Virus record (IMG/VR): IMGVR_UViG_3300027917_000021
Coordinates: 62,001 to 126,000 of that record
Source: a virus
Strand: one strand, 5' to 3'
DNA length: 64,000 nucleotides
Shown: positions 1 through 64,000 of the stretch, piece after piece
Position numbering within the stretch: the stretch's first letter is position 1
Layout: each line of letters begins with the position of its first letter
Notes under the pieces: model-generated
The model's input: only the letters and a program-made list of their open reading frames with translations
The model's database searches: none
What the model was told of the DNA's origin: nothing
Program-made: the position numbers and the translations under genes

Positions 1-72
1 AATTGAATACAACCAAAAAAGATTTGGAATAGGTAATCAACTCACTAAAATTTTTCATAATACCCGGAAATA

Positions 73-102
73 TATGGAGTAGGACATTTGCCCTACTCCA
101 TA
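73..102 (-). terminator. Inverted repeat at end of leftmost minus-strand gene
   Basis: An 11-bp perfect inverted repeat (73-83 with 92-102, 8-base loop) covers the stop codon of the small minus-strand reading frame that ends at 93. No strong U-run follows on either strand, so it may be an RNA-stabilising hairpin rather than an efficient terminator. Confidence 0.45.
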
Positions 103-326
103 GCCCCTTCCTTGAAAAACGTAATTTCTATAGTATTTAAGTATATAGGTGACACGTCACCCAAAACATAAGACCACGGTTTAGGAAACATTCCTCTAAG
201 ATCTTTAAAACTTGGATTTCTAAAATTTAAAAAATGCTCTGTGAATAGTCTAATTCTTAGAATTTTTTCTTTTTGACACACTGTAATATTGTCTTTCACT
301 TTCCGGCAATGGCCCCCAATGGTCAA
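93..326 (-). CDS. Small hypothetical protein (77 aa), doubtful
   Basis: This open frame begins inside the 3' end of the preceding minus-strand gene, with an overlap of about 76 bases, and ends within a strong hairpin. No clear ribosome site is seen, so it would depend on translational coupling. The product is mixed basic and hydrophobic with no motif I recognise. It may be real, or it may be a leftover from a frameshift in the upstream gene. Confidence 0.4.
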   Translation of the reverse strand: MTIGGHCRKVKDNITVCQKEKILRIRLFTEHFLNFRNPSFKDLRGMFPKPWSYVLGDVSPIYLNTIEITFFKEGAME

Positions 327-600
327 GTGGTGTGGTAATGCCAGTTGGCAATGCTACTACATCTCCGGAAGCGTCTATCAATATAAGATCGCCTTTTACA
401 CCGCTTCCGGGCACTAGAAAAGCACGCCTGTTTTTGTTTTTCAAACGCCGTGGTATAGAGTTGTGGGTTTCTTTATATCCGTATTCTACAATGAAATGCC
501 CGAGAACCCAGATATACCCTTTATCTACGAAACCTCTCTCTACTTGACGTTTTTTATAGTGTTGTGTTTTGTATTCCTTCATTGGTTTTAATTTTGACAT
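250..600 (-). CDS. Hypothetical protein (116 aa)
   Basis: A well-formed minus-strand gene with the ribosome site AAAGGAGA placed 7 bases before the ATG. The product is basic. Its middle part has alternating hydrophobic residues (VKGDLILIDASGDVVALP) that suggest a small beta-sheet protein. No family was recognised. It follows the zinc-motif gene at 619-822 with a gap of only 18 bases, so the two are probably one operon reading away from the plus-strand virion module. Confidence 0.65.
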   Translation of the reverse strand: MSKLKPMKEYKTQHYKKRQVERGFVDKGYIWVLGHFIVEYGYKETHNSIPRRLKNKNRRAFLVPGSGVKGDLILIDASGDVVALPTGITTPLDHWGPLPESERQYYSVSKRKNSKN

Positions 601-618
601 TGGTATCTCCTTTTTGGT

Positions 619-822
619 TTATAGTCCTCTTAAAAACTTTTTCATTGAAGTGGGAAGGGAATATATAGGAATTCCTGATTCTTCCTTTCCTGTATCCATT
701 GTATAACCATGTCCCCTGCCAAGAGTTCTAAAAAATTTTAAACATTCATCACTGCCACAACAGTATTGCCACGATTTTTTTGATTTACCACATCTGCATA
801 TACGAGCAGAATATTTTTTCAT
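619..822 (-). CDS. Small SEC-C-like zinc-binding protein (67 aa)
   Basis: The N-terminal third carries the pattern CRCGKSKKSWQYCCGSDEC. This resembles the SEC-C zinc-binding motif (CxCGxxxxxxxCCG) found at the end of SecA and in many small bacterial and phage proteins. Zn(II) binding is therefore likely, but the partner is unknown. The ribosome site AAAGGAG lies 5 bases before the ATG. It is the first gene of a short minus-strand operon, divergent from the glycosyltransferase at 924. Confidence 0.65.
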   Translation of the reverse strand: MKKYSARICRCGKSKKSWQYCCGSDECLKFFRTLGRGHGYTMDTGKEESGIPIYSLPTSMKKFLRGL

Positions 823-867
823 TTTTACTCCTTTTTAAAGGCATCAATATTCTTATGCCTCAAAAAT

Positions 868-896
868 TTGCGTTATGTTTATAATTTTTGTATATT
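868..896 (+). promoter_or_regulatory. Sigma70-type promoter for glycosyltransferase gene
   Basis: A -35-like TTGCGT (868-873), a 17-base spacer and a -10 TATATT (891-896). The -35 is weaker than in the other promoters of this window, but spacing and -10 are identical. The start codon lies 27 bases downstream, after CCAGGAAAA as ribosome site. Confidence 0.6.
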
Positions 897-923
897 TGTT
901 TTAGTAATTAACCAGGAAAAACT

Positions 924-1625
924 ATGATACCTATTTGTATGCCAACGTTGAATCGGGGCCACGATATGTTACAAAAGGCAATTGAAACAGCCTTAAGAGA
1001 TGGTAATGACATGATACCCTCCAAAATTGTTATAATGGATAATGGCAACCAATTTCCAGAAGCGATTGATATTGCAGATTATGAAGATGGAGAAGAACAG
1101 TTAATAAAAATACTGTCTGGTCCGGAAAAAGTTGTTTTGGTATCTGCCGGATTAAACATGGGAGTTGCATCTAGTTGGAATTGGTTTATGCGTAATGTTC
1201 CTATGGAACATGGTTTTATGATTATATCAAACGATGATGTAGAATTTTACAAAGACACACTTCGTCTTTTTTATGAAGAAATGCAAAAACCAGGAGTAGA
1301 TATGGTTATTGGTGAGTCTGGCGAATGGTCAATGTATACTTTAAGTAAAAAATTGTTTGATGAGATTGGTGGATTTGATGAAAATTTTTATCCGGCCTAT
1401 TTCGAAGATAATGACTTTTGTTATCGGATGAGACTTATTAACAAAGAATTTGTTCATGCTAAACATATACCATATGGACATCAAACTTCTTCTACACTGG
1501 CAGCTTTTAATGATCAGCAAACTGAACAACACCATATAAATTTTAGAAAAAACCGTGCCTATTATAATAATAAATGGGGCGGCCTTCCTTATCAAGAACG
1601 ATTCACCACACCCTTCGGAAAATAA
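924..1625 (+). CDS. Glycosyltransferase, GT-A / family 2-like
   Basis: Probably transfers a sugar from a nucleotide-sugar donor. Residues 1-110 form a Rossmann-like GT-A start (MIPICMPTLNRG) followed by the metal/nucleotide signature SNDDVEFY near residue 102. The segment GGFDENFYPAYFEDNDFCYR near 150-170 matches the acceptor region of rhamnosyltransferase-like family 2 enzymes. At 233 aa it is near the minimum for a GT-A fold with no extra domains. It stands alone with its own promoter and terminator. Targets could be host surface glycans, phage DNA or virion protein; the sequence does not say which. Confidence 0.8.
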   Translation: MIPICMPTLNRGHDMLQKAIETALRDGNDMIPSKIVIMDNGNQFPEAIDIADYEDGEEQLIKILSGPEKVVLVSAGLNMGVASSWNWFMRNVPMEHGFMIISNDDVEFYKDTLRLFYEEMQKPGVDMVIGESGEWSMYTLSKKLFDEIGGFDENFYPAYFEDNDFCYRMRLINKEFVHAKHIPYGHQTSSTLAAFNDQQTEQHHINFRKNRAYYNNKWGGLPYQERFTTPFGK

Positions 1626-1656
1626 GGAGACTTGACAGTCTCCTATCCCACCTTTT
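1625..1656 (+). terminator. Intrinsic terminator after glycosyltransferase
   Basis: A 7-bp hairpin, AGGAGAC (1625-1631) with GTCTCCT (1638-1644), followed by a pyrimidine-rich run containing TTTT. It lies directly after the stop codon. Confidence 0.6.
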
Positions 1657-1683
1657 CTTGCCGCCTTTTCTTTAAATTAACCC

Positions 1684-1712
1684 TTGACATTTTAATTTTC
1701 AATATCTATATT
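1684..1712 (+). promoter_or_regulatory. Consensus promoter for HNH gene and first MKYFEK cluster
   Basis: TTGACA (1684-1689), a 17-base spacer and TATATT (1707-1712). The predicted transcript starts about 25 bases before the HNH ATG and has AAGGAT as ribosome site. It is one of six near-identical TTGACA-N17-TATATT promoters in the left half. Confidence 0.8.
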
Positions 1713-1745
1713 TTCTTATACTGTATTAATTTTTAAGGATAAAAA

Positions 1746-2267
1746 ATGCCAGCAGAATTTAGACGCATAGAAAAATATTGTTTGGAATGCGGCAAAAAAC
1801 TTTTGTTGAAAAATACGAGAGACATAAAAAGAAAAAAATTTTGTTCTAGAAAATGTTTAGGTACATGGACTGTAAAAAGACAACCAGAAGACCATATGCA
1901 AAAAATGATCATATTGGCAAATACACCTGAATCAAATTTAAAAAAATCTTATAAGGGCTCAAGTCATCCTAGATGGATAAAAGACAGAACAAAACTAAAA
2001 AATAAAAGATTTTATTTTGAAGAAAAACAATTTATAATGGAGAGAATAAAAGAAGCTGATTATAAATGTTCTTTAACAAACGAAGGCGGTCAAATGTCTG
2101 TACATCATTTAGATTCAGTTCATTTATTTCCAAAAAAGAAATTTGACAAAAATAATACGATTGTTATAAAAAAAGATATACATTTAGATTTTCATAGGAA
2201 ATATGGATTTCAGTGGGCTACAAAAAAGAAGTGGGAACAATATTTAAGAGAAAATAATTATGTATAA
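1746..2267 (+). CDS. HNH homing-type endonuclease, free-standing
   Basis: Residues 10-40 hold a zinc finger (YCLECGKKL then KFCSRKC). The C-terminal half holds the HNH nuclease, with CSLTNEGG, the paired histidines of VHHLD, an asparagine in KNNTIV and a final H in DIHLDFHRK. The layout and the KRKxFCSxKC finger match the HNH protein inside the polymerase intron at 47478-47978, so both probably come from one mobile family. No intron core is visible around this copy and it has its own promoter, so I read it as a free-standing homing endonuclease. The neighbouring tag-gene cluster may be its landing site. Confidence 0.8.
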   Translation: MPAEFRRIEKYCLECGKKLLLKNTRDIKRKKFCSRKCLGTWTVKRQPEDHMQKMIILANTPESNLKKSYKGSSHPRWIKDRTKLKNKRFYFEEKQFIMERIKEADYKCSLTNEGGQMSVHHLDSVHLFPKKKFDKNNTIVIKKDIHLDFHRKYGFQWATKKKWEQYLRENNYV

Positions 2268-2688
2268 ACAAAGTAAAGCAGAAAGTAAAAAACAACAAAG
2301 ATTCATGGGCATGGTTCATGCTGTGCAAAAAGGAGAATTATCTCCTAAAGAAGTTGGACCAGCAGTTCGTAAAGCTGCCCGTGAAATGAAATATAAAGAT
2401 GCGAAAGACTTCGCAGAAACAAGCCACAAAGGATTACCAGAAAAAAAAGGGTCAGTACAAATGAAGTATTTTGAGAAAACAGCTTTCAAACCTATGGAGG
2501 CATTAAAAAACATATTTAGTAAAGGACCTGGTACAGCTATGGTAAAAGCAGCCCCAACAGCAGTTATGACACAAGCCCCAAAAGCCCAACAAAAAGTAAA
2601 ACGCTTGTTTGATGCAAGGGCTCTTGCCTCTGCAGGCATAGGCGGTGCTGCAGCAGGCTATGGTTTAGGATCAATTGGTAGCGAATAA
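2260..2688 (+). CDS. DUF3008-like domain joined to an MKYFEK-tagged glycine-rich segment
   Basis: Residues 1-65 match the small DUF3008 family (KKQQRFMGMVHAVQKG, then DAKDFAETSHKGLPEKK). Normally that would be a complete protein. Here the frame runs on without a stop into MKYFEKTAFKP at residue 68, the same octapeptide that begins the following genes, and then into a hydrophobic glycine/alanine-rich end (GIGGAAAGYGLGS). The ATG at 2461 could also start a separate 76-aa tagged protein, although only a weak AAGGG lies before it. Overlaps the HNH stop by 8 bases. It may be a fusion formed by loss of a stop codon, or a deliberate two-start gene. Confidence 0.7.
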   Translation: MYKQSKAESKKQQRFMGMVHAVQKGELSPKEVGPAVRKAAREMKYKDAKDFAETSHKGLPEKKGSVQMKYFEKTAFKPMEALKNIFSKGPGTAMVKAAPTAVMTQAPKAQQKVKRLFDARALASAGIGGAAAGYGLGSIGSE

Positions 2689-2819
2689 TAAAATATTTTA
2701 TAAAAAACACATCCTAAAAGATTTGTTAAAGGAATCTTGGGACTAGGCACTGGTTTAGCCATCGCAGGATATGGGCTCAGTGGAGGAAGTATTAAAAATA
2801 AAAATAAGGAAAAATTATA
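2688..2819 (+). pseudogene. Decayed MKYFEK-family gene
   Basis: Directly after the preceding stop the DNA reads ATAAAATATTTTATAAAAAA. This is the tag-coding sequence with the ATG changed to ATA and the glutamate codon to ATA, giving IKYFIKNTS and then a stop. In a shifted frame it continues HPKRFVKGILGLGTGLAIAG to a stop at 2819, which is the glycine-rich membrane-like segment typical of the intact neighbours. Start codon loss plus one frameshift is the simplest explanation. Confidence 0.7.
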
Positions 2820-2822
2820 AAA

Positions 2823-3239
2823 ATGAAATATTTTGAGAAATTAGCCAAAGAAGACCCGGGATATTTTGGAAAACAAATGGCTGCAACACGAGCATCGAGA
2901 ATTCATGATTCTGCGGCCGGGACATTAGTTGCAGATCCGAAATTGATTAAGAAAAGATTTGAAAAAGCAATTACATATGGTGTTCCAGCAGCTATAGGAG
3001 GTGCCGGAGTAGGAGCTTTAGTAGGAAAAATGAAGGGATATACAGGTTTCGGAGCAGCAGCTGGTGCTATATTAGCAGGTTATGGCGGTGAAGTAGCCGG
3101 CATACTGAAAGCAGACAAAGAATATTTAGCTAAAAAAGGAATTGAATTATCAGCATTTGGAAACGTCAAGAAAATGACTCCAGAGGCAAAAAAGAAATAT
3201 TTACACGAGAAATACCGCGGCGGCGGTTATAAAGGATAG
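2823..3239 (+). CDS. MKYFEKLA-tagged glycine-zipper protein (138 aa)
   Basis: Begins MKYFEKLAKEDPGYFG. The middle (residues 55-95) is a glycine/alanine-rich hydrophobic hairpin (AAIGGAGVGALVGKMKGY then GFGAAAGAILAGYGGE) of the glycine-zipper type, which can insert in or cross membranes. The C-terminus is basic. No enzyme motif is present. It sits in a run of five short paralogous-looking genes that share the N-terminal octapeptide and membrane-like core. Inference: internal virion or ejection protein, with the tag as packaging signal. Confidence 0.7.
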   Translation: MKYFEKLAKEDPGYFGKQMAATRASRIHDSAAGTLVADPKLIKKRFEKAITYGVPAAIGGAGVGALVGKMKGYTGFGAAAGAILAGYGGEVAGILKADKEYLAKKGIELSAFGNVKKMTPEAKKKYLHEKYRGGGYKG

Positions 3240-3249
3240 GAAAATAAAA

Positions 3250-3660
3250 ATGAAGTATTTTGAAAAAATAGCTATATCAAAAGAAGAAGAACAAACTTAC
3301 AAAAGAGCCCCATATAGGCTAGTGCCTTATGTAGGGCCATATTTAGGGACTCCAAAAGGTATGAGAAAAGAACATCCTTGGGTTTCGGCTCTATGGGGAC
3401 CCCCGGGGTCATTTGGTGCAAAATCAAAAGATACTGGAAAATCTTATTTAGAAGAAGCAGTTAAAACTGAAGCAGCAGTTCAAACTGGTATTGGTGCCGT
3501 AGCAGGCACTGTAGCAGGCGCTATGGCAGGAGCTAGAGGAAAACAATTAGCCAAAGTTATTGCTGCAGCTACAGGAATTGGTGCGGCCAGTGGGGCGGCC
3601 GGCGGTGCAATTGCTTACGGCGGTGGAAAATTATTTGCTGGGCAAAAGAAAAAAAAATAA
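3250..3660 (+). CDS. MKYFEKIA-tagged glycine-zipper protein (136 aa)
   Basis: Begins MKYFEKIAISKEEEQ. Residues 35-60 are aromatic and proline-rich. Residues 78-130 form a long Gly/Ala hydrophobic stretch (VAGTVAGAMAGARG, then GIGAASGAAGGAIAYGGG) ending in lysines. The start has AGGAAAATAAAA upstream. It has the same plan as the neighbours (tag, polar part, glycine zipper, basic end), but sequence similarity outside the tag is low. Confidence 0.7.
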   Translation: MKYFEKIAISKEEEQTYKRAPYRLVPYVGPYLGTPKGMRKEHPWVSALWGPPGSFGAKSKDTGKSYLEEAVKTEAAVQTGIGAVAGTVAGAMAGARGKQLAKVIAAATGIGAASGAAGGAIAYGGGKLFAGQKKKK

Positions 3661-3690
3661 TGAAATATAATGAAATATAATGAAATATAA
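3661..3690 (+). repeat. Three tandem copies of a 10-bp tag-start sequence
   Basis: TGAAATATAA occurs three times head to tail (3661-3670, 3671-3680, 3681-3690) and runs into TGAAATATTTTG, the true start of the next tagged gene. Each unit recreates ATGAAATAT, so three decoy starts precede the real one and all are closed by in-frame stops. This looks like replication slippage on the tag-coding DNA. Confidence 0.85.
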
Positions 3691-4394
3691 TGAAATATTT
3701 TGAAAAAAATGCTGCATCTGGTTCCATAGGTCTTTGGCCAGTTCCTAAAAATCTTGCAGGGGCGGCAATAGGAGCTACTATTTTTGGCCTTTCTGGATAT
3801 TCAGATGCAGATAAGGATAATAAATGGACATCTACAGCCAGTTCTGCATTATTAGGAGGAGTATTAGGCGCCGGAGCACAAGGTGCAGCAAGAGCAATGA
3901 AAAAATCTTTTAAGACGTCATTAAAAATGACAAAAAACATGTCAAAAAAAGACAATCCATTGGGCCAATATTTGTCAGAAGGCGTTGATCCTGCTGTAGA
4001 AAAAAGCAAGCGAGTGATGGACAAATTAAAACGTCAGGAAGACAAAATTAGGTCTCATAAAGCTAGCAAAAGTGGTTTTATGTATGAAGATGCAGTAAAA
4101 TATGTTAGGGAAAAGAAGGCTGCTACATTTAGAGTTTCTGAAAAAGATTTAACAAACAAAGAACTTCAACATGAGTTGAGAAGACCATATTTTGAAGGAT
4201 CTTTGCAGAATATGGCTTTTGGTGGAACATTTGGTGCAACCGCTTCTTTGCTTAATAAAGGAAAATCATACGGAAAAAATCTTCTAACTGGTGTTGCGGC
4301 TGGACTCATAGCAACTCCTATAGTTAATGCGTTAGATAAAAAAGACATATTAAAAGAAGTAGATCGCAGAAAGAAACACAAAGGTTATAGATAG
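3690..4394 (+). CDS. MKYFEKNA-tagged protein with two hydrophobic hairpins (234 aa)
   Basis: Begins MKYFEKNAASGS. Residues 20-35 and 50-70 are glycine-rich hydrophobic segments. Residues 70-165 are basic and helical. Residues 175-215 hold another hydrophobic stretch (FGGTFGATASLLNKG, then LLTGVAAGLIATPIV). The start is the last of four tandem ATGAAATAT units. It is the largest of the membrane-like tagged proteins and ends in an ATAGTGAA overlap with the next gene. Function unknown; inferred internal virion protein. Confidence 0.7.
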   Translation: MKYFEKNAASGSIGLWPVPKNLAGAAIGATIFGLSGYSDADKDNKWTSTASSALLGGVLGAGAQGAARAMKKSFKTSLKMTKNMSKKDNPLGQYLSEGVDPAVEKSKRVMDKLKRQEDKIRSHKASKSGFMYEDAVKYVREKKAATFRVSEKDLTNKELQHELRRPYFEGSLQNMAFGGTFGATASLLNKGKSYGKNLLTGVAAGLIATPIVNALDKKDILKEVDRRKKHKGYR

Positions 4395-4666
4395 TGAAAT
4401 ACTTTGAAAAAATATCAGAGTATAAAGAGTGGGATGATAGACACGCATTCACAGAAAATATACCGGGAGGTGCTGCTATCGGAGCTTTCGTTGGTCCAAT
4501 AGCTGCTAAATTACAAGCACAATTAATAAATCGTAAATTAAAAGCTATAGAAGAAATTAAACCATTTAAACCCGCCTTAATTAGAGCGAGCATTATTGGT
4601 GGTTTATTAGGGTCCATTGTTGGAGCTGGTAAATATGTCTATGAAAAAGAATACTACACAAAATAA
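4394..4666 (+). CDS. MKYFEKIS-tagged membrane-like protein (90 aa), GTG start
   Basis: The GTG start overlaps the previous stop (TAGTG). The GTG was chosen because it restores the octapeptide MKYFEKIS at the N-terminus. Two hydrophobic glycine-containing segments follow (GGAAIGAFVGPIAAKL, then ASIIGGLLGSIVGAG). It overlaps the next gene by 32 bases. The Ser in place of Ala at position 8 is also seen in the tagged gene at 8421. Confidence 0.7.
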   Translation: MKYFEKISEYKEWDDRHAFTENIPGGAAIGAFVGPIAAKLQAQLINRKLKAIEEIKPFKPALIRASIIGGLLGSIVGAGKYVYEKEYYTK

Positions 4667-5075
4667 ACCTAAATATTACCACTATGGTTATCGTTATATT
4701 AAACCACAGGATGAGCCTGAAGACTGGGATTATGCCATTCAGATGCATAAAAATCAAAATGGCACCCACTTTGATTTTAGATTAGCGAAGCCAGGACATG
4801 ATTATGCTTATTCCTGGGCATCACGCAAGCCACCTCTTAATATTACATCTCCTATTTTAACCCGCCGAACACATGATCATACTATAGAGCATATGGATTT
4901 TGAAGGTCCTCTTGAAACAGCAAGAGGCACGGGCACTGTGCAATTGCTTAAAAGGGGCAAAACTAAATTGCATTCTATAGATGATAAAGGTATTAAGTTT
5001 AAACTTGATACTGGTGAATTTTTACTTTTAACAAATGTTAAAGGTAAAAAATATATTCTAACAACTCCAACCTAA
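4635..5075 (+). CDS. Stand-alone LigD-type 3'-phosphoesterase domain protein
   Basis: Resembles the 3'-phosphoesterase (PE) domain of bacterial DNA ligase D, which trims 3'-phosphates and ribonucleotides from DNA ends before ligation. Visible signature: NGTHFDFRL near residues 40-48 (the H-x-D-x-R metal core), SWASRKPP, then HDHTIEHMDFEG (second histidine cluster) and GTGTVQLL. I prefer the ATG at 4635 to the earlier TTG because GGAG lies 9 bases upstream. A second PE domain, fused to a ligase, lies at 34904-36250. It has no MKYFEK tag. Metal-dependent end repair is an inference from the family. Confidence 0.75.
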   Translation: MSMKKNTTQNKPKYYHYGYRYIKPQDEPEDWDYAIQMHKNQNGTHFDFRLAKPGHDYAYSWASRKPPLNITSPILTRRTHDHTIEHMDFEGPLETARGTGTVQLLKRGKTKLHSIDDKGIKFKLDTGEFLLLTNVKGKKYILTTPT

Positions 5076-5105
5076 AAAAGAAAGGCCACATATGTGACCT
5101 TTCTC
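5074..5105. terminator. Bidirectional terminator between convergent genes
   Basis: Stem GAAAGG-CACA (5080-5090) with TGTG-CCTTTC (5093-5103). It is A-rich on the left and has TTTCT on the right, and it sits between the plus-strand PE gene and the minus-strand coiled-coil gene, so it can serve both. Confidence 0.75.
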
Positions 5106-5114
5106 TAGACAATC

Positions 5115-5642
5115 CTACTTCTCGGTATCGTCTTTTGGCTCGAGTTTTTCAAGCTTCGATTTGGCGGCCTTAAGCTCTTTTTCAAGCTTGGTTTTTTCCG
5201 CCGAGGCAGTTTTCAATTCACCGGATGTCTTTTTCAGTTCTTCATCTCTCTGCTCAAGAGTATTTTGGAAAGCACGGTTTTTTTCGATTTCCTGCTCGTA
5301 CTTTACCTGTATTTCCTTCTTGTCATTTTCGGAAATTTCCAGCAATTTAACGGACTCTGTGAAATCATCTTCCAATTTGGCATGTTTTTCACTTACATCC
5401 TGATAAAGAGCTTTATAATCCTTGTCATCTTTCGACTTGGATTTTTTCCAAAAAGCCAGCTTGGAAACCTTTCCAAGAACTGATTTTCCGGTAGACTTCA
5501 TACCGTTTGAAAACTTCTCAGCAGCCTGTTTCGGAACAGCCTTGACATCACTAATTGTGACGTTGGCAGTCTTTCGTCCAACGAAAGCACCACCAATAGC
5601 TGTTGCAATGCTTGAGCCAACAATGACTAATACGCGGTTCAT
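5115..5642 (-). CDS. Coiled-coil protein with N-terminal membrane segment (175 aa)
   Basis: Residues 4-22 are hydrophobic (LVIVGSSIATAIGGAFVG), a likely membrane anchor. A basic stretch follows around 55-70, and from about 75 to the end there is an uninterrupted charged heptad pattern typical of a long coiled coil. The ribosome site AGGAGG is perfect, 5 bases before the ATG. It is the only minus-strand gene within the 40-kb plus-strand module, and its DNA looks visibly richer in G+C than its neighbours, so it may be a later arrival. Function unknown. Confidence 0.7.
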   Translation of the reverse strand: MNRVLVIVGSSIATAIGGAFVGRKTANVTISDVKAVPKQAAEKFSNGMKSTGKSVLGKVSKLAFWKKSKSKDDKDYKALYQDVSEKHAKLEDDFTESVKLLEISENDKKEIQVKYEQEIEKNRAFQNTLEQRDEELKKTSGELKTASAEKTKLEKELKAAKSKLEKLEPKDDTEK

Positions 5643-5709
5643 AATTACCTCCTAAAAGTTAGATTGTTTAATTCATTTCTCTTATTCCATATTTGTGCTA
5701 TAATTCTAC

Positions 5710-5738
5710 TTGACAAAGAACCCTAACATAAGTATATT
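5710..5738 (+). promoter_or_regulatory. Consensus promoter, probably giving a leaderless mRNA
   Basis: TTGACA (5710-5715), 17-base spacer, TATATT (5733-5738). The ATG of the next gene is at 5747, so transcription would start at or within about two bases of the start codon. No ribosome site is present. Confidence 0.8.
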
Positions 5739-5746
5739 AAAATATT

Positions 5747-6682
5747 ATGAAATGGCCACATAAAAAATTTATACAAGCACTGCTTTGTGAAAGATATGGT
5801 CCGGATCAGGTATTGGAAGAATTAAATAAGTATAATCTTCCTTTTCCAGTACAGGAACTTCAGGATATTTATATGGAGATAAAACCAAAGCAGGAAGCTT
5901 ATTTTAATCATAGAAGAAAAGAAATAGATCGTGATTTCCTTGATAATGAAGGTCTGCATAGAATGTGGGCTTACTACTTCAAGAAACCTACGGATTTAGA
6001 TACAAATCCTATAAAAGGTGCATTTTCTTTATTAGAAAATACGCAACTCCGTATTTTATTATTTGCTATGGCATTAGCAGGAGTATCTCCTGAAGATGCC
6101 GAATTAATAGTAAATGCTAAATTTGATATTAATGCATCTTCAGAAGATATTGATTCTTTTTTATTTTACTTTTTTAATTTAGAAAACTTTAATTATAGTG
6201 AAAAAACTGCATTAGAAGATATATTTGCAAAAGACGTTTCTACTAAACGAGCTTTTAAACTTGCTTTAACAGGCGATAAAAATTATATGCTTTGGAAATT
6301 AGGTGCAGCCCCAGACAAAAGTTTTGATCAAATGCTTCGTGATATGCTAGCTGATTCTTATTATATATTTAAAGAAAAAGCAAAATTGGACCCGGATACC
6401 GCAACTAAATTTGGTAGTTTGGCAGTAAAATTAGCTGATAGACTAGAGCGTGTAATGATCAATGAACAAAAAGCAGACGATTTATTTTCAGAGATAAAAT
6501 TTGATATAGAAAAAAATAATGAAGTGGTGAAAGTTCCGACAGCTGACGAAATTGGAGCAGAGGTTGGTGGAAAATTCGACGATTATGAAATAAAAAGCAA
6601 ATTACCAGATTTTAAACATATGGAACAATTAAATCCGGCCATGCCCGGTAAACCAAAGGATTTGGAAGATTTAGATGACTAA
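5747..6682 (+). CDS. Terminase-linked protein (311 aa), candidate small terminase
   Basis: First gene of the terminase operon. The N-terminus (KKFIQALLCERYGPDQVLEE) looks helical and could be a DNA-binding helix-turn-helix. The rest is acidic and helical, with a linker rich in K, P and D at the end. I do not recognise the family. Position directly upstream of the large terminase, separated only by a 67-aa gene, makes a small-terminase or packaging-accessory role plausible. Start chosen at 5747 despite the lack of a ribosome site, because the promoter places the transcript start there. Confidence 0.5.
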   Translation: MKWPHKKFIQALLCERYGPDQVLEELNKYNLPFPVQELQDIYMEIKPKQEAYFNHRRKEIDRDFLDNEGLHRMWAYYFKKPTDLDTNPIKGAFSLLENTQLRILLFAMALAGVSPEDAELIVNAKFDINASSEDIDSFLFYFFNLENFNYSEKTALEDIFAKDVSTKRAFKLALTGDKNYMLWKLGAAPDKSFDQMLRDMLADSYYIFKEKAKLDPDTATKFGSLAVKLADRLERVMINEQKADDLFSEIKFDIEKNNEVVKVPTADEIGAEVGGKFDDYEIKSKLPDFKHMEQLNPAMPGKPKDLEDLDD

Positions 6683-6878
6683 AATAAGATTAATTAATTC
6701 CAATGCTGTTCGAGAAGCAAAACCAGTGCCTGCTTTAGCAAACATACAAAATATGGTATCAAGAAAATTGGCTGAATTAAATATTTATACTACTAATTTA
6801 TCAATCACGATGACTGCAGGAAAATATCCTGATGTAAATATAGAAGGTGTTTTAAATACAGATTTATGGCCAAAATAG
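6675..6878 (+). CDS. Hypothetical protein (67 aa) between terminase genes
   Basis: Overlaps the previous stop by 8 bases and the terminase start by 13 bases, so translation is probably coupled. The product ends in a beta-like segment (LSITMTAGKYPDVNIEGVL). No motif recognised. Confidence 0.6.
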   Translation: MTKIRLINSNAVREAKPVPALANIQNMVSRKLAELNIYTTNLSITMTAGKYPDVNIEGVLNTDLWPK

Positions 6879-8419
6879 TTAAAATAGCCCCTAGCCAGTT
6901 TACAGAGCGATTTCTCTATCTAAATGGTAAACCGTTTTCATTTTCGAATTATGAATTCATGAAACCGATTTATGATTTAGATGCATCAGAAATTGTAATG
7001 AAATTTTCTCGTCAAACATCAAAGTCTACTACCATGGCGAATATTATGATGTCTAAAGCGGCCATGACACCGCATTTTAGACAATTGTATGTATCACCTT
7101 CAGTAGACCAAACAAAAATATTTTCTGGTGATCGTGTAGCACCGGTAATTGAATCAAGCCCTATTGTTAAAAAGCATTATGTGAATTCGAATGTATCACA
7201 GAATGTGTTTACAAAACGATTCCTTAACGGAAGTGTGCTATATCTCAGATATGCACAACAATCAGCTGACCGCCTCCGTGGTTTGTCAACCGATATAAAT
7301 TACTACGACGAAGCACAGGATTTGAATATGGAGATCATTCCTGTTGTTAATCAGTCTATGTCCAGGTCTTTATATAAAAAGACAGTTTATTCCGGAACTC
7401 CAAAAAGAACAAAAGGTACGTTAGCTGAACTTTGGTACCGCTCCACAATGTATGAATGGTTCTCTAAATGTGAGCATTGTGGTAAGTGGAATTACTTAGA
7501 TCAGAAAAACATCGGGTTGCATGGTGTCATATGCCGATACTGTGGGGAGCATCTTGACACTTCTAAAGGTCAATGGGTTAGTACTGGAGACAGAGATTCT
7601 AGAACCAAGGGTTTTAGGGTTAACCTATTGATGTTTGAGGCAGCACCCTGGGTTGATTGGCAAACTGACGTTATAGAGTACCGTAAGACTTGTCCAAGTG
7701 ATGCTATTTTTTATAATGAAGTTTTAGGTCTAGAATATGACGACGGTGTACAGCCAATCACCCTTGCTGATTTAAGAAGGTGTGCAACTGGCGGTCCGAT
7801 GCTGGAAGATCCAACCCAATTAGACTTATCAAGAGTACATACAACAATGGGGTTAGATTATGGGCCGGTAAACAGTAATAAATCTAAAACAGTTGCCTGT
7901 GTTATACAAAGAGATTCCGATAAAATAAAAGTTAAATATTTAAAAAGATATAAAGGCCATGAGGCTGATTATTCTTTTATTCATGGTGATATTCCACAGA
8001 TTTTTGCCAAATGGCATGCGGTGGTTATAGGGGCTGATGCTGGATTAGGAGATGGCCCTAATTCTGAAATACGGGCGCGTATTGGTATGCCTGAGCGATT
8101 GATTGCATTTAGGCATTCAGGATCACAAAGAGCAAAAGCAAAGTGGAATCCAAGTAGCAGTGAGTATACGCTTAATCGCAATATGGTCATGACAGACCTG
8201 TTCCGCAAGATTAAAAACAGACAAGTAGAGTTCCCTCGTTGGGAAGACTTTGAGCCTTTTGCCGACGATTTTATGAATATTGTAATCGAATATGATGATC
8301 GTTTAGGTACATATAAATATGTAAATACTGGCCCAGACGATGCACTACATTCAATTTTGTTTGGTGAGTTGGCACTTCAATTATTAACCGCGCGTGACGC
8401 AATGTTGATGGACTATTAA
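6866..8419 (+). CDS. terL: Terminase large subunit
   Basis: The DNA-packaging motor: N-terminal ATPase plus C-terminal RNase H-like nuclease, acting at the prohead portal. Residues 50-60 hold a non-standard Walker A (SRQTSKSTT). Walker B is NYYDEAQD near residue 150, followed by the coupling motif SGTPKR. Residues 190-225 contain a zinc-ribbon insert (CEHCGKW and CRYCGEH). The nuclease acidic residues are in GLDYGP near 330, GADAG near 390 and the TGPDDALHS motif near the end. 517 aa is normal for the family. It is followed one base later by a tagged gene. Confidence 0.9.
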   Translation: MAKIVKIAPSQFTERFLYLNGKPFSFSNYEFMKPIYDLDASEIVMKFSRQTSKSTTMANIMMSKAAMTPHFRQLYVSPSVDQTKIFSGDRVAPVIESSPIVKKHYVNSNVSQNVFTKRFLNGSVLYLRYAQQSADRLRGLSTDINYYDEAQDLNMEIIPVVNQSMSRSLYKKTVYSGTPKRTKGTLAELWYRSTMYEWFSKCEHCGKWNYLDQKNIGLHGVICRYCGEHLDTSKGQWVSTGDRDSRTKGFRVNLLMFEAAPWVDWQTDVIEYRKTCPSDAIFYNEVLGLEYDDGVQPITLADLRRCATGGPMLEDPTQLDLSRVHTTMGLDYGPVNSNKSKTVACVIQRDSDKIKVKYLKRYKGHEADYSFIHGDIPQIFAKWHAVVIGADAGLGDGPNSEIRARIGMPERLIAFRHSGSQRAKAKWNPSSSEYTLNRNMVMTDLFRKIKNRQVEFPRWEDFEPFADDFMNIVIEYDDRLGTYKYVNTGPDDALHSILFGELALQLLTARDAMLMDY

Positions 8420-8420
8420 T

Positions 8421-8834
8421 ATGAAATACTTTGAAAAATTGTCAGGTTTTGGTGATTTTACTAGAAAAATGTTTAGTTATCATGACCTAGATAAAATGTC
8501 GGAAGAAACAAAAATACCTAAAAAATATTTAGAATATCAGTATCATAATACCCGTGTTCCAAATTCTTTTTTGTATTCATATGACAATGCTAAAAAAGAT
8601 ATGACAAAACTTTATAATTTAAGAAAAACATATGAAACTACCAGAGCACCACTACTTAAACTTAAAGAAGGATCAAAAGAAGACAAAGCCTTTTTAAAAA
8701 AGAATAAAAAAACTTTAGATAGTCAATTATTGGCCTGGGCAACGTACGGTAAGGGATTGCAAGAAAAATATCATAAGATAAAAAATCAACCGTCAGGTAC
8801 AATAGATTACAAAAAAAATTTAAAGAATAAATGA
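8421..8834 (+). CDS. MKYFEKLS-tagged basic protein (137 aa)
   Basis: Begins MKYFEKLSGFGDFTRK. The rest is lysine- and tyrosine-rich, probably helical, with no glycine-zipper segment and no recognised motif. It ends in an ATGA overlap with the next tagged gene. The high positive charge would suit DNA binding inside a capsid, which is inference only. Confidence 0.65.
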   Translation: MKYFEKLSGFGDFTRKMFSYHDLDKMSEETKIPKKYLEYQYHNTRVPNSFLYSYDNAKKDMTKLYNLRKTYETTRAPLLKLKEGSKEDKAFLKKNKKTLDSQLLAWATYGKGLQEKYHKIKNQPSGTIDYKKNLKNK

Positions 8835-9241
8835 AATATTTTAAAAAGTTAGCTGCCGGGCCACCTGTTATTTTTAAAGTCCACCCAAAGAATCCAGAGG
8901 TAAAAGGAGCTTATATAATGCCTCGAAGAGAATGGGAAGTTTATCGTATTACACAAGATGAGGCTTTAGCAAATAAAGTTAGGAAAAAGGGGGCAATTCT
9001 TATAAATCCGGCAATAAAAGATCCAGAGCATATAAAGAAAATTAAACGTCATGAGTTGGTCCATTATTTACGACATAAAAACCGTCAGTGGTCGTCTATG
9101 AATTATGGTGCACTTCCCGGGGCACGTTTTGTTGAAGAAACGGCAGCATACGGGAAAGTACATGGAAGCAAAATAAAAGGCATGTTACATGCTATGAAAT
9201 CATCAAAACCTATAAGAGCAGTAGGAAAATTATTACATTGA
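8831..9241 (+). CDS. MKYFKKLA-tagged HExxH metallopeptidase-like protein (136 aa)
   Basis: Begins MKYFKKLAAGPP (E5 of the tag is K). Residues 75-82 carry HELVHYLRH, a zincin-type HExxH, and a downstream glutamate in FVEETAAYG could be the third zinc ligand. A paralogue with the same plan is at 10593-11081 (HELVHHLRA, IVEETAAHG). I read both as small zinc peptidases or inactive relatives. Because they carry the tag they may be packaged and delivered. Stop and start overlap the next gene (TTGA). Confidence 0.65.
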   Translation: MKYFKKLAAGPPVIFKVHPKNPEVKGAYIMPRREWEVYRITQDEALANKVRKKGAILINPAIKDPEHIKKIKRHELVHYLRHKNRQWSSMNYGALPGARFVEETAAYGKVHGSKIKGMLHAMKSSKPIRAVGKLLH

Positions 9242-10593
9242 GATACTTCGAAAAAAATGCCGATATTGTAAGAGAGTATAAAGATAGTCCAAAAGGATTG
9301 TTATATATTGCTCCAACTGGCTCTGGCAAAACTAAAAAAATATTAGAAGCTACTAGAAATGATCAGGCTGTTGCCATTACTCCAGCGTCAATAACAAAAA
9401 ATCTAGATAAAGAAGAACGTAAATTTTTTAATACACGTTCTTCAAGAAAATCTTTTACGTATGCTAAATTATCTCGTGGTGTTGATCTTCCGGAAAGAAA
9501 ACATTTGATATTGGACGAATCTCACAATATAAAAAATCCTAAGACAAAAACTTTTCAGAATATAGCATTACAAAGATGGAAGTTTGACAAAGCACTTTTA
9601 GCAACAGCAACGCCGATGTATAATGAACCATACGATATTGTATCCCAGGTGAATCTTGTTGCCAATCAAAAAGTTCTTCCAATGAATAAAAAAGATTTTT
9701 ACAAAAAATTTTATACGGAAGTTCAAAACGATCCTGGGCTAGTTGGACGTTTATTAGGAATTAAAGGTGCTAAAGAAAGAGTTTTAAAAGATCCAAAGCA
9801 TGTTCGCTCATTATTAGATAAGCATACTTATGTAGTCAGTGGTAATAAAGTAGAAAAACTTTTACCAAAGAAAGATGAAGAAATTGTTAAAGTTCCGATG
9901 TCAAAGAATCAGCAGGAACTTTATAAATACGTAAGTAAAAAATTGCCTTTTTATTTAAAATACAAAATACAAAGGAATCTTCCTCCAACTAAAACAGAAC
10001 AGAAAGACTTAAATAGATATTTGATGGGAGTAAGACAGGTTTCTAATACAACTCGTGGGTATAGTAGTACTCCTGAAAGTCCCAAATTTGAAAAAATGGT
10101 AGCTGACGCAAGAACAGAATTAAAGGCTGGAGGAAAAGTATTAATGTATTCAAACTTTAGAGAATCTGGAGTTGATGCATTATCAAAACGTTTAGAAAAC
10201 TTAAAAATTCCACATGGCAAGATCGTTGGAAGTATGACCAAAAAACAAAGGGCAGAAGAAGTATCAAAATATACAAGCAACAAAAATAAAGTATTACTAT
10301 ACAGTGGGGCCGGATCAGAAGGATTAAATTTACCAAAAACAACTTTGGTACAAATAGCAGAACCTTTTTGGAACAAATCAAGAATAGAACAAGCAGAAGC
10401 AAGAGGAATACGTAGAGGTGATGATCCCAAAAGAACTGTAAAAGTTAAAAAATACTTGTCAGTATTTCCGGAAGAGAAAAATATATTTGGTAAGAAGAAA
10501 CAAAAACGTGCTGTGGATGAGTATCTGGTAGAAATGTCAAATAGAAAAAACAAAGAAATAAAACAACTGCTTGAGGCAATAAAGGACGAGTAA
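9238..10593 (+). CDS. MRYFEKNA-tagged SNF2-like superfamily 2 helicase
   Basis: The TTG start was chosen because it gives the tag MRYFEKNA and overlaps the preceding stop. Helicase motifs occur in order: Walker A APTGSGKTKK (about 26-35), DEAH-type LDESHN (about 97), LLATATP (about 120), SGAGSEGLNLPKTT (about 358) and the arginine-finger motif EQAEARGIRRG (about 386). At 451 aa it is a compact SNF2 or RapA-type translocase without accessory domains. A tagged helicase is odd, because it implies packaging in the virion. Phage P1 DarB is a known injected helicase-containing antirestriction protein, which suggests an early protective role (inference). Confidence 0.8.
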   Translation: MRYFEKNADIVREYKDSPKGLLYIAPTGSGKTKKILEATRNDQAVAITPASITKNLDKEERKFFNTRSSRKSFTYAKLSRGVDLPERKHLILDESHNIKNPKTKTFQNIALQRWKFDKALLATATPMYNEPYDIVSQVNLVANQKVLPMNKKDFYKKFYTEVQNDPGLVGRLLGIKGAKERVLKDPKHVRSLLDKHTYVVSGNKVEKLLPKKDEEIVKVPMSKNQQELYKYVSKKLPFYLKYKIQRNLPPTKTEQKDLNRYLMGVRQVSNTTRGYSSTPESPKFEKMVADARTELKAGGKVLMYSNFRESGVDALSKRLENLKIPHGKIVGSMTKKQRAEEVSKYTSNKNKVLLYSGAGSEGLNLPKTTLVQIAEPFWNKSRIEQAEARGIRRGDDPKRTVKVKKYLSVFPEEKNIFGKKKQKRAVDEYLVEMSNRKNKEIKQLLEAIKDE

Positions 10594-11081
10594 TGAAATA
10601 TTTTGAAAAACAGGCAGCAGGGCCACACGTAGTGTATGATACTATACCAAAAGAATTTGGGAATCTAAGAGGTGGATATTTATCAGACAAGTATATTAAG
10701 TATGTCCCAAAAAAATGGCAGGAAAGTACAAAAAAGAAAAAAGGACTTGTCATGATAAGTAAACCTATTCATGATCAGTTAATAAACAAATATGAATCAG
10801 ATCTTATAATACAAGGACTGCCAAAGCCAGTCATTGAAAAAGAAACGAAAAGATACGGAAATAAAATTATACAAAATACAAAAAGACATGAATTAGTGCA
10901 TCATTTACGTGCACAAAAAGGCAAATGGTCTAGTATAGAGACTGGCAAAAACCCAATTAAAAGAATAGTAGAAGAAACTGCGGCACATGGGAGAGTGGCA
11001 GGAAATAAATGGAAAGGGTTTAAAGAAGCCACAGAACTACATGCTCCAAAAATATACAAAATTATAAAAAAATTAATATGA
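10593..11081 (+). CDS. MKYFEKQA-tagged HExxH metallopeptidase-like protein (162 aa)
   Basis: Begins MKYFEKQAAGPHVVYD. Carries HELVHHLRA near residue 97 and IVEETAAHG near 128, as in the paralogue at 8831-9241. The two also share AAGP after the tag and a matching K-W-S-S segment after the histidines. The gene overlaps its neighbours by 1-4 bases (GTAATGA and ATATGA). The two copies flank the helicase, which suggests duplication followed by insertion, or a functional trio. Confidence 0.65.
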   Translation: MKYFEKQAAGPHVVYDTIPKEFGNLRGGYLSDKYIKYVPKKWQESTKKKKGLVMISKPIHDQLINKYESDLIIQGLPKPVIEKETKRYGNKIIQNTKRHELVHHLRAQKGKWSSIETGKNPIKRIVEETAAHGRVAGNKWKGFKEATELHAPKIYKIIKKLI

Positions 11082-11491
11082 AATACTTTGAGAAGCAGGC
11101 AGACTTTTCCGAATGGTGGGATAACCGCAAAGAAGATTGGCAACAAGCAAAATACTTAGCTAAACATAAATATTATGTTTATAAAGGTGGCCGAGAACTT
11201 GGTGCAGATCCTATTACGTTGTTAAAACATGATTGGTCAAAATTAAAACCATCAATATGGGTGCCATATCGTGAATTTTTTTATGGTGGACATGGAAAAG
11301 ACCCTATGGTATTTCATGAGTTTCGAAGAGCTGTAGGAAAACATGTAGCCTCAGAAACACACCACGATTATAAATACAAAAACACAGGTAAACCCACAGC
11401 GGAAAATATAGCTGATTGGTGGAGCATTCAAAAAATACATCATCCGGAAACTCCGGATATTAAAACTTGGATTAGAAAAGGTGTAAAATAA
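11078..11491 (+). CDS. MKYFEKQA-tagged DUF5662-like protein (137 aa)
   Basis: Begins MKYFEKQADFSEWW. The central part (HKYYVYKGGRELG, then LLKHDWSKLKPSIWVPYREF) resembles the DUF5662 family of small phage and bacterial proteins, in which conserved H, D and W residues suggest an HD-like metal site. Residues HVASETHHDYKYK may complete it. This is the last gene of the second tagged cluster; a new promoter follows. Confidence 0.65.
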   Translation: MKYFEKQADFSEWWDNRKEDWQQAKYLAKHKYYVYKGGRELGADPITLLKHDWSKLKPSIWVPYREFFYGGHGKDPMVFHEFRRAVGKHVASETHHDYKYKNTGKPTAENIADWWSIQKIHHPETPDIKTWIRKGVK

Positions 11492-11501
11492 CAATTAGGT
11501 A

Positions 11502-11530
11502 TTGACAAAATAATACGTACGTGTTATATT
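11502..11530 (+). promoter_or_regulatory. Consensus promoter for head assembly operon
   Basis: TTGACA (11502-11507), 17-base spacer, TATATT (11525-11530). The preceding bases ATTAGGTA are also found before the promoter at 14895, so the match extends beyond the two hexamers. Confidence 0.85.
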
Positions 11531-11557
11531 TTAGAAACTTCAAATGGATGGAAGACA

Positions 11558-12517
11558 ATGACAAACGAGCAAATCGAATACTTCGGAAAAGAAGCGGCTA
11601 AAACATACCTTGAAGAAGGCACTGAATTAAATGAAACAATTACAAAAATAGCAGAAGAACACGCTCTTAACCGATATGAAATCGAAAGAATAGTAGAAGC
11701 GGCAAACACTAATACTTATTTATCTATGTTTAGTAATTTAGATGATAAATATATAGAATTTCCAGTAGCAGATGTTGAAAAAATAGCAGAAGCTTTATCG
11801 CCTATTGTGGAAGATGATCCGTATTATGATTATGATGAGCCGCCTGAAAAAGAATTAGAAGAAGTACAAATTTTTCCAGTTGAGGGTGCTGAGAAGACAT
11901 CCTCCGTTGCAGAAGAAAACAAGTTTTCTTCTGAAAATCTTCAATTCCGTCAGCGTGCTAAGTATGCAGAACAACAATTGATAGAAAGAATATCTCTAGC
12001 TGAGAATGCTTTTTCGGAGGAAACAGAGAATCTTTATCAAATGGTAAAACAAGCGGTGCTATCTGGTACCCGCTTCGGGCATATCAAAGCCGCGATGGAA
12101 CAGTACTCTCCTGGAAAATTTGTAGAAAAATTTGCTGAGTATACAAAAGAAAGATTAAAAAAAGAAGATCTTAGACTTGATCTTTCTGATTGTGAAGAAA
12201 AACTTGGTACAGTAAATAAAAATAATGAAATTATGAAGCAGCTTGATAAGATTGCAAATATTTATGGTGAAGCTGCTGTGTATAATGAAAAACTTGCAGC
12301 TTTTGGTTTAGATGTTGTCCGCCGCCTAGGTTCCGGTGCAATGAATTTTGGAAGAGGTGCTTTACGGTTCGCGGATACACACTCACGTACGGCATTATTT
12401 GGAACTGCAGCCGCAGGAGCTGTTGGTAGTGGTATAGCATATAAAGCAGGAAAAACAAAAGCTGAATATGAATTGTCTGCCATCCGAAACATACCACAAA
12501 AATATCAGAAGAGGTAA
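11558..12517 (+). CDS. Head/core protein with EKxA motifs and C-terminal membrane-like segment (319 aa)
   Basis: The N-terminus (MTNEQIEYFGKEAAKTY) looks like a divergent version of the MKYFEKxA tag. The protein is acidic and helical and contains several EKxA sequences (EKIAE, EKFAE, EKLAA). It ends in a glycine/alanine hydrophobic segment (TALFGTAAAGAVGSGIAY) and a basic tail. It lies two genes upstream of the prohead protease, in the place where scaffold or core proteins usually are. Inferred role: prohead core or internal head protein cut by the protease. No family recognised. Confidence 0.6.
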   Translation: MTNEQIEYFGKEAAKTYLEEGTELNETITKIAEEHALNRYEIERIVEAANTNTYLSMFSNLDDKYIEFPVADVEKIAEALSPIVEDDPYYDYDEPPEKELEEVQIFPVEGAEKTSSVAEENKFSSENLQFRQRAKYAEQQLIERISLAENAFSEETENLYQMVKQAVLSGTRFGHIKAAMEQYSPGKFVEKFAEYTKERLKKEDLRLDLSDCEEKLGTVNKNNEIMKQLDKIANIYGEAAVYNEKLAAFGLDVVRRLGSGAMNFGRGALRFADTHSRTALFGTAAAGAVGSGIAYKAGKTKAEYELSAIRNIPQKYQKR

Positions 12518-12520
12518 TGA

Positions 12521-13159
12521 ATGAAAAATGTGGAGCGAATAATCCGCCTTTATAAAGATGGAAAAATAGATGACACAACCATGGTTAAGATGGCAGTATT
12601 CAAAGAAAAGGTTGCAGAACTGATTAAAGAAAGTGGGCCCGGCGGTTTAACAAAAAATCAAGTATTGATGGCAGCTGCAATCTCTGCTGGTATTGGTTTG
12701 GGAAGTCAGGCTATTGAAAGTTTATCTAATTACTTTATAACAACGCGTGCAAAAAAACAATTAGATGAAACAACCGAGAAAATATTTGAAGATATTTATA
12801 ATTCACCGGAAGTAAAATCCTTTCCACGTGAAGTTGCGGAACAATATTTTAATACATTGAAACATTTTTCACCACATGTTGCCTCTGATCCATTAGCTGC
12901 AAAAACTTATTTATTGCAAATGCTCAAATGGTCAGATGAATATTCCGCTCCTATATCTACTATGACTGTAAGAGATTTAGCAGAAGTAGAAAATAAAGCT
13001 ATGGATGCTTTAAATAAAAGACCACTAGCAGGACCAGATATTGGTAAATTTACAGCACCAATTGTGGAGAGCATACAAAAAGCACCAAAAAACTTGTATA
13101 CGGAAATAAAAGAAACGCCACAGTCACTTCAAACAAGTATGTTTAACGAATATGATTAA
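12521..13159 (+). CDS. Head-module protein with hydrophobic segment (212 aa)
   Basis: The N-terminus is helical (MKNVERIIRLYKDGKID), followed by FKEKVAELIK, another EKxA site at about 29-32. A hydrophobic stretch (VLMAAAISAGIGLGSQ) lies near 50-65, and the remainder is helical. It overlaps the protease gene by 8 bases. Probably another core or internal head component; too short for a portal protein. Confidence 0.55.
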   Translation: MKNVERIIRLYKDGKIDDTTMVKMAVFKEKVAELIKESGPGGLTKNQVLMAAAISAGIGLGSQAIESLSNYFITTRAKKQLDETTEKIFEDIYNSPEVKSFPREVAEQYFNTLKHFSPHVASDPLAAKTYLLQMLKWSDEYSAPISTMTVRDLAEVENKAMDALNKRPLAGPDIGKFTAPIVESIQKAPKNLYTEIKETPQSLQTSMFNEYD

Positions 13160-14891
13160 ATATTTAGATTATTATCCAGGCGATAAAGGCGTTGAAATTT
13201 CTCTGATACATCCTGGTGTAATGGAGAAAACAGCCGAATATCATCCGGAACTACAAGAATTTTTACAAGTTTTAAAACCAGACCCAAAAAGATACTTTCT
13301 TTTAGTCAATGCATTAGGTGCAGGCGAATATTATGGCAGTAATCGCAATGGTGATTATTTCCCTGAACCTGCTTTGGTTGAATATCATAAGACCTTTGAA
13401 ACACTTGGAAAAGTATTTAGACATCACAAAAATAAACCTCAATTAGGCCATCGTGTTTATGGTGAAATTCTTTATTCTCATTATAATCCTAAAATGCACA
13501 GAGTAGAATTGGTTATTGGGCTTGATGTTGGTGCAGCACCAGATCTAAAAGAAAGAATTGATCGTGGTGAATTTCCACCAATTTCTATGGGATCGAAAGT
13601 TCCTTATGATGAATGTTCTATTTGTGGTAATAAAGCACCAAGAATACAGGATTATTGTGAACACGCAAAAACAATGATGAATCATGTTATGCCTGATGGT
13701 CGTAAAGTTTATGTTATTAATCGCAAACCTAAGTTTTTTGATATCAGCTTCGTTCATGTGCCGGCCGATCGTACAGCATATACTTTACGAAAAGTTGCTG
13801 AATACGTAGAAGAGGAACCATCGGCTATTAAAACTGCAAAAGCATTAAAACAGGCTGGCATTAAAGAATCAACCATCGTAAAAATCATAGATGGTCAAGT
13901 TGACTATGCCGGGCCAGATCCAAGCCGTCTTATTGTAGAATCACAGCCTAATATGTCAAAAAGGCTGATTAATGATTTGGCACATTCAGCCCCATTAAAT
14001 GAAGTACTAAGTACTCTCGTAGCTACAAGAGTTATGCCTAAAAAAGCAGAATTTCAAAGATTAATATTAACTGCAAAAGGCCAAGAAAAATTAGCAGAAG
14101 AACTTGAGAGAGAAAAAGTTTGTTTTATTATACATGATGATATTGAACCGGTTATTCCGAATGATGTGAATATTCATCAGTTCAACCAAAAAACAGCAGA
14201 AGTATTACGTTCTTATCCAGAATATTTTGAAAGAGCGCCATTAACTAAACCGGTTGTCATGGCCCGGATACTTGAGAAATATGCATTTTTAGATACTGGC
14301 CATCAAAAAGGCAGTCCAATGGAACAAGCAGGAGTAATCCCTCCTTTAAAAGATATGCCTGACGACAAACAAAATACTCATGGAGAAGAACAGCCTATTA
14401 TATCCCCTATAAAAAACCCACTAATACCTCTTACAGCAATAGGCGGTTTATATTTAGGTGTTTCAAAACTTATGAATTCTTTTGGTGCTGCAGAAGGACT
14501 AAAAGCATTATTGGCAAATAATCCGTGGTTGCTTCCTATACTTATAGGAGGAGCAACTATTGGTAGCATGGAAATGCAAAAGCGATTATTTGAAAAAACT
14601 GCTTCCGGAGTTGGATTTTTAGGAAGTATGTTATTAAGTGTTCCGGCCACTTATCTTTATGCCGGTTTTCAGGAAAACAAAGTAAGGCAAGGCAGACCAA
14701 TAGGCTCTTATTCTAACTTTGTTAGAAAGAATCCTCTATTGGCAAGCATTGGCCATGGTTTTCTTGGCAGTAAGACAACAAAATTGTTGTCTAAAGTAGG
14801 AGAAGCAAAAGGCAAACTTTTTGATGCTTCTCTTCAATTAGATGAACAAAAATTTAATAATATTTATAATATTGTTATACATGGTAATTAG
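13152..14891 (+). CDS. Prohead maturation protease with long C-terminal extension (579 aa)
   Basis: Residues 50-230 resemble phage prohead core proteases: SNRNGDYFPE, a histidine-rich HHKNKPQLGH (candidate catalytic His), PPISMGSKVPYDECSICG (candidate nucleophile Ser followed by a Cys-rich insert) and FFDISFVHVPADRTAY. Such proteases process scaffold and capsid proteins inside the prohead. The C-terminal 350 residues are not needed for that fold. They include EKTA, EKLA, EKYA and a second EKTA, plus a hydrophobic region (WLLPILIGGATIG). The extension may be a scaffold part cut from the enzyme by self-processing. Confidence 0.75.
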   Translation: MIKYLDYYPGDKGVEISLIHPGVMEKTAEYHPELQEFLQVLKPDPKRYFLLVNALGAGEYYGSNRNGDYFPEPALVEYHKTFETLGKVFRHHKNKPQLGHRVYGEILYSHYNPKMHRVELVIGLDVGAAPDLKERIDRGEFPPISMGSKVPYDECSICGNKAPRIQDYCEHAKTMMNHVMPDGRKVYVINRKPKFFDISFVHVPADRTAYTLRKVAEYVEEEPSAIKTAKALKQAGIKESTIVKIIDGQVDYAGPDPSRLIVESQPNMSKRLINDLAHSAPLNEVLSTLVATRVMPKKAEFQRLILTAKGQEKLAEELEREKVCFIIHDDIEPVIPNDVNIHQFNQKTAEVLRSYPEYFERAPLTKPVVMARILEKYAFLDTGHQKGSPMEQAGVIPPLKDMPDDKQNTHGEEQPIISPIKNPLIPLTAIGGLYLGVSKLMNSFGAAEGLKALLANNPWLLPILIGGATIGSMEMQKRLFEKTASGVGFLGSMLLSVPATYLYAGFQENKVRQGRPIGSYSNFVRKNPLLASIGHGFLGSKTTKLLSKVGEAKGKLFDASLQLDEQKFNNIYNIVIHGN

Positions 14892-14894
14892 GTA

Positions 14895-14923
14895 TTGACA
14901 AGAATTGTACAATTCTTTATATT
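14895..14923 (+). promoter_or_regulatory. Consensus promoter for scaffold/capsid operon
   Basis: TTGACA (14895-14900), 17-base spacer containing the palindrome AGAATTGTACAATTCT, TATATT (14918-14923). The palindrome within the spacer could be an operator. The next start has the strong ribosome site ACGGAGGAAAA. Confidence 0.85.
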
Positions 14924-14964
14924 TAAACTGATTTCCATTTAATTTTAAACGGAGGAAAATATAA

Positions 14965-15546
14965 ATGGCTAAAGAAGGATTTAACCTTGAATCTTTTCTA
15001 AAAACTTTAGAAGATGACAAGGAAAAAACAGCTGAAGAAAAAGTAGAAGAACCAGTAGAAGAGCCTACTGAAGAACCTACTGAAGAACCTACTGAAGAAG
15101 AACCAGCAGAAGAAACAAAAACTGCTGAAAATCTCGAAAGAGAAAAAGTAGCTGAGCTGGTGGAAGAAGGCCAAATCATGGCTCGCGCTTTCCACGAAGA
15201 ATTAACAAAACTTGCTGTTGGTGATGGACCTTATACACCAAATCCAGCAGCTATAAAAGAGCCTAACGAAGTTAGCCACATGAGTGTTGGTGACATTAAA
15301 ATGGACCAAACAGCCAAAGTGGAAGCTCTTTTAAATCAAATTCAAGCTGCTGTACGTAGTGGTGGCGGAGACATGACATTTACGTTTAATCCTGGTGGGT
15401 CACAACCGGTAGTACCAGATGAAACCGTACTTCCTGCAGATGCTGCATCAGCACAAAAATCTCAAGCAGCCGCTGCAAGCATGAATAAAGCTGCAGCCGC
15501 AAAAATCATTGATAATCTTTACAAGAAAGTATTTGGAGAAGAATAA
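14965..15546 (+). CDS. Acidic scaffold-like protein (193 aa) with EEPT repeats
   Basis: Very acidic N-terminal half with tandem EEPT/EEPA repeats near residues 30-50, flanked by EKTAEE (about 21) and REKVAEL (about 55). The segment LVEEGQIMARAFHEEL near 62-77 recurs in the next two proteins. The second half is alanine/serine-rich and low-complexity. Charge, repeats and position ahead of the capsid gene fit a scaffold or prohead core protein. An ATAATGG overlap joins it to the next gene. Confidence 0.65.
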   Translation: MAKEGFNLESFLKTLEDDKEKTAEEKVEEPVEEPTEEPTEEPTEEEPAEETKTAENLEREKVAELVEEGQIMARAFHEELTKLAVGDGPYTPNPAAIKEPNEVSHMSVGDIKMDQTAKVEALLNQIQAAVRSGGGDMTFTFNPGGSQPVVPDETVLPADAASAQKSQAAAASMNKAAAAKIIDNLYKKVFGEE

Positions 15547-15839
15547 TGGGACTTTTAGAAACTTACGAAGCCATGCAAAAAGAGGCAGCGGTTGCGGAAG
15601 TTGAAGCCCAACGTCGCGAAATGTTGACGAAATATGCTTCTGCCGCTGAAGAACTTCTTGAGAATGAATATGGCGATGATTATAATGCTGATGATGTAGA
15701 ACTATTAGCTGAGAAATTAATTGAAGCTGATGTAGAGGCTATGGAACAGCAAGAAAAAGTTGCTGAATATGAAGAAGCCGGCAAAATAATGGCACAAGCT
15801 TTTATTAAAGAGCTTAAAGAAAAAAAATCCGAAAAATAA
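15546..15839 (+). CDS. Prohead core-like protein (97 aa)
   Basis: Helical and acidic. LTKYASAAEELLENEYGDDY and DDVELLAEKLIEADVEA align with the first part of the next protein (LEKYAARAENLLSQKFGKNY, DVEKLAEALIRLDVKR), so the two are paralogues. It ends in YEEAGKIMAQAFIKEL, the motif shared with the preceding scaffold-like protein. Inferred head core component. Confidence 0.6.
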   Translation: MGLLETYEAMQKEAAVAEVEAQRREMLTKYASAAEELLENEYGDDYNADDVELLAEKLIEADVEAMEQQEKVAEYEEAGKIMAQAFIKELKEKKSEK

Positions 15840-16292
15840 ATGAACATACAAAGAATACAGTTTCTGGAAAAATATGCTGCCCGAGCTGAAAATCTTTTGT
15901 CACAAAAATTCGGAAAAAATTATACGCCAGAAGATGTAGAGAAACTTGCTGAAGCATTGATACGCCTGGACGTTAAGCGGGCAGCGAATATCGATCGTGT
16001 TGAAGAATTAGTCAAACAGGCACAATATACAGCAAACGCTTTTGTAAAAGAAATAAACAAAGAATTGGGAGAAGATGCTTTTGCTAAATTAGCGAAAGCA
16101 CCTTTTCTTGATGCTTTAAAGCTATTAGTAAAAGGTAAAGGATCCGAGTTCAGCCAAAAACTTATAGGAGCCTTAAAAAATACCGGCCAAAGAACGATGA
16201 AATTTGTAAAAACAGATCCTTATTTGGCTGCCGGATTTGCCGGAGCTGGTGGTGCAACTGCTCTTACTGGCCATGCTTTATTATCGGATTAA
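15840..16292 (+). CDS. Prohead core-like protein with C-terminal glycine-rich segment (150 aa)
   Basis: Residues 1-80 are paralogous to the whole of the preceding protein. The protein then continues with a basic linker and a hydrophobic end (LAAGFAGAGGATALTGHALL) of the glycine-zipper kind found in the MKYFEK proteins. This links the head-core family with the tagged family by architecture. No spacing to the previous gene. Confidence 0.6.
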   Translation: MNIQRIQFLEKYAARAENLLSQKFGKNYTPEDVEKLAEALIRLDVKRAANIDRVEELVKQAQYTANAFVKEINKELGEDAFAKLAKAPFLDALKLLVKGKGSEFSQKLIGALKNTGQRTMKFVKTDPYLAAGFAGAGGATALTGHALLSD

Positions 16293-16298
16293 ACGCGA

Positions 16299-16778
16299 AT
16301 GATTAGTTTGAGAAACTTGTTAAAAGACATAGAAGCATCTGAACAAGAGAAGCATGCCGAACAAAGTCCGGAAATTACTATTGACGATTTACGTAATACA
16401 GCAAAATCTCTTGAAAAATTAGCTTCGCCTGATCGTGAGATTGATGTGATAGCTAAATTAGCAGTTCTTATGGATATGGGTCTTACCAAAGAAGCAGCCG
16501 ATATAGTTACAAAGGCTAAAAAATATCTTTGGAAAGTAAAAGATGCAAACAGGGCTGCAAAAATAATGGAAGAAGCGGGAAATATAGAGAAGGAAACAAA
16601 GAGAATCCAAGAAGGTAAAACTCTTGCTAAATATAAATGGCCTGCTATTGCAACCGCTGGTACAGTAGGTGGTTTGTATTTAGGTTCACAAATATCTGAA
16701 AAAAACAAAAAAGATGAACTTAAAAACGTTGCTCGTAAATACTTCTCTCTTGGCCGACAATCCGCAGGAGGAGCATAA
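16299..16778 (+). CDS. Head-module protein with EKxA sites and hydrophobic segment (159 aa)
   Basis: Helical. EKHAEQ near residue 18 and LEKLASP near 43 are further EKxA-type sites. The C-terminal third holds a hydrophobic segment (AIATAGTVGGLYLGSQI) followed by a basic end. It overlaps the next start (ATAATG). Function unknown; the same general architecture as the other head-core proteins. Confidence 0.55.
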   Translation: MISLRNLLKDIEASEQEKHAEQSPEITIDDLRNTAKSLEKLASPDREIDVIAKLAVLMDMGLTKEAADIVTKAKKYLWKVKDANRAAKIMEEAGNIEKETKRIQEGKTLAKYKWPAIATAGTVGGLYLGSQISEKNKKDELKNVARKYFSLGRQSAGGA

Positions 16779-17122
16779 TGAGTTTTGAAAAAACAGCTCA
16801 AGAACACTATAATTTTTTACTAGAAGAATATGAAAAATCACACGGTGCAGAAGAACGTGAGAAGCTCGCAATGACCGTAGTTACCAAAATGGTAGAGCGC
16901 GCAGATCTCACAGAGCCCGGTGAGGTTTTAGAAAAGTTGGCAGAACTTCGCCAACAAACAACAGAGGACTTAAAAATTCTCGAAAAAGCGGTCGAGTTGG
17001 GTAGAATTCCTGGGGGTGAGGGACCCACAAAAACAGCGTCAGCTTCGCTGGGTTCCCTAGCGGAGATCCCAAGCGGAGATGACCAGGATAATCTAACAAA
17101 ATTTCTACTCGAAGATTATTAA
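16778..17122 (+). CDS. Small head-module protein beginning MSFEKTA (114 aa)
   Basis: Begins MSFEKTAQEHYN, a shortened relative of the tag. Additional EKxA-type sites are REKLAMT and LEKLAEL. It is acidic and helical, with a glycine/proline-rich linker near 85-95. It lies just before the decoration and capsid genes. The density of EKxA motifs (three in 114 residues) is the highest in the window. Confidence 0.55.
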   Translation: MSFEKTAQEHYNFLLEEYEKSHGAEEREKLAMTVVTKMVERADLTEPGEVLEKLAELRQQTTEDLKILEKAVELGRIPGGEGPTKTASASLGSLAEIPSGDDQDNLTKFLLEDY

Positions 17123-17145
17123 AAATAACGTAAGGAGATGCCCGA

Positions 17146-17607
17146 ATGTTAAGAGTTATTTCCGATTTAACACTGTGCGATCGTTTCGATAAAGAATATG
17201 AAGCTGGTGTAGCTACGAGCGGTGTTGCTGGAATGTGGGTCACTTTGAACTCAAGTGGAAAATTTGACCTTACAGCCACATCTACTGCAACTGGCTTAAG
17301 CTATCAGATCTGGAACGAAAGTAATCGCGATGGCACAGCCGGATTTAGCCCTGATGTTGGCGCAACTACTAAAGTTTCCGTTCTTAAAGGCAGTTATCGT
17401 GCACAAACTGACCAAATAGAAAGTTCTGCATATACTGCAGCTTCTGTTGGTGATGCACTAATGGCTGGAGACGACGGTTTACTTGTAGCTGCATCTGATG
17501 ATGCGGACGGCGCAAAAGCAACAGTGGCTTGGGTAACAGCCAAATTAGGATCTGTTACATATCTTGGCACTACTTACACTAACGTTGTTGAAATACACGT
17601 GAAATAA
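17146..17607 (+). CDS. Probable capsid decoration protein (153 aa)
   Basis: Beta-rich and small-residue-rich (GVAGMWVTLNSSGKFDLT, AYTAASVGDALMAGDDG), with no EKxA site. The position directly before the major capsid gene, the AAGGAG ribosome site and the size are typical of head decoration or stabilisation proteins that bind the outside of mature capsids. No specific family identified. Confidence 0.6.
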   Translation: MLRVISDLTLCDRFDKEYEAGVATSGVAGMWVTLNSSGKFDLTATSTATGLSYQIWNESNRDGTAGFSPDVGATTKVSVLKGSYRAQTDQIESSAYTAASVGDALMAGDDGLLVAASDDADGAKATVAWVTAKLGSVTYLGTTYTNVVEIHVK

Positions 17608-17621
17608 AGGAGAATAGACTA

Positions 17622-18542
17622 ATGGCTGATGTTCCTGCTAATGTAATTAACGAATTGTTCGTTTCTAAGCTGGATCAACCTGAAGGTCGCGAAAAGCTGG
17701 CTGCTGAAGGCTCTGCCTTCATTCGTACAAAGCTGCGTGAAGTATCCTTTGCACGTAAAATCATCAACCCAGTGTATGTGACCAAAGCTGATCTACAAAG
17801 ATCCGTACAACATGACGGTTTGGTAAAAATCGTCGATATTGAGCCTGATTCTGCAGCAATGGCTATCAACTTCCGTGGTGGAGCTGATACCCGTTACGTA
17901 GAAGGCGAACGCTACGAGATTCCTTTCTTCATGATTACTTCTGAAGATTTTCAGAAAACTGAAGAGGAACTGTTAGCGTATGAAATGCCGATTACAGACG
18001 TTATCGAAAGAAACTCTGTAAAAGACATCCAAGAAATTGAAGATAGTGCATTCATTACTCGTGTCAACGCAGCAATTGCAGTGTCTGGAAAATCAAATGT
18101 TGCTGTAACTACTTCTGGTGGTTATATTGACAAAACAGTTTTTGCGACATTGTTTAACCTGCTTGAAGCCGGTGGTGGCACAGTAGATCGTCTAAAAACA
18201 GAAGTTGTTCTTATGAACAACCAAGATTATAATGATCTATTACTATGGGAAGCCAACAGTGTAGGCGACCAAGTTGGTGCAGAAATCACTGTCAATGGTT
18301 ATACGTATGCAACTCTTTTTGGTAAGAGACTTATTGTAACCAATAAAGCAGATTTAGTTCCTGCAAAAACTATTTATGCCTTTGCAGCACAAGAGTTCTT
18401 AGGAAACTTTTTTATCCTGAACGATACACGGTTCTGGATTGACAAGAAAAAGAACCTGGTAACATGGAGTGCATATGAAAGCATTGGTATGGGTATCGGA
18501 AATATCCGTGCAGTTGCATCTGTTACTTGGACAAGCGCGTAA
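17622..18542 (+). CDS. Major capsid protein, HK97-type
   Basis: 306 aa, strong ribosome site (AAAGGAGA), followed by a terminator, and more G+C-balanced codon choice than its neighbours, all as expected for a highly expressed coat protein. A helical N-terminus of about 30 residues contains REKLAAEG (23-30), a likely cleavage site. The rest alternates helices and strands, with FRGGADTRYVEGERYEIPFF as a possible E-loop, and ends in a beta segment (GNIRAVASVTWTSA). The HK97 fold is inferred from size, context and layout. Confidence 0.8.
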   Translation: MADVPANVINELFVSKLDQPEGREKLAAEGSAFIRTKLREVSFARKIINPVYVTKADLQRSVQHDGLVKIVDIEPDSAAMAINFRGGADTRYVEGERYEIPFFMITSEDFQKTEEELLAYEMPITDVIERNSVKDIQEIEDSAFITRVNAAIAVSGKSNVAVTTSGGYIDKTVFATLFNLLEAGGGTVDRLKTEVVLMNNQDYNDLLLWEANSVGDQVGAEITVNGYTYATLFGKRLIVTNKADLVPAKTIYAFAAQEFLGNFFILNDTRFWIDKKKNLVTWSAYESIGMGIGNIRAVASVTWTSA

Positions 18543-18568
18543 TAGCGACTTAAAACATTAATAAATTA

Positions 18569-18601
18569 AGGGAGTTTATTCATTTAAACTCCCTTTTTTT
18601 A
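18569..18601 (+). terminator. Intrinsic terminator after major capsid gene
   Basis: AGGGAGTTTA (18569-18578) pairs with TAAACTCCCT (18585-18594) and is followed by eight T. A textbook rho-independent terminator. Confidence 0.9.
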
Positions 18602-18661
18602 TTTGATTTTGGGCTTATTTTTTCATAAATTTAATTAGAAATAATTTAACCAAATAAACTT

Positions 18662-18865
18662 ATGGAACCACAAACAATTCAAATTAAAGATATTATCTTC
18701 AATATAGTTAAAACCAAAAAGAAAATTGAGGCTTTAAAAAGGGATTTGGCTATGCTAGAATCTCAGGTTGATCAACAACAAAAATTTTTAGAAGAGTCTG
18801 TAGTAGATGAAATTCTACAAAGGGCCTCAGTTCCTGCCGAGAAACCACAAAAAGACAAAACCTAA
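18662..18865 (+). CDS. Short coiled-coil protein (67 aa)
   Basis: Residues 8-50 show a regular heptad pattern (IIFNIVKTKKKIEALKRDL, then AMLESQVDQQQKFLEE). No ribosome site precedes the ATG, so this may be another weakly initiated or leaderless gene. It sits alone between the capsid terminator and the next promoter. Confidence 0.6.
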   Translation: MEPQTIQIKDIIFNIVKTKKKIEALKRDLAMLESQVDQQQKFLEESVVDEILQRASVPAEKPQKDKT

Positions 18866-18877
18866 TAGTTTTTGTTA

Positions 18878-18906
18878 TTGACATATTGCCTTAAATGTAA
18901 TATATT
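18878..18906 (+). promoter_or_regulatory. Consensus promoter for adhesin/fibre operon
   Basis: TTGACA (18878-18883), 17-base spacer, TATATT (18901-18906). It is followed by an 80-base leader that contains two competing hairpins. Confidence 0.85.
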
Positions 18907-18920
18907 TTTGTATATGTCGA

Positions 18921-18966
18921 CTGCAAAAAATATAAGCTTTTGCAGTGACATCTGTAAAAGCTTATA
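18921..18966 (+). promoter_or_regulatory. Leader with two mutually exclusive hairpins
   Basis: CTGCAAAA (18921-18928) can pair with TTTTGCAG (18938-18945). Alternatively the 15 bases at 18931-18945 can pair with 18952-18966 around a 6-base loop. The two structures share 18938-18945, so they cannot form together. No U-run follows, so this is not a terminator. It may be a stability element or a translational switch ahead of the ribosome site AAGGAG. Confidence 0.6.
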
Positions 18967-18987
18967 AAATAACAAGGAGAAAATTTA

Positions 18988-20751
18988 ATGGCTATAGTTG
19001 ATACTGACTGGAGAGTCACAAGAGCTACGGGTGCCATAGAATATATCGGAGATGATCATGATGGTGTTGCTCCATCTTATGCTACCGTTATTGAATTTCA
19101 CAGATGGTTACAAGATTTAGCGGATGACGCAGTCGCTACCGGTGATGATCAACTTGATATTACTAATTTTGACCCATCTAGACGTTCAACGGATAACATT
19201 ATTACATTAATTAATGGTTATGCTATTACTGATACCGAAGCAGAACATTTGTATGATGGATCTATTATACAAGACGGTGGGGATACAATTTATGATGGTA
19301 TTGTGAATTTTGGTAATACTGACGTACAAATTCAGATTATCCAGAGTGGTGTTGTATTATCGGATGACTGGTGGAATTATGGTGATGGAGTATATGGTGC
19401 AGGTGGATTAAATTATAATGCAACTGCTGGTATTTCCCATAGATTTATGTTGAAAACTCGTATTAATGGCAATGATATAGATAATAGAAAAATTATCGGT
19501 ACGGCTCGTAGATTCGGATATACTTACTCAGAATTTAAAATTAATGCTACTGCACGTGGTAATAACGTTTTGGCGCTTACCGACACGGAAGATTTAAACA
19601 ACGTTACTGCTTCCGGAGTTGTTTCAGGGTGGTCATCAATATCTAATAACAACGAAGGATATGTTGGAATAGATGTAGACAATAATGGAACGCCAGAATA
19701 TTACTATTCAGAATGGGACAGAGATACTTATTCTATAAACCAATTTTATGAAAGATTAAAATTCCTTACAAGAGATACTTCACAGGATGGATTAGGATCA
19801 TCGACACTTTATGGTTTAGATGGTGAGCTATTTAGAGGAATAACACATCAAGTAGCAATTAGTTCCCCAACGGGAACATTTGTAGAACCAGAATATGTAT
19901 GGTGGGGAGCAGACGCTACTTTCGGAGCTGGCCAATTAATGGCAATAGATAGTGTTACTGCTGGAACAAAAATGTGGATTCAACTTTTATTAGGAGTTGT
20001 TCCGAACGCTAATACTATTTATGGTACTGGTGGTGGACAAGCTACCGCAGGTACTGTAACTGAAAGAACTATTTCAACACCGTTTGTTGGAGCTTCTACC
20101 GGATCAGCACTTATTGGGTCTTATGGACTAGGTGTAGAATATACAGATTTAACAGCTGCTGATAAAGTTACTGATCTAAATGGTAATGTAATAACTCCTC
20201 CTAACTATGTAACTAATACTATTGGTACTGTTATAACAGGTGATAGAATATTAGTTGCACCGTGGGATGGAGTATCACTCGATACCAATAATGATCCCGA
20301 GATACAAAAAGGTCAAATGACTCTTGGCATAAATTTAACAACTGACGATATAACAGAAATAGCTGTAACAGATGGATTTGATACTGCGATTCCACCCGAT
20401 ACACCATCTACTGGATTTATTCGTGTAACAGATGATGACGGATTTGAAAGACGTTTGCATTATACTTCATACGTTGGACAAACATTTTTTATTGATACAG
20501 ATGATGGAAATGAAGATTTTGCGGGAGTTAATGCGACTTCTGGAAATGATGTATATATTGCTTATTTAGATTTGCAAGTATCTGGAACCTCTGCACAATA
20601 CACAGCTGTTTATGACCAGGTTGGTGGAGATAGAGATTTAGTAGCATTAGTAAGAAATGGTGGAGGATCGCCAATTAAACAATTTATTTCAGGTTGGTCA
20701 TTTACGTCTTCCGCACAAACTTTGAATGCTATTAGAACTACTGACTTATAA
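18988..20751 (+). CDS. Large beta-rich virion protein (587 aa)
   Basis: Begins MAIVDTDWRVTRATGAIEY. Rich in G, N, D, T and aromatic residues, with alternating polar and hydrophobic positions throughout, as in capsid fibres or adhesins. There are no repeats and no membrane segment. First gene of a seven- or eight-gene operon of similar beta-rich proteins after the capsid gene. The exact site in the virion is unknown; candidates are head fibre, whisker or tail fibre. Confidence 0.6.
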   Translation: MAIVDTDWRVTRATGAIEYIGDDHDGVAPSYATVIEFHRWLQDLADDAVATGDDQLDITNFDPSRRSTDNIITLINGYAITDTEAEHLYDGSIIQDGGDTIYDGIVNFGNTDVQIQIIQSGVVLSDDWWNYGDGVYGAGGLNYNATAGISHRFMLKTRINGNDIDNRKIIGTARRFGYTYSEFKINATARGNNVLALTDTEDLNNVTASGVVSGWSSISNNNEGYVGIDVDNNGTPEYYYSEWDRDTYSINQFYERLKFLTRDTSQDGLGSSTLYGLDGELFRGITHQVAISSPTGTFVEPEYVWWGADATFGAGQLMAIDSVTAGTKMWIQLLLGVVPNANTIYGTGGGQATAGTVTERTISTPFVGASTGSALIGSYGLGVEYTDLTAADKVTDLNGNVITPPNYVTNTIGTVITGDRILVAPWDGVSLDTNNDPEIQKGQMTLGINLTTDDITEIAVTDGFDTAIPPDTPSTGFIRVTDDDGFERRLHYTSYVGQTFFIDTDDGNEDFAGVNATSGNDVYIAYLDLQVSGTSAQYTAVYDQVGGDRDLVALVRNGGGSPIKQFISGWSFTSSAQTLNAIRTTDL

Positions 20752-20765
20752 CAAATAATAGCCTT

Positions 20766-21098
20766 ATGAATGATCGCAAGATCAAGGATAAAGTTGAGTG
20801 CATAATGTGTGGCTACTGTTGTGGCTACAGGCGGAATTATGAATTTGGTGGTGCGTCTTATATGCCAGATGAGGAAGTGCCAGAAAATATAGAAGTAGTA
20901 AAGTCTGAAGAAGGTTTTACTATTCCCGTAGATGAAGATGATGTTTGTATATATCTTGAAAAATTGGATAATGGATTTACAAGATGTACTATCCAAGATA
21001 AAAAACCACGAATGTGCAAGTTATACTATTGTTTGACTGAAAATAAAGTTAAACGATTGAAAGTTATAGTAGACGAACTTAAAGAGAAGTGTGAGTAA
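20766..21098 (+). CDS. YkgJ-type cysteine-cluster protein (110 aa)
   Basis: CIMCGYCCGYRRN at the N-terminus and CTIQDKKPRMCKLYYC near the C-terminus give the CxxCxxCC plus CxxxxxxxxxCxxxxC arrangement of the YkgJ family, thought to bind zinc or an iron-sulphur cluster. It lies between two large virion-protein genes and is linked by a TAATGG overlap, so it is co-expressed with them. A role in fibre maturation or as a packaged metal protein is possible but unproven. Confidence 0.7.
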   Translation: MNDRKIKDKVECIMCGYCCGYRRNYEFGGASYMPDEEVPENIEVVKSEEGFTIPVDEDDVCIYLEKLDNGFTRCTIQDKKPRMCKLYYCLTENKVKRLKVIVDELKEKCE

Positions 21099-22897
21099 TG
21101 GCAACAGCAACATTAGGATTAATAAATTATACAGAAATCAATGATGCTGATTCTGCTACAGATTGGACAGAATTTACTACACCAGACGCTGACGTAAAAA
21201 AAGAAGGACTTAATGCACTGTCTGGAGTTCTTCGTGCGGATGGTGAGCATGGTTGGTATTTAGCCGGTTCTCCTATATCTTGTGCTGGGCAACATCTTCG
21301 TATGTGGGTAAATACTACTAACCTTCCTTATATGGAAGATACTGCCGGTGGCGGTTATCAAATGTCTGTATATGATAGTACAAATACCGATTATTATACG
21401 ATATTTAGTTCTGATGATTATGGTGGGGGGTGGTTTAATGCTGTTGTTGATTGTGCTCTCTTTACAACAGTAACACCTGCGAATGTTATTCGTTGGGGTA
21501 TATATGCCAATCATACAACAAATGCTAAGAATGTTATTAATACCTGGGTAGATTACTTTCGTTATATGGACGGATATTATATCACTGGTGGAACATCTGG
21601 TGATAAGGTTCGTCTTAGTGATGTTGCTATAGCTGATAAAGGCACTACTACCCTTTATGGATACGGCATAGTTGAAGAATACGAAGACACTTATTTTTCA
21701 TCCGGCGAGATTCAGATTGGTAACGGAGCCACAACTACTTATTTTGAGATGGATGGTGACGTTCTCGTATTCACAGATAAACCTGTTGCTGACGGATTAT
21801 ACAAATTAACAGCCGACGGCGCTGGCTGTAATTTAACAATTAAAGACTCTACTATTAAAGCTTCTGGATCCGGAGATGACAATAGGCCGGATATAGACAT
21901 GGTTACTGGAAGTCCAAATTCTGTTTCTATAACTGGTAGTGTTGTTAACCGTGCTGGAACATGTAGCTTTATGTCTGGTCAGACAATTACGAACAATATT
22001 TTTAATAACTGTGAACAGATAATTCCCAGTGGTGCTGCAATGGTTGGTAGTACAGTTAAAGGATATGAAGGTACAACAGGGACGGGGGCTCTTTTTTATG
22101 GTATCAATGCAGACCCTGATGGAGAATTGGATGCTATGTCTTTTAGCATGGGAACTGCTTTAACGCATGCAATTGAGTTTGGCATATCCGCTCCTCCTGA
22201 AATGACATTACGAGATATTGATTTTTCTGGATATCATGTAAGTGGTGCTCAAAATGATTCAACTCTATATTTTCCAGATAAAGGTACAGATACAACCTGG
22301 ACTGTTAATTTAGTAGGATGTACAGGAAATATAAGTTATACCCAAGCAAGAGGAGGCGATACAGTTGACCTTGTCATTGATCCAGTTACTACAGAAATAA
22401 CAGTAAGAGACATTACTACTGCTTCTGGTATTCAGGGTGCCAGGGTTTTAGCATGGGTAACCGATAATGCTAATTGGTTTTATAATGCATCAGTGGGTAT
22501 AACAGGGACAGGAACTACTGCAACAGTAGCACATAATTCACATGGACTTAGTACAGGAGATAATATAATTATAGAAGGTGCTAATGAGGATGTTTATAAT
22601 GGAGCATATACAATAACTGTAACCGGTGTAGATGAATATGAATATACAACTAATGAAACTATTGGAACATCTCCAGCAACTGGCACAATCACATCCACTT
22701 TTGCGATATTAAATGGAACTACGGATGCTGCTGGAGAAATAAGCGATACTAGATCTTTTTCATTTAATCAGCCTATTTTAGGAAGAGTTAGAAAGGCAAC
22801 AGCACCACCACCATATTATCAAGCAGGCCCTATAACAGGAGAAATTGATAAAGAGAGTGGATTTTCTTTAATAGTACAATTAATTCAAGACGAATAA
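21098..22897 (+). CDS. Large beta-rich virion protein (599 aa), beta-helix/adhesin-like
   Basis: The N-terminal 170 residues resemble a carbohydrate-binding jelly roll (DADVKKEGLNALSGVLRADG, then HLRMWVNTTNLPYM). Residues 200-380 are built of short strands with turns like a parallel beta-helix. Near 470-530 there is a beta-sandwich segment (GTTATVAHNSHGLSTGDNI). Probably a surface adhesin or fibre. No enzyme residues recognised. Confidence 0.6.
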   Translation: MATATLGLINYTEINDADSATDWTEFTTPDADVKKEGLNALSGVLRADGEHGWYLAGSPISCAGQHLRMWVNTTNLPYMEDTAGGGYQMSVYDSTNTDYYTIFSSDDYGGGWFNAVVDCALFTTVTPANVIRWGIYANHTTNAKNVINTWVDYFRYMDGYYITGGTSGDKVRLSDVAIADKGTTTLYGYGIVEEYEDTYFSSGEIQIGNGATTTYFEMDGDVLVFTDKPVADGLYKLTADGAGCNLTIKDSTIKASGSGDDNRPDIDMVTGSPNSVSITGSVVNRAGTCSFMSGQTITNNIFNNCEQIIPSGAAMVGSTVKGYEGTTGTGALFYGINADPDGELDAMSFSMGTALTHAIEFGISAPPEMTLRDIDFSGYHVSGAQNDSTLYFPDKGTDTTWTVNLVGCTGNISYTQARGGDTVDLVIDPVTTEITVRDITTASGIQGARVLAWVTDNANWFYNASVGITGTGTTATVAHNSHGLSTGDNIIIEGANEDVYNGAYTITVTGVDEYEYTTNETIGTSPATGTITSTFAILNGTTDAAGEISDTRSFSFNQPILGRVRKATAPPPYYQAGPITGEIDKESGFSLIVQLIQDE

Positions 22898-22911
22898 ACC
22901 AAAATAAAACA

Positions 22912-23196
22912 ATGGCAAACGAAGAAGTAAAAAAGATGGAAGCAGGAGAGATGGAACTCCGTAAAACATTTGAGGATGTTACTAAACAAAATGTACAAGC
23001 AAGTATAGATTTTTCTAATGAAACCAGAAAACTATTTAGAGAATTAGAAGATAAATTTAAACATCTAGAAAATACGGTATTAAGTCAAATTCAGTTAATA
23101 GAAGGACTTAAACAACAATTGTCTTTTGTGCAACGTACTCTATATGCAGGAGGAACGGAGCAACCAATAAATCCGACTGTAAAAAGCGATGGATAA
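22912..23196 (+). CDS. Coiled-coil virion accessory protein (94 aa)
   Basis: Helical and charged, with heptads from residue 20 to 75 (ETRKLFRELEDKFKHLENTV). It lies 14 bases after the preceding gene and ends 6 bases before the next. Could be a trimeric linker or chaperone for a fibre; inference only. Confidence 0.55.
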   Translation: MANEEVKKMEAGEMELRKTFEDVTKQNVQASIDFSNETRKLFRELEDKFKHLENTVLSQIQLIEGLKQQLSFVQRTLYAGGTEQPINPTVKSDG

Positions 23197-23202
23197 TTTT
23201 AA

Positions 23203-24657
23203 ATGGCAATATCAATTGATTGGGCAACAAAAACCATAAATGTACCTCAGGCAGATTTAACACATATCACAGGAACATTGTATGAATTAGATACGGATAC
23301 TTTTAGATTAACTTTAAAAGCACTGGAAGCTTCCGAGTATGGTATGCCAAATCTTGTTACACATAGACATAATACACAAGTTACTGTTGCCGGTGTAACT
23401 TATGCTCGAACAGTTGAAATTATAAGTGGATATTCTGTTACTTTTGAAGATGGACAATATAGTGTTAGACTTGTAGGATCAAATAATAATATTTTTGATA
23501 TTCAAAATGGTATTTTAACACAAAATCAAGTACAGGTTATTCCTACAAACTCTGCAGGGCTTATCGCGGTTAATACTGGTTCAGGAGTCACGGAACAGGA
23601 TAAACTTGATATTGCCGATAGAGTGTGGGATGAAAGTAAAGATGACCATACTACAATAGACACATTTGGTGCAAAAAATCAGAACCTTGTTCCATCAGAA
23701 AATATAGACGACTATAAAGGTGGCACGGTAGATGTAAATTACTCAGGGATAACTGCTGCTGTATGGGATGCACAGCTTTCTGAATATACACTTTCTGGAT
23801 CAGCAGGATATGCACTTGGCAATGTTTCGGCCGGATCAGATCCTGGACAAATTGCTGATGCTGTATGGGATGAATTGAGGGCAGAGCATACTTCCGTTGG
23901 CAGTTTTGGTGAAAAGAATCAACTTGGTGTGCCTTCTGAGAACTTGGATGACTATAAAGCCACTGATGTAAGTGTTAGTGCCTCAGGTATAGCAGATGCT
24001 GTATGGGATGAAGTACTAACTGATCATAATATTGCTGGTACTTTTGGCTCAAAGAATCAGAATTTGGTTCCTTCAGAGAATATAGAAGATTATAAAGGTG
24101 GAACGGTAGATATTAATTATTCTGGAATTTCAGACGCAGTATGGGATGTACAATTATCTGGTTATCAAATTCCAGGATCAGCAGGATATACATTAGATAA
24201 TGTTTCAGCCGGCTCAGATCCTGCAACAATTGCGGATGCAGTGTGGGATGAGCAAACAGCTGAACATCAAATTGCAGGAACAACAGGAGAACAAATAGAT
24301 AAATTAACTTTTGATGCGTCTAATAACATACAAACAAGAGTTAATGATGCAGGAATACTAAACAACATATCAACTGGCGATGTGGCAATTGCTATATGGA
24401 ACGCTATTACAACGGATCATGTTACGCCAGGCACGTTTGGTGATGCGATAAGACGAACATTAGGATTATCAAAACAAAATATTAGAATAATAAATCAGGT
24501 TTTTGATAATGCTGGCCGTTTAGTCTCATCAACAATAAGAATATTTGAAAATGCCACAGATCTAGAAAATAATGCGAATTATATAGCGGAATATAAAATG
24601 ACCGCAACATATGACGCACAAGGTAAAAATACAAATTACCAAGTAAAAGAAAGTTAA
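23203..24657 (+). CDS. Repeat-containing fibre-like protein (484 aa)
   Basis: Residues 1-125 are beta-rich. From about 140 to 410 a unit built around AVWDxxxxxH, GTFGxKNQ and VPSENxxDYK recurs about seven times (for example DAVWDELRAEH, DAVWDEVLTDH, DAVWDEQTAEH), each separated by a small beta segment. The C-terminal 80 residues are non-repeated (RRTLGLSKQNIRIINQVFDN). The repeat suggests an extended fibre or whisker. Confidence 0.65.
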   Translation: MAISIDWATKTINVPQADLTHITGTLYELDTDTFRLTLKALEASEYGMPNLVTHRHNTQVTVAGVTYARTVEIISGYSVTFEDGQYSVRLVGSNNNIFDIQNGILTQNQVQVIPTNSAGLIAVNTGSGVTEQDKLDIADRVWDESKDDHTTIDTFGAKNQNLVPSENIDDYKGGTVDVNYSGITAAVWDAQLSEYTLSGSAGYALGNVSAGSDPGQIADAVWDELRAEHTSVGSFGEKNQLGVPSENLDDYKATDVSVSASGIADAVWDEVLTDHNIAGTFGSKNQNLVPSENIEDYKGGTVDINYSGISDAVWDVQLSGYQIPGSAGYTLDNVSAGSDPATIADAVWDEQTAEHQIAGTTGEQIDKLTFDASNNIQTRVNDAGILNNISTGDVAIAIWNAITTDHVTPGTFGDAIRRTLGLSKQNIRIINQVFDNAGRLVSSTIRIFENATDLENNANYIAEYKMTATYDAQGKNTNYQVKES

Positions 24658-24669
24658 CGGAGGAAATAA

Positions 24670-25140
24670 ATGGCCGGTTTTACTAATAGAGGGAAACTAA
24701 GAGTTTTGGAAATGGTATTTAGACAAGAATACGCTGGTGGTTCTTTACCAACCAACTTATACATTGCTCTATGTACTGTTGACAATGTACCAGATGCTGA
24801 TACAAACACGCTTGCTGATCTTACTCAAATAGCTACTGGAAATGGTTATACTGATGGAGGATATCAACTAAGCTTTGGAGCAACAGACTTTGACGTACAA
24901 AATGAGGTAGATGCTTCAGATTATTCATATATTCAAATTAAAGATGTTGTATGGACAGCTTCTGGCGGCGAACTTCCAAGTTCAGGCAACGGAGCAAGAT
25001 ACGCTGTTTTAACAGACGACAATGGCACAGTTGCAAACAGAGAAGTATTGACATACTGGGATCTAACAAGTGCCCGTAGTGTGTCTGATGGACAATCTCT
25101 TACCCTACAAAACTGTGAATTAAGATTAACTGAAACTTAA
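24670..25140 (+). CDS. Small structural protein (156 aa)
   Basis: Strong ribosome site ACGGAGGAAAT. The sequence LPTNLYIALCTVDNVPDADT and the small-residue-rich remainder look like a phage tail or head accessory protein with a beta fold. Followed by a strong terminator. Family not identified with certainty. Confidence 0.55.
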   Translation: MAGFTNRGKLRVLEMVFRQEYAGGSLPTNLYIALCTVDNVPDADTNTLADLTQIATGNGYTDGGYQLSFGATDFDVQNEVDASDYSYIQIKDVVWTASGGELPSSGNGARYAVLTDDNGTVANREVLTYWDLTSARSVSDGQSLTLQNCELRLTET

Positions 25141-25179
25141 TAGTTAGTTAATTAATTTAGTTTATCACGATCAGTGGAA

Positions 25180-25209
25180 GGGGGGAGGAACATATCTTCC
25201 CCCTTTTTT
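25180..25209 (+). terminator. Intrinsic terminator
   Basis: A G-run stem pairs with TCTTCCCCC around ACATA and is followed by six T. It ends the transcript of the first fibre group. Confidence 0.85.
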
Positions 25210-25250
25210 GTAATAACAATTCTAATAACTGTAAAATTAACAGGAGATTT

Positions 25251-25367
25251 ATGACACAACTTATAGTTAATAAAGATATTGGACTGAATAAGAGAATGGA
25301 ACAAAAAATAAGGAAAAATAAACACTTGATTAATAAGGAAATAATATGGCACAATTTATTGCTTTAA
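25251..25367 (+). CDS. Very small open reading frame (38 aa)
   Basis: The ATG at 25251 is preceded by AGGAGA at ideal distance and the frame runs 38 codons (MTQLIVNKDIGLNKRMEQ and onward), ending 21 bases into the next gene. The product is basic. It could be a leader peptide coupling translation of the next gene, or a tiny protein. The ribosome site is the main evidence. Confidence 0.45.
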   Translation: MTQLIVNKDIGLNKRMEQKIRKNKHLINKEIIWHNLLL

Positions 25368-26131
25368 GAGAGGCAAAATATCGTGATGCTGAACCTATCG
25401 CCTTAAAAGGCGCAATAGTTCAAGTTAGAGCATCTGGTGAGCCTTGGGGCGGAGATGAACCTTTTTATTTTATAATGATTGATGTTCCGGCGTTTTCAAT
25501 AGATGCGGTTGTAAATTATTCTCGTCCATATCGTTTGGATTTATCGTGGAACGTTGAGTCTTTTGATGAGAATACAGATACTTATCAGTTACGCATTGAG
25601 GGCAATGCGAACACATCGCAAACCTACGGTCTTTCCCTTGCTCAGATAGAGCATTTTATTACCATGTGGAGCGGAACTGTTTTGAGTAATGGAACAAATT
25701 ATGTTGTTATAGAAGCCAATATTTTAACTGTTCTGACGAGCCGTGGTTTTTGGGATATGGAAACAAACCCTTTATATGATTCTGTTGTGTTTTCTGAATT
25801 GGCTTATGATGTGCCGAGCAGAACACATACAATAGAGATTGATTATTCTGCCATACAGATCAGCCCGACACACATGGAGAGGCTAATGCATCGAAAAGGT
25901 GCAGAGATAGTCAGTCATGCCGATCGTGTTCTTACCGTGAATATGACGAGTGCTGATGCTCGTGCTGCGTTTCAGGACGAAATAAAACGAAGAACGTCTT
26001 CTCTTACTTTATTAAAGACACGTTATTATGTTGATCCGATAGTAGTTGATGAAATAATTGCCGAGGGCGGAACTAGAACCACTACTCCGGCAACCGCTTT
26101 AACATACGTTCGAGATGTGATGAATGACTAA
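25346..26131 (+). CDS. Structural protein (261 aa)
   Basis: Beta-rich throughout (PFYFIMIDVPAFSIDAVV, TYQLRIEGNANTSQTYGLSL), with a helical end. AAGGAAATAAT precedes the ATG, and it overlaps the next gene by one base (TAATGG). Its codons look richer in G+C than the genes further downstream. No family recognised. Confidence 0.55.
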   Translation: MAQFIALREAKYRDAEPIALKGAIVQVRASGEPWGGDEPFYFIMIDVPAFSIDAVVNYSRPYRLDLSWNVESFDENTDTYQLRIEGNANTSQTYGLSLAQIEHFITMWSGTVLSNGTNYVVIEANILTVLTSRGFWDMETNPLYDSVVFSELAYDVPSRTHTIEIDYSAIQISPTHMERLMHRKGAEIVSHADRVLTVNMTSADARAAFQDEIKRRTSSLTLLKTRYYVDPIVVDEIIAEGGTRTTTPATALTYVRDVMND

Positions 26132-29100
26132 TGGCAAATATCGTAAAGATTATAGACCCCGATGGGGGAACAGGATACAATTATTTAAATCTCGCTACTT
26201 GGTGTGCGGCTGAAGGCACCGATCTTACCTCTGATTTAGACACTCATACCGCAAAATGCCGCAGTACTTCCGGCGGCGCTGATACATACGATGTTGTTGA
26301 CGGAGACGTTTGGGGATCAAACGCCACATATTGGTTGAAGATTTGGTGCGATCCTGCTGAAAGTTACCGTCATGCTGGAGTATGGAATACTTCCAAATAT
26401 AGACTTGATTGTACTGCCGGTGCCTCGGAAACAGTGCGTTGCATTTTATGGGAAACGAGTTTTCAAGATAATCATTTGATTGTTGATGGTCTCCAAATGC
26501 GAATAACGCTGACCGGAAATGCTTATTCTGTGGGATGTTTTGAGTATAACGAGCCTTATGGCACAAATTATTGGGAACTAAAAAATTGTATTATAGTTGG
26601 TGTTAGGGCGGGATATGATCCTGACTATTTTATCGGAGCTGAACCGTATGTTGCTGGTGGCGGTTCCATAGATGGTGGGATTGTCAATAATATTATATAT
26701 GGCTTTACAATTAACACTGGTGAGTATGGCGATGGACTGTGGATAGATGCTACGCCCGCTGACACCGCTTTTGTTATTTACAATAATACCGTAGACGATT
26801 GCGACATAGGGATACATAACGAGTCGGTCAGCGGAGATAGCTGTTATTTTTATAATAATCTTGTTCAGAATTGTGAAACTTGGTGTTATTTTTGGGGCGC
26901 AGCTCCAGCCGGTAATGTCGCCAATCTAAGTGATGATACTACTGGAACAACAGGCTTTCAAGAAAAAACAATTAATTTTGCGGGTGCTGGAGACTATCAT
27001 CTTGATTCGTCTGATACGGATGCCATAGGAACAGCCACTAATTTATATAATGATTCCAGATACCCGTTTCAAACCGATATTGATGGGGATGATAGAGGGG
27101 GTAGCGGTGCTTCTTGGGATATTGGCGCCGATGAATATGTTGTGGGATCAGGTTTAGAACCGATAATAGTTATACCATCTGGAATAAGTGCTATTGCTGC
27201 AAATCAAAATCCAACTGTAAATCTTGGTAGCATTCTATATGAAACCGGTTATATTAATGCAGTAATTAATTCACAAGGCCCTACTACAATACTTGGCAGT
27301 ATTTATTTTTCTCCAAGCCAAATAAATGCTATTACTTCTTCTGTTGACCCTACAACTATTCGCGGAAGTATTTCTACAACTCCATCTGAATTAAATGCTA
27401 TTGCAACCTCTCAGGATCCGAGTACAATATTAGGCTCTACATCTGTAGAACCATCCGATATAAACGCAATAGCAAGTTCTACTGATCCCACAACCATACG
27501 CGGCAGTATATCAACAACTCCTTCTGAATTAAGTTCTATTGTTGCTTCTCAGGCACCAAACACAGTGCTAGGATCTACATCTATAGAACCGGATGGAATA
27601 TACGCAGTAAGTTCATCTAGTGGTCCCGTATTAGTATTTGGTTCTACAATAGCTGATCCAGCAGCAATTTATGCAATAACAGGCACAGTTAATCCTACAA
27701 TTCTTTATGGTTCTATAAACATACAACCAGATGGAATATATGCGGTAAGTTCAACAAGTGGACCAATATTAATTTATGGTTCTACAATAGCTGAACCAGG
27801 TGCTGTTCATACGATAGCAAATACACAGGCACCTTCAGTATTATATGGATCAGTAACTTTTTCTCCTAATTTTATATCTGCGATAGCTACCGGAGCTGAT
27901 CCTACAATTCCTTCAACATCTATCATTGTAACTCCCGACGGTGCATTCGCGCTGGCATCTACTCAAGATCCAACAGTAATATATGGTAGTATTGAATTTG
28001 ATCCTGGATTTGTTAGTACCATCGCTTCAAAAATTGATCCTGGAGTAGTTTTAGGATCCGTATCTGTCGATCCGGCAGTAATTTCTGCAATCGCCGGCGG
28101 TCAAGACCCTACTACAATAAAAGGCTCTATTATTTCTTCACCGGCGACAAGTTCTGCAATAGCAGAAACTCAAGCTCCAACTACAATAAAAGGATCTATA
28201 ATTGCTACTCCGGATGGCAGTTTTACAATAGCAAGTACGTTAAATCCAAGTATTATTTTAGGATCATTGTCATTTGAACCTACAGCCACGTCTGCTATTA
28301 CAAATTCTCTTGGACCATCAATTATTTATGGATCAACCTTTGTACAACCAGATGGCAGTTATGCAATTACATCTACAATAGATCCTATAACTATTCGTGG
28401 GTCCTTAGAATTAACTCCTGCCGGGGCAGATGTAATAAGTTCTACTATTGGTCCAGAAATATTTTTAAATTCTACTATAGCTATTGTAATACCTGTATCC
28501 GCCCAAGTTCTTACACTTGACCCATCAGTTGAAGCTGGCGGATCAATATTAATTATTCCTGATCCTAGTTTTGCATATGCTGATACTAATATTGGTGCAA
28601 TAGAATTAGGGTCAATGATTGTACAGCCAGACGGTACTTATGCGATAACATCCAAAATAGATCCAACTATTATTCTTGGCTCGTTAATTCTGGATTCTGG
28701 AGTTGGTGCTGCAATTACAAGTTCTTATGGCCCAACTACCATTTTAGGATCTACTGAAGTTCAACCAGATGGCACATATGCGATTACTGCAAGCGTTAGT
28801 CCTACAATTACATTAGGTTCTATTGATCTTACTCCTGCTGGCGTTGAGGCAATAAGTTCCACAATAGGTCCGGAAGTATTTCTTAGTTCTAGTATAGCCA
28901 TAGTAAGTCCGGCGACGGCAATAGCGACTGGTATTGACCCATCTGTAGAGGCAGGAGGATCTTTATTGATTCTTCCAAGTCCAGGAACTGTTTTAGCAAA
29001 CACTGCTTTAGGTGCAGTTGTGCTTGGTTCTACGATTGCACAACCAGATGGAAGTTATGCAATTGCTTCAAAATCTGACCCTTCTATTATTTTAGGTTCT

Positions 29101-30012
29101 TTGACATTAACAGACTATGCATTTGCACGAACAGTTTCGCTTGACCCTCAAACAATATTAGGTTCTATAAATGTACAACCTATTACTGCAACTACAATCA
29201 GTTTAGCATCTATAGAAGGTGTCGAACTTAGTTCAGTAACTGTTTCTCCGGATTATTCCAATGCGGTAGTGCTTACTGTTGATCCGTTTATTTCAGAAGG
29301 TACGCTTACTGTTATGCCGGTCCCTGGAAGTGTTATTGCAAGTGCGGCAGATCCAAGTTCAATATTAGGCTCTATAGTTTTTAGCCCAGAAGAGACCAGT
29401 GCAATTGCTGACATAATTGATCCTTCAATTGAATTAGGATCAACACAATTTAGTCCAGCAGCTGTAAATGCTATATCTAAAGTATTGGGCCCGACAGTTA
29501 TACTTGGCTCATTAAATTTAAGTCCATCTGCTGCACAAGCAATTACAGATGTGATTAATCCTGAAGTTCATGGATATTACGGAATAATAATTGTTCCAGC
29601 AGCAATTAACGCAATAACAGAAGCACAAGGTCCTACTACAATACTTGGATCTATAATCATAACTCCTGATGGATCCTATACTGTAGCACAAACATTAGGC
29701 GCCACTATACTTTATAGTGGTATTGAAGAAACCATTTGCATTCGAGGCGGAGATGGCTTATCTTTAGTTACTGAAGGTTTCTTAATACCTTGCCGTGGCA
29801 GAACAGAAATAGTTCCGGTAATGGTTAGAGTAACATCTATTGAGGGTAAAGTAAATGCTGAAACAAATGTTAAGGCATTATTAAAATCTTCTGCAGAAAT
29901 TAGTGGCGAAGTTGGAAGATATAAAATTATTTTAGGAAAAAAGAAAGTTCCAAGCAGAGTGAAAGTAAAAATTACTGAATCTGAAACTATAAAAGGTAAG
30001 GTAACTAAATGA
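26131..30012 (+). CDS. Giant repeat adhesin/fibre (1293 aa) with N-terminal beta-helix
   Basis: Residues 1-345 resemble a right-handed parallel beta-helix (WELKNCIIVGVRAG, YNNTVDDCDIGIHN) ending in the typical WDIGADEY. Residues 347 to about 1180 are roughly 36 copies of a 23-residue unit of the form ILGSxxxxPxxxxAIxSxxDPT. The last 110 residues are a separate small domain (CIRGGDGLSLVTEGF, then lysine-rich strands). The repeats are diverged at DNA level, so they are old rather than freshly amplified. A long extracellular fibre or capsid-attached filament is likely. Confidence 0.65.
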   Translation: MANIVKIIDPDGGTGYNYLNLATWCAAEGTDLTSDLDTHTAKCRSTSGGADTYDVVDGDVWGSNATYWLKIWCDPAESYRHAGVWNTSKYRLDCTAGASETVRCILWETSFQDNHLIVDGLQMRITLTGNAYSVGCFEYNEPYGTNYWELKNCIIVGVRAGYDPDYFIGAEPYVAGGGSIDGGIVNNIIYGFTINTGEYGDGLWIDATPADTAFVIYNNTVDDCDIGIHNESVSGDSCYFYNNLVQNCETWCYFWGAAPAGNVANLSDDTTGTTGFQEKTINFAGAGDYHLDSSDTDAIGTATNLYNDSRYPFQTDIDGDDRGGSGASWDIGADEYVVGSGLEPIIVIPSGISAIAANQNPTVNLGSILYETGYINAVINSQGPTTILGSIYFSPSQINAITSSVDPTTIRGSISTTPSELNAIATSQDPSTILGSTSVEPSDINAIASSTDPTTIRGSISTTPSELSSIVASQAPNTVLGSTSIEPDGIYAVSSSSGPVLVFGSTIADPAAIYAITGTVNPTILYGSINIQPDGIYAVSSTSGPILIYGSTIAEPGAVHTIANTQAPSVLYGSVTFSPNFISAIATGADPTIPSTSIIVTPDGAFALASTQDPTVIYGSIEFDPGFVSTIASKIDPGVVLGSVSVDPAVISAIAGGQDPTTIKGSIISSPATSSAIAETQAPTTIKGSIIATPDGSFTIASTLNPSIILGSLSFEPTATSAITNSLGPSIIYGSTFVQPDGSYAITSTIDPITIRGSLELTPAGADVISSTIGPEIFLNSTIAIVIPVSAQVLTLDPSVEAGGSILIIPDPSFAYADTNIGAIELGSMIVQPDGTYAITSKIDPTIILGSLILDSGVGAAITSSYGPTTILGSTEVQPDGTYAITASVSPTITLGSIDLTPAGVEAISSTIGPEVFLSSSIAIVSPATAIATGIDPSVEAGGSLLILPSPGTVLANTALGAVVLGSTIAQPDGSYAIASKSDPSIILGSLTLTDYAFARTVSLDPQTILGSINVQPITATTISLASIEGVELSSVTVSPDYSNAVVLTVDPFISEGTLTVMPVPGSVIASAADPSSILGSIVFSPEETSAIADIIDPSIELGSTQFSPAAVNAISKVLGPTVILGSLNLSPSAAQAITDVINPEVHGYYGIIIVPAAINAITEAQGPTTILGSIIITPDGSYTVAQTLGATILYSGIEETICIRGGDGLSLVTEGFLIPCRGRTEIVPVMVRVTSIEGKVNAETNVKALLKSSAEISGEVGRYKIILGKKKVPSRVKVKITESETIKGKVTK

Positions 30013-30776
30013 ATTTAAGCATATACAAAGGCAATGATAAAACCTTTGAAATAGAAGTAACAGACCAGGACGATGAAATTATTAATTTGAGTGGTGGACA
30101 ATTATTTGTAAATGTTACCGATTGGCAGGAAAACTCAAAAATTACAAAATCTAGCACCGACCCGACTCAAATAGAAATAACAGATCCGGAAGCTGGATTA
30201 GCACAAATACATTTTGTTCCTACTGACACGTCGTCTCTTGCTTCTGACATTTATGTTGTTTATATTAATTATATTAACTACGAGGGAAAGACTTATACTA
30301 TTTCTCAAGGTGAGTTTCAAATCTTAGATTTGGGAACTATCTCTTATATAAGAAACAGAATAAGAAATTTCAATGGAGACAAAGAAGAATTAAACGTACT
30401 TATTAGAGCATTAGAAACAACAGATGAAGAAATGAATGATTACATACAAAAGGCGGTTGATTTGTTTAACAGCCTTGGGTATACAACCTCATATACTTTA
30501 TCTGATTATCCTAATAAGGGAAATTTAATAGAGGGCACAGTAATCCAAATTTTGATGGGCAAAGGTATATTATCAGCAAGAAATATGCTTACTTATCGGG
30601 ATGAAGGAGGTATAACTGTACAAGATTTTGACACATATGGTCGGTATATTAATTTGTTTAATGTTTATATTAATCGATATATGCAGCAAGCAATGGATAT
30701 TAAAAGAAGTCTTAATGTAGATGGTGCATATGGAAGCATTGAAAGCCCAATGAATTATGTAGATATCTGGTATTAA
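30009..30776 (+). CDS. Structural protein with BppU-like N-terminal domain (255 aa)
   Basis: Residues 1-105 form an immunoglobulin-like domain (FEIEVTDQDDEIINLSGGQL, then YEGKTYTISQGEFQI), as in baseplate upper-protein N-termini. The C-terminal 140 residues are helical (ETTDEEMNDYIQKAVDLFN). Overlaps the preceding gene by 4 bases. Possibly a connector between fibre and virion body. Confidence 0.55.
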   Translation: MNLSIYKGNDKTFEIEVTDQDDEIINLSGGQLFVNVTDWQENSKITKSSTDPTQIEITDPEAGLAQIHFVPTDTSSLASDIYVVYINYINYEGKTYTISQGEFQILDLGTISYIRNRIRNFNGDKEELNVLIRALETTDEEMNDYIQKAVDLFNSLGYTTSYTLSDYPNKGNLIEGTVIQILMGKGILSARNMLTYRDEGGITVQDFDTYGRYINLFNVYINRYMQQAMDIKRSLNVDGAYGSIESPMNYVDIWY

Positions 30777-30779
30777 TAA

Positions 30780-33269
30780 ATGATTACATTAGAAAATGTT
30801 ACAGTAGATACTTTAGGACTGGGCAACAGAAGAATACAATGGGAAGTAGTTCCGACACACGAAGATCTTAACCTATTTTTGTTGGATGTATATCGTGCGG
30901 AAGCTCCCGGGGCATTGTCAGAATTTGACCTGGTTGTATCAGGTTTATCTGTTCTCGATGGTACGTATATTGATAGTGGACTGCAAAGAATGGATTATTC
31001 TACAAACCGACAGATATACTATTACCTAAATGTATTAGACACAGGTACCGCGGAAACATCACTCGAAGGTCCATATGTGATGGAATCTGAGCCGGATTAT
31101 GCTTCTAATGAAATACTTCGTCGCTATGGCATTTTCTTTGACAATCCACGCTATCAGGTTCGTACATTTTATGTATTAAAGAAACGTACCTGGGGAAATC
31201 AATGCTCATGCATCGATGATGTAACACAGGAACCTAGAAACGAAAATTGTACTATATGCTATGGTACAGGTATAGTAGGCGGTTATTTTAATCCAATTGC
31301 TGTTCGAGGAATGCGTTCAGACAAGCCAAGTCGCCAAATGATAAACCTGTTTGGAGCATGGCAGGACACTAATGTATTTTTCAAACTGGAAAATACCGTT
31401 AAGGTAATTCCCGGTGATTATATTGTCGACGAACATAATGAAAGATATCTGATCGAAGGGCCTGTAAATCACCTACAAAAGGGTATTTATACCTTGATGA
31501 GTAATGTTCGTGCCAAAACTGTGTCAAAATCAGATCCGATATATCGGTATGGTATGATTGAAGAACTTGGTGGAACCGAGGAAGAGATTATTATAAGCGG
31601 TAATGAAATAGCGGTATTTAATGGGACATCCTCCTATATGGAAATTATAGACAATGATTTATTGTCTTTTTTAAATGGGTCGTTTAGTATTACTGGATGG
31701 TTTGAATTAAATAATGCTCCTCCCGGACCATCAATTTCAGAAACAATAAGTCAAACGGTTTGCGATGATGAAGGTTTATATGAAGCAGAATCCATTACTT
31801 TATCAAATGGCAATGTTTTTATGGCATATTCAGATTACACAAATATTTATGCTTCCTACAACATTATTACACAAAGTGGAACTGAAGTAACTGGTCCAAT
31901 AGTATTGGAAAACACTATGGGCAGTGTATTTAGTGTTACCCAATTAACCAATAATAATATATTTATATGTTATGCATCAGGACCAGACAGTTCAAAACCT
32001 GCCAAGTATGCCTTAGTAGATGAATCTGGAACTTTGCTGGCTGGTCCCATAGCAGTCCCAGGAATTACATATTCCAATTATTTTGGTTGCACTAAAACAA
32101 ATAATGGAAATATTTTTGTAGTATATTCAGACCCCGATGATGGAAATAAAGGGAAATTTATAATTTTAGATAATTCAATTAATTTAATTTTTGGCCCAAC
32201 TACCTTCCATTCCAATGTAACATATTATCAGAGAGTATCTTTATTACAAAATGGTAATATATTTTTAAGTTATTCTAACCAATCGGATAATCGTGGAGAA
32301 TTTGTAATTTATTCTCAAGCCGGAGCACTTATTAAATCTGCTACTATTTTTGAAACAAATCCTGTTTATGATTTATGGAGTTCAATATTAGTAGGAGGAA
32401 ATATAATTATAGTATATGGAACTACATCAGATTCATCTGGTAAATTTACCATATATGATGAAAACGGAAATATAATAAAAACCCCAACTACCTTTGAATC
32501 AGGAGGAGCATCTTATTATAATTCTGTAGCGCCTACATTAGATGATCGAGCTGTTATAGTATATCAAAATCCTTCTAGTTATTATACATCATGTGTAATA
32601 GTTGATAGTGAAGGAACCATAACACAAAGTTCTTTTAATATTAATACTAATGAAACTTATGATTCACATATAACTCTGCTTGGAAATGGAAATGTAATGA
32701 TACTTTATGATGTGTATGATGGAGTAGATACGGCAATTTTACAAGTTTATGATGTAATAGGACAATATCAACCACTATTAGTGAAAGACGATAAATCATT
32801 GAATCATGAATGGATATTAGTATATGATAATTCAGGCAACATACATATTCGCATAATTGGTTCAAACAATAATTTTATAGGTAAATATTATAATTATCCA
32901 ATAAATGGAGAACTTCATCATTATGCAATTACATATAATGGTAATAATTCCTCAGACGGAATTAATTTATATATAGATAATAATTTAGTTCAGTCAATAC
33001 CAAATAATTTAGGAATATATACACCACCAATTAATACAAGTTTAAATGTGTTTATTGGAAAATGGGCAAATTCTTTTTTTGCTGGAAAAGCACGAGATAT
33101 TAAAATATTTAATAAGGCATTATCAAGTGCAGATATAAATCAAGAATATGCCCTGGGAAATTATAGAGTTGGAATAGTTGCAAATTACAAATTACACGAA
33201 GACACAAATGATTATGGAAGATATAGTTTACACGGTATAAACACAGATATAATATTTACACAGGAATAA
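30780..33269 (+). CDS. Large virion protein with zinc finger and C-terminal LamG-like domain (829 aa)
   Basis: The N-terminal 270 residues contain a four-cysteine cluster (CSCIDD, then CTICYGTG) near 143-165, as in some phage neck or tail proteins. A seven- to eight-fold beta repeat follows (LxNGNxFxxYS motif, about 40 residues each, 320-640), which could be a beta-propeller. The last 180 residues look like a LamG/concanavalin-type sugar-binding domain (NGELHHYAITYNGN, then FIGKWANSFFAGKARDIKIF). A receptor-binding function is plausible. Confidence 0.65.
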   Translation: MITLENVTVDTLGLGNRRIQWEVVPTHEDLNLFLLDVYRAEAPGALSEFDLVVSGLSVLDGTYIDSGLQRMDYSTNRQIYYYLNVLDTGTAETSLEGPYVMESEPDYASNEILRRYGIFFDNPRYQVRTFYVLKKRTWGNQCSCIDDVTQEPRNENCTICYGTGIVGGYFNPIAVRGMRSDKPSRQMINLFGAWQDTNVFFKLENTVKVIPGDYIVDEHNERYLIEGPVNHLQKGIYTLMSNVRAKTVSKSDPIYRYGMIEELGGTEEEIIISGNEIAVFNGTSSYMEIIDNDLLSFLNGSFSITGWFELNNAPPGPSISETISQTVCDDEGLYEAESITLSNGNVFMAYSDYTNIYASYNIITQSGTEVTGPIVLENTMGSVFSVTQLTNNNIFICYASGPDSSKPAKYALVDESGTLLAGPIAVPGITYSNYFGCTKTNNGNIFVVYSDPDDGNKGKFIILDNSINLIFGPTTFHSNVTYYQRVSLLQNGNIFLSYSNQSDNRGEFVIYSQAGALIKSATIFETNPVYDLWSSILVGGNIIIVYGTTSDSSGKFTIYDENGNIIKTPTTFESGGASYYNSVAPTLDDRAVIVYQNPSSYYTSCVIVDSEGTITQSSFNINTNETYDSHITLLGNGNVMILYDVYDGVDTAILQVYDVIGQYQPLLVKDDKSLNHEWILVYDNSGNIHIRIIGSNNNFIGKYYNYPINGELHHYAITYNGNNSSDGINLYIDNNLVQSIPNNLGIYTPPINTSLNVFIGKWANSFFAGKARDIKIFNKALSSADINQEYALGNYRVGIVANYKLHEDTNDYGRYSLHGINTDIIFTQE

Positions 33270-33273
33270 ATCA

Positions 33274-33672
33274 ATGAAATATTTTGAAAAAAATGCAGAT
33301 ATACAATATGCCTTGAAAGGAATGGTCAAGGGATTTAAAGCTGGAACAATGGATTTAGCTACCGCAGCAGATAGAATTAAGAGGTTAGCTGAAAGAAAAA
33401 AGAATTTAATGCAATATATAGACTTAAATCCAAATGTATTTGATCAAAATCCTGCCATGGTAGATAAAGTACATCGTTATTCTAAAATGCTTGTTGGAAG
33501 TAATATGTTATATAATAAAAGGCAGGTTGACCTACTTAAGTTAGGTGCAGCACCAGTGCATCCTATGCAAGGCACACTGCTGAATGTGCAAACAAGAGAA
33601 TCACAAACAAAATACAACTCTAAAGTTTTAGGTAAAAAAAGAGCTGACATTTTAGTACCACTATGGCGTTAA
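33274..33672 (+). CDS. MKYFEKNA-tagged protein in the fibre region (132 aa)
   Basis: Begins MKYFEKNADIQYALKG, the only tagged gene far from the two tagged clusters. The product is basic and helical, with no glycine zipper. Overlaps the diguanylate cyclase start by 10 bases, so the two are translated together. Its presence here shows that the tag moves as an independent module and is not a result of local tandem duplication only. Confidence 0.7.
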   Translation: MKYFEKNADIQYALKGMVKGFKAGTMDLATAADRIKRLAERKKNLMQYIDLNPNVFDQNPAMVDKVHRYSKMLVGSNMLYNKRQVDLLKLGAAPVHPMQGTLLNVQTRESQTKYNSKVLGKKRADILVPLWR

Positions 33673-34904
33673 AAGAATACATTCTGAATAATTTTCAATA
33701 TCTTATAGAAAATAATCCGGATGGTATTGTAATACATTCAGATGGTATCATAAGATATGCAAATAAAAGTATTCTTACTATATTTGGTGCTTCATCGGCT
33801 GATGAAATTATAGGTAGAAATATTTTTGATTTCATACAACCGGATTATCATGAAGCTGCAAAAATACGTATTGCCAAAGCACTAAACAATATGGAACCCG
33901 CTCCACTAGCAGAATATGAAGCAATAAAATTAGATGGAGCAAAAATATATATAGAAATACTTTCAATACCTTTTATGAGAGGAGAAGCTAAGGCATTACA
34001 AGTATTAGTTAAAGATATTTCTGAAAGAAAAAGACAATATAAAGCTTTACAATACTCTGAAGAAAAATTTCGTGCTTTATTTCAAACAGCGCCTGACGCA
34101 ATTTTATTGTCAAATAAAGAAACAAATATTATTTCTTTAAATTCTGCTTTGGAAGATATGTTTGGTTATACTTACGATGAATTAATTGGTAAATCATGGA
34201 TGTTGCTTGTTGCCAAAAGGTTGCGAAATGATCGAATGGAGCGTATAGAATATATAAGAGAAAAACTAAAAGCTGGTGAATTTCTTAAAGAAGAAGTATA
34301 TGGAACAACTAAATTTGGCAAAGACATCCCTGTAGAAATAAAAGTTGGGCGATGGCAAATAAATGGTGAACCTTTTTATACTACCATTATAAGAGACATA
34401 TCGGAAAGAAGAGAGTTTGAAGCCAAATTAAAGCAATTAGCTGATATTGACCATCTAACTGGAATATATAATCGTCGTGCCGGTTTAATACTTACAGAAC
34501 AATTGTTAAAAACTTCTAGAAGAACTAACCAACCTATTACTTTATGTTATTTGGATCTCGATAATTTTAAATATGTAAACGATTCACATGGGCATGTTGC
34601 AGGAGATAAAGTTTTAAATGCTGTAGCGAGTTTAATAAAAGATAATCTTCGTGAATCAGACATATTTTTTAGGCTTGGTGGTGATGAATTTATAATTGTC
34701 TGGAACAATACATTTCTAGAACAGGGACATCAACAATGGTCCAGAATATTAAATAAATTTAATGAGTGGAATAAAGAAAATTATTCTACTCGATTGGGGA
34801 TAAGTGCTGGATTTGTATGTCCAGATCTTAAGAAAGACATAAACATTGATCGTATTATAGATATTGCAGATAAGGAAATGTATAAATCCAAAGGAAACAA
34901 ATAA
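33663..34904 (+). CDS. Diguanylate cyclase, PAS-PAS-GGDEF
   Basis: Makes cyclic di-GMP from two GTP. Residues 8-120 and 128-250 are PAS sensor domains (each closing with KDISERK or RDISERR). The GGDEF domain spans 255-413, with LADIDHLTGIYNRR at its start, DLDNFKYVNDSHGH, and the active site RLGGDEF near 337-343. RESD lies exactly five residues before GGDEF and matches the inhibitory I-site. There is no membrane segment, so it is soluble. Everything needed for activity seems intact. It lies within a virion operon, overlapping a tagged gene and the PE-ligase gene, which is very unusual for a phage. Confidence 0.9.
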   Translation: MALKEYILNNFQYLIENNPDGIVIHSDGIIRYANKSILTIFGASSADEIIGRNIFDFIQPDYHEAAKIRIAKALNNMEPAPLAEYEAIKLDGAKIYIEILSIPFMRGEAKALQVLVKDISERKRQYKALQYSEEKFRALFQTAPDAILLSNKETNIISLNSALEDMFGYTYDELIGKSWMLLVAKRLRNDRMERIEYIREKLKAGEFLKEEVYGTTKFGKDIPVEIKVGRWQINGEPFYTTIIRDISERREFEAKLKQLADIDHLTGIYNRRAGLILTEQLLKTSRRTNQPITLCYLDLDNFKYVNDSHGHVAGDKVLNAVASLIKDNLRESDIFFRLGGDEFIIVWNNTFLEQGHQQWSRILNKFNEWNKENYSTRLGISAGFVCPDLKKDINIDRIIDIADKEMYKSKGNK

Positions 34905-36250
34905 TGGAGTATGCACCAGGAATACCTGATAAAAGCTCTAAATCAGTAATACCTTCTTCTCAAGACAAAATATGGTCATATGTAATTCAGTATCATATGG
35001 CAGATGTTGCTGGGCCACACTATGATTTTAGAATATCTGATGGGGCAGTAGCATACTCTTGGGCAACGAGAGCAGGGTTGCCGAGCTTAGGAGATAAGGT
35101 ACTGTGGATACGACAGCCAGACCATACTCCAGAATATATGTCTTTTTCAGGAGAAATTGCCGATGGATATGGAAAAGGATCAGTTAAAGTCATTGATTCA
35201 GGCCAGATCCATGTAATTAGTGCAACCCCGGAAAAAATATCATTTAATTTATATAAAGGTGCAGGAACGCAAAAATTTACTCTTGTTTATACAGGAGGAA
35301 ATAATTGGTTATGCATGAACACAACGCCAACCAAAGAAACACGCCCAGAAATACCAGAGAAAAAAATACAAGCAAGATCTATTGATCCATCTAAAATATC
35401 TTTTACAAATTCTAACCAAATTTTAACTGAAAAGATAGATGGGGCTGCCAGTTTATTTGTATTAAGAAAAGGACGACCAGTAGAAGTTTTTAGTTATAGG
35501 AAAAGCAAGCGAGGTCCGGAACTTATAAATCGGACATATAAATATCCTGATTTATATAATACCATGGTGCCTGAAGAATTAGATAAAACTACTTTATGGG
35601 GAGAGGCCTATGTTAGTGATGCTGAAGGACGAACACTTCCACACAGAGAAGGTACTGGCCTGCTCAATGCTAATGTGTGGAGAGCAAGAGATGAGGTAGC
35701 TAAAAGACACCTTAAATTCGACAATGTAATATTTAATATTGATAAATACAAAGGTGTGGATTACTCTAAAAAACCATATGGTGAAAAAATAGAGCTATTG
35801 AAAGAGATCCAAAGTAAGCTGCCTCAACTCAAGCTCCCTATTATGGCTGAAACTCCTTTAGAAAAAAGAAGATTATATGATGCTATAAAATCCGGGAAAC
35901 ACCCTCACACAACAGAAGGGTGGGTTATTTGGGATTTGAATTCAGACCGCCCAATTAAATCTAAATTAAAATTGGATACAGAATTATATGTACAGGGATA
36001 TGAAGAAGGCAAAGGAAGATTAGAAGGAAAACTTGGAAAAATTTTGGCAACTCCCGATCCACAAGGAAAGGGCCCTATTACGAGAGTAGGTGGAGGATTT
36101 ACAGATTTTGAGCGAGAACAAATCTGGAATAACCGGTTAACATATTTGGGAAAACCGATTACTATAGAATATCAAGAAAAATTACCGTCTGGTAAATATA
36201 GAATGCCCATTTTTAAAGTATTTCGTACTGCAGAGTTTTGGCCTACCTAA
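34904..36250 (+). CDS. 3'-phosphoesterase / ATP-dependent DNA ligase fusion
   Basis: Residues 20-145 are a LigD-type 3'-phosphoesterase domain (HYDFRISDG, SWATRAG, PDHTPEYMSFSGE). Residues 165-350 are the ligase nucleotidyltransferase, with motif I EKIDGAAS (adenylated Lys near 176), LWGEAYV, EGWVIWD and the motif V lysines in IKSKLKLD. The end is an OB fold like T7-type ligases (GGGFTDFEREQIWNNR, then LPSGKYRMPIFKVFR). LigD in bacteria also has a primase domain, absent here. It could mend 3'-blocked nicks in one polypeptide. Overlaps the cyclase gene (AATAATGG). Confidence 0.85.
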   Translation: MEYAPGIPDKSSKSVIPSSQDKIWSYVIQYHMADVAGPHYDFRISDGAVAYSWATRAGLPSLGDKVLWIRQPDHTPEYMSFSGEIADGYGKGSVKVIDSGQIHVISATPEKISFNLYKGAGTQKFTLVYTGGNNWLCMNTTPTKETRPEIPEKKIQARSIDPSKISFTNSNQILTEKIDGAASLFVLRKGRPVEVFSYRKSKRGPELINRTYKYPDLYNTMVPEELDKTTLWGEAYVSDAEGRTLPHREGTGLLNANVWRARDEVAKRHLKFDNVIFNIDKYKGVDYSKKPYGEKIELLKEIQSKLPQLKLPIMAETPLEKRRLYDAIKSGKHPHTTEGWVIWDLNSDRPIKSKLKLDTELYVQGYEEGKGRLEGKLGKILATPDPQGKGPITRVGGGFTDFEREQIWNNRLTYLGKPITIEYQEKLPSGKYRMPIFKVFRTAEFWPT

Positions 36251-36259
36251 TTAAGCAAC

Positions 36260-36288
36260 TTGCCTAAAGCCAATTTTTTGTGTATATT
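36260..36288 (+). promoter_or_regulatory. Promoter giving probable leaderless glycosyltransferase mRNA
   Basis: TTGCCT (36260-36265), 17-base spacer, TATATT (36283-36288). The ATG at 36296 is 8 bases after the -10, where transcription should start. There is no ribosome site. Confidence 0.65.
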
Positions 36289-36295
36289 TGTCTTG

Positions 36296-37159
36296 ATGAA
36301 AAAAATTTTAATAGTGCTAGGGCATAATCGCCTTACCGGAGTTAATACATGGGCATTTACTCTTGGTGATTTTTTAATAAGAAAAGGATATAGAGTTGAC
36401 TTTGAGATAAAAAAAGATTTTGAATATGAACCTAAATTAGAGATAAGTATTCTAAATTCTTTAAATACTCTTAGAACAACTATATATGAAAAAACTTTAC
36501 CAGATTATAATTCATACGATCGTTGTATATTGAATTATAACGTACATCAAAAATTTATGTTACCAGAACAAATAATTTTTGTATCACATGGATCGATGTT
36601 TGAACCATATACACCCTTTGGCAAGGTTTACGCGCATGTTGCTGTAAGTGAAAGGACAAAAAAAGCTACAAATGCTGATTTAGTTATACATAATGGTATT
36701 GATCTTAATAAATTTAGTATTAAAAGATTTCCAAGGACTCCTCCAACTAAGGCTTTAAACATTTTTCGTGGTATTCCTAATTATAGTATATATCGGGCGT
36801 GTACTAATTTGGGTATAGAATATAGACATGTTGGAGCAGCGTTAAATATTGAAACTGAAATAGTCCCTAATGACATAATTATTGGCTATGGAAGATCTGC
36901 TTATGAGGGAATGGCTTCTGGTAAAGCAGTATTGGTACATGGCCCATTCGGAACTGATGGTTGGGTAAAACCTGAAAATTTTGAAAAGCTATTGTATAGA
37001 AATTGTTCAGGTTGGACTGGAGCATACTTTCCAACTCTTCAAGAATTGATGGAACTTATCGATCAATATGATGCTGTAGACGGTAGACATAATAGGGCAT
37101 TGGCAGAAAAATATTTATCTGCAGAAACAATGGCTAATAAGTTTGAAGAATTGTTTTGA
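36296..37159 (+). CDS. Glycosyltransferase, GT-B / family 4-like (287 aa)
   Basis: Begins MKKILIVLGHNRLTGVNTWA, the usual GT-B start. The ATG at 36296 is preferred over the upstream TTG because the promoter -10 lies between them. IFVSHGSMFEPYTPFGKV and VIHNGIDLNKF are typical of the hinge region. GYGRSAYEGMASGKAVLVHG matches the donor-binding signature with its E near 200. At 287 aa it is shorter than most GT4 enzymes (350-400). It stands between virion genes and could modify the virion or the host surface. Confidence 0.75.
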   Translation: MKKILIVLGHNRLTGVNTWAFTLGDFLIRKGYRVDFEIKKDFEYEPKLEISILNSLNTLRTTIYEKTLPDYNSYDRCILNYNVHQKFMLPEQIIFVSHGSMFEPYTPFGKVYAHVAVSERTKKATNADLVIHNGIDLNKFSIKRFPRTPPTKALNIFRGIPNYSIYRACTNLGIEYRHVGAALNIETEIVPNDIIIGYGRSAYEGMASGKAVLVHGPFGTDGWVKPENFEKLLYRNCSGWTGAYFPTLQELMELIDQYDAVDGRHNRALAEKYLSAETMANKFEELF

Positions 37160-37169
37160 TAATTAGTTG

Positions 37170-37198
37170 TTGACAATTTGAAGTAAAAGGTTTATATT
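37170..37198 (+). promoter_or_regulatory. Consensus promoter for neck/tail operon, probably leaderless
   Basis: TTGACA (37170-37175), 17-base spacer, TATATT (37193-37198). The next ATG is at 37205, 7 bases after the -10, with no ribosome site. Confidence 0.85.
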
Positions 37199-37204
37199 TT
37201 CTAT

Positions 37205-37426
37205 ATGCTTAGGCCTGTAATATACCGCGCGACGGAAGGATCAAGTGGTGAAAAGATAGTAGAGATGATAGCACAGAAATTATCTAGACTATCATATAAT
37301 CTACATTTTGATGCACAGGGAGATGTTGTAACAGTAATATCTATGCAAGCCCCAATGTCGATGTCTGACTATTTTACTAAACGGATGTCACAAAAGGAAA
37401 TAAAAGAACTAATTAGGATGCTTTAA
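37205..37426 (+). CDS. Hypothetical protein (73 aa), first gene of tail operon
   Basis: Begins MLRPVIYRATEGSSGEKIVE. Mixed alpha/beta with a methionine-rich middle (VISMQAPMSMSDYFTKRM). The last base of its stop is the first base of the next start (TTTAATGG). No family recognised. Predicted to be made from a leaderless mRNA. Confidence 0.6.
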   Translation: MLRPVIYRATEGSSGEKIVEMIAQKLSRLSYNLHFDAQGDVVTVISMQAPMSMSDYFTKRMSQKEIKELIRML

Positions 37427-38280
37427 TGGGATTTTCTATAGATGCGAAAAGAATATTTATTGGGTTTGCACAGAAATTATTTGCAGAGAATTATGCACTT
37501 ACATGGACGTTAGATCCCAAAACTACTGGTATTTTAATAGGAGATAAGCATTTTATTGAAAGTCCTTTGATTGAAATGAAACCGGCTATAATTGTTAGCC
37601 GTGGCCCATTGAGATGGGGACAACATACAATAGACCAGAGAATGAGTTATAGTTTGGCAAACTTAGATAAAAAGTTTTCAGACATAATTTATGGGACTAT
37701 TGTATATAACGTTCTTTCACAGAATGAATTTATAACAGAGCGATTAGCAGATTATCTATTTACAAAATTAACTGGATATAGAGACCAATTTCGTAGAAAT
37801 GGCATTAATAATATTATAAATATTGCCATGGGAGATACAGTACTTTTAAAAAACAATACAGAAGTAGAGTTTATAAACGTACCAATATCTGTTAATTATG
37901 CGATGCAAAGAAATATTGACCTTGTGCATGATACTTTTTCTAGTATGTATATTACCTCAGAAGCACTAGACATAGAAAATGTTGATGGTGCTGAACTGGG
38001 GGCCGGAATAACAGGAACATATGGAAAAGGTCTTTATATACAGGGTATCGATTATACAATAAGCGGTTCTGATATTCATTTTATAACTATTCCAAGTGGA
38101 GTAAAATTAACATTTGTATATACAGGAAGTACTACATTATCTACTTATTCTGAAGAAATTATTGTACCAACAAATAATCCACTACTCAGTTATGATTTGA
38201 TAGAACCGGTAGACTATATATATCCATTATACTCAGGAATCATTATCTATGACCAACTCTACTCAGGAATATCTAATTAG
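37426..38280 (+). CDS. Virion neck/tail protein (284 aa)
   Basis: Beta-rich with the segment IIVSRGPLRWGQHTIDQR near residues 60-77. It lies two genes before the tail sheath in an operon with sheath and tube, where tail-completion, neck or connector proteins are expected. Overlaps the next gene by 32 bases. Family assignment is by context only. Confidence 0.5.
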   Translation: MGFSIDAKRIFIGFAQKLFAENYALTWTLDPKTTGILIGDKHFIESPLIEMKPAIIVSRGPLRWGQHTIDQRMSYSLANLDKKFSDIIYGTIVYNVLSQNEFITERLADYLFTKLTGYRDQFRRNGINNIINIAMGDTVLLKNNTEVEFINVPISVNYAMQRNIDLVHDTFSSMYITSEALDIENVDGAELGAGITGTYGKGLYIQGIDYTISGSDIHFITIPSGVKLTFVYTGSTTLSTYSEEIIVPTNNPLLSYDLIEPVDYIYPLYSGIIIYDQLYSGISN

Positions 38281-38998
38281 AAGACAAGCTTTTATAGACG
38301 AACTTGAAAAGTTAGGGGCTGTTGGCTTAATTGGTAGGTTGGTTACAGGACTAATGTCTCAAAGTCCTATAGCAAAAGAACTATTTGGAAAAGCATCAAG
38401 ATTTGCTACACAATATGCTACTAATCTTGGAAGAGAGGGATTTCGACAATCAGGAAAAGTTTTTCAAGAGGGGATGACAGCATTAAAAAGCACAACTGGG
38501 AAATCAACAATTCGTCCCATGTTTGGAACCTCTAAACAGGTTATGGGCATTAGGGAGTCAAATAAAATTCCGTTTATGAAAGACCCTATCAGATCAATTG
38601 GTCAGTCGGTTCTGAGAGGCGCTGCTAATTTAGTTAATACAGGAAAAACTATTGCTAAGGAAGGCTTTGGAGCCTATTTGAAAAAAGATTTGGCTAGAAC
38701 GCAGCTTTTTACTAAAACAATAACCGGTGAGGGTGGAAAAGCATTTGATGTGCTTGCTAAACGATCTGTAACCGGAAGACTGATAAATCCTGTATTGGAT
38801 ACAGGAGTTGGTTTTGGAGGTTTAGCTTTAGCCACAAATAAATATGACGAAGCAGGACGTGCACGCAGTTTTGTATCTCGTATTGGTGGCGCAGCTAAAG
38901 AAAGTATTCTTTGGGGACCACTGAGACCATTGGCTATGGCTCATATGACGACCGTAGAATTACCAAAAATGACAAAAGATATAATTAAAGGCTTTTAA
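38249..38998 (+). CDS. Head/neck-associated protein with EKLGA site (249 aa)
   Basis: The N-terminus is MTNSTQEYLIRRQAFIDELE followed by KLGA, so an EKxA-like site (E20-K21-L22-G23-A24) sits where the tag family has it. The rest is basic, helical and glycine-containing. No hydrophobic hairpin. It may be an internal protein processed by the prohead protease. Start inside the preceding gene (ATGACCAAC). Confidence 0.5.
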   Translation: MTNSTQEYLIRRQAFIDELEKLGAVGLIGRLVTGLMSQSPIAKELFGKASRFATQYATNLGREGFRQSGKVFQEGMTALKSTTGKSTIRPMFGTSKQVMGIRESNKIPFMKDPIRSIGQSVLRGAANLVNTGKTIAKEGFGAYLKKDLARTQLFTKTITGEGGKAFDVLAKRSVTGRLINPVLDTGVGFGGLALATNKYDEAGRARSFVSRIGGAAKESILWGPLRPLAMAHMTTVELPKMTKDIIKGF

Positions 38999-39017
38999 CT
39001 ATTAAGGAGTAATCTTT

Positions 39018-40628
39018 ATGGCTTACGTAAAACCAGGCGTCGAAGTTACTCAAACCCAAGTACGCGTTTCTCCAAGTTTGATATCTCCAGATTTAGGAAC
39101 AGTTTTAGTTGGAAAGGCATTCTTTGTTGAAGAAGTAGGAGACTACTCTTATACTGATGTATATAGTGGTGTCCAAATTGATGTAGATTATGCCGGTCTT
39201 CCATCTGGAGCTGAAGTACATACAGCAAGTGTGTATGTTGATCTTATTGGTGGTACAGGAGCATCAGCTGGAACGAGAGTTCATTTAGAATCTGGAACAG
39301 ATTTTACACCTGGAGCAACTTCTGTACAAATTAACGCAGGTTTGGGTTCAACATATCCGGAAGTTACTGGGCTAGAAAATGGCGCAGCAATTGAAATTGG
39401 ATATCGTGCACTTCGTACCGATTTAGATCCATTTTTAACCATGTCAACATTAACTGACATAGAAGAAAAAGTTGGATCCACAATATCTTATAATCCGCTG
39501 GGCGTGGCACTTCATAAAGCTATGTTAAATACTGCTGGATACGTCTTTGCGTCTCCTACACAGGAAGACACACCAGTGGAAACATCAAATGAATTTACAT
39601 CTGCTGATGTAGCATTTGACACGTTGAAGACCAAAGAAATTTATGCAATGGTTCCTTTAACAACAACTGATGCCACAATAAGTGCATTTAAAACACATGC
39701 AATAACATATTCTGAACCGGAAGAAAAAAGAGAAAGAATGGTTGTTGCAGCTCCAAGTATTCCTTGGAAAGACACTGGCGGCTCACCTACATCAGCTGAC
39801 CTGGCAGATACAGCAGTGACTGCCGGTGCAATTAAAGAAGCTGCGTACAATCAACAAGAACGTAGACTTGTCTACGTATTTCCAGATACAATGTTTGTAA
39901 CTGAAACACGACATGTGTCCACGTTGACGGATACTTATCGTGATGCAGTTCAGGGAGTAACCGGAATACCTTTTTATTTAGGGGAAAATAAAACTGTTAC
40001 TGTTAGTGGCACAAAATATTCTTATAAAAAAGGCGATGTTTTGACATCGACAGTGTTATCAAATATAGCTACAGACAATACTTTTCTTATAGTGAATTCT
40101 CCGGTTCCTGGATATATAGGTGCAGCTGCAATTGGTGGAATGATTTCTGGATATCCTCCTGAAACACCATTCACTAATTTAGCTATTACCGGTGTTAGTC
40201 GTTTGAAATATTCGATGGATAAATTTACTGAATCTGACCTTAACACAATGGCCGAAGGTGGTAATTATCTATTAATTCAAACATCTGAAACAGCACCAAT
40301 TTACTGTAGACATCAACTTACAACAGATATGACTTCTGTTGAAAGACGTGAATTAAGCATTCTAAAGACATTAGACTTTGTTGCAAAATTCATGCGTAAC
40401 GGATTATCCGGATATATTGGACGTTATAATATTAGTCCACAGTTTATGAAGCTGCTTACCATGACTATACAAGCACAAATTCTGTATCTTGTTAAAAATG
40501 GCCATGTCAACGACATTAAAATTCTTAGTATTGCACAGGCCGAAGAAGCTGCTGATACAATAGAAGTAAGTCTAAATGTATTGGTCAAATATCCTGTCAA
40601 TTACATTAAGATAGATCTACAGTTCTAA
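39018..40628 (+). CDS. Contractile tail sheath protein (536 aa)
   Basis: Begins MAYVKPGVEVTQTQVR, the usual sheath N-terminal strand, with AAGGAG ribosome site. The middle holds variable beta-domains, and the C-terminal third has the conserved sheath core (RRELSILKTLDFVAKFMRNG, GYIGRYNISPQF, VKYPVNYIKIDLQF). Size is normal for a sheath. It is followed by the tube gene as in most myoviruses. Defines the virus as having a contractile tail. I noticed no EKxA site. Confidence 0.85.
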   Translation: MAYVKPGVEVTQTQVRVSPSLISPDLGTVLVGKAFFVEEVGDYSYTDVYSGVQIDVDYAGLPSGAEVHTASVYVDLIGGTGASAGTRVHLESGTDFTPGATSVQINAGLGSTYPEVTGLENGAAIEIGYRALRTDLDPFLTMSTLTDIEEKVGSTISYNPLGVALHKAMLNTAGYVFASPTQEDTPVETSNEFTSADVAFDTLKTKEIYAMVPLTTTDATISAFKTHAITYSEPEEKRERMVVAAPSIPWKDTGGSPTSADLADTAVTAGAIKEAAYNQQERRLVYVFPDTMFVTETRHVSTLTDTYRDAVQGVTGIPFYLGENKTVTVSGTKYSYKKGDVLTSTVLSNIATDNTFLIVNSPVPGYIGAAAIGGMISGYPPETPFTNLAITGVSRLKYSMDKFTESDLNTMAEGGNYLLIQTSETAPIYCRHQLTTDMTSVERRELSILKTLDFVAKFMRNGLSGYIGRYNISPQFMKLLTMTIQAQILYLVKNGHVNDIKILSIAQAEEAADTIEVSLNVLVKYPVNYIKIDLQF

Positions 40629-40639
40629 GGAGGAATTAG

Positions 40640-41269
40640 ATGGCCAAGACAACATACCAAGATTGGGAATTTAAAGAAGCACACGTAGAGCCAGATGTAT
40701 TAAATAATAATGAAAATTTTGTATCATCTGAATCCATAGTTATTTGTGCTGGTCCTTCCTACGTGGACGAAGGTACAGATTTAGCCGGTCAATTGTATCC
40801 TATAGGTATTCTTGAGAGTGCTGCAGTAGTGCAGAATAAACAAATTCAACAATTGTTTGAAATTGGTTCAAGAAAACCATACATGATTCCGGGACGTACA
40901 AGAGTACAAGTAGGACTTAGTCGAGTAATATTTAATGGTGATTCACTATTAGCTGCTATGTACTATGGAAAGTATAGTGGAACCTTGCCAGAACAAGATG
41001 CAAGTGAAGATTCTCCTGGACATGCTAGCAATTATCCTGCGACAGGTGAAGGACACTTCTATTTAAATCTGGCTTCTAGTTTCTTTAATAAGCCATTTGG
41101 ATTAGCTCTAATAGTACACGATAGTGAGGATGAACAAACAGCAATGATATTACTTCAAAACTGCATGGTTCAATCTCATCAAATGAATGTTGGTGCAAAT
41201 CAGACGATAGTAATGGAAAATGTTAATATTATCGCAGATAGTATCCAGCCAATTATTGTTAGTGCTTAA
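40640..41269 (+). CDS. Tail tube protein (209 aa)
   Basis: Directly after the sheath with an AAGGAGG ribosome site. Beta-rich (IQQLFEIGSRKPYMIPGRTR, VQVGLSRVIFNGDSLLAA) with the LFEIGS..P..IPG pattern common in myovirus tube proteins. Last gene of the plus-strand module and followed by a bidirectional terminator. Confidence 0.75.
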   Translation: MAKTTYQDWEFKEAHVEPDVLNNNENFVSSESIVICAGPSYVDEGTDLAGQLYPIGILESAAVVQNKQIQQLFEIGSRKPYMIPGRTRVQVGLSRVIFNGDSLLAAMYYGKYSGTLPEQDASEDSPGHASNYPATGEGHFYLNLASSFFNKPFGLALIVHDSEDEQTAMILLQNCMVQSHQMNVGANQTIVMENVNIIADSIQPIIVSA

Positions 41270-41283
41270 AAATTAATGTAAAA

Positions 41284-41314
41284 ATATAGGGAGGAGCATT
41301 TCCTCCCTTTATTT
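41284..41314. terminator. Bidirectional terminator at the virion/RNA-island junction
   Basis: AGGGAGGA pairs with TCCTCCCT around GCATT and is flanked by T-rich sequence on the right. It separates the plus-strand tube gene from the convergent minus-strand gene ending at 41309. Confidence 0.8.
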
Positions 41315-41524
41315 TGCATTTCCACTAATCGCTATTTCAGTCTCATCCAGGACTTTTTCTGTTTCTTGAAATATTTTTTCTATTTCTTCAAGACGCTTGT
41401 TAACCTTTTCTAGTCGTATTGTAAGAAGTTCCGAAATTGGATTTCCATCATCCTTTAAAGTTTTAATTCTTGATTCGAGATATTTTTTTTCCATTAGGCA
41501 CATCTCTTTATTCGGACAAACCAT
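41309..41524 (-). CDS. Small coiled-coil protein (71 aa)
   Basis: Begins MVCPNKEMCLMEKKYLESR, with two cysteines near the start, followed by a heptad-rich acidic helix (RLEKVNKRLEEIEKIFQE). Ribosome site AAAGGAGAA. It is the last gene of the minus-strand module and lies downstream of the large candidate RNA at 41571-42290. Confidence 0.7.
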   Translation of the reverse strand: MVCPNKEMCLMEKKYLESRIKTLKDDGNPISELLTIRLEKVNKRLEEIEKIFQETEKVLDETEIAISGNAK

Positions 41525-41570
41525 AATTTTCTCCTTTTTTATTTATATTTTTCTTATACCAGCTTAAGAT

Positions 41571-42290
41571 AAAAAAAAGAGCTGTACTTTACATCCCCTT
41601 GTCTTCGGCAGTTAATTTTAATTTGAAGATGCTTATTTTTTCTAATTTGTTAGTCGTTGCAACTAACGAAGTATTCTGTTTTATCTACAGCTCACATCGC
41701 AAGGCGGCACAGCTGGGAATATTTCCCAGCTGGTGCTTGCTATTTATCCGCCGGACTAGAGCGGTTACAAATAAACTCGGAGATTTATCTCCGAGTTTTT
41801 TGGAATGCGATTGCTCGGCGGATAAAATGAGATGTTCTGGCAAAACGAAACGTCATGCTCATCTCTTCTAGAAATATTTAACTAATACTCCTAGAAGAAA
41901 CGAGCGGGGGACGCCACCCCGATGCATCTCATTTCTTCTGCTTCGACGACGATCGCGTCTCTCTCGGGCTCCAGCCGCCAGAAACCTGGATCCGGATCCG
42001 AGCGTGCGCGCGACGGCCGCCTTGCATGGTCCCACTGGCCGGCGTACCCCAGGCGCCCTAGGCGCCCGCGGTCCTGAAGGGGGGTACCTTCACGTGGCAG
42101 CCCGTCGACTGGAATCAGGGCACAGTACTCTCGCGCATGCACTGCAGCAGGCCTTAGGCGCTGCAGCTGGCCGCACGTTGTCTCTGGTCGCCTGGTCGGG
42201 GACGGTTTTGTTGTAACGGAGACAGGGACGTCAGAGTTACAACAAATAGAGCCTTAAACGAAAGACGAGACGTCTCTCTAGGCTCAGGCA
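41571..42290 (-). ncRNA. Candidate large structured RNA (about 720 nt), unassigned
   Basis: No credible gene in 774 bases. Perfect inverted repeats: 41579-41586 with 41686-41693 (8 bp, then eight U on the minus strand), 41744-41753 with 41816-41825 (10 bp), 41773-41783 with 41788-41798 (11 bp), 41710-41719 with 41723-41732 (10 bp), 42208-42217 with 42236-42245 (10 bp), and 42249-42254 with 42280-42285. The part 41890-42240 is strikingly GC-rich. The U-run after the outer helix and the minus-strand neighbours favour transcription from the minus strand. Size and phage setting recall GOLLD and ROOL RNAs, but I cannot assign it. Confidence 0.7.
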
Positions 42291-42298
42291 GGAGCAAG

Positions 42299-42493
42299 TT
42301 ACTCCTTTGCGTCAATTGTTTCTTTCGAAACAGGCGTTTCTGCTTTTGCCGCCTGTCTTTTTAATTTACGTTGTTTGGCCTTTTCCATCTTCATTTCATA
42401 GCGAAATTTTTTTTGTTCTTTATTTTTTTCTCGACGATGTTCCAATTTGTATGCTTCGCACTTCTTTTTATTCCTGCCTTGTTTTTTGCCCAT
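42299..42493 (-). CDS. Small, very basic protein (64 aa)
   Basis: More than a third of the residues are K or R (MGKKQGRNKKKCEAYKLEHR and onward), with a short acidic end. The ribosome site AGGAAAGG precedes the ATG. It lies between two candidate structured RNAs, so RNA binding is an attractive but unproven role. Confidence 0.65.
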   Translation of the reverse strand: MGKKQGRNKKKCEAYKLEHRREKNKEQKKFRYEMKMEKAKQRKLKRQAAKAETPVSKETIDAKE

Positions 42494-42513
42494 AACACCT
42501 TTCCTAAAAATTA

Positions 42514-42742
42514 AAGAGGTCCGCTGAGGATTCTAACCTCTTGCACAAGATTAATTTTTCATCACTTATCCCCTGTACCGCGATGGATTTACACCAATGC
42601 ACTCGGTGTAGGTGTCTGCGAGGCCTTGTTCGCTCCGAACGAAAAGGATGTGCTTTTTCAAGTAAGAGCTCTTATACCATCATTACGGAAGCTCCAAGGA
42701 AGTACTACGTCACGCGCCGGAAATACTTCCGCGGACCTCAAA
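42514..42742 (-). ncRNA. Candidate structured RNA with tRNA-like ends (about 226 nt)
   Basis: On the minus strand a 9-bp helix (42731-42739 with 42516-42524, GAGGTCCGC/GCGGACCTC) closes the element. Just inside its 3' strand is the hairpin GAGGTTAGAATCCTC (42526-42540), which looks like a tRNA T-arm with one altered loop base. Other helices include 42724-42730 with 42698-42704 and TACACC/GGTGTA. The acceptor-plus-T-arm end resembles tRNA or tmRNA, but the 5' side lacks a normal D-arm and I found no tag reading frame. Confidence 0.5.
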
Positions 42743-42744
42743 TT

Positions 42745-42905
42745 TTCTTAATTATGTTTGTTTGTCTTTAGAGGGACGAATAATAAATTCGCATCTCGCC
42801 GCTGCCGTATAACCTGCCTCTTTTTCACGGAAAAGGCTCCTAGCTTCAGGGCTTATGCCGACACGCGTTTTCAATTTGTTAAACTACCCTCCGCAGGTCA
42901 AGTAT
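42745..42905 (-). ncRNA. Candidate structured RNA segment
   Basis: A non-coding stretch with ACCTGC/GCAGGT (42893-42898 with 42812-42817), a GCCTTTT/AAAAAGAGGC hairpin and GCGAA/TTCGT near 42780-42795. On the minus strand it opens GGAGGGTAGTTTAAC, which looks like a tRNA acceptor and D-arm start, but the rest does not fold as a normal tRNA. May be an upstream domain of the adjacent element rather than a separate RNA. Confidence 0.35.
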
Positions 42906-42925
42906 ACCGATAATTATATCGGTAT

Positions 42926-43591
42926 TTATTCTTCATCTTTTTTATTAATAATGATGTCTGGTGTATTCGGATCATAAAAATTATTAAGCTGTGTAATTCC
43001 AGACCGCCTTGCGTCAAAATATTTTGCAAATCCTTCTGCAGTTGCCGCGTAGGCTTCAGCGCGTCCGGCATTAGAACTTGTATATGAAAATGTGTTATTT
43101 GTAACAAAGTTTAATTCTTGTTTATCTTCTAGTCCTTCAATTCCTTGAAATACAAATGTCCAATTTCCCTTTTCTTCCCTTTCCAAAATCATGTTATTGA
43201 TTTCGTCTCGAGAAAATATAGATGAGCTGTTTTCCCATCCGTCTGTAAATATATAAACTAATGCGGCATCATCATCTTTAATAACACCATCAATTAATTT
43301 TATTGCCTGACCAATGCCATCATACATAGGAATAGATCCAGATGGAACGTAGTTTTGATGATCGAGGTGTTTTGCTACCCTAGCATCCTCATTAAAATAA
43401 ACTACTTCGCCCTCTCTATTACGAAATAATACTAGAGATACTTTTACTTTTCCAGCGAGTCTTGCCTTTTCAGCTCGCATTAAGTCAATTATTTCATTTA
43501 CTCCGGTGATTGTTGTTTCGATGTCGGCGCTCATGGAGCCACTTCCATCCAAAACTAAAGCGATATAAGTATCGCCTGCCACTTTTGCCAT
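42926..43591 (-). CDS. VWA-domain protein (221 aa)
   Basis: A von Willebrand factor A fold with the metal site DGSGSMS near residues 15-21, the threonine of SIPMYDGIG and the aspartate of FTDGWENSS, all in order, so metal-dependent ligand binding is likely. No other domain. Ribosome site AAAGGAGAA. In tellurite-resistance-type and other prokaryotic systems VWA proteins work with AAA ATPases. An AAA ATPase lies at 51872 in the same module, but a link is speculative. Confidence 0.8.
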   Translation of the reverse strand: MAKVAGDTYIALVLDGSGSMSADIETTITGVNEIIDLMRAEKARLAGKVKVSLVLFRNREGEVVYFNEDARVAKHLDHQNYVPSGSIPMYDGIGQAIKLIDGVIKDDDAALVYIFTDGWENSSSIFSRDEINNMILEREEKGNWTFVFQGIEGLEDKQELNFVTNNTFSYTSSNAGRAEAYAATAEGFAKYFDARRSGITQLNNFYDPNTPDIIINKKDEE

Positions 43592-43599
43592 TAAATTCT

Positions 43600-44241
43600 C
43601 CTTTTATAAAAAAGCGCGACTGCCCTACCCTGGGTATGCCGCGCTTATAATGTATTCTTCAAAAATACAATGTGTTAGATTGTTCTATCCAAAGAATGAC
43701 TGCTTATGCCCTATAATGTAATTTCATCAACTTATTTTTTTAATCTGAAACGTCCACGTCCTACCTCTGGACTACCGCGCCATATAAGGATTTGGATGTC
43801 ACTGTCCTTTACAAACTGTCAACTATGTTTGTCGCGCGAATCCTGGCTACGCGAGTTTTGTAATGAAACCAACATGAAGGTTTTCGCACAGAGCAAACCT
43901 ACAAATACTGACTACTGTCTCGTCGTAGCCACCGTTATCATGTAAGAGTGATAACCTCCTCTCATTGCGTAGAGATCCCGGTTTTTGTTAAAGGTGGTAT
44001 TCTCCATCTTGTGACTTGAGGCGCGGAAGGGAATCGAACCCCTGCTTTGGAGGAATATAAAATAAGCGATTACTTTCGGGCGTGTGGCAGTATAAATCTG
44101 GACACAATAAGCTAAGTTTGAATCGAATTACACTCCGTTCTCCCAATAGAGGGCCATTGCTACAATTATGTAACAATGGCGATTAGGATACTGGTAAGAT
44201 ACGATGTATGAGTCTAAGTCTTAGCGTGAGTCTAGTGTCGT
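43600..44241 (-). ncRNA. Candidate structured RNA region with split tRNA-like halves
   Basis: 650 bases without a credible gene. On the minus strand 44043-44019 reads as a T-arm plus acceptor 3' strand (AGGGGTTCGATTCCCTT, then CCGCGCC). About 240 bases further along, 43781-43745 reads as an acceptor 5' strand, TA, a D-arm and an anticodon-like loop (GGCGCGG TA GTCC..GGAC, then GTTTCAG). The two acceptor strands are perfect 7-bp partners but in permuted order. Other helices include GCCATTG/CAATGGC (44153-44181), GTTATC/GATAAC and the 43612-43646 hairpin. Confidence 0.45.
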
Positions 44242-45009
44242 TTATACTGATAAACCACCATGTAAAATATTACCTGTTATTATTTTACCAAGTTTTTCGT
44301 CTTCAACGATCTTGGCATTATTGGCTCTTTGGCGAGCATCTTTAACCGCCAATTCCCATTTATCATGACGAGAAAGAATTTCTGATTTCATTTTAGGGGT
44401 AATGGCTCCAGATACTTTTGTCTCATTCCAAGTGCCGACTACCATATCTTCATGTACTAATTCGGTTTGTGCCGGGTGTTCTTTTGTTGCCTCATATTTT
44501 ACTAGAACTTTCGGAACTTTTTTGGATTTGAATGTTTGGAGTGGATCGGTTTTGTAATAATTATTGTCCTTGTCCCATTTCCAATTAAACTTTGGGTCTA
44601 AGGTTGGAATTGACATCAACAATGATCTTAATTGTTTTAATTTGTTTTCCAAGCTTAGTAAAGACGTTGCATGTAAATTTTCTGCAATAGTATATCCTTC
44701 ATAAACCAAATTAGCAGTTGCCACTGCATTGGTTTCTTCTTTCACTATCGAATGATTGATAGCATCTGACAGAGCATCAAAATAATATGATATTTTTTCT
44801 TGCACAGTTGTTACCAAAGGCTCTGTCTCAGGAGGAAATTGTTCTCCACCCTCTTCTTTGGGCTGGTATACACGAAATCTGCCAGCGAAATGATGCTGTT
44901 TTTTGCCTAGCGTATTTTCTGCCTCTTTAGCCAAATTTCTTTCTTTTTCTTTAACATTTGGCTCTGCAGCAAGGTGCTGGTGTAGCTGAGTTTTACTTTC
45001 TTCTGCCAT
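44242..45009 (-). CDS. Hypothetical protein (255 aa)
   Basis: Ribosome site AAAGGAATA. The N-terminal 45 residues are charged (KEKERNLAKEAENTLGKKQ). The middle is helical (ISYYFDALSDAINHSIVKEE), and the end is basic and helical. No motif that I recognise. It lies between two candidate structured RNA regions in the minus-strand module. Confidence 0.65.
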   Translation of the reverse strand: MAEESKTQLHQHLAAEPNVKEKERNLAKEAENTLGKKQHHFAGRFRVYQPKEEGGEQFPPETEPLVTTVQEKISYYFDALSDAINHSIVKEETNAVATANLVYEGYTIAENLHATSLLSLENKLKQLRSLLMSIPTLDPKFNWKWDKDNNYYKTDPLQTFKSKKVPKVLVKYEATKEHPAQTELVHEDMVVGTWNETKVSGAITPKMKSEILSRHDKWELAVKDARQRANNAKIVEDEKLGKIITGNILHGGLSV

Positions 45010-45049
45010 AGAAATATTCCTTTAGTTAATTAGTCTAAGTCTAAATATT

Positions 45050-45335
45050 AAAAAGAAAAATGACAGGGCTCTCCGACGGGCCCAACATTTTTCTTAATTT
45101 GTATTTTCTCCAGGATTACTGCGGTTTGGGTTCTTTTTCCCGGACTTGCCTGTGTGCCTAGGGGGCCGATGACCGAGTGCGTACTCAGCGAGCTGGCCGC
45201 AGCAAGGGGCCTACAGCAAGGAAGGTGCCCTTCTTTGCTGGAGGGACCGAAGACGCGGCTTGCGAGGAGGACGTGCCGGTCGAAGGCTATGTAGCACACA
45301 GGAATATCAATAATGTTGCGAAACACAACAAATAG
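45050..45335 (-). ncRNA. Candidate structured RNA (about 280 nt), GC-rich
   Basis: A 330-base gap between genes, far richer in G+C than its surroundings. A 9-bp helix (45149-45157 with 45294-45302) encloses about 135 bases with an almost perfect hairpin at 45215-45239 and further GC stems. On the minus strand a GGGC..GCCC hairpin near 45064-45085 is followed by a U-rich run, a possible terminator. It shares AGCTGGCCGCA and a CAACAAATAG edge with the element at 41571-42290, so the two may be related. It does not match RNase P RNA order. Confidence 0.6.
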
Positions 45336-45339
45336 ATAT

Positions 45340-45714
45340 TTATGAATTTTTTGCCTTTTTTCGTCTTTTACGTCGCTTACGCTTTGTCGGAGATTTTGAA
45401 GTAGAAGGCTTGGAATTCTTTTTTCTTATTCCAGGATTTTTTAAAAGCTTGCAATCCTTTGCTAATAAGGTTCTTAATCTTTGGTCATTGTCAATACATT
45501 CAACACAAAGTTGTTGTTTTTCATCAATATAAATATTTTTAATAGTTAATTTATAGCGACTTCCTTCATAACAATTAATAATTTTTTGTCCGATTAAGTT
45601 CTCATCTTTTTTTGTGATTAATTGTGATTTGGGCACCAACTTCATTTGAAATTGTGGTTTTCTAAGAATTATTGTCCATTCCTTTTCTGTAATACTTTTT
45701 TTACGTTTGACCAT
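45340..45714 (-). CDS. Basic hypothetical protein (124 aa)
   Basis: The N-terminal 90 residues could form a small beta-barrel (IINCYEGSRYKLTIKNIYI, then CVECIDNDQRLRTLLAK). The last 30 residues are almost all K, R, S and P, typical of a nucleic-acid-binding tail. It overlaps the preceding gene by 46 bases. Confidence 0.6.
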   Translation of the reverse strand: MVKRKKSITEKEWTIILRKPQFQMKLVPKSQLITKKDENLIGQKIINCYEGSRYKLTIKNIYIDEKQQLCVECIDNDQRLRTLLAKDCKLLKNPGIRKKNSKPSTSKSPTKRKRRKRRKKAKNS

Positions 45715-46271
45715 GAATGTGCTTCATAATCTGGTTTAGGGTCATAATCATAAATTTCCATAAGGCCAGCATGATTATACCAAATTGATGTTAAATCAGG
45801 CCAATCTTGTTTTACTGAAGAAACATTTTTTGGTTTATCATCAATAAAAGCCACGGGATTTTCATACTCTCCAACTATCCTTGATTTATCCCTATGTGAT
45901 TTTGCAAACCTCAAATCGGCTTTTAAATCGTCAAGAATACCAAGATTATTTAGGTTTTTTACCCTTTTTTCTCTGTATGCTTCTGGCACTGTAGTATTAT
46001 ATATTATTTTGAAGCGTTTGGATGACCATTCTAAAAATTGTTTGGCTCCTTTTATAAATGAAAGATTTTCAAATAAATCCGATTCCCAAGTTTTTACTAC
46101 AAGTTTATATACCTGTCTGCGACTATATCCTCTTGATTTTAAAAGATCCCATTGCTTAAAGTCATCTTCGTTTAGATCTATATTTTCGTTTTCTTTTAGT
46201 ATGACGGCATAGGCTTTATCAAAAGAAAGAATACACCCGTCTACATCTAGAATGATAGGCCTTTTTTGCAT
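45669..46271 (-). CDS. HAD-superfamily phosphatase (200 aa)
   Basis: HAD motifs in order: DVDGCILSFD (nucleophile Asp near residue 9), YNTTVPE (motif II Thr), KSHRDKSRIV (motif III Lys) and FIDDKPKN (motif IV acidic pair). Likely hydrolyses a phosphomonoester. Next to the dNMP kinase, a 5'(3')-nucleotidase or nucleotide-pool role is reasonable. Overlaps the kinase gene by 25 bases. Confidence 0.75.
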   Translation of the reverse strand: MQKRPIILDVDGCILSFDKAYAVILKENENIDLNEDDFKQWDLLKSRGYSRRQVYKLVVKTWESDLFENLSFIKGAKQFLEWSSKRFKIIYNTTVPEAYREKRVKNLNNLGILDDLKADLRFAKSHRDKSRIVGEYENPVAFIDDKPKNVSSVKQDWPDLTSIWYNHAGLMEIYDYDPKPDYEAHSWSNVKKVLQKRNGQ

Positions 46272-46924
46272 AGAAACTCCTTTATGTCATTTAACATTTC
46301 CTGAGGAGGTTGATTAGAGTCTACAATGCATTCAGTTGGGACCCGAATACTGTCTATTTCCTTCTCTGAAGGATGCTCTAAAACGGATTTATCAAATTCT
46401 CCATATAACTTTTTTATTCGTGCTTCTTGGGTTTCTTTTGATATAAACAAAAATATAGATTGCCAATTATTTCTATCAAACCATTCAAATTCATTTTTAA
46501 ATCTGCAATCATCTATTATCCATACTGTATTTGGATCCTTTTTAGATTTGGCATCTGCTATTTTTATCCATATTTGATCATCTATCCTTTTTCTAGCGCC
46601 ATCTGTACCAAGAAACTGTAATCGTTTGCGAGGTTTAGGTTTTTCATGTGGAATAAAACGAGTTTCAAAAATAATTTTATGCCACGCAGTATAAAATTCT
46701 TCAGGAATATCTAACCCTAATTTTGTTTGTATTTCGTCCCTGGGATCGTAATATGGAAGAATATATTTATTGATAAGGCTTTTCCAGTCTTCGTCAATAT
46801 TGTTAACCAGGTCATAAACTGGTCCGGCCAATCTTAATATTTTACTATTAGGTATTTCCTTAACAAGTAGGTTAGCGGCCGTTGTTTTACCACTTGTCAT
46901 TTTACCTACGATTAATATGTTCAC
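46247..46924 (-). CDS. Deoxynucleoside monophosphate kinase (225 aa)
   Basis: P-loop kinase with Walker A VGKMTSGKTT near residues 6-15, then KRLQFLGTDGARKRIDDQIW near 100-120, which is characteristic of T4 gp1-like dNMP kinases. VWIIDDCRFKNEFEWF gives the Walker B/acceptor part. It would phosphorylate dNMPs for phage DNA synthesis. It starts 13 bases after the polymerase stop, in the replication operon. Confidence 0.8.
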   Translation of the reverse strand: MNILIVGKMTSGKTTAANLLVKEIPNSKILRLAGPVYDLVNNIDEDWKSLINKYILPYYDPRDEIQTKLGLDIPEEFYTAWHKIIFETRFIPHEKPKPRKRLQFLGTDGARKRIDDQIWIKIADAKSKKDPNTVWIIDDCRFKNEFEWFDRNNWQSIFLFISKETQEARIKKLYGEFDKSVLEHPSEKEIDSIRVPTECIVDSNQPPQEMLNDIKEFLCKKGLSF

Positions 46925-46936
46925 AATGTTTTCTGG

Positions 46937-47446
46937 TTATTTTTTCCAATGGTCTGCTACGTAAGCATCTACTTTCACTGGCGTATGTTTTATCCATAAT
47001 TGTGCAGCATCAACCATAAGTTTACTTAACATATTTTTTGCATCTTCTGCAATATTTTCTCTGGCTTCCAATAAAATTTCATCATGGATAGTACTAATGA
47101 TTTTACAGTCATTGTCCCAACCACGCGCGATAATTTCATATTTAACCAGAGTTAATGCTTTCTTTGTAATACTGGCATTGCCGCTTTGCAAAGACATATT
47201 CTTTGCAATATTTGCTGCGTGTGCTCGTTGTTTTGGAAGTCTAAGATTAAAACCTTTAAGCCACCTTAGTCGGTTATCCATATAACATCTTACACATTCA
47301 CTTTCTAAAGCTTCTGCAGCTCTAGCATCGAGGAATTCCCTTACTTTTGGAAATGCATGCCAGAACTTGGACAATAGCCTTTGGGCTTCATCGTATTCAA
47401 CTTCTAATTGGTTTGCTAGCCTTGTAGGACCAAGGCCATAAGCTAC
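46937..47446 (-). CDS. Family A DNA polymerase, exon 2 (C-terminal part)
   Basis: Continues the polymerase after the intron. Starting at GTA (47446) it reads VAYGLGPTRLANQ, which completes motif B (K-x-x-x-NFG-VA-YG) when joined to exon 1. Motif C is STIHDEILLEA near the end. The frame is open upstream to a TTG at 47467, but the residues before V belong to the intron. Joined to exon 1 the protein is about 611 aa. Confidence 0.85.
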   Translation of the reverse strand, partial: VAYGLGPTRLANQLEVEYDEAQRLLSKFWHAFPKVREFLDARAAEALESECVRCYMDNRLRWLKGFNLRLPKQRAHAANIAKNMSLQSGNASITKKALTLVKYEIIARGWDNDCKIISTIHDEILLEARENIAEDAKNMLSKLMVDAAQLWIKHTPVKVDAYVADHWKK

Positions 47447-47980
47447 CAGGTACCCCAATGTTTCCAATGGGCCTGGACTATCCCTTTATGTATCTACCCG
47501 TAATTGGGTTGCGTGTGCAATGATGCTTTTGGTGACAACTTTTACACAATATTTCTAGATTTGATAGATCATTATTTGTTCTGTCTTTGTCTATATGATG
47601 TGTTAATAAGTTATTCACTGAATCACAACGATTGCATTTTTTATCGTAGTGATCAAAAGCTCGTTTACTAAAATTTCTAATTCCATTTTTATACATATGG
47701 TTTGTGGTGCCAAATTGATTACCACCACTACCAACACCAGGCTTAGATATAAATCCATGTTTCACTCTCCAATTGTAAGAGTGAAATGCTGATGAGCATT
47801 TTGTAGAACAAAATTTTCGTTTTCTTTTTGGCAATTCATTGCCACAACGCATACATACCGCTCGTCTAGCCTCTACACTTTCTCTTGCCAAAGAGCTTAG
47901 CTCGGGATTGCCATCACCATTATGTGTTAAGGTTTCCCCGAATTTGGGCGGTTTTATTTCGGCATAATTAGTTTTCATCT
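47447..47980 (-). other. Group I intron in the DNA polymerase gene
   Basis: A 534-base self-splicing-type intron. The 5' splice follows TTCGGT (47986-47981), which pairs with GCCGAA (47963-47958), placing the required U.G pair at the splice site (P1). Core elements on the minus strand are P-like AATTCGGGGAAACC, Q-like GGCAATCCCGAGCTAAGCT, R-like GTGTAGAGGCTAGACG and S-like AAGGGATAGTCC (P7 pairing GGCTA/TAGTC). It ends in G at 47447. Joining 47981 to 47446 restores NFG-VA-YG exactly. The insertion point is the polymerase motif B, as in the SPO1-type introns. Confidence 0.9.
47478..47978 (-). CDS. HNH homing endonuclease inside the polymerase intron
   Basis: 166 aa. Residues 40-66 are a zinc finger (CMRCGNELPKRKRKFCSTKC). 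Residues 113-150 hold the HNH site (CNRCDSV, THHIDKDRTNNDLSNLEILC). The first 40 residues (KFGETLTHNGDGNPELSSLA) are translated from the intron's own catalytic core, an economical overlap. Start two bases into the intron. By analogy with I-HmuI it should cut intronless polymerase genes and spread the intron. Confidence 0.85.
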   Translation of the reverse strand: MKTNYAEIKPPKFGETLTHNGDGNPELSSLARESVEARRAVCMRCGNELPKRKRKFCSTKCSSAFHSYNWRVKHGFISKPGVGSGGNQFGTTNHMYKNGIRNFSKRAFDHYDKKCNRCDSVNNLLTHHIDKDRTNNDLSNLEILCKSCHQKHHCTRNPITGRYIKG

Positions 47981-49306
47981 ACCGAAGTTAATATTTTTTC
48001 CGATTGGTCTTAGATCAGCATTGACATCTTCAGTTGCTACTTTAACAATTCCTTTATCTAAATACTTATCGCCTTTACGGATAACAAGTTTATCTTGAAT
48101 CATTGTAGCAACGTGTCCATGTGCATCCAGTCCCAAATCAAATATCTTTTTGAATTCTGGGTCTTCTGAGAATTCCGCAAGTAATACTAATTCCATGCCA
48201 GCGTAGTCGGCACCTACAATTTTCCATCCTTTTTCTGCAGTGAATGCCGCACGATAATTAGTATCACGTGGAATATTTTGTGCATTTGGCTCGCGACTAG
48301 AGTAACGACCGGAGTCAGTGCCACCTACTTGTACAAATGTAGGATGTATTCTTCCGGTTTTTGGATGTACGTGTTCTTTATAAAAACCTGTGCCGTACGT
48401 TGTTACGCGTTTTTCATATTCCCGATATTTAAGTAATGCCCTTACAGCAGGATGTACAATACGTTCAAGGACCTCTTTGCCAGTCCCAGGAATACTATGC
48501 CCAAGAATTTGTTCTAATAATGGTTTTAATTGTACATGAGAATTATAATTTACAATTGGATCTCCAAATAAATCCTTTTCACAATGTTGCAAAAAATGTT
48601 TATCCAATTCCTGTTTTTTAAGCAAACTTTCTTTTTTGGCAGTTGCTTCTAATGCACTCCATTTTGCAAAATCAAGATGCAGGCCATTAAGTTCCATATC
48701 ACCGGTGACAGAAATTACCTCACATTCTAAATTATATACAGAGTCTAATTTCAAATCAACAATATCAAGGACAAGTACTTTGTGTAATTTATGTAAATAG
48801 GCCACATCATCGGCTGCATATTTTATTTGCTCGTCTGTAAAAGGGCCTTTGTGGTTTTCAAATGTTTGTCTAACTGATTTTGACAAATCAGCTAAATTAT
48901 AATCATGAGTTAAATCATCTAATCCGAAACCTTTCTTTTGTAGTCCGGCCCGAATTAATTGTGCAGCGATCATTGTATCTTTTAGATAAAGAAGTTCTAT
49001 TCCAAGAGACTGCTTTATCATTTTATAATCAAATTTTGCATTATGCAGAATAAAAACTTGTTGTGGATGTTCCATAACAGTTTTAAATTCTGATAATAAT
49101 TCAGGAAATGTTCCTAATGTTTTTTGTACGTCTATAACCGCCTGGTTGCCTTGTTCAGTGCCAAGCTGTATTAATAATAATTTCGAAGTGAATGGGTCTA
49201 GTCCGGTAGTCTCTGTGTCAAGAGCTAGTGGGGCATTATCCAAACGTCTAATTGCTTCCAGCAAATCAGTGAAAGCATCCTTGGTGTCTATAAATAAAAC
49301 GCTCAT
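47981..49306 (-). CDS. Family A DNA polymerase, exon 1 (exonuclease and palm start)
   Basis: 442 codons. Residues 20-190 are a 3'-5' exonuclease with Exo I ALDTETTGLD, Exo II ILHNAKFDYK and Exo III YAADDVAYL. The polymerase domain begins near 230, with GGTDSGRYSSREPNAQNIPR and motif A VGADYAGMELVLLAEF. The exon ends at KNINFG in motif B. Without splicing, translation stops two codons later (GRstop). There is no 5'-nuclease domain. This is the replicative or main repair polymerase of the phage. Confidence 0.9.
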
Positions 49307-49327
49307 TTATTTTTGGTTGGTTTGGTT

Positions 49328-49435
49328 ATGTTTGATTGTGGAGGATTAACAAAAGAAAATGTACAAATATTATGTAAATCTTGTAATAGTTTAAAAGGAA
49401 TAAATTGTGAAGATTATAGAATATTATTCCATATT
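49328..49435 (+). pseudogene. Remnant of an HNH endonuclease, opposite strand
   Basis: In the 127-base gap between sigma factor and polymerase the plus strand reads MFDCGGLTKENVQILCKSCN followed by SLKG. This is the C-terminal half of an HNH motif (GGLxxxNxQxLCxxCNxxKG). The first half is missing, and the frame then runs into the antisense of the sigma gene. It is a broken homing endonuclease, an independent invasion next to the polymerase. Confidence 0.7.
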
Positions 49436-50216
49436 ACAAATATTTGTCTAATAAATTACGAGCACGTGGATTACGTCTAATTTTTTTGAGGGATTTTTTC
49501 TTTATTTGTCTGATCCTTTCTCGCGTTAAACCAAGAATGTTTCCTATCTCTTCCAAAGTAAAAGGTCTAAATTCATCCACACCGTGATAATATTTTAAAA
49601 TTTCTATTTCCCTATCGTTTAAATTGTCTAATATTGTTTCTAAATCTATCCTTAAAGATTCTGCTTCGAACCTGTTGTCCGGCGGCAATGCATCTTTATT
49701 TGGAAATAATTCAATCATTGGCTGATCGGTCGAAGTTTCAGAATCAAGTCTTACTGGAAATGCTGAATACATTTCAAGAATTTCATGATCAACCTCGTAC
49801 TCAGAGGGAGACAAGTCTCCCTTTTCTTGCATATCTTGTTCCATCAATTTTCGTGTTTTCTGTATCTCATTAATTTTATTAATTGGAATTCGCACCACAC
49901 GAGTATTTTCGGAAAGAGCTTGGAGAATACTTTGTCGTATCCACCATACGGCATATGTTATAAACTTCATGCCTTTTTCTGGATCAAATCTTTCTGCTGC
50001 TTTGCATATTCCATAATTGCCTTCAGCTATTAATTCTTCCAATGGCAGGCCTTGACCTTGATATCCTTTTGCCACATCTATTACATACCGAAGATTTCTT
50101 ATAATTAATTCATCCTTTGCACGTTTATTTCCACGTACTGCTTTTCGTGCTATTTTTCGCTCTTCTTCGGCTGTAAAAAGCTCTGTTTTTCCGACGTCTT
50201 TTAAATATTTGTCCAC
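49434..50216 (-). CDS. Sigma-70 family (RpoD-like) sigma factor (260 aa)
   Basis: Near-complete primary-type sigma factor. Region 1.2 start MDKYLKDVGKTELFTAEEER; region 2 with NLRYVIDVAKGYQGQGLPLE and the -10-binding helix YAVWWIRQSILQALSENTR; a short region 3; region 4.2 helix-turn-helix FTLEEIGNILGLTRERIRQI. Lacks region 1.1, like the short primary sigmas of some phyla. It would redirect host RNA polymerase, and the repeated TTGACA-N17-TATATT promoters of the virion genes are candidate targets. Confidence 0.9.
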   Translation of the reverse strand: MDKYLKDVGKTELFTAEEERKIARKAVRGNKRAKDELIIRNLRYVIDVAKGYQGQGLPLEELIAEGNYGICKAAERFDPEKGMKFITYAVWWIRQSILQALSENTRVVRIPINKINEIQKTRKLMEQDMQEKGDLSPSEYEVDHEILEMYSAFPVRLDSETSTDQPMIELFPNKDALPPDNRFEAESLRIDLETILDNLNDREIEILKYYHGVDEFRPFTLEEIGNILGLTRERIRQIKKKSLKKIRRNPRARNLLDKYL

Positions 50217-50473
50217 TAAGATTTACTTTCGTAATATTTATCTGCGCGCTCAAAGTATTCATGGTGCGTTCTTATAAGAGTATGTTTCAACATTCCCCAC
50301 AAGAACCTTTGCCAGTGATTGTCAGGATTCCACCCCATGCTAATTATTACAGCATTTTTTATTTTCAAACTATTTTCAGTGTTTTCCATAAAGTCTGGTT
50401 CGCCAGAGTTTAAAGATAAAACGTTGTCAATTTCAATTTCAAATTCAGGAATAGCAGGTTTCTTTTTAGCCAT
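50216..50473 (-). CDS. Hypothetical protein (85 aa)
   Basis: Overlaps the sigma start by one base (TTAGTGG region), so the two are probably coupled. Acidic N-terminal half and an aromatic C-terminal half (MGWNPDNHWQRFLWGMLKHT). No family recognised. Coupling to the sigma factor leaves open a regulatory role. Confidence 0.6.
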   Translation of the reverse strand: MAKKKPAIPEFEIEIDNVLSLNSGEPDFMENTENSLKIKNAVIISMGWNPDNHWQRFLWGMLKHTLIRTHHEYFERADKYYESKS

Positions 50474-50478
50474 AATAA

Positions 50479-50763
50479 TTAACTGGATGGTAGATATAAT
50501 TTTGCAAAATTTTGTAAATTAATCGTATGAGAAGTATTGGCGCCATCAGTGTATGTTATAGTGCCATTGGCATCGTAAGTAGTTATTGTACCTACGCTGG
50601 AAGTACCGTCGGAAGTTCCAGACCAATTGATTTTAAATACATTGCTTGTGTCGGAAGCTACTGACCATTCTCCAATCTGATCAAGCACTTGCTGATTAAA
50701 AATAAATTCGTAAGTAAGTACTTTTTCTTTTACGCCATTCGCTTCTATTATTCTTACTTTCAT
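50479..50763 (-). CDS. Hypothetical beta-rich protein (94 aa)
   Basis: MKVRIIEANGVKEKVLTYEF is followed by a T/S/G-rich beta region. No motif recognised. It lies 5 bases before the next gene in the minus-strand operon. Confidence 0.55.
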   Translation of the reverse strand: MKVRIIEANGVKEKVLTYEFIFNQQVLDQIGEWSVASDTSNVFKINWSGTSDGTSSVGTITTYDANGTITYTDGANTSHTINLQNFAKLYLPSS

Positions 50764-50811
50764 ATTTCTAAGTGGTTAACGATTTTAATTTAAGAAATAA
50801 AAATACAAAAG

Positions 50812-51195
50812 TCAATTTAATATAGTAATTCCTTTTGGAATATTTTTTGGATTTATTTCTATCGTACTTTTTAATGTATAAAAGGGTTGTCCTATTCTTT
50901 TATCATCAACAAAAAAATCGAATTCGTACACATAAGTAAATGGATATTTAAACAGCATATTGAGTATTTTTGGAATTTGATATCTATCTGTTTTATGTAT
51001 CCATAAATGCATGGTTGCATTTTTTACGTCTATTTTTGTTATTTTTATTTCCTTTACATTTTTCTTTTTTACAAGAAATCCGTAGCGATGTTGCATGTCT
51101 TTTTTCATCATGCGTATAACACCTGTCAGTGTTTTTGGATATTCCGGAGCAGGTTTTGCGGACTGGTTATCCATTAATTTCCATTCTCCCTTCAT
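50812..51195 (-). CDS. Hypothetical protein (127 aa)
   Basis: Alternating basic and beta-forming segments (HRYGFLVKKKNVKEIKITKI, then YPFTYVYEFDFFVDD). One-base stop/start overlap with the preceding gene. No family recognised. Confidence 0.55.
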   Translation of the reverse strand: MKGEWKLMDNQSAKPAPEYPKTLTGVIRMMKKDMQHRYGFLVKKKNVKEIKITKIDVKNATMHLWIHKTDRYQIPKILNMLFKYPFTYVYEFDFFVDDKRIGQPFYTLKSTIEINPKNIPKGITILN

Positions 51196-51875
51196 TATAT
51201 AATTAATCCTTTTGGAAGTTGTGTATATATTGTTCCATCCAAATATGGATTTCTTATTAGTTTTCCGCCAATTAAAGCTTGCCTATAATAAAATGGAATG
51301 TTTAAATAATCAGCATAATGATGAATACTTCTTACTATATCAGTACGCATATACTGTCGTTTATCACCAGACACTACTATCCATTCTATCATGTATTTAT
51401 TTGTATATCCGTCGCCCGGACATGTTTGGCAGGGATATGCAGGCTGCCACCCCTTTTCACCATAGTGTACTTTATTATCACATCTAAATAAAGGTGACAA
51501 GTCTATGTTTTTTGTTAGACCATCGAAGAATAACCATCTTTTAACAAATGGAAGATGTTCGATGGACCTTAATAAAACATTAAGGTTAGTATTATTATCT
51601 ATTTTTAATCCTATCCAGGTATTTGGCAAGATACATGTAAGATCTGGCTGAGAACTCGGAATCAAAAAGATGTGTTGTTTTTGTTTATTTATTATTTCAA
51701 CAGCATCTTTTCTCCACATATGAGGAACATCTGGGTCGAAAAAATCAGCCTCCGTACCTACAAATATTCTAATAGGATTTTTATATGTAAAAGGACGAAA
51801 AAAGGTAGTATTAGACGTACGCCGTAATCTACCTTTTTCGTATATCCATGGATTCCAAGTTTTATGATACATCAT
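51195..51875 (-). CDS. DUF5131 (Gp37/Gp68)-like protein (226 aa)
   Basis: Keeps the skeleton of the phage Gp37/Gp68 family: KTWNPW at the start, IRIFVGTEADFFDPDVPHMW, QHIFLIPSSQPD, LPNTWIGLKID and IEWIVVSGDKRQYMR, ending in FYYRQALIGGK. Classical members have a radical-SAM-like CxxC cluster near the first TWNP. Here those cysteines are missing, and a CQTCPGDG stands in the middle instead. A degenerate or altered metal site is therefore likely. Function of the family is unknown. Confidence 0.7.
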   Translation of the reverse strand: MMYHKTWNPWIYEKGRLRRTSNTTFFRPFTYKNPIRIFVGTEADFFDPDVPHMWRKDAVEIINKQKQHIFLIPSSQPDLTCILPNTWIGLKIDNNTNLNVLLRSIEHLPFVKRWLFFDGLTKNIDLSPLFRCDNKVHYGEKGWQPAYPCQTCPGDGYTNKYMIEWIVVSGDKRQYMRTDIVRSIHHYADYLNIPFYYRQALIGGKLIRNPYLDGTIYTQLPKGLII

Positions 51876-53092
51876 GTATTAAAACCCATGCTTTCTGTTT
51901 GTACGTTGAATTTGTTATATTTTTCCAGTTCTACAACTATATAATCGGCTTCTTTGATTGAGATGGTTTGTCTTTCATAATGTGTTATACTTGACATAAC
52001 AAAATCTTCTACAAAAGCCATACTAAATCCTTTTTTAACTAATTTCGGGACATATTCTTCTGTAGTTTTTTCATTTTTAATTTCGAACTGGCGCCTTTTG
52101 AAAAACCCAAGAATTCCGGAAATATCTGGTTTTTTAAATTCGTAAATGCGGTCGAATCTTCCAGGTCTTCCTAATATAGCACTTGACAACTGATCCGTAT
52201 TATTTGTAGTACCAATTATGATTAATCCGTTCGCAAGACGAGAAACACCATCTATAGCTGTTAAAAAATCAGATAAAGTTATTTTTGCATAATCATCATC
52301 GTTTCTTCCTATAACTTTATCCATATCTTCCAAGTAATATATGGATACTGGATTATCTGTTTCGTGTCCTATGGCAAATTTTTCAATGTCGAATGATCTG
52401 TCATCAGCAAAAGGTTGGTCATAATATTCATGTGGCATTTTTATAGTGCCATCTTTTTCTATTCTGGTAATAATATCAACCATTTCTATCCCAAATGCCA
52501 AACCTAACTTTCTCAAAAATAAAGTTTTACCATTTCCTGGAGGACCATGAAATATGTATCCTCTTTTCCAGATCATGCCAAACTTTTCGTATTTTTCTCG
52601 GCTTTTAAGAAATTTCTCGAAGTCAGATAATATAGCATTTTTTAGATTATATGGTAAAATTACATCTTCTAAAATTTGTTTTCCCTTAAGAAATTTTGTT
52701 TCTTGAAGTGATTTTTTATATTTTATGTATATTTTTGACAATTCTTTTATAATATTAAAAGCGTTTTCCTGTGTCATATTTTGCTTTAATATTGATGCTT
52801 TCCATATATAATCTGCACCATCAAAAATTGTATAAAAAATCCCATAGAAACCAAACCCAAGATCAAAAACATATTCTATCGGAGGCTCGTCTGATGAAAA
52901 GTGACCATTTATTTTTAACAAACCTTTATTGCAAGAAGCAATTAAAGGAAAAGTATCAGCAAACATTTGCAATATACCGTTGCCAGAAGAAATTCCAAAT
53001 CCACTATATTTCTTATCTTTATCTGCAAAAAACTTTTCTTCTACAACATTCAGATTAATTATTTCATTGCCTAACTTAAAATAATCATTCAT
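51872..53092 (-). CDS. AAA-family ATPase (406 aa)
   Basis: Walker A GPPGNGKTLF near residue 190, Walker B SIYYLEDMDKV near 250, sensor 1 IIIGTTNNTD and the arginine finger in LGRPGRFDRIYEF near 310. The arrangement is that of the BCS1/classical AAA group. The N-terminal 170 residues are a separate alpha/beta domain with no recognised family, probably substrate-binding. Overlaps the next gene by 4 bases. Could be a protein-remodelling partner of the ubiquitin-like cassette just upstream, which is only a guess from position. Confidence 0.8.
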   Translation of the reverse strand: MNDYFKLGNEIINLNVVEEKFFADKDKKYSGFGISSGNGILQMFADTFPLIASCNKGLLKINGHFSSDEPPIEYVFDLGFGFYGIFYTIFDGADYIWKASILKQNMTQENAFNIIKELSKIYIKYKKSLQETKFLKGKQILEDVILPYNLKNAILSDFEKFLKSREKYEKFGMIWKRGYIFHGPPGNGKTLFLRKLGLAFGIEMVDIITRIEKDGTIKMPHEYYDQPFADDRSFDIEKFAIGHETDNPVSIYYLEDMDKVIGRNDDDYAKITLSDFLTAIDGVSRLANGLIIIGTTNNTDQLSSAILGRPGRFDRIYEFKKPDISGILGFFKRRQFEIKNEKTTEEYVPKLVKKGFSMAFVEDFVMSSITHYERQTISIKEADYIVVELEKYNKFNVQTESMGFNT

Positions 53093-53098
53093 ATTAAA

Positions 53099-53449
53099 TT
53101 ATCCTATTGTTAATTTTAGTATTAGCATTCCAATTAAGCAACCGGACAAATTCCATACAAAAGCATCTTGTAACGAAAATTTATCTGAATAACAAAAGTT
53201 TTCTCTTAACCAATTTAACCAGTATGGCTTACTTTCATCATATTCAAATTCATAATACCATGGGTTAATGCCATCCCACATCTCCCATAAAATTCCAAGC
53301 ATCCATACGGCTAATGCGGCATGCACTACGTTTTTCTCTGGCATTATAAAGTAAAATCCAATTGTTAGAATAAGGCTAGCACAGAAATGAAACCAGTTAT
53401 GCCAGCTTTTATATTTTATATTATTTAAATCATTATTTACTTCAAACAT
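53099..53449 (-). CDS. Membrane protein with three transmembrane helices (116 aa)
   Basis: Hydrophobic segments at about 20-37 (HFCASLILTIGFYFIMP), 44-58 (HAALAVWMLGILWEM) and 97-114 (WNLSGCLIGMLILKL). A polar, aromatic loop lies between the last two. One-base overlap with the preceding gene. It has no enzyme motif. Its place between the AAA ATPase and the E1-like gene may be functional or only operon packing. Confidence 0.65.
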   Translation of the reverse strand: MFEVNNDLNNIKYKSWHNWFHFCASLILTIGFYFIMPEKNVVHAALAVWMLGILWEMWDGINPWYYEFEYDESKPYWLNWLRENFCYSDKFSLQDAFVWNLSGCLIGMLILKLTIG

Positions 53450-53838
53450 TAATATCGACCTGTGCCTTCTATTTGCTCAATCATTCTAATCATTGTGTTT
53501 TCATTTAATGGCTCATCTTTTGCACGGTTTACCAAACGTATAGTATAATCATATGATTTGTGCGCCGCGCTAAATAAACCATTAATATTTATTGGTGGGA
53601 TATTTTTTAATAATTCATTAAAATCTGATCCCATCATTGCATATCGGTGGCCTTGTAAATCTTCAAATATGGTTCTAAAACTTCCTCGTGTTGAATGTAC
53701 TTCTACCAATCTTAAATCTAATTCTACTTCAAAATTTGGAAGCCATTCTTTTGTATTCTTGTCTGAATGTGCCCAATAATAACTTGATAATTTACCATTA
53801 GATTTAAGTATTGGTACTGGAAAATTTCTACTTCTCAT
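53449..53838 (-). CDS. Hypothetical protein (129 aa) next to E1-like gene
   Basis: The segment STRGSFRTIFEDLQGHRYAMM, then GLFSAAHKSYDYTIRLV, suggests a small beta-rich domain. It contains no cysteine at all, so it cannot be a cysteine-based E2 conjugating enzyme despite its position beside the E1. It ends one base before the E1-like gene's stop region. Confidence 0.55.
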   Translation of the reverse strand: MRSRNFPVPILKSNGKLSSYYWAHSDKNTKEWLPNFEVELDLRLVEVHSTRGSFRTIFEDLQGHRYAMMGSDFNELLKNIPPININGLFSAAHKSYDYTIRLVNRAKDEPLNENTMIRMIEQIEGTGRY

Positions 53839-53839
53839 A

Positions 53840-54451
53840 TTAAAATCTGGCTATAAATTTAGGTGAATTTTTTTCATTTCTTAAATAATTAATGAAAAGC
53901 TGAGAACCAATTGCAGCAATTATTTTATTTCCTTGCTGAATAATTCCTTTTTCTAGTTCATGTGCTAATTGGCAACTTGTGCCATCTTCTGGTGTTTCAG
54001 CTAATGTTTCTAACATTTTGTCCAGCGTATTTTTTTCGTGTTTAGTAAAAAATGCAACTGAACGCCCTTCCGATCTAAGATCGATCCAATGTTTTTCTGG
54101 ATTTTTTTCTGCCCAATGATATAAAAGTTTCCTGAATTGACTATTATCTACTGCTGCTATAACTATATCATAAGCATCTAACTGAGATTCTTCAGTTAGT
54201 CTATCTACTTCATAGTCAAAATTATATTTCATTCCAAGTACTTCTGATTTTTTATCGCCTAAATCAAATTCTTGGAAATTTTGATATTTGAGATTTTTGG
54301 TATCTACCGTGTCATCATCCCACACAGTTACTTCTATTGAATATGCGCCATATTGTCCGTGTTGTTCAAAATTATATAGCTCTCTACAAAAATAACTGCC
54401 TATGCCACCACCACCTACTACAGCGATCCTACGTCTTTCCACGATTCCCAA
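53840..54451 (-). CDS. E1-like (ThiF/MoeB-type) adenylating enzyme (203 aa)
   Basis: Activates the C-terminus of a ubiquitin-like protein by adenylation. VVGGGGIGSYFCREL (9-23) binds ATP. VWDDDTVDTKNLKYQNF (about 45-61) carries the D and N residues of the site, and IVIAAVDNSQFRK (about 97-109) the metal Asp. DGTSCQLAHE near 160 supplies a possible thioester cysteine. Zinc CxxC pairs are absent and the protein is short, so it is a minimal E1. Overlaps the JAMM gene by 34 bases. Confidence 0.85.
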   Translation of the reverse strand: MGIVERRRIAVVGGGGIGSYFCRELYNFEQHGQYGAYSIEVTVWDDDTVDTKNLKYQNFQEFDLGDKKSEVLGMKYNFDYEVDRLTEESQLDAYDIVIAAVDNSQFRKLLYHWAEKNPEKHWIDLRSEGRSVAFFTKHEKNTLDKMLETLAETPEDGTSCQLAHELEKGIIQQGNKIIAAIGSQLFINYLRNEKNSPKFIARF

Positions 54452-54930
54452 ATCCTTTCTTGTCCATCCGGATATACTGCATCCGGCGTAATATTTTCTT
54501 CATTTATAGATATTCTTTTAAAATATGTACCATCCCAATACCAGGCGGCCAGATCATCTGCCGCAACTCCATATATTAAATATACGGTATGCCACGCCGC
54601 ACCAGTTACATCATATTGGCTTGGAACTGGTCTTCCATTTGGATGTGTGTGAAAAGTAGCGGTTAAATGCAATGCAGATTCTTTGTTAAATAAAGTTGTT
54701 CTTTTTAATACTGATAAGTATTGATTAGGATCCATTATATAATCCCATTTAAATTGTGTTTTACTAACATTATTTATTGGATGAAAAAATACTGGCAATG
54801 CTCTGTATTCATTATCTATATGATTTATAATACCGGTTAATAATCCACAACATTCTTCTGGATAGTGTTCTTTGCTATATTGTTGTAATTCATCCAATAA
54901 TTCTGGTCGTATATCAATTTTATGTATCAT
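54418..54930 (-). CDS. JAMM/MPN metallopeptidase (170 aa)
   Basis: A JAB1/MPN-type zinc isopeptidase. PEECCGLLTG near residue 23 gives the catalytic Glu, and TFHTHPNGRPVPSQYDVTGA near 92-111 is the HxHP(x)nSxxD signature with all metal ligands. Such enzymes trim or remove ubiquitin-like proteins. It is directly downstream of the small ubiquitin-like gene and overlaps the E1 gene, so the three form one functional set. The ribosome site AAGGAA overlaps the terminator U-run. Confidence 0.85.
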   Translation of the reverse strand: MIHKIDIRPELLDELQQYSKEHYPEECCGLLTGIINHIDNEYRALPVFFHPINNVSKTQFKWDYIMDPNQYLSVLKRTTLFNKESALHLTATFHTHPNGRPVPSQYDVTGAAWHTVYLIYGVAADDLAAWYWDGTYFKRISINEENITPDAVYPDGQERIWESWKDVGSL

Positions 54931-54938
54931 TTTTCCTT

Positions 54939-54970
54939 AAAAAATAAGGGGAGATTTCTCTCCCCTTATT
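54939..54970 (-). terminator. Terminator between ubiquitin-like gene and JAMM gene
   Basis: A 12-bp perfect stem (54943-54954 with 54959-54970, loop TTTC) followed on the minus strand by six U. It starts one base after the stop of the ubiquitin-like gene, so most transcripts should end before the enzymes, giving much more modifier than enzyme. Confidence 0.85.
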
Positions 54971-55213
54971 TTAGTTTCCGCCTGCCAAGGCATTAGTTAA
55001 GATAATATCTTCGGCTAAATCAAGATCTCTTGTTGTAAGCATTTCTGGATTTTTAAAATCACCATCTATATATAGCCATTTTGCCTCATCTTTGACCAGA
55101 GTACGAATATTATTTAATGCTGTTAGATGGTCAAGCTGATATTCGTCGTCACCATTTGGAGAGACTACTCTAAAATGGATGTTTTCTTTTTCGAATTTTT
55201 CTGTTTTTTGCAT
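54971..55213 (-). CDS. Ubiquitin-like protein with C-terminal Gly-Gly-Asn (80 aa)
   Basis: The order of segments matches the beta-grasp fold: strand IHFRVVS, strand DEYQLDH, helix ALNNIRTLVKDE, strand KWLYIDGDFKNPEML and last strand DIILTNALAGGN. KWLYIDGDFKNPEML lines up with ubiquitin QRLIFAGKQLEDGRTL, and DLDLAEDIILTNALAGG with its final strand. The end is AGGN, so removal of one Asn by the adjacent JAMM enzyme would expose the Gly-Gly needed by the E1. It has lysines, no cysteine, and is followed directly by a terminator. Identity is inferred from sequence pattern and context. Confidence 0.75.
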   Translation of the reverse strand: MQKTEKFEKENIHFRVVSPNGDDEYQLDHLTALNNIRTLVKDEAKWLYIDGDFKNPEMLTTRDLDLAEDIILTNALAGGN

Positions 55214-55214
55214 T

Positions 55215-57269
55215 TTAATTTATGTTTGAATACAGTGTACTAATTTGTTTAGCCAATAATTGATCATTGACCAGGGCGTAAATTCTATTAACGAATTTGT
55301 CAACGCCAACTTGTTGATTTGGTGTTTTATCAACTATGCAAACATACTGCATATCTGGGTATGTATATACACCACAATCACTAGTATGCTTGTTATTTTC
55401 ATAGGATACGAAGTATGTTTTTATTTTTCCTGGAACAATGTATCCAGATTTTCTTCCGCCTTTTAAATCTAGCGTGGTTTTTTCTAATTTAAATTTTTCT
55501 ATCGTATTTTCCAGCAATTGCTTTGATTTTTCAATTGCATCGGTATACGCTTTACGTGCCAAAATTACTAATTCTTGTAGATCTTCTGGAGTAATTCCTT
55601 CTATATTTTCAGGATTTAATAATACATCGATTATATCATCTAAATACTCTTTATTTGGTAGATTGACTATTCGTGGAGTATTTTTTATTAAAAATGCTTT
55701 ATTTCCAATCTTCAAATGCTGGCGTTTATTTTTTCTTACCAATTCCAATTTCATTAGAATTGATTCACCTTTTAATGGATTTTTTACTTGTATGTCAATT
55801 CCTGTATCAAGTAGTCCGTGGATCTTTAATGAGCATGTACTTACTTGCTTAAGAAAGGTATTGTATGTTGCTACGTTTTCAAAACAAGCAGTTCTTCGTA
55901 ATATTGGTTCAAACTCATCTCGATTTACACGAATTTTATTTATATAATATACCGCGTAGGGTGCACCAGTTTTATTTGTTCCACGTTTTTGATGTAATAC
56001 AATATTGATATCTCCGATTCTTGCGGATATGTCTTTATTATATTCATGCATGGTATTGCCTATTAATTCAGATATAAACATTTCAAAAGCACGATCATAG
56101 TTTATGTCATCTAGATCATGATATCTGTGCATTTTTGTTAATAATTCTTTAATGTCTACATTTGGACTTTCTAGAACTTGTCCAGCATATTCTATTTTAT
56201 TTCCGCTAAATACTGTTTCATTTAACTTCAATGGATCTTTATCAATATTCTTTATACGGGTGTTGATTTTTATAGCCACCTGTTCTTTTTTTAACTTGTT
56301 ATCACGATCCATCGCCTGTTTTATCATGTATTTTTTGTTTGCTTTATCAATCATGTCTTGATTAAAAACAAACACTTGATCTTTTTTACGGCCTATATAG
56401 TATTCAAGTGGATCAAAGCTTTTGGGAATAGATTTTACACTATTGTCAAATTGTATCTTTCCAGGAATATGGTCTTCAAATTGTGCAGCAAAAGTTCCTT
56501 CATCAACATAATTATAAGCAGGATTCTCATGAGGAATATCATAAGCACACCATTGTAAATCATCGTATGATCTGCCATAACCATAATGATATTGTCGCTT
56601 TGCCCCAAATTTAATTACTACCGCAAGACGTCTATTATTATCAATATCTTTTACACGAAAGAAATTATGTATTTGCCACGAGAAATCTTTAAATTTACTA
56701 TTTAAAGCATCTATTTTTTTAGAAACAAAACCAGTTGTATCGATATCAGTATCATATAACCAATTTAGATGTTGTACGAATCCCTTTACTTTTTCAATAT
56801 CAGTATAAATATGTGGATTTATTGTGCCATACCCTGTATTTGAGAGGGTATCGTGCGTACGAATATAATCAATAATGGCATATTTGTAATCATCCATATT
56901 ATCGAAAATACCTCTGGGCTTTGCCCATACTCGCATATTCAATTTTATATAGTTTATGGCTTTTATGTCTGTTATAGTTGGAACAAAACTAAACCTGGTT
57001 TCTGCAGTTTCAAACCAACGTCCGTTATCATCTTCTTTTCCGCATCGTTCTTGTAATCCAACCACTTTATCATCATTTCCATAAGGTGGTTTTGATAAAC
57101 GAGTTTTTAAAATATATTTTTGCTGAAAAATGCAGTATGCAAATTCATTTTCTAATTTATTAGTTTTGTGTTTTTTGTATACGTCTTCTGCTTCTTTAAA
57201 TATTTCATCGGGTATATTTAAGTCTAGCAGTTTGTTAGAAATTTTTAAGTTACGAAAATTTGTTCTCAT
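55215..57269 (-). CDS. Large hypothetical protein upstream of ubiquitin-like gene (684 aa)
   Basis: Lies one base before the ubiquitin-like gene and is surely co-transcribed with it. Soluble and lysine-rich, with no membrane segment and no recognised catalytic motif. The C-terminal 120 residues follow a long helix (DAIEKSKQLLENTIEKFKLE). Several cysteines are spread through the chain (CFENV, STCSLK, SDCGVY, YVCIVD), so a conjugating or ligase role cannot be excluded, but nothing in the sequence shows it. Confidence 0.6.
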   Translation of the reverse strand: MRTNFRNLKISNKLLDLNIPDEIFKEAEDVYKKHKTNKLENEFAYCIFQQKYILKTRLSKPPYGNDDKVVGLQERCGKEDDNGRWFETAETRFSFVPTITDIKAINYIKLNMRVWAKPRGIFDNMDDYKYAIIDYIRTHDTLSNTGYGTINPHIYTDIEKVKGFVQHLNWLYDTDIDTTGFVSKKIDALNSKFKDFSWQIHNFFRVKDIDNNRRLAVVIKFGAKRQYHYGYGRSYDDLQWCAYDIPHENPAYNYVDEGTFAAQFEDHIPGKIQFDNSVKSIPKSFDPLEYYIGRKKDQVFVFNQDMIDKANKKYMIKQAMDRDNKLKKEQVAIKINTRIKNIDKDPLKLNETVFSGNKIEYAGQVLESPNVDIKELLTKMHRYHDLDDINYDRAFEMFISELIGNTMHEYNKDISARIGDINIVLHQKRGTNKTGAPYAVYYINKIRVNRDEFEPILRRTACFENVATYNTFLKQVSTCSLKIHGLLDTGIDIQVKNPLKGESILMKLELVRKNKRQHLKIGNKAFLIKNTPRIVNLPNKEYLDDIIDVLLNPENIEGITPEDLQELVILARKAYTDAIEKSKQLLENTIEKFKLEKTTLDLKGGRKSGYIVPGKIKTYFVSYENNKHTSDCGVYTYPDMQYVCIVDKTPNQQVGVDKFVNRIYALVNDQLLAKQISTLYSNIN

Positions 57270-57303
57270 ATATTATTCTAATTTATCTGTTATTGTCCAA
57301 AAT

Positions 57304-57329
57304 GAAAAAACCTGACATAAATCAGGTTT
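57304..57329 (-). terminator. Intrinsic terminator
   Basis: AAACCTGA (57308-57315) pairs with TCAGGTTT (57322-57329), with a U-run on the minus strand. It overlaps the stop of the gene ending at 57328 and isolates the ubiquitin-like operon from upstream transcription. Confidence 0.8.
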
Positions 57330-57699
57330 AATCTGCACTACCAACTAGCAAGTCTTTTTCTCCAACGAAGAGATCAATTTCAAGTCCTACTAAATCCTGT
57401 ATAGTGGTTTTTCCGTATTTTCTCATAAATTTTCCGAGTGTAGAAAAGTAGTTCACTGATCCGGAAGCATCAGTAGATACCCACAATCCTCGTTGTTTCT
57501 TTGTCCCTTTATAATCTTGTACAAATACTTCATTAACTCGAATAATTTTTCCATCTTCCCGTTTGATCATTAAGCAAATCTTATCTCTTTGTTTAGGCGG
57601 CTCATTCTCTTCCATGGGAATATTAACTGTTTCTATTTGAATTTCTTCAACAGTGCCCTTTTTTGAATAGGTTCCTAAGGGCGTTGATAAGTCTATCAT
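57328..57699 (-). CDS. Hypothetical protein (123 aa)
   Basis: Beta-rich (GTVEEIQIETVNIP, then ICLMIKREDGKIIRVNEVF) with a helical end (LGKFMRKYGKTTIQDLVG). The layout resembles small OB or single-strand-binding proteins of phages, but no signature supports this. Confidence 0.5.
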   Translation of the reverse strand: MIDLSTPLGTYSKKGTVEEIQIETVNIPMEENEPPKQRDKICLMIKREDGKIIRVNEVFVQDYKGTKKQRGLWVSTDASGSVNYFSTLGKFMRKYGKTTIQDLVGLEIDLFVGEKDLLVGSAD

Positions 57700-57736
57700 T
57701 TTTTAGTTAGATGGTTAAATTCTAGTTTTCTTATAC

Positions 57737-57982
57737 CTATTTTTTATCCGATACTTTTTGATATCCTCTTTGCTCTCTTCTTTTGATTAATCTTTGCATC
57801 TCTTTAAAACAGGTATTCCAGTCTCCTGCCGCTTTTATTTCGGCACGTGGACGGGGGGTATCAATTTTTCCCCATTTAGCACGTACTGCAAATGTTTCTC
57901 TTCCTTGAGAATCGTCTGGTCCTGGAATTAAATCAATTTCATAAAACTTATTGTGTCCGTTTTTGCGATTTTCATACCGCAT
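57737..57982 (-). CDS. WGR-domain-like protein (81 aa)
   Basis: NGHNKFYEIDLIPG, FAVRAKWGKIDTPRPRAEIK and CFKEMQRLIKRREQRGY fit the WGR domain (K-F-Y/W-E-I, W-G-R/K-I, and the final KGY), known from PARP enzymes and some bacterial regulators as a nucleic-acid-binding unit. Here it is stand-alone and the usual R of WGR is K. It lies 4 bases after the ribonucleotide reductase gene. Confidence 0.65.
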   Translation of the reverse strand: MRYENRKNGHNKFYEIDLIPGPDDSQGRETFAVRAKWGKIDTPRPRAEIKAAGDWNTCFKEMQRLIKRREQRGYQKVSDKK

Positions 57983-57986
57983 AATT

Positions 57987-59972
57987 TTACTCCTTGTCAG
58001 GTATTTTCATTTCGCAACTGTCGTTTGAGCAATATTTTTCGTCATAATCATGTACAGTTCCGTTGCCATTTAGTTTATCATAATTTAAAGGTTTTAATTT
58101 TTTAATTATTTCTTTATATCGTTCTTTTGTTATTTCTTCATATGGTGGTTGTTCATATCCGTGCTCTGTCAAAGGCAAAAAACTTATTGATTTTAGTGAG
58201 TCTTCATATGTTTCTAGTACCGTTTTTATGTCTTGTTTTTCATTTTCTTTGACAGTCACAGTTATACTAACCTGATTGTCAGACCAATAATACTGTAAAT
58301 CTGCAGCATTTTTTACCTGTTCCCAAATAGTAACATCGTTTTTTCCTTTACTAAAATATATTTCTTCTATAGGAAAAGAAATAACCGTGGTGCTGGGAGA
58401 ATATTTGTCTGGCTCTATAGGAAAATTAGCCTTTTTTAATATGGGAACTAAAGGACTATTATCCATCATTCTAATTCGTCTTATATAATATTTTGAATGA
58501 GGATAATGAATACCAGGACTAACTCCAGCTAATAAAGATACTGTGCCCGAAGGTTTAACGGTTGTCATCTTTATAGAGCGAGGAATACATAGCCAATCAG
58601 AATACATTTTATCTAATTCTTTTATGTACTGATATCCTTTATCCATTGCTATTAATGTATTTCTTTTTCCAAATTTATTAAATGTATCAATTATTCCAGA
58701 AATAGATAGCCCGATTCTTCTGTTACGACCCATTACTGCATTAGTTCTTTCGTCGTGAGTTAATAATAATGTAACGGATTTAGCGTACAAGTACGCAAAT
58801 TTTAATGTTTTTATCCAATCTTCCAAAGTTTCATGATTACTAGGATATGTTTCTACTAGGTTACATAATTCAAAACTTTCCAATGTTTGTTCTGAACAAG
58901 GATTAGTTCCTAATGCTCGTCGATCTTTCCAATTGGGTTTATCTATAAGACGTCCATATTTTTGGGAGTTTTCCAACCAAAAATATCCTGGCTCCCCATT
59001 TATTGCTGTATCTTCTGCATATTTTGAATAATTCATTCCTATATGTGCAATGATAGAATTATTACTAGCCCACCTATGACTCATAAGTTTTTCTTTATCT
59101 TGTTTTAATTTGCGAAAAACTTCATCATCTGGTGCACCTAGCATTAATTCTGCAGATCTTCTAACATTGCCTGCAACGACACAACGGCCTATTAAATTGA
59201 AAATGTCAACAATTTGATCAGATCTTATTTTATAATCTTCTCCACCATTATTTTTTGGATGCAATATTTTTATTATATCTTCTAGAGCATCTACTAATGG
59301 CCCGGGACCAGAAGCAACACCGCCAAAACCCCTTATTGGTGCTCCAGAGGGTCTTACTTGTGATACATCCAAGGTCTGTAATTTTCCTTTTCCAATGAAA
59401 GAATTAAGCACCATTTCAAGCGCGGCTACCCAACCTTCTCGAGTATCTGCTACAATAAATTTATCGTCGTCTTCCGCCTGTTTGGGTGTACTTATTTTTA
59501 AAGTATCTGCCCCCTTTGTATCTCCTGATACACCGACTCCAAGCATAAGCATATCCATCATAAAACAAAAGGGTGCTGAAAAGTTTGTGCTGATTTCATT
59601 AGTACTTACAAAGGCACAATTATTAAGTGCGGCTGATCCACGTTCATACATAAAGTCTGTTCCCATAATCCAAAATCCACGACCTGCAGGAGTAAACTTA
59701 AATTCCCACATAAGTTCAAACATTCTTTGTGCTGAGCGTTGTGCTTTTTGATCATTCCATGGAAGCTTTAAAGTTTTGGCATGTATTTTTTGCAAAGAAT
59801 ATACACCGTTTATTACGCGTTCTAAAGTTTCCCAATATTCTTCTGTTCTTTTTTCTTCTTTTATAGATCTAGAATATGTACGTTTGTATGTTATATACCC
59901 AAGTGGTCCCCAATTAGGCTGTTTACCAATGTATTGTTCTAGAAATGTTTTTGATAATTTAAACCTTTCCAT
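57987..59972 (-). CDS. nrdJ: Class II (cobalamin-dependent) ribonucleotide reductase
   Basis: Makes deoxyribonucleotides for phage DNA synthesis, using adenosylcobalamin, so it works with or without oxygen. FTPAGRGFWIMG and ALNNCAFVST carry the first active-site Cys. LGTNPCSEQTLESFELCN carries the radical and second Cys with the catalytic Glu, and TVKPSGTVSLLAGVSPG is the phosphate-binding loop. YCSNDSC at the end would be the shuttle cysteine pair. 661 aa is a normal length for the monomeric RTPR-type. It requires host B12. Confidence 0.85.
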   Translation of the reverse strand: MERFKLSKTFLEQYIGKQPNWGPLGYITYKRTYSRSIKEEKRTEEYWETLERVINGVYSLQKIHAKTLKLPWNDQKAQRSAQRMFELMWEFKFTPAGRGFWIMGTDFMYERGSAALNNCAFVSTNEISTNFSAPFCFMMDMLMLGVGVSGDTKGADTLKISTPKQAEDDDKFIVADTREGWVAALEMVLNSFIGKGKLQTLDVSQVRPSGAPIRGFGGVASGPGPLVDALEDIIKILHPKNNGGEDYKIRSDQIVDIFNLIGRCVVAGNVRRSAELMLGAPDDEVFRKLKQDKEKLMSHRWASNNSIIAHIGMNYSKYAEDTAINGEPGYFWLENSQKYGRLIDKPNWKDRRALGTNPCSEQTLESFELCNLVETYPSNHETLEDWIKTLKFAYLYAKSVTLLLTHDERTNAVMGRNRRIGLSISGIIDTFNKFGKRNTLIAMDKGYQYIKELDKMYSDWLCIPRSIKMTTVKPSGTVSLLAGVSPGIHYPHSKYYIRRIRMMDNSPLVPILKKANFPIEPDKYSPSTTVISFPIEEIYFSKGKNDVTIWEQVKNAADLQYYWSDNQVSITVTVKENEKQDIKTVLETYEDSLKSISFLPLTEHGYEQPPYEEITKERYKEIIKKLKPLNYDKLNGNGTVHDYDEKYCSNDSCEMKIPDKE

Positions 59973-59986
59973 TCACGTTGTTCTCC

Positions 59987-60295
59987 TTATTCTGTTTCAG
60001 TATTACAATTACAATGTGATGGAAAAGAAACTAATGTTCCTATATGATCTCCGGTCTCAAGATCAACCGGATAAGGAGTTAAATTTATAATTGTTATGAT
60101 TGTAACGCCTGATGTAATAATATCAGGATATAACATTATTTTGTTTTGTTTACCAAAATCTGATGTAGTTATCAGGGCTTTTGGATATTCTTTTGGCCTG
60201 GAAATTTTTACTTCGAATTGATGTATTCCATGACCATTAATTCTTAGTCTGTTCTTTGCCGGTAATCCGGTATCAAATAATATTTTATTAGTCAT
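59987..60295 (-). CDS. Small beta protein, weakly dUTPase-like (102 aa)
   Basis: The segment ITSGVTIITIINLTPYPVDL followed by ETGDHIGTLVSF resembles the last strands of trimeric dUTPases (hydrophobic, N, then GDxIxxLV). The catalytic Asp-containing motif and the P-loop-like tail are missing, so if related it is not an active dUTPase. It sits next to the ribonucleotide reductase. Confidence 0.4.
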   Translation of the reverse strand: MTNKILFDTGLPAKNRLRINGHGIHQFEVKISRPKEYPKALITTSDFGKQNKIMLYPDIITSGVTIITIINLTPYPVDLETGDHIGTLVSFPSHCNCNTETE

Positions 60296-60297
60296 TA

Positions 60298-60546
60298 TTA
60301 TTCTATTGGATTTTTTGGGGAGTCTGTTACATCTATTATGGCTCCAATTAAAGATGATTTAATGGTATGTGGATAACGAATTATCTGTATTTGTAATCCT
60401 ACATTTTTTTCTATTATATCCAACTCTTCCTGTGATGGCATTGGGTCTATTGGTAAAAGTTCAATTTCTAACTTCTCTAATGAAGGTATTTCTTGAACCA
60501 TACCAAACATTGGGCTAGTCCCTACCATTGCTATTATTCTTTTCAT
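60298..60546 (-). CDS. Hypothetical protein (82 aa)
   Basis: Begins MKRIIAMVGTSPMFGMVQE. Small alpha/beta protein with proline-rich middle. It overlaps the RecU-like gene by 32 bases. No family recognised. Confidence 0.5.
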   Translation of the reverse strand: MKRIIAMVGTSPMFGMVQEIPSLEKLEIELLPIDPMPSQEELDIIEKNVGLQIQIIRYPHTIKSSLIGAIIDVTDSPKNPIE

Positions 60547-61000
60547 ATAGATTTAAATAGTCTTCTGTTTTTCTCATCCAGGTTTTTTGAAAATCTGACA
60601 GAGGCACAGATTTGCGACCTTTTTTTCTATTATCCCAATATTTTAATATTAAGGAAATAGGAGTCATATAAAATTTTTCAAAACCTTGGACATTATAAAA
60701 TTGTATAAATACGTAGGCTTCACCACCTACCTTATCCCAATATCTTAGAAATTCTATTTGATGCTGTTTCATATTAGACAGGGGGAAACTAGTTGTCTCC
60801 CCCGTCTGTTTTGCGTCAAATGCAATCCCTTTTCCATTGGGACCATATACACCAGTAAAATCCACAGTGGATTGTTTTAGGATATTTCCCTTCACCGGTA
60901 TTTCATGATACTCGATTACCGCCAACTTATCTTTACGATATTTGTAATTTACTTTCTTGATCGAGTTCTCGAAGTTTTTCCACTCTTTTGGTTGTCCCAT
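60515..61000 (-). CDS. recU: RecU-like Holliday junction resolvase (161 aa)
   Basis: VDFTGVYGPNGKGIAFDAKQ followed by TGETTSFPL holds the acidic residues and lysine (D..E/D-x-K) of the RecU nuclease core, and MKQHQIEFLRYWDKVGG continues the family pattern. Resolves branched DNA before packaging. Overlaps the upstream kinase gene by 68 bases, unusually long. Confidence 0.8.
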   Translation of the reverse strand: MGQPKEWKNFENSIKKVNYKYRKDKLAVIEYHEIPVKGNILKQSTVDFTGVYGPNGKGIAFDAKQTGETTSFPLSNMKQHQIEFLRYWDKVGGEAYVFIQFYNVQGFEKFYMTPISLILKYWDNRKKGRKSVPLSDFQKTWMRKTEDYLNLYEKNNSNGRD

Positions 61001-61475
61001 CTGGCTTTATAAAATGGATTTCATCAAAACTTTCTTCAAAAGAAGGTTTTGTTAATGTTCGTAATGCTTCTGGAATAAATTCTTCTAACTTTTCACGCTG
61101 ATCTAATGTTTTATCTGTTCTACTTTCATTTCGTAAAACAGCCTCTTTTAAATCAGGTTCAAAATATAAAGCAACAACATACAAGTCTCTTTTTATATTT
61201 TTTGCCTTATTAATGAATCTTTTCCTAGATTTTGGAGTAAGATTAACTCTATCAATATAAATACTAAATCCAGCTTGAAGGGCAGATTCTAAAATTACAT
61301 TTTCAGAGTCTTTGATAACATTATTTATGTTTTGTGTGTATACTGGCCCAGATAACATTGTATTTATATCATCTCTAGAAATCCTCAATACTTGCTCTTT
61401 GTCAAAATGTTCAGCCCAGTAAGTAGTTTTTCCAGAAGCCGGTATTCCAACCGGAATATAAAGTTTTTGCGTCAT
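60933..61475 (-). CDS. P-loop kinase, polynucleotide-kinase-like (180 aa)
   Basis: Walker A GIPASGKTTY near residues 9-18, followed by LRISRDDINTML with the acceptor Asp as in T4 Pnk-type 5'-kinases, and VILESALQAGFSIYIDRVNL as Walker B/strand pair. Likely phosphorylates 5'-OH DNA or RNA ends. Together with the PE-ligase fusion it would give the phage a full end-healing set (5' kinase, 3' cleaning, ligation). Confidence 0.7.
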   Translation of the reverse strand: MTQKLYIPVGIPASGKTTYWAEHFDKEQVLRISRDDINTMLSGPVYTQNINNVIKDSENVILESALQAGFSIYIDRVNLTPKSRKRFINKAKNIKRDLYVVALYFEPDLKEAVLRNESRTDKTLDQREKLEEFIPEALRTLTKPSFEESFDEIHFIKPDGTTKRVEKLRELDQESKLQIS

Positions 61476-61492
61476 ACCATAATTCCTGGGAA

Positions 61493-62167
61493 TTATATAC
61501 CTTTAATAATTTGGATTATTTCCTTAGGAGTTTTTGGAGTAGTTGGGGCTAATCCACGAATAGGACGTAGTTGGGAAATTATTGCTTCTTGCCATTGTGC
61601 TAATATTGACACTGCTCCAGGAACACCTAGCTGTTCAGCAACTGCAGTCGGTGATGCTGGCCTAGAAGGGGCCATACCAGGAGTATGTTTTCGATAAAAA
61701 CCTTGAATGGTATGTTGCCATCCTTTTAGAATATCTTCTGCAGTATTATCACCTACAATTTTAAGAGGCCTTAACTGATCTTCTGAAGGTCGGCCGTTTG
61801 CAACTGGCGCAGCAATTTCTGGAGGTTTTTCGTCTTTAATTTCGTCTTTATTTTCATCTTCAGATGTAGTTTCACTCTGTATGTCTTCCTCATATGTATT
61901 ATTTACTTCTACTCCCACAGGAATATCTTCTTCAGGGATTGAGGTTTTTGCTACGGCATCCGCAACATCTTCTATAGAAATAGTTAAATCTCCATTTTTC
62001 AAGACTGGGGCCGCGTCAACCATTTCTTTAAAAGAAGGTTTATGTGTAAAAATTCTTTCTACAAGCTCATTATTTGTACCAGATGCATCAAGATTTAAGT
62101 TTTCGGCGATTTCGATAAGCTGTTTTTTCTTTTTAGATTTCAATTCATTCATTGTGTAACTAGGCAT
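61493..62167 (-). CDS. SAP-domain protein (224 aa)
   Basis: Residues 6-40 (LKSKKKKQLIEIAENLNLDA, then NNELVERI) match a SAP-type DNA-binding helix pair. An acidic low-complexity linker lies near 95-120. The C-terminal 80 residues are helical with conserved-looking prolines. A ribosome site AAAGGAGAA is present. Situated among recombination genes, so a DNA-associated role is likely. Confidence 0.6.
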   Translation of the reverse strand: MPSYTMNELKSKKKKQLIEIAENLNLDASGTNNELVERIFTHKPSFKEMVDAAPVLKNGDLTISIEDVADAVAKTSIPEEDIPVGVEVNNTYEEDIQSETTSEDENKDEIKDEKPPEIAAPVANGRPSEDQLRPLKIVGDNTAEDILKGWQHTIQGFYRKHTPGMAPSRPASPTAVAEQLGVPGAVSILAQWQEAIISQLRPIRGLAPTTPKTPKEIIQIIKGI

Positions 62168-62185
62168 TTATTGTTCTCCTTTTAA

Positions 62186-62232
62186 AATAAAAAAGAGTTC
62201 GGTTAGGCAAAAATCTGGCCATAACCGAACTC
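62186..62232 (-). terminator. Strong intrinsic terminator
   Basis: An 11-bp perfect stem, 62195-62205 with 62222-62232 (GAGTTCGGTTA/TAACCGAACTC), followed by a U-run on the minus strand. It ends the recombination-gene transcript just after the DUF669-like gene. Confidence 0.9.
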
Positions 62233-62240
62233 AAAACATA

Positions 62241-62693
62241 CTATTTAAATAAATTACTCTTTGGTTGTCCGATAGGTGTTTCTGTCGGAGCATTATCTGT
62301 ATCTCCGTCAGTTACCTCTTTCCAATTAGTAATTTTATTTCTTGGGTCACCAGAAGGAGTGGTGTCTGGCTCTAGAAATGCTTTACATATTAATCCTGGC
62401 ATAGAGGCCACGATTGCGTCTTCGTCAACATCTCCGCGATTAACCAAATCAGATTTTGCTTTTTCCAGAAAAGTTTTTAACGCCCAAAGTGAGTTGGAAC
62501 CGAGATTAAAGTTATTCCAAACTTTGCGTTTATCATATTTTGCTGGAGAAAGAATATTAAATTCTGTATTAATTAAAGTTCTGGGGCCATTTTTTGAATC
62601 TTGCAATTCAGCCTTAACAACTTTTACCACATACCAGCCTTCGGGTAAAGCAGTTTTTACGTTTCCTGTTTCAACGTTAGTAAAATTTATCAT
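62241..62693 (-). CDS. DUF669-like protein, probable ssDNA-binding partner of Sak4 (150 aa)
   Basis: LPEGWYVVKVVKAELQDSKN and RTLINTEFNILSPAKYDKRK, then VWNNFNLGS, fit the phage DUF669 family, an OB-like fold usually encoded next to Sak4-type recombinases. GLICKAFLEPDTTPSG is the second strand group. The C-terminal tail is acidic and ends in LFK, as in single-strand-binding proteins. One-base overlap with the recombinase gene. Confidence 0.7.
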   Translation of the reverse strand: MINFTNVETGNVKTALPEGWYVVKVVKAELQDSKNGPRTLINTEFNILSPAKYDKRKVWNNFNLGSNSLWALKTFLEKAKSDLVNRGDVDEDAIVASMPGLICKAFLEPDTTPSGDPRNKITNWKEVTDGDTDNAPTETPIGQPKSNLFK

Positions 62694-63625
62694 TAGTTCT
62701 CAGTGGTTATTTCTTGTAATGATGAGATAAACATTGCAGCTTCATCTTCTCTTAAGTCAAGAGCACTTGTAACTGCATATTCGTCCAGAAGTTTGTGGTT
62801 TACTACTTCTTCATCAAGAGTAGAGACTATTGTTTGTAGTTCTTCTAATTGAGCTGCAGTAATTCCTGCAGTTAATACCGTGGTTCCCTGGAATACCACT
62901 TCATTATTGCGTCCAGCGGCTTGATTAAAACTTGACTGTTGTTCAAATTGAACAGCTTCTCTTTCTAACCCATCCACACCTAAATACTTAACAAAAGAAG
63001 GATAACTGAATTCAAAAGTTTCAGGCATGCGATTACTTCTATCTTTTTCTACTATTGCCAGCCTTTTTCCATCTTCGTCTTTTTCTAGCCTTAAGACAAC
63101 GTCAACCAAGTATGGCAAGTCCTTTGGACCATCTGGTTGTACGCCAATAATTTTCATAAATTCGCCCTCGTCTTCAGAATATTGGTTCTTGGTAGGGGCG
63201 GTTAAAATAATATTCATATCCAAAGATAATATTTTTCTGAAAAGAATATTTCTTTCTTCTTTTATTACTTTGTAATCAAGCGGTTGCAGCGAATAATTGG
63301 GGTTCGCTTTTTTAACTCGCATTCTTTTTAGTTGTTTTAATACGATACTATCATCAATTCTGCGGATAGGATCTATTACAAATGTTTTAAAATCTTTTGG
63401 ATCTGCAAGTAATTCGTCAACTGCTTTATCAACTACTTCATGATCCTGTGTTTGCAGGCGATAAAAATTAAATTTATCACCATAGAAATTAGTTCCTTTT
63501 TCTGTATCAATTACAGCTGGATTCGGGAAATGGAGAGAAGTTACTGTTTTTCCGGATCCAGAGGGACCATAAACATACATCTTTAAGCGATTTGCTTTTG
63601 GTTCTGCTTTTTCAAATAAACTCAT
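62693..63625 (-). CDS. Sak4-like RecA-fold recombinase/ATPase (310 aa)
   Basis: Walker A YGPSGSGKTVTSLHFP near residues 20-33, then VIDTEKGTNF, Walker B KTFVIDPIRRID near 80 and ILTAPTKNQY as sensor strand. This is the single-core RecA-like ATPase (AAA_24/Sak4) found with DUF669 in phages and used for strand annealing recombination. The C-terminal 100 residues are a Q/E-rich extension. Intact. Confidence 0.8.
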   Translation of the reverse strand: MSLFEKAEPKANRLKMYVYGPSGSGKTVTSLHFPNPAVIDTEKGTNFYGDKFNFYRLQTQDHEVVDKAVDELLADPKDFKTFVIDPIRRIDDSIVLKQLKRMRVKKANPNYSLQPLDYKVIKEERNILFRKILSLDMNIILTAPTKNQYSEDEGEFMKIIGVQPDGPKDLPYLVDVVLRLEKDEDGKRLAIVEKDRSNRMPETFEFSYPSFVKYLGVDGLEREAVQFEQQSSFNQAAGRNNEVVFQGTTVLTAGITAAQLEELQTIVSTLDEEVVNHKLLDEYAVTSALDLREDEAAMFISSLQEITTEN

Positions 63626-63629
63626 TTAG

Positions 63630-63971
63630 TTAACTGGTTTCTGTGAGGGTGCGTTGTTCATCCAACTTTTTCCCCACATCCTCTATAATTTTTAGCATCT
63701 CTTTCTTAGCAGATGCTAATGTTTGTTTCAATTTTATTGGATCTATCGGCGCTTTTTTATATTTGATCATATCATCAACTAGATGATTATAAACATTTTC
63801 TAATGATGTCAAATAAAAGGGCCCGGAATTTCCAAAGTGGTAAATCCACTGCCGAGAATCCCAATCTAGCTTAAGAACGGTTTTTCCAATCTTTGTTCTT
63901 ATTCCAGTTTCCGTTTTGATGTTTGAGATAGTTTTTTGTGATTTTGTAGATTTCATAAGTTGCTTCAACAT
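63630..63971 (-). CDS. Hypothetical protein (113 aa)
   Basis: Basic N-terminus, then LKLDWDSRQWIYHFGNSGPF and a helical end. It starts inside the end of the exonuclease-like gene at the window edge, with about 100 bases of overlap; the true start could be further downstream. It ends 4 bases before the recombinase start. Confidence 0.55.
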   Translation of the reverse strand: MLKQLMKSTKSQKTISNIKTETGIRTKIGKTVLKLDWDSRQWIYHFGNSGPFYLTSLENVYNHLVDDMIKYKKAPIDPIKLKQTLASAKKEMLKIIEDVGKKLDEQRTLTETS

Positions 63972-63999
63972 CTCTCATGGCATATTCTGCTATTTCTTT
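63870..63999 (-). CDS. C-terminal end of a DEDD exonuclease-like protein, cut by the window edge
   Basis: In the frame starting at 63999 the minus strand reads KEIAEYAMRDVEATYEIYKI and runs to a stop at 63870. YAMRDVEATYEIY is a typical Exo III motif (YxxxDVxxT) of DEDD 3'-5' exonucleases and of stand-alone polymerase-type exonucleases. The rest of the gene lies beyond the window. Confidence 0.55.
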
Positions 64000-64000
64000 T

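Follow-up and report, generated by a model that had tools for sequence, protein, structure and literature searches.

The stretch of DNA analysed here (the window) comprises 64,000 nucleotides of a 155,895-bp record of an uncultivated phage, and it raises the question of why eleven of its genes, encoding otherwise different proteins, begin with nearly the same eight residues. Ten start with [M/V/L][K/R]YFEKx[A/S], the end of which can be written Phi-x-K-x-[A/S] (Phi, hydrophobic), and the eleventh reads MKYFKKLA, so that an MKYFEK start, originally predicted for all eleven, holds for ten. The window genes and sites given below with coordinates all lie on the forward strand. The first cluster encodes a 75-aa protein with a glycine-rich end (MKYFEKTA, 2461..2688; a putative start, since the ATG at 2461 lies inside a longer ORF, 2260-2688), glycine-rich proteins of 138 aa (MKYFEKLA, 2823..3239), 136 aa (MKYFEKIA, 3250..3660) and 234 aa (MKYFEKNA, 3690..4394), and a 90-aa protein with a GTG start (VKYFEKIS, 4394..4666) whose homologue in the relative G001 is also tagged. 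A stretch homologous to the 2823 protein is found within an untagged 253-aa protein of the relative G013. The untagged gene for the terminase large subunit (6866..8419; phrog_675, GpA_ATPase) separates this cluster from a second one, which encodes a 137-aa protein (MKYFEKLS, 8421..8834), a 136-aa protein with an HELVH (HExxH) sequence (MKYFKKLA, 8831..9241), a 451-aa SNF2-like helicase homologous to gp217 of phage Arash (LRYFEKNA, with a TTG start and R at position 2, 9238..10593), a 162-aa protein also with HELVH (HExxH) (MKYFEKQA, 10593..11081) and a 137-aa DUF5662 protein (MKYFEKQA, 11078..11491) whose G011 homologue bears the tag MDKAxxxFEKLA. The last tagged gene (MKYFEKNA, 132 aa, 33274..33672) lies away from the main clusters and has a tagged homologue in G002. 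When nine of the eleven proteins (all except 2461 and 4394) were compared with Pfam, only the helicase and the DUF5662 protein passed the cut-offs.

The recurrence of the tag in this record is not due to chance. An unsupervised search of N-termini found the tag pattern in 10 called genes, whereas the best pattern reached 4 genes in each of three shuffled controls. Because the greedy gene caller produced some false ORFs and some wrong starts, tags were rescanned from all start codons of the record; a loose tag pattern recovered the same 11 starts and no others, all inside the window. Within the opening 18 bases of the tag, the 11 starts share a mean pairwise DNA identity of 0.86; the value is 0.34 for the 40 bases upstream and 0.29 for the sequence downstream, against 0.27 for random stretches. 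Comparison of tag codons 2-6 in all gene pairs gave 93 synonymous differences against 20 non-synonymous ones. The original prediction that the peptide is conserved while its codons vary synonymously, and is kept across ATG, GTG and TTG starts, is thus borne out. The claim that the proteins diverge completely after the tag agrees with the unrelated flanking DNA, but the 8831 and 10593 proteins, compared without their tags, are 50% identical across 60 aa, and as paralogues they show that not every tagged protein is unrelated to the others. A twelfth, decayed copy had been proposed near 2688, where we read I-K-Y-F-I-K-N-T-S followed by a stop and a glycine-rich stretch in another frame; on this much sequence a decayed copy is plausible.

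Downstream of the second cluster, the motif of the tag recurs in the genes of head assembly. With tags excluded, the head module as called (2,295 aa) holds 17 EKxA, or 7.4 per 1000 aa, and the other 45,612 aa of the record hold 14, or 0.31 per 1000 aa. The whole genome holds 39 EKxA against a shuffled mean of 16 (maximum 28 in 200 shuffles), and 11 EKxAE against a shuffled mean of 1.3. The genes of the module include those for a 319-aa protein carrying three EKxA and six Phi-x-K-x-A (11558..12517) and a protein with one EKxA at residue 29 (12521..13159). A predicted prohead protease follows, and then an acidic protein with two EKxA (14965..15546), termed scaffold-like from its position and make-up, and further scaffold-like proteins with one EKxA (15546..15839), with two, the first at residue 10 (15840..16292), and with three in 114 aa (16778..17122). 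One more scaffold-like protein, read from the sequence, has EKHA and EKLA (16299..16778); it stands outside the EKxA counts because the greedy gene caller dropped that ORF. No portal gene was recognised, and a 635-aa motif-rich gene at 22116 of the record gave no match in Pfam, PHROG or the PDB.

The gene at 13152..14891 encodes 579 aa with four EKxA, and its first 245 residues model on herpesvirus assemblins and T4 gp21. With VIA-align the best match of the model was the VZV protease (1vzv; Z 10.4, rmsd 2.7, 115 aligned), T4 gp21 (5jbl) gave Z 10.1, rmsd 2.9 and 128 aligned, and the best 35 matches were herpesvirus proteases or gp21 throughout. Plain Foldseek placed MlaD-like folds above gp21 (E 0.11), with none at E < 0.001, and by sequence the gene matched the head maturation protease family phrog_18299 (E 4e-10). 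From this modelling and the sequence match, gene 13152 is predicted to be a prohead protease of the gp21/assemblin fold. The candidate catalytic residues S145 and H92, considered as sequence positions alone, are invariant in 15 of 15 sequences; protease alignment A3 left out L041, which proved to be another protein than this protease, and L055 and L056, which have insertions. A candidate self-cleavage site, MEKTA (residues 24-28, 13221..13235), lies where an N-terminal tail modelled with low confidence ends, residues 1-26 being mostly at pLDDT < 50. Among the relatives' proteases, KxA was present at one fixed N-terminal site in all 29 distinct sequences, in 27 of them with Phi; Phi-x-K-x-A not tied to that site was found in 28 of the 29.

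The product of 17622..18542, with one EKxA, matched chains of phage D3, HK97 and encapsulin in Foldseek (best E 4e-9, TM-scores about 0.4-0.6) and gp27 of phage G (6wkk) by sequence (E 1.5e-17); judged by modelled fold and sequence kinship together, it is an HK97-fold major capsid protein. Its REKLA (residues 23-27, 17688..17702), with R at the Phi position, is a candidate maturation cleavage site and falls within a predicted helix (residues 20-41). Of the relatives' 46 distinct capsid-protein sequences, 42 have KxA at a fixed site near the N-terminus, 33 of them together with Phi; the four that have no KxA form one clade. The motif is absent from the homologous capsid protein of phage G, for which we examined 6wkk for a cleavage site; the solved chain there has 280 residues and the product 282.

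Of 17 relatives' records (G001-G017), we examined 11 whole or nearly whole (G001-G004, G006, G008-G011, G013 and G014). The search of relatives that had been proposed as a check gave matches to the loose tag pattern in 5 of the 17 records. MKYFTKxA opens 16 of the 19 tagged starts of G004, and other relatives have other tags, among them MDKAxxxFEKLA, LGFxKxA, AFxDELxKIA and IEKIAxA. Most end in a Phi-x-K-x-A-type motif; one of the four tags of G010, LGFKNKA, lacks the K of the motif, and in G014 the whole motif is present in only one of three MDK starts. The unsupervised search placed the tag pattern above the shuffled maximum in G001 (6 against 3), G004 (17 against 3), G008 (7 against 5), G009 and G011 (6 against 4 each) and, marginally, G010 (4 against 3). 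In G002 the top pattern was another small-ORF family, in G003 the top patterns (4 against 3) were matches to the head motif, and in G006, G013 and G014 nothing exceeded shuffling; the tag patterns of these five genomes were chosen after seeing the data. Homologous cargo carries in each genome that genome's own tag. The SNF2-like helicase is tagged in five of the seven full-length homologues found, with four tag types, and tags are swapped between other homologous pairs as well; the helicase count leaves out a 153-aa G013 protein (30% identity over 90 aa), and the G010 helicase is untagged.

Position within the protein was examined as well. Among 2,026 genes, Phi-x-K-x-A started at residues 2-11 in 96 cases and in 45, 37 and 44 in the next three bins, the start Met not being allowed as Phi; with it allowed, the counts were 103 against 42, 43 and 41 (2,040 genes). 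The reversed motif had no N-terminal excess (20, 29, 24 and 29), and two scrambled motifs had some excess too (39 against 21-24 and 37 against 22-36). The strict form Phi-E-K-x-A was not concentrated at N-termini in 1,019 proteins of the relatives' loci (11 at residues 1-12, 15 at residues 13-20). DNA patterns for MKYFEK and MKYFTK run against all IMG/VR matched relatives and other contigs, the latter possibly by chance. Ten tagged G004 proteins had no Pfam match at E 0.01, and eight G008 and G006 proteins gave one MazG match just above the cut-off and one T4_Rnl1_C match below it; as the MazG-like protein is a tagged G008 protein, metabolic enzymes may be among the cargo. When bacterial and archaeal genomes were scanned, five contigs matched, from MAGs of differing groups, and no host was assigned.

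Published virion data for Arash bear on packaging. The helicase gp217 was detected in Arash virions with 38 unique peptides; it is 29% identical to the tagged helicase of the window and has no tag. Together with the untagged G010 helicase, this indicates that the tag is not always needed for packaging. All 11 motif-rich Arash proteins appear in the published list of virion proteins (115 of 251 CDS analysed; p = 1.4e-4), a set made up largely of head proteins, which are expected in virions anyway. Arash proteins with Phi-x-K-x-A in their first residues were not enriched in virions (4 of 8, p = 1.0; p = 0.22 when at least 5 peptides were required). Arash was also considered as an independent case of a tag and set aside, the unsupervised search giving no shared tag and a best pattern (5 against 4) that was unrelated. 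Cleavage was not judged from the sequence coverage in the Arash paper, since that paper lists 100% for several proteins identified by 2 unique peptides.

We consider it quite probable that the N-terminal peptide MKYFEKx[A/S] serves in capsid targeting and processing, works as in T4 and carries a prohead-protease site. The tag would send cargo into the prohead; the protease, acting on the same motif, would free itself from its N-terminal propeptide, break down the scaffold-like proteins and shorten the capsid protein; a cut at or near the Ala/Ser would detach the tag, and the cargo, retained in the head, would exit together with the DNA. We infer all of these steps, from targeting and the exact bond cut to packaging and ejection. 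The original reading is supported in part. Its core, the likeness to T4, is strongly, though indirectly, supported by the motif that the tag has in common with the capsid protein, the protease and the scaffold-like proteins of the same phage, by the lineage-specific tags that mostly end in that motif and sit on homologous cargo as the genome's own tag and, by analogy, by the similar layout in T4 with T4's own motif; the cargo may, as first proposed, act as effectors. In the T4 control, [LI]xE was found at the N-terminus of the protease, within the scaffold and ahead of the mature capsid protein, and the part of the T4 literature available describes a short N-terminal peptide on the internal proteins IPII and IPIII. 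Both there, where gp21 cuts the targeting sequence, and here, a short N-terminal peptide common to otherwise different proteins bears a motif that also occurs in the prohead protease. The likeness is one of layout, and we claim no homology of the tag sequences; T4 uses [LI]xE and not Phi-x-K-x-[A/S], has few tagged genes, against 11 in this record and the 19 tagged starts of G004, and differs from these phages in that their tags vary by lineage on homologous cargo. As [LI]xE is not in the window tag, we describe the tag as working like the T4 capsid-targeting sequence and do not class it as one. The T4 DNA polymerase has five [LI]xE sites against 2.5 expected, and the unsupervised search of T4 N-termini returned homing-endonuclease and other families (5 against 4), the IPII and IPIII tags being only a component of one such pattern.

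The same distribution of the motif might arise if the tag were an uncut docking peptide for the scaffold, the portal or the inner face of the capsid, with Phi-x-K-x-A as a binding motif of head assembly. The helix predicted around the capsid-protein motif and the many repeats in the scaffold-like proteins would suit such docking, and the available part of the P1 paper on the DarB N-terminal signal says nothing of cleavage. However, the motif occupies one fixed N-terminal site in the protease, just ahead of the folded domain, short fixed residues with variable neighbours suit a protease site, and T4 combines a comparable arrangement with a protease that is known; we therefore regard docking without cleavage as unlikely. 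Less probable still is a tag for expression or another destination (translation start, membrane or sorting to a host site) that resembles the head motif by coincidence. Such a role would suit the small size and glycine-rich make-up of several tagged proteins and the position of the tags right at the N-terminus, but it is the peptide and not the DNA that is conserved, the upstream DNA is unrelated, the tags of different lineages converge on the motif of their own head proteins, and the tagged clusters flank the terminase gene and precede that of the protease. Common descent, in which the tagged 5' ends are copies of a single ancestral gene that persist undiverged and functionless, is hardly credible: some tagged genes are indeed paralogues (8831/10593), but synonymous changes predominate within the tag, the DNA that follows is near random identity, and homologous cargo in relatives bears other tags.

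The capsid-targeting reading has partial counterparts in other systems. The P1 paper, in the part available, describes an N-terminal packaging signal that directs DarB to the capsid; an N-terminal signal for capsid cargo is known for DarB and proposed here, but that part reports no consensus among Dar N-termini, and here the consensus is plain. That the helicase of the window acts in anti-restriction is a guess. Encapsulin cargo-loading peptides are likewise short and address unrelated cargo to an HK97-fold shell; they typically sit at the C-terminus and escape proteolysis, whereas the tag here is N-terminal. According to the accessible portion of the work on SPN3US and phiKZ-type phages, the prohead protease gp245 recognizes A-X-E and trims N-terminal propeptides, some at several sites. 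Those phages also combine a large phage, many packaged proteins and one short protease motif; that portion differs from our case in reporting another motif, 42 uncleaved head proteins and mostly long propeptides in SPN3US, and does not mention a shared octapeptide tag.

The variation among relatives suggests, more tentatively, that a family of large environmental phages may use a private, lineage-specific code, a possibility that we rate below even chance. Its tags would be 8-17 residues long, with a constant end that is the protease site and a variable part that matches a co-evolving receptor in the head core, and a gene would join the delivered set by acquiring the local tag. Under such a code one sequence search would list the packaged proteins of a phage, and the tags would bar cargo from the heads of competitors. 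The proteins that a phage packs and injects are usually learned only through virion proteomics. If the capsid-targeting reading is true, the tag is readable and sequence would suffice to predict the packaged sets of uncultivated phages, such as the 11 genes of this record and the 19 starts of G004; Phi-x-K-x-A is the specificity that we propose for a prohead protease family, and the tags are candidates for directing foreign cargo to phage heads.

The pattern [M/V/L][K/R]YFEKx[A/S] begins 10 genes of the window (bases 62001-126000 within the 155,895-bp virus record), and an eleventh tagged start, that of gene 8831, reads MKYFKKLA; the original prediction of MKYFEK at these starts needs correcting for 8831, which has K instead of E. 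When all start codons of the 155,895-bp record were scanned with a loose form of the tag, 11 starts were obtained and none beyond these. An unsupervised search of N-termini recovered the tag pattern in 10 genes; after shuffling, the best pattern reached 4. DNA identity among the tagged genes was 0.86 within the tag, but only 0.34 upstream and 0.29 downstream, against 0.27 for random sequence, and the differences between genes in tag codons 2-6 were synonymous in 93 cases and not in 20. Because identity is confined to the tag and the codon differences are mostly synonymous, we conclude that the peptide, not the DNA, is conserved, as had been proposed. The tagged proteins had also been described as otherwise unrelated, which does not apply to 8831 and 10593, a pair of paralogues; the start at 2461 does carry the tag but sits within a longer ORF, and a decayed copy near 2688 is doubtful.

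Ten of the 11 tagged genes lie on both sides of the terminase large subunit gene (6866) and end directly ahead of the head module, while the remaining one, 33274, stands apart. The head module encodes a predicted prohead protease (13152, phrog_18299), a major capsid protein with the HK97 fold (17622, phrog_2522) and several scaffold-like proteins, named from position and make-up. The protease domain model matched varicella-zoster virus protease best (Z 10.4, rmsd 2.7, 115 aligned) and T4 gp21 nearly as well (Z 10.1, rmsd 2.9, 128 aligned), and all of the top 35 matches were herpesvirus proteases or gp21. A plain Foldseek search of the model placed MlaD-like folds on top, not significantly, with gp21 at E 0.11. 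In seven of the loci (L003, L014, L029, L055, L056, L060, L066) the protease gene has about 910-1370 codons versus about 590 elsewhere, the extra length being large insertions, perhaps inteins; unusually long ORFs also occupy the terminase position in L007, L018, L056, L058 and L060. Elsewhere in the window, an untagged LigD-type 3'-phosphoesterase domain protein (4617-5075, +) follows the first tagged cluster, a PAS-PAS-GGDEF diguanylate cyclase (33663-34904, +) lies immediately 3' of 33274, and 34904-36250 (+) matches a LigD-type 3'-phosphoesterase domain plus DNA ligase; also encoded are a ThiF-like protein (53840-54451, -) and a sigma-70 factor (49434-50216, -) in which regions 1.2, 2 and 4 are recognised.

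The end of the tag, F-E-K-x-A, is a motif found in the head proteins. The called head-module genes, 2,295 aa in all, contain EKxA 17 times, versus 14 in the other 45,612 aa with tags excluded; the former count omits one scaffold-like gene missed by the gene caller, which has two more. Among the relatives' loci listed, those of at least 9 kb out of 72 found via the capsid protein, most have an EKxA-rich head module. A fixed N-terminal site of the protease (residues 24-28, the end of a tail mostly predicted below pLDDT 50) had KxA in 29/29 distinct sequences from 37 loci, with a hydrophobic residue (Phi) two before K in 27/29. Of 46 distinct capsid-protein sequences (73 of 74 loci examined), 42 had KxA at the corresponding site, the four without it all belonging to one clade; 33/46 also had the hydrophobic residue, at which position the window's protein has R. 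Two far relatives, Salmonella phage Arash and Vibrio phage D69, showed the looser Phi-x-K-x-A at corresponding protease and capsid positions. In 2,026 genes pooled from 12 contigs, with the start Met left out, Phi-x-K-x-A began 96 times at residues 2-11, compared with 45, 37 and 44 in the following three bins; scrambled motifs gave 39 vs 21-24 and 37 vs 22-36, and the reversed motif 20 vs 24-29. A 635-aa protein at base 22116 of the whole record (L093:6216-8120), outside the head module, has 8 Phi-x-K-x-A and matched nothing in PHROG, Pfam or PDB; it is possibly a portal or other core protein.

The same counts were made in T4 as a control, using [LI]xE[AGSTV]. Protease gp21 has this motif at residue 7, scaffold gp22 has it eight times (2.1 expected) and capsid protein gp23 at residue 63, and it lies within the MKTYQEFIAEA starts common to IPII and IPIII, in agreement with the published T4 pathway (PMC9958956). 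The control was not clean, as T4 DNA polymerase also has 5 sites against 2.5 expected, and the unsupervised N-terminus search of T4 did not single out its tags. Even so, the layout in this phage is close to that of T4, with a different motif. The T4 capsid-targeting sequence and the P1 DarB signal are precedents for the tag; the P1 study reports no consensus among Dar N-termini, and the SPN3US motif is given as A-X-E. The main rival to a tag cut by the prohead protease is that the motif serves for docking and stays uncut, and a helix predicted across the capsid-protein site is somewhat in its favour.

Other lineages carry tags of their own. In G004 (55% capsid-protein identity to the window), 19 starts have MKYF[T/E/K]Kx[A/S] (one a 28-aa ORF), T occurring in 16/19. 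Starts like MDKAxxxFEKLA are found on 7 genes in G011, AFxDELxKIA on 10 in G008, IEKIAxA on 6 in G009, LGFxKxA on 4 in G010 (K missing in one) and MDKA... on 3 in G006; for these patterns, which were picked post hoc, the expected number in shuffled N-termini is no higher than 0.01. The unsupervised search found a contig's own tag clearly in 6/12 contigs and marginally in G010. A separate expanded family, about 15 very small ORFs with MKVKFFxQPYLLY-like starts, forms an array at 15.5-20.9 kb of the G002 record (L109, L110).

Homologous proteins bear different tags. In comparisons with tags removed, six other records gave long matches to the window's SNF2-like helicase. Its start reads MRYFEKNA in the window, MRYFEKIA in G001, MKYFTKLA in G004, MDKALFIFEKLA in G006 and, with the start moved to an internal ATG, MHVATLTAFEDELEKEA in G008; the homologues of G010 and Arash are untagged. 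In G001 (11082-12929, -) the helicase is fused behind an HExxH-type part, which in the window forms a tagged gene of its own. The DUF5662 protein has MKYFEK in the window and G001 and MDKAEVLFEKLA in G011; its G006 homologue lacks a tag, and in G013 the homologous stretch lies within a larger untagged protein. Tags are likewise swapped in the pair G011/G010 (58% over 83 aa) and in G004/G011 and G008/G009, where homology covers only about 40 aa. Judged from these comparisons, the tag goes with the phage genome and not with the protein carrying it. Open-access literature searches on targeting sequences and on the tag letters turned up no report of these tags, subscription papers being outside their scope.

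Virion content is known from MS analysis for Arash (loci L119-L122; PMC10585845). All 11 Arash motif-rich proteins, by a threshold of our own setting and most of them head proteins expected in virions, are on the virion list, which holds 115/251 CDS (p = 1.4e-4); one of them, gp242, is encoded outside the head module. N-terminal motif proteins as a class showed no enrichment (4/8). The list includes a multi-subunit RNA polymerase, a sigma factor and a helicase, and the authors remark that infected cells may have contributed some of the enzymes seen, as carry-over. The untagged helicase homologue gp217 is represented there by 38 unique peptides (1,148 spectra), and thus helicase packaging has a family precedent, via an untagged homologue. 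The putative cargo of this phage (helicase, HExxH proteins, glycine-rich proteins and DUF5662) could act at DNA entry, an analogy drawn from the Dar proteins that P1 ejects.

Follow-up and report, generated by a model that had tools for sequence, protein, structure and literature searches.

Eleven reading frames in a 64,000-nucleotide stretch of phage DNA (the window; bases 62001-126000 of the 155,895-base IMG/VR record IMGVR_UViG_3300027917_000021) carry the same short N-terminal tag, M[KR]YF[EK]Kx[AS]. The end of this tag, F-x-K-x-A, is the same motif (hydrophobic-x-K-x-A, written PHI-x-K-x-A below) that is enriched in the prohead-core proteins of this phage. We consider that the tag, in the general form M[KR]YFxKx[AS], is probably a capsid-targeting and processing signal like the T4 CTS, and that it would load cargo for injection, including a putative helicase/zincin polyvalent module. 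The gene order in the window is terminase, then the helicase and HExxH genes, then a head module made up of two core genes, the protease at 13152-14891, five small core genes, and the capsid protein at 17622-18542. The features are as follows.

2461-2688, plus strand: tag at an internal ATG of ORF 2260-2688, after a DUF3008 domain.
2823-3239, plus strand: glycine-zipper-rich protein, tagged, 138 aa.
3250-3660, plus strand: glycine-zipper-rich protein, tagged, 136 aa.
3690-4394, plus strand: glycine-zipper-rich protein, tagged, 234 aa.
4394-4666, plus strand: glycine-zipper-rich protein, tagged, 90 aa, GTG start.
6866-8419, plus strand: terminase large subunit (context).
8421-8834, plus strand: tagged protein of no assigned type, 137 aa.
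8831-9241, plus strand: HExxH (zincin-like) protein 1, tagged, 136 aa.
9238-10593, plus strand: SNF2-type helicase/translocase, tagged, 451 aa, TTG start; Pfam, PHROG, and structure matches.
10593-11081, plus strand: HExxH (zincin-like) protein 2, tagged, 162 aa.
11078-11491, plus strand: DUF5662 protein, tagged, 137 aa; domain match 4.5e-10.
11558-12517, plus strand: head-core protein with 6 PHI-x-K-x-A motifs.
12521-13159, plus strand: head-core protein with 1 PHI-x-K-x-A motif.
13152-14891, plus strand: prohead maturation protease, gp21/assemblin-like, 579 aa.
14965-17122, plus strand: five small head-core (scaffold-like) proteins with 13 PHI-x-K-x-A motifs in total.
17622-18542, plus strand: major capsid protein, K-x-A just before the N-arm.
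33274-33672, plus strand: tagged protein in the tail-side region, 132 aa; its homologue in G001 is also tagged.

The tags start at 2461, 2823, 3250, 3690, 4394, 8421, 8831, 9238, 10593, 11078, and 33274, all inside the window, and most adjoin head genes. A degenerate DNA pattern of the tag, run against the entire record, matched 11 times on the forward strand and 0 times on the reverse strand, and the reversed control pattern gave 0 matches. With a wider pattern and one mismatch allowed, background appears (16 forward and 6 reverse matches, compared to 2 and 6 for the control); ten exact matches of this pattern are the same tagged genes, and 9238 enters with one mismatch. We collected 45 tagged starts from six phage records, namely 11 from the window's own record, 7 from G002, 6 from G001, 1 from G003, 2 from G004, and 18 from G005, the last mostly MKYFTK. 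All pattern matches of the own record (11/11) and of G002 (7/7) were used, as were 6/7 in G001, where the match at 3109 opens no listed ORF; two more G002 matches of a looser pattern, of the MKFF and MKFFN types, were left out. All 45 tags have Y3, F4, and K6, but these residues were required by the search patterns. Position 8, which was free in the pattern, is Ala or Ser in 11/11 tags of the own record, 6/6 in G001, and 6/7 in G002. Across the 45 tags, the Ala at position 8 is encoded by all four of its codons and Tyr by TAT (28 tags) or TAC (17 tags); this use of many synonymous codons indicates that the tag is selected as protein. Chance and a DNA repeat were both rejected as the source of the tag, given the 0 matches of the reversed control and the varying codons. 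All 11 tagged window proteins are basic, with a median net charge of +9.3 per 100 aa compared to -3.6 and 0.0 for untagged proteins, a property to be expected of proteins packaged together with DNA.

A blind scan with the tag DNA matched 9 contigs, of which 5 have tagged genes, and 4 of these 5 encode the protease described below. The matches in L068, L072, L074, and L075 are not N-terminal tags, and these contigs were dropped as unrelated: the match is the C-terminus of an ORF in L068, L072, and L075 and starts no listed ORF in L074. The three ORFs, which we take to be T4-type ssDNA-binding proteins, end in MKYFEKLAAS, with the tag at the wrong end, and we regard this as coincidence. G001 (L066, 169 kb) has seven tag matches, which share one strand, and its homologue of 33274 is tagged; a search of G001 detected no protease, capsid, or helicase of this type, and it is perhaps an incomplete contig. 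Related lineages have tags of their own, M[DN]KAxx[VI][FY]xK in L114, L117, L118, and L128 and MNKY[LI]EKxA in L138/L139. A literature search did not find the tag system in print, and the only paper in the library searched that contains the tag letters is unrelated.

The region of the glycine-zipper genes shows some further traces. A decayed cargo gene lies at 2689-2822, where a tag-like IKYFIKNTS-stop has lost its start codon and is followed, in another frame, by the glycine-zipper stretch GLGTGLAIAGYGLSGG. At 3656-3690, directly before the tagged gene 3690, ATGAAATATA occurs three times in tandem, as if the tag start had slipped in replication. The DUF3008 domain of 2260-2688 reads in frame into the tag, and in the relative's counterpart (L015:1092-1631) the tag is doubled, MKYFEKNPIKYFEKDA; the tag behind the DUF3008 domain is either an internal start or a fusion. 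An untagged ORF with a LigD-type 3'-phosphoesterase domain (4617-5075; PF13298, 9.5e-10) adjoins this cargo block, and similar ORFs, recognized by eye, lie near head/tail genes in L015, L098, L101, L104, L114, and L134.

We further analyzed the motif at the end of the tag. In the eight core proteins of the window, [FYLIVM]xKxA was found 25 times, with 5.2 expected, and 0/500 shuffles reached 25; elsewhere in the window, tail-side genes had 3 (6.4 expected) and minus-strand genes had 12 (9.6 expected). Core controls with R for K, or with G/E for A, were at or below expectation, and a control with one extra residue between the first two motif positions was raised (14 vs 5.2). Among 16 spacings compared with local shuffles, the 1,1 spacing was enriched about 4.6-fold in the core, followed by 2,1 at 2.6-fold. 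Protease profile A3 fetched 33 related loci, several of them near-copies, and the motif was over-represented in all 33 (15-42 observed vs 3.6-7.7 expected). The same held for two cultured phages, Arash (36 vs 5.7) and Vibrio D181 (33 vs 4.2), and the enrichment was weaker in Bacillus phage G (9 vs 2.7). As a control, in T4 gp67/68/22 the known gp21 site [LI]xE was found 24 times vs 10.2 expected (0/1000), and PHI-x-K-x-A 2 times vs 1.6. Since the control recovers gp21's site, such enrichment marks a prohead-protease site in a known case. Within residues 1-8 of the 45 tags [LI]xE is absent, and in D181 it is at expectation.

The motif also occurs at other N termini. Across 19 distinct loci, it was found in 18/139 upstream genes (4.8 expected), at least 2 of which look like core genes, and in 6/62 downstream genes (1.1 expected). 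In Arash (about 100 kb of 181 kb), 5/37 CDS labelled 'structural' and 1/73 labelled 'hypothetical' carry it; four of the five structural ones are core genes, so this does not establish a cargo tag in Arash. K-x-A stands just before the capsid N-arm in 36/38 capsid proteins listed, near-copies included, and is missing from this place in the capsid proteins of phage G and Myrna; in the capsid protein of the window, K-x-A is present without the rest of PHI-x-K-x-A. By contrast with the core, the bodies of the 45 tagged proteins (after residue 9) contain the motif less often than expected (9 vs 20.1). Three of these nine are the second copy of a doubled tag and two fusion junctions, and masking them gave 6 vs 19.7. 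Because other spacings are depleted too (0.45 for 2,1 and 0.50 for 2,3), we regard the body depletion as supportive, not decisive.

The protease at 13152-14891 looks like a member of the gp21 type, as judged from homologue matches and from a predicted structure of low overall confidence (mean pLDDT 56.9, poor outside about residues 30-220). Its homologues match PHROG_18299, head maturation protease, in 13/13 cases. For the better-predicted part of the model (roughly residues 40-217), T4 gp21 (5jbl) was the top structure at Z 9.7, followed by herpesvirus assemblins at Z 8.2 and below; Foldseek alone ranked T4 gp21 second, at E 0.11. No relative of the protease was found in genome_contigs. We note that the protease of L101 (2569-6684) has two in-frame intein-like insertions, ending HN/S and HN/C, that the terminase of L069 (6467-9511) is also interrupted in frame by intein-like sequence, and that oversized protease or terminase ORFs are present in L132-L137 and L141.

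The cargo of most interest to the original prediction was a tagged SNF2-like helicase between two tagged HExxH paralogues, and this description holds. Read from its sequence, 9238-10593 is a complete compact SNF2-type ATPase with both domains and the motor motifs intact. It matches Pfam SNF2-rel_dom and Helicase_C (1.1e-15 each) and PHROG_62 DNA helicase (1.4e-39), and its best solved-structure relatives are SNF2/Rad54. Three aligned homologues keep Walker A GSGKT, DES[HQ], [TS]ATPMYNEP, GAG[SA]EGLNL, and QA[EA][AS]RGIRRG. A Pfam scan of the 451-aa protein gave only SNF2-rel, Helicase_C, and weaker helicase matches, with no methylase domain. In G005 the helicase is a separate gene, 54% identical and with an MKYFTK tag. 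Homologues in Arash (29% identical) and L104 (46% identical) lack the tag, and the annotation of Arash does not label its copy as structural, which argues against a fixed virion role of the helicase.

Both flanking ORFs, 8831-9241 and 10593-11081, contain HELVH and a downstream EETAA, in keeping with the predicted likeness around the active site. Among four aligned copies, two from the window and two from the nearest relative, the others share 32-42% identity with the first. The prediction also held up on conservation, as 7/7 copies, from four phages, share the H, E, and H, an R that comes after them, and the E-E further downstream. The HExxH proteins are zincin-like, putative peptidases, an assignment supported by the motif and weakly by the fold, because the zincin structures matched by the model (pLDDT 72.5; 3e11, 8sln, and 1oz9 at Z 5.5-5.1) were tied with unrelated chains. 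These zincin matches include PprI and YbeY, 1oz9 presumably being a YbeY-type protein. Foldseek gave no match to the model with an E of 0.001 or below, a search of the phages collection with HExxH protein 2 retrieved nothing, the HExxH alignment retrieved only the known relative from viral_contigs, and Pfam and PHROG scans of the HExxH copies returned nothing reliable. A tagged protein adjoining the tagged helicase of G005 (L100:5022-5681) has GHEMDE in place of HExxH and is possibly a degenerate or variant peptidase-like partner.

In relatives, tagged genes are found fused. The nearest relative, L015, whose terminase is 84% identical to that of the window, encodes the first HExxH protein and the helicase in a single 615-aa ORF (L015:9512-11359) with one intact N-terminal tag. 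The fusion junction reads KKFIKRAG where the window helicase tag is LRYFEKNAD, and MKYFEKQADFSEWW of the window's 11078 protein is replaced by VKSLEKTADFAEWW in L015:12098-12682; in both of these internal tag relics PHI-x-K-x-A persists and Tyr3 is lost. In L128, one 663-aa ORF (L128:1774-3765) combines two HExxH modules and a nucleotidyltransferase-like module with a weak Pol-beta match. This last module is a separate gene in L117, where residue 1 aligns exactly with the module start (52% identity over 318 columns). Polypeptides with at least two effector domains are found in L015 and L128 but not in the window, where the ORFs are single-domain. A survey of polyvalent proteins (Iyer et al. 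2017; PMC5512222) describes MPTase as their commonest domain, reports its fusion to SWI2/SNF2, and presents the proteins as thought to act on entry with the DNA. The HExxH and SNF2 genes of the window are this polyvalent-protein combination, split into separately tagged genes.

The reading that we favor can be set out as follows. During prohead assembly, the cargo would be docked into the core by its N-terminal tag; cleavage by the gp21-type protease at PHI-x-K-x-A, most simply after the A/S, would then follow in the core proteins, the tags, and the propeptide of the capsid protein, and the basic cargo would stay inside with the DNA and leave the head together with it at infection. The helicase and the two zincin-like proteins would form a polyvalent module (SWI2/SNF2 plus MPTase) delivered as separate proteins: the translocase would travel along the incoming DNA, the zincins would cut either host proteins, bound to DNA or involved in defence, or their own partners, and together they may help the genome through its first minutes. 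This CTS-like reading draws on the 11 tags, the motif common to the core, the T4 control, the body depletion, and the protease model, and also on the blind tag scan that found protease contigs, the one-tag fusion with its relics, and the basic charge. Against it stand the untagged helicases of Arash and L104, the tags of G001 without a detectable protease or capsid, the incomplete capsid motif (phage G and Myrna lacking K-x-A), the weak zincin fold match, and the absence from the helicase of an anti-restriction partner such as a methylase. On sequence grounds, the presumed packaging signal of the original prediction does behave like one, with its prohead-core motif, an adjoining gp21-like protease, and one intact N-terminal tag per polypeptide.

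The best reading is a head-address system that works like the T4 CTS but with a different site specificity. As in T4, where IPI-III and Alt carry the CTS (PMC5694885, PMC7411985), a short N-terminal sequence is placed on several internal proteins, a gp21-type protease is encoded with the core genes, and its site, a putative one here, also studs the core proteins. The site differs, being [LI]xE in T4 and probably PHI-x-K-x-A here, and the likeness to the CTS is drawn from its description; four T4 proteins are named in PMC7411985 (IPI, IPII, IPIII, and Alt), whereas the tagged genes number 11 in the window and 18 in the parts of G005 that were read. The ejection proteins of SPN3US/phiKZ likewise have N-terminal propeptides cut by a gp21-like protease, and the first 15 residues of gp53 and gp54 are identical (PMC5694885). 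However, as described there, cutting is after AxE, most propeptides exceed 100 residues, and that account presents no tag common to an unrelated cargo set. Polyvalent proteins have the same types of domain (zincin MPTase, SWI2/SNF2, and Pol-beta NTase) and are thought to be injected (PMC5512222). Domains are fused in this way in L015 (615 aa) and L128 (663 aa), whereas in the window each domain is its own gene with its own address tag.

What the helicase and HExxH proteins do is a separate matter, and a counter-defence role is only plausible. The original prediction saw the three as an injected defence-suppression trio. That the helicase and an HExxH protein belong together is borne out by the tagged fusion in L015; a set of three is not, as 11 proteins are tagged, several of them glycine-zipper proteins with no evident defence link. 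A specific, DarB-like counter-restriction set is, in our judgment, somewhat unlikely. P1 DarB does offer a virion-carried helicase-type protein that protects DNA (PMC9024508, PMC5512222), carried by an N-terminal signal of which the first 30 residues suffice for a reporter (PMC9024508), and SWI2/SNF2 and MPTase recur in polyvalent proteins (PMC5512222). The parallel with DarB proved weak, however. Both are SNF2-type helicases with an N-terminal signal, a presumed one in the window protein, but DarB is known from virions (PMC9024508) and the window protein from its gene, and DarB is a 250-kDa protein with an adenine methylase domain, whereas the window helicase has 451 aa and no methylase; the missing methylase led us to reject its membership of the DarB type. 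The distant homologues in Arash and L104 are untagged, and the Dar proteins, as presented in PMC9024508, have no common N-terminal consensus, in contrast to the one common to 11 proteins here. DNA delivery, or the clearing of DNA-bound host proteins, is as consistent with the data as counter-restriction.

The motif might instead be a docking element only, a scaffold-binding helix that stays on the mature cargo protein. The tag is predicted as a helix, with low confidence, in the HExxH model, and core proteins could need many binding elements. We nevertheless find this quite unlikely: the motif is depleted in cargo bodies, it is kept at fusion junctions where the docking residue Tyr3 is lost, K-x-A recurs at the capsid N-arm, and in the T4 control a protease site is enriched in the same way. 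Also improbable is a role before infection, with the helicase acting in packaging or head maturation and the zincins as head processing enzymes. In several phages the helicase gene, with or without a tag, adjoins the terminase gene or head genes, and self-processing is offered as one role of the MPTase domain (PMC5512222); yet neither the helicase nor HExxH is constant in the head module, as the motifs of both are absent from the stretches of G003 and G004 that were read, and those of G005 contain the helicase with no HExxH found. An address inside the infected cell (phage compartment or phage DNA), unrelated to the virion, would suit the basic charge of the tagged proteins and the DNA motor among them, but is very unlikely given that the motif is common to prohead-core proteins, that tagged genes adjoin head genes, and that the tag DNA led to contigs with this head protease.

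The CTS-like reading can be extended, tentatively and with some doubt on our part, to a tag of two parts, an address (M-K-Y) and a cut site (F-x-K-x-A), in which each lineage has its own address (MKYFxKxA, MNKY[LI]EKxA, or M[DN]KAxx[VI][FY]xKxA), cargo is recruited by gain of the tag, and polyvalent proteins form by fusion of neighbouring tagged genes. In such a fusion the inner address would decay and the inner cut site stay, and the head protease may recut the parts.

Knowledge of what large phages inject usually comes from the virion proteomics of cultured isolates. In the present case, a single motif that can be read from sequence marks both the core of the prohead and a set of unrelated proteins. 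It provides a testable cleavage rule for a head module that is also present in cultured Arash and Vibrio D181 and, more weakly, in Bacillus phage G, and in MKYF-tagged phages the tag yields a list of candidate injected proteins. The fusion and splitting of tagged genes also suggests a concrete way in which multi-domain polyvalent proteins may form and come apart. If address and cut site are indeed separate parts of the tag, the injected proteome of uncultured phages would be readable from the genome, and some polyvalent proteins would be polyproteins.

Follow-up and report, generated by a model that had tools for sequence, protein, structure and literature searches.

The head-assembly proteins encoded on a 155,895-bp viral contig carry a recurrent motif, [LMFIV]-E-K-x-A-[E/S/G/A], that probably marks where the herpesvirus/T4-type prohead protease encoded at 13152 recognizes and cuts its substrates; judging from sequence and predicted structure, the same core closes short N-terminal tags that would act like the capsid-targeting sequence (CTS) of T4. 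The window analyzed here is the 64,000-nucleotide stretch comprising bases 62001-126000 of the contig, and coordinates refer to the window unless another record is named. It contains a terminase gene (6866), a head gene cluster (11558-18542), a tail region (18662-41269) that includes the sheath gene (39018), and replication genes. A scan of a genome collection matched only scattered metagenome-assembled bins belonging to several phyla, which point to no particular host.

The K-x-A motif in head proteins and relatives

The initial annotation had described EKxA strings in the head proteins from 11558 to 17122, including the prohead protease, and every string it listed was found in the protein named. 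In these eight proteins (1823 aa) EKxA occurs 18 times, compared with a mean of 2.19 over 1000 within-protein shuffles (sd 1.45, maximum 8). The same count by region gave no EKxA in 7312 aa of the tail region (18662-41269, leaving out a tagged ORF); replication genes have 4 occurrences (3.2 expected) and the left arm has 5 (5.3 expected). Among the orderings of E, K, A, and one free position in the head proteins, EK.A (18) and K.AE (17), which are largely the same sites, stand apart from all others (1 to 3); an unbiased ranking of gapped triplets places EK.A first, K.AE second, and EK..E third. The window also has more of the loose, T4-like [LI]xE than expected (45 versus 28), an excess not shared by the relatives L028, L055, L166, and L167. 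K.A is raised in all loci of this comparison, most weakly in L071, while AxE and SxE show no enrichment. A consensus with Glu at P1 as the sole signal was rejected, given this inconsistency of [LI]xE and the consistency of K.A.

The head genes, their motif sites, and the N-terminal tags of the window described here lie on the + strand. The cluster begins with a scaffold-like head protein (11558..12517) that has six strong K-x-A sites (residues 13, 32, 77, 166, 193, and 233; 0.4 expected), followed by a head protein (12521..13159) with EKVAE at residues 29-33, the same residue position as in the relative L010. Downstream of the protease are an acidic scaffold-like protein (14965..15546; EKTAE, EKVAE), two small scaffold-like proteins (15546..15839, with QKEAA, TKYAS, and EKVAE; 15840..16292, with EKYAA, EKLAE, and VKQAQ), and two further head-region proteins (16299..16778, with EKHAE, EKLAS, AKLAV, and TKEAA; 16778..17122, with EKTAQ, EKLAM, and EKLAE).

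A capsid search yielded 72 viral loci. [EDQNT]KxA lies at least about 3 sd above the shuffled mean in 26 of 27 head regions with related capsid genes, among them those of Salmonella phage Arash and Vibrio phage D69; these relatives form one broad clade, and neither the replicates nor the counts pooled from them are independent. The signal is weak and below threshold in LR745208, and phage G, counted apart from the 27, is not enriched. Pooling 21 genomes gives the consensus [LMFIV]-E-K-x-A-[E/S/G/A], outside which the signal fades: a hydrophobic residue at -2; E (Q, V) at -1; K; then T, V, Q, or L and not G, P, or D; A; and finally E, S, G, or A, a position that disfavours K, I, L, P, and R. 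Across relatives E is a preference, whereas K and A do not vary, leaving K-x-A as the fixed core. When the frame hydrophobic-[ETNQD]-?-x-A is searched, the open position holds K 254 times (27 expected) and R 8 times (9.5 expected); A in its position likewise numbers 254 (26 expected), and S or G scarcely replaces it.

The distribution of sites within proteins is uneven. Strong sites number 62 in protease tails (7 expected) and 16 in the propeptides of 18 proteases, and they are dense in scaffold-like proteins as well, all of them places where a protease would be expected to cut; K-x-A is depleted in the bodies of major capsid proteins (MCPs; 11 versus 43 expected) and in protease cores (10 versus 19 expected). 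In T4, used as a positive control for the identical test because experiments have established its motif, [LI]xE occurs 31 times in core proteins (12.8 expected) and 16 times in sheath, tube, and portal (12.3 expected). When the Arash and D69 genomes were scanned for the motif alone, most of the genome-wide excess fell in the head cluster together with a single remote gene (174466 in Arash, 170872 in D69); such a scan is a means of flagging candidate head proteins without homology. In the genome to which the window belongs it flags, outside the window, a 635-aa protein (G000:22116-24023, numbered 2116-4023 in L003) with six strong K-x-A sites (0.9 expected), a probable head or internal protein of unassigned family; its identification as a portal was rejected, as it resembles neither Arash gp218 nor phage G gp14. 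A search of the open literature found no paper on phage Arash or on this motif.

Motif position in the prohead protease and major capsid protein

The protease (13152..14891; PHROG head maturation protease, 4e-10) comprises a propeptide (residues 1-28), a core (about 29-216), and a scaffold-like tail (217-579). H92 and S145, the putative catalytic His and Ser, are invariant in 18 relatives. The predicted N-terminal self-cleavage site, after A28, is EKTA (residues 25-28; 13224..13235); K26 and A28 are invariant in all 18 proteases compared, some of them as little as 28% identical, and A28 is followed solely by E, G, A, or S. RKVA (residues 213-216; 13788..13799) is the predicted C-terminal release site of the core, and all 18 aligned proteases have a second K-x-A within residues 209-251, mostly KVA, KIA, or KLA followed by S. 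An AF2 model is ordered over about 30-216 and a helical segment, with pLDDT <50 for residues 1-27 and from 220, and RKVA ends the last core strand; because order spans about 30-216, the core has a K-x-A site at either edge. The model matches T4 gp21 (5jbl) weakly (prob 0.94-0.96, E 0.04, TM-score on target about 0.5), which is suggestive only, and hhalign of the protease profile against single-sequence T4 gp21 gave no significant match.

In two relatives the gene for the prohead protease contains Hint and LAGLIDADG domains of intein-like type (L012:4741-7632, L064:3809-7924), and a LAGLIDADG insert is also present in the terminase of L065. In the terminases of L096, L102, and L104 (records G006, G004, and G005, respectively), 11 of 11 in-frame TGA codons align with Trp of the window terminase, which points to TGA being read as Trp.

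The major capsid protein (17622..18542; PHROG major head protein, 9e-18) has an HK97 fold: the AF2 model (pTM 0.74) matches HK97 and other HK97-fold capsids in Foldseek (E about 1e-9, prob 1.00). REKLAAEG occupies residues 23-30 (R23-E-K-L-A-A-E-G30), as the initial annotation had it, and cleavage is predicted after A27 of EKLA (residues 24-27; 17691..17702). A K-x-A is found near the N terminus in 29 of the 32 MCPs compared and is kept where flanking residues are deleted; the residue before it changes from E to D, Q, N, M, K, V, or T in relatives. The MCPs of L074/L080 and phage G lack it. In the model EKLA forms part of a predicted helix (20-41) rather than a loop.

The scissile bond is likeliest to follow A and possibly follows K; after A is our best guess, given a motif of the form P3-x-P1 and the residues favoured just behind A. 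Cleavage of the same consensus two residues earlier, hydrophobic-E-K↓x-A (the arrow marks the bond), is unlikely, although it has some attraction: the hydrophobic residue would be P3, as in T4 [IL]xE, and R is not accepted for K, as for a strict P1. It would, however, put two strong positions, A and the residue after it, on the primed side, and the small or acidic preference after A resembles a P1' preference; the SPN3US protease prefers Ser at P1' (PMC10052503), and the R and M sites of herpes assemblin are given as Ala↓Thr and Ala↓Ser, those of pseudorabies virus being, from alignment, most likely YLQA↓T and presumably VQA↓S (PMC4498786).

We consider it less probable still that K-x-A is a docking peptide that binds the inner capsid surface or a site on scaffold or protease, and is not a cut site. 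The helix predicted around the MCP motif would suit docking, as would the N-terminal tags described below, which show none of the constraint after A seen in head sites; in T4, moreover, CTS residues for targeting are partly separate from those for processing (PMC9026906). Docking alone leaves unexplained the invariant K-x-A at both protease core borders, the many sites in protease tails, the depletion in MCP body and protease core, and the preference after A.

N-terminal tags and candidate head cargo

At least 11 ORFs in the window start with MKYFEKx[A/S] or a one-residue variant. The tags are MKYFEKTA (2461..2484, the probable true start inside ORF 2260-2688), MKYFEKLA (2823..2846), MKYFEKIA (3250..3273), MKYFEKNA (3690..3713 and 33274..33297), MKYFEKIS with a GTG start (4394..4417; MKYFEKTS in the G002 homologue), MKYFEKLS (8421..8444), MKYFKKLA (8831..8854) and MKYFEKQA (10593..10616) on HELVH-containing proteins, MRYFEKNA with a TTG start (9238..9261) on an SNF2-like helicase whose orthologues bear other K-x-A tags, and MKYFEKQA (11078..11101) on a DUF5662 protein (4.5e-10). 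The EKxA core that the initial annotation had seen in this tag is thus present with three departures, two tags ending in S and one having K for E. The proteins downstream of the tags are mostly unrelated, and most gave no match in a Pfam search.

Tagging extends to related contigs, with different peptides and the same core. G013 has 18 tagged starts, mostly MKYFTKxA; G003 uses MDKAExxFEKLA, G012 MxxIEKIA and similar peptides, and G010 AFxDELxKIA. A short N-terminal peptide that sits on unrelated proteins and ends in the protease motif, as in the T4 CTS, is therefore found in the window, G013, G003, G010, and G012. Orthologues exchange tags, in the manner of T4 CTSs: the DUF5662 protein has MKYFEKQA in the window and MDKAEVLFEKLA in G003, and in G002, where DUF5662 is fused internally, LEKTA is kept at the domain border and MKYF is lost. 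Three different tags occur among the helicase orthologues, those of L065 and Arash having none, and a small protein common to G003 and G008 has different tags ending in the same core. Tagged proteins are probably capsid-targeted cargo carried inside the head. K directly follows A in 13 of 62 tags, compared with 8 of 498 head sites; because the residue after A is unconstrained in tags, their cleavage is less certain, and the motif may there serve targeting at least as much as cleavage.

We rejected, as very improbable, the view that MKYFEKxA is no protein signal, being either left over from duplication or a DNA element that serves translation start: the same start peptide does recur on neighbouring genes, but what follows it is mostly unrelated, its codons vary synonymously while the peptide is conserved, its start codons are ATG, GTG, or TTG, and orthologues have different tags with the same core. 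An effect of composition, with chance or coiled-coil heptads producing the motif in E/K/A-rich helical scaffold proteins, has the least chance of all, since the head proteins from 11558 to 17122 are indeed rich in A (10.3%), E (11.2%), and K (9.3%), yet shuffling gives 2.2 and not 18 occurrences, no other arrangement of E, K, and A is raised, K is not exchanged for R, and the protease and MCP positions are fixed.

The two tagged HELVH paralogues (8831-9241 and 10593-11081) are metalloprotease-like, and in G002 an orthologue and the helicase form one fusion protein. Directly after the tagged ORF at 33274 lies a phage-encoded PAS-PAS-GGDEF diguanylate cyclase (33663-34901). A LigD-type 3'-phosphoesterase is fused to a DNA ligase at 34904-36250, a second, smaller phosphoesterase-like ORF is located at 4617-5075, and an orthologue in G014 has the tag KYFTKTS. 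In Arash the annotated RNA polymerase beta subunit (130093) and in D69 a similar large ORF (143288) start with MPK[SK]AS, possibly a minimal tag on a virion RNA polymerase, although this could be chance.

Proposed mechanism and comparison with known systems

That the protease at 13152 has EKxA as its cleavage consensus, as first proposed, remains the best reading, and it is the position-specific constraint, the sites at both core borders and at the MCP N terminus, the depletion in parts that have to survive processing, and the T4 control that argue for it. Counting against it are the helical setting of the MCP motif, the freedom after A and the occasional S for A in tags, the raised [LI]xE of the window, and the MCPs of L074/L080 and phage G that lack the motif. 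The proposal needs amendment in that the consensus is not EKxA but K-x-A, with a hydrophobic residue two positions ahead of K, in that the scissile bond is itself a prediction, and in that tagged proteins look like capsid-targeted cargo. According to the model, the protease would be built into the prohead together with the scaffold-like proteins, free its own core at A28 and A216, and digest its own tail and the scaffold proteins at many sites. Removal of the first 27 MCP residues would leave a mature capsid protein starting at A28, and the head would then expand and package DNA. An N-terminal peptide ending in the core (MKYFEKxA here, others in relatives) would direct accessory proteins into the prohead core; the tag would perhaps be clipped afterward, and the cargo would stay inside the head for delivery with the DNA. 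For the wider proposition, that a broad phage clade combines a protease cutting after Ala in K-x-A with an exchangeable cargo tag for host delivery, we see about even chances.

If true, the consensus would provide a sequence rule that predicts capsid processing and would mark dozens of phage proteins (helicase, DUF5662, HELVH-containing, and others) as probably packaged in the head and delivered to the host. It would also add a non-Glu specificity to the prohead proteases of large phages, which would be new and assemblin-like, and make a link between phage and herpesvirus proteases testable via substrate choice. A test is practical because Arash, an isolated phage that grows on a laboratory strain of Salmonella (ATCC 14028), carries the same sites.

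The system resembles T4 gp21 and the CTS in having a protease with scaffold and shell substrates, a motif over-represented in core proteins, and a short N-terminal peptide on varied internal proteins that contains the cleavage site. T4, phiKZ, and SPN3US proteases cut after Glu (PMC5694885, PMC9026906), in T4 within [LI]xE, whereas here the core is K-x-A and cleavage is predicted. T4 targeting residues are partly separate from processing residues (PMC9026906), and, unlike the T4 CTS, the tags here differ between related phages and occur on up to about 18 proteins per contig. With phiKZ gp175 and SPN3US gp245 the protease shares its setting in large-phage heads, a P3-x-P1 motif, many propeptide sites, and (here predicted) C-terminal self-cleavage; their motifs are S-x-E and A-x-E, with Glu at P1, and gp245 does not cleave itself at the N terminus, whereas the N-terminal propeptide here holds an invariant K-x-A.

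Herpesvirus assemblin (UL26/pUL26N) is likewise a protease fused to a C-terminal scaffold portion and released at a site immediately behind its catalytic domain, and it has Ala before the bond and Ser/Thr after it (PMC4498786), as predicted for the bond here. It differs in that K two residues before A is required here and in that the predicted substrates include the capsid protein and tagged cargo. Salmonella phage Arash and Vibrio phage D69 have a homologous capsid protein (about 33% identity), the protease, the head gene order, and the same K-x-A sites; no data on their processing were found. They lack the MKYFEKxA cassette and have only a few short candidates, such as MEKQAS. Encapsulin cargo-loading peptides also recruit unrelated cargo into an HK97-fold shell by means of a short peptide; they are known as C-terminal peptides that act without proteolysis.
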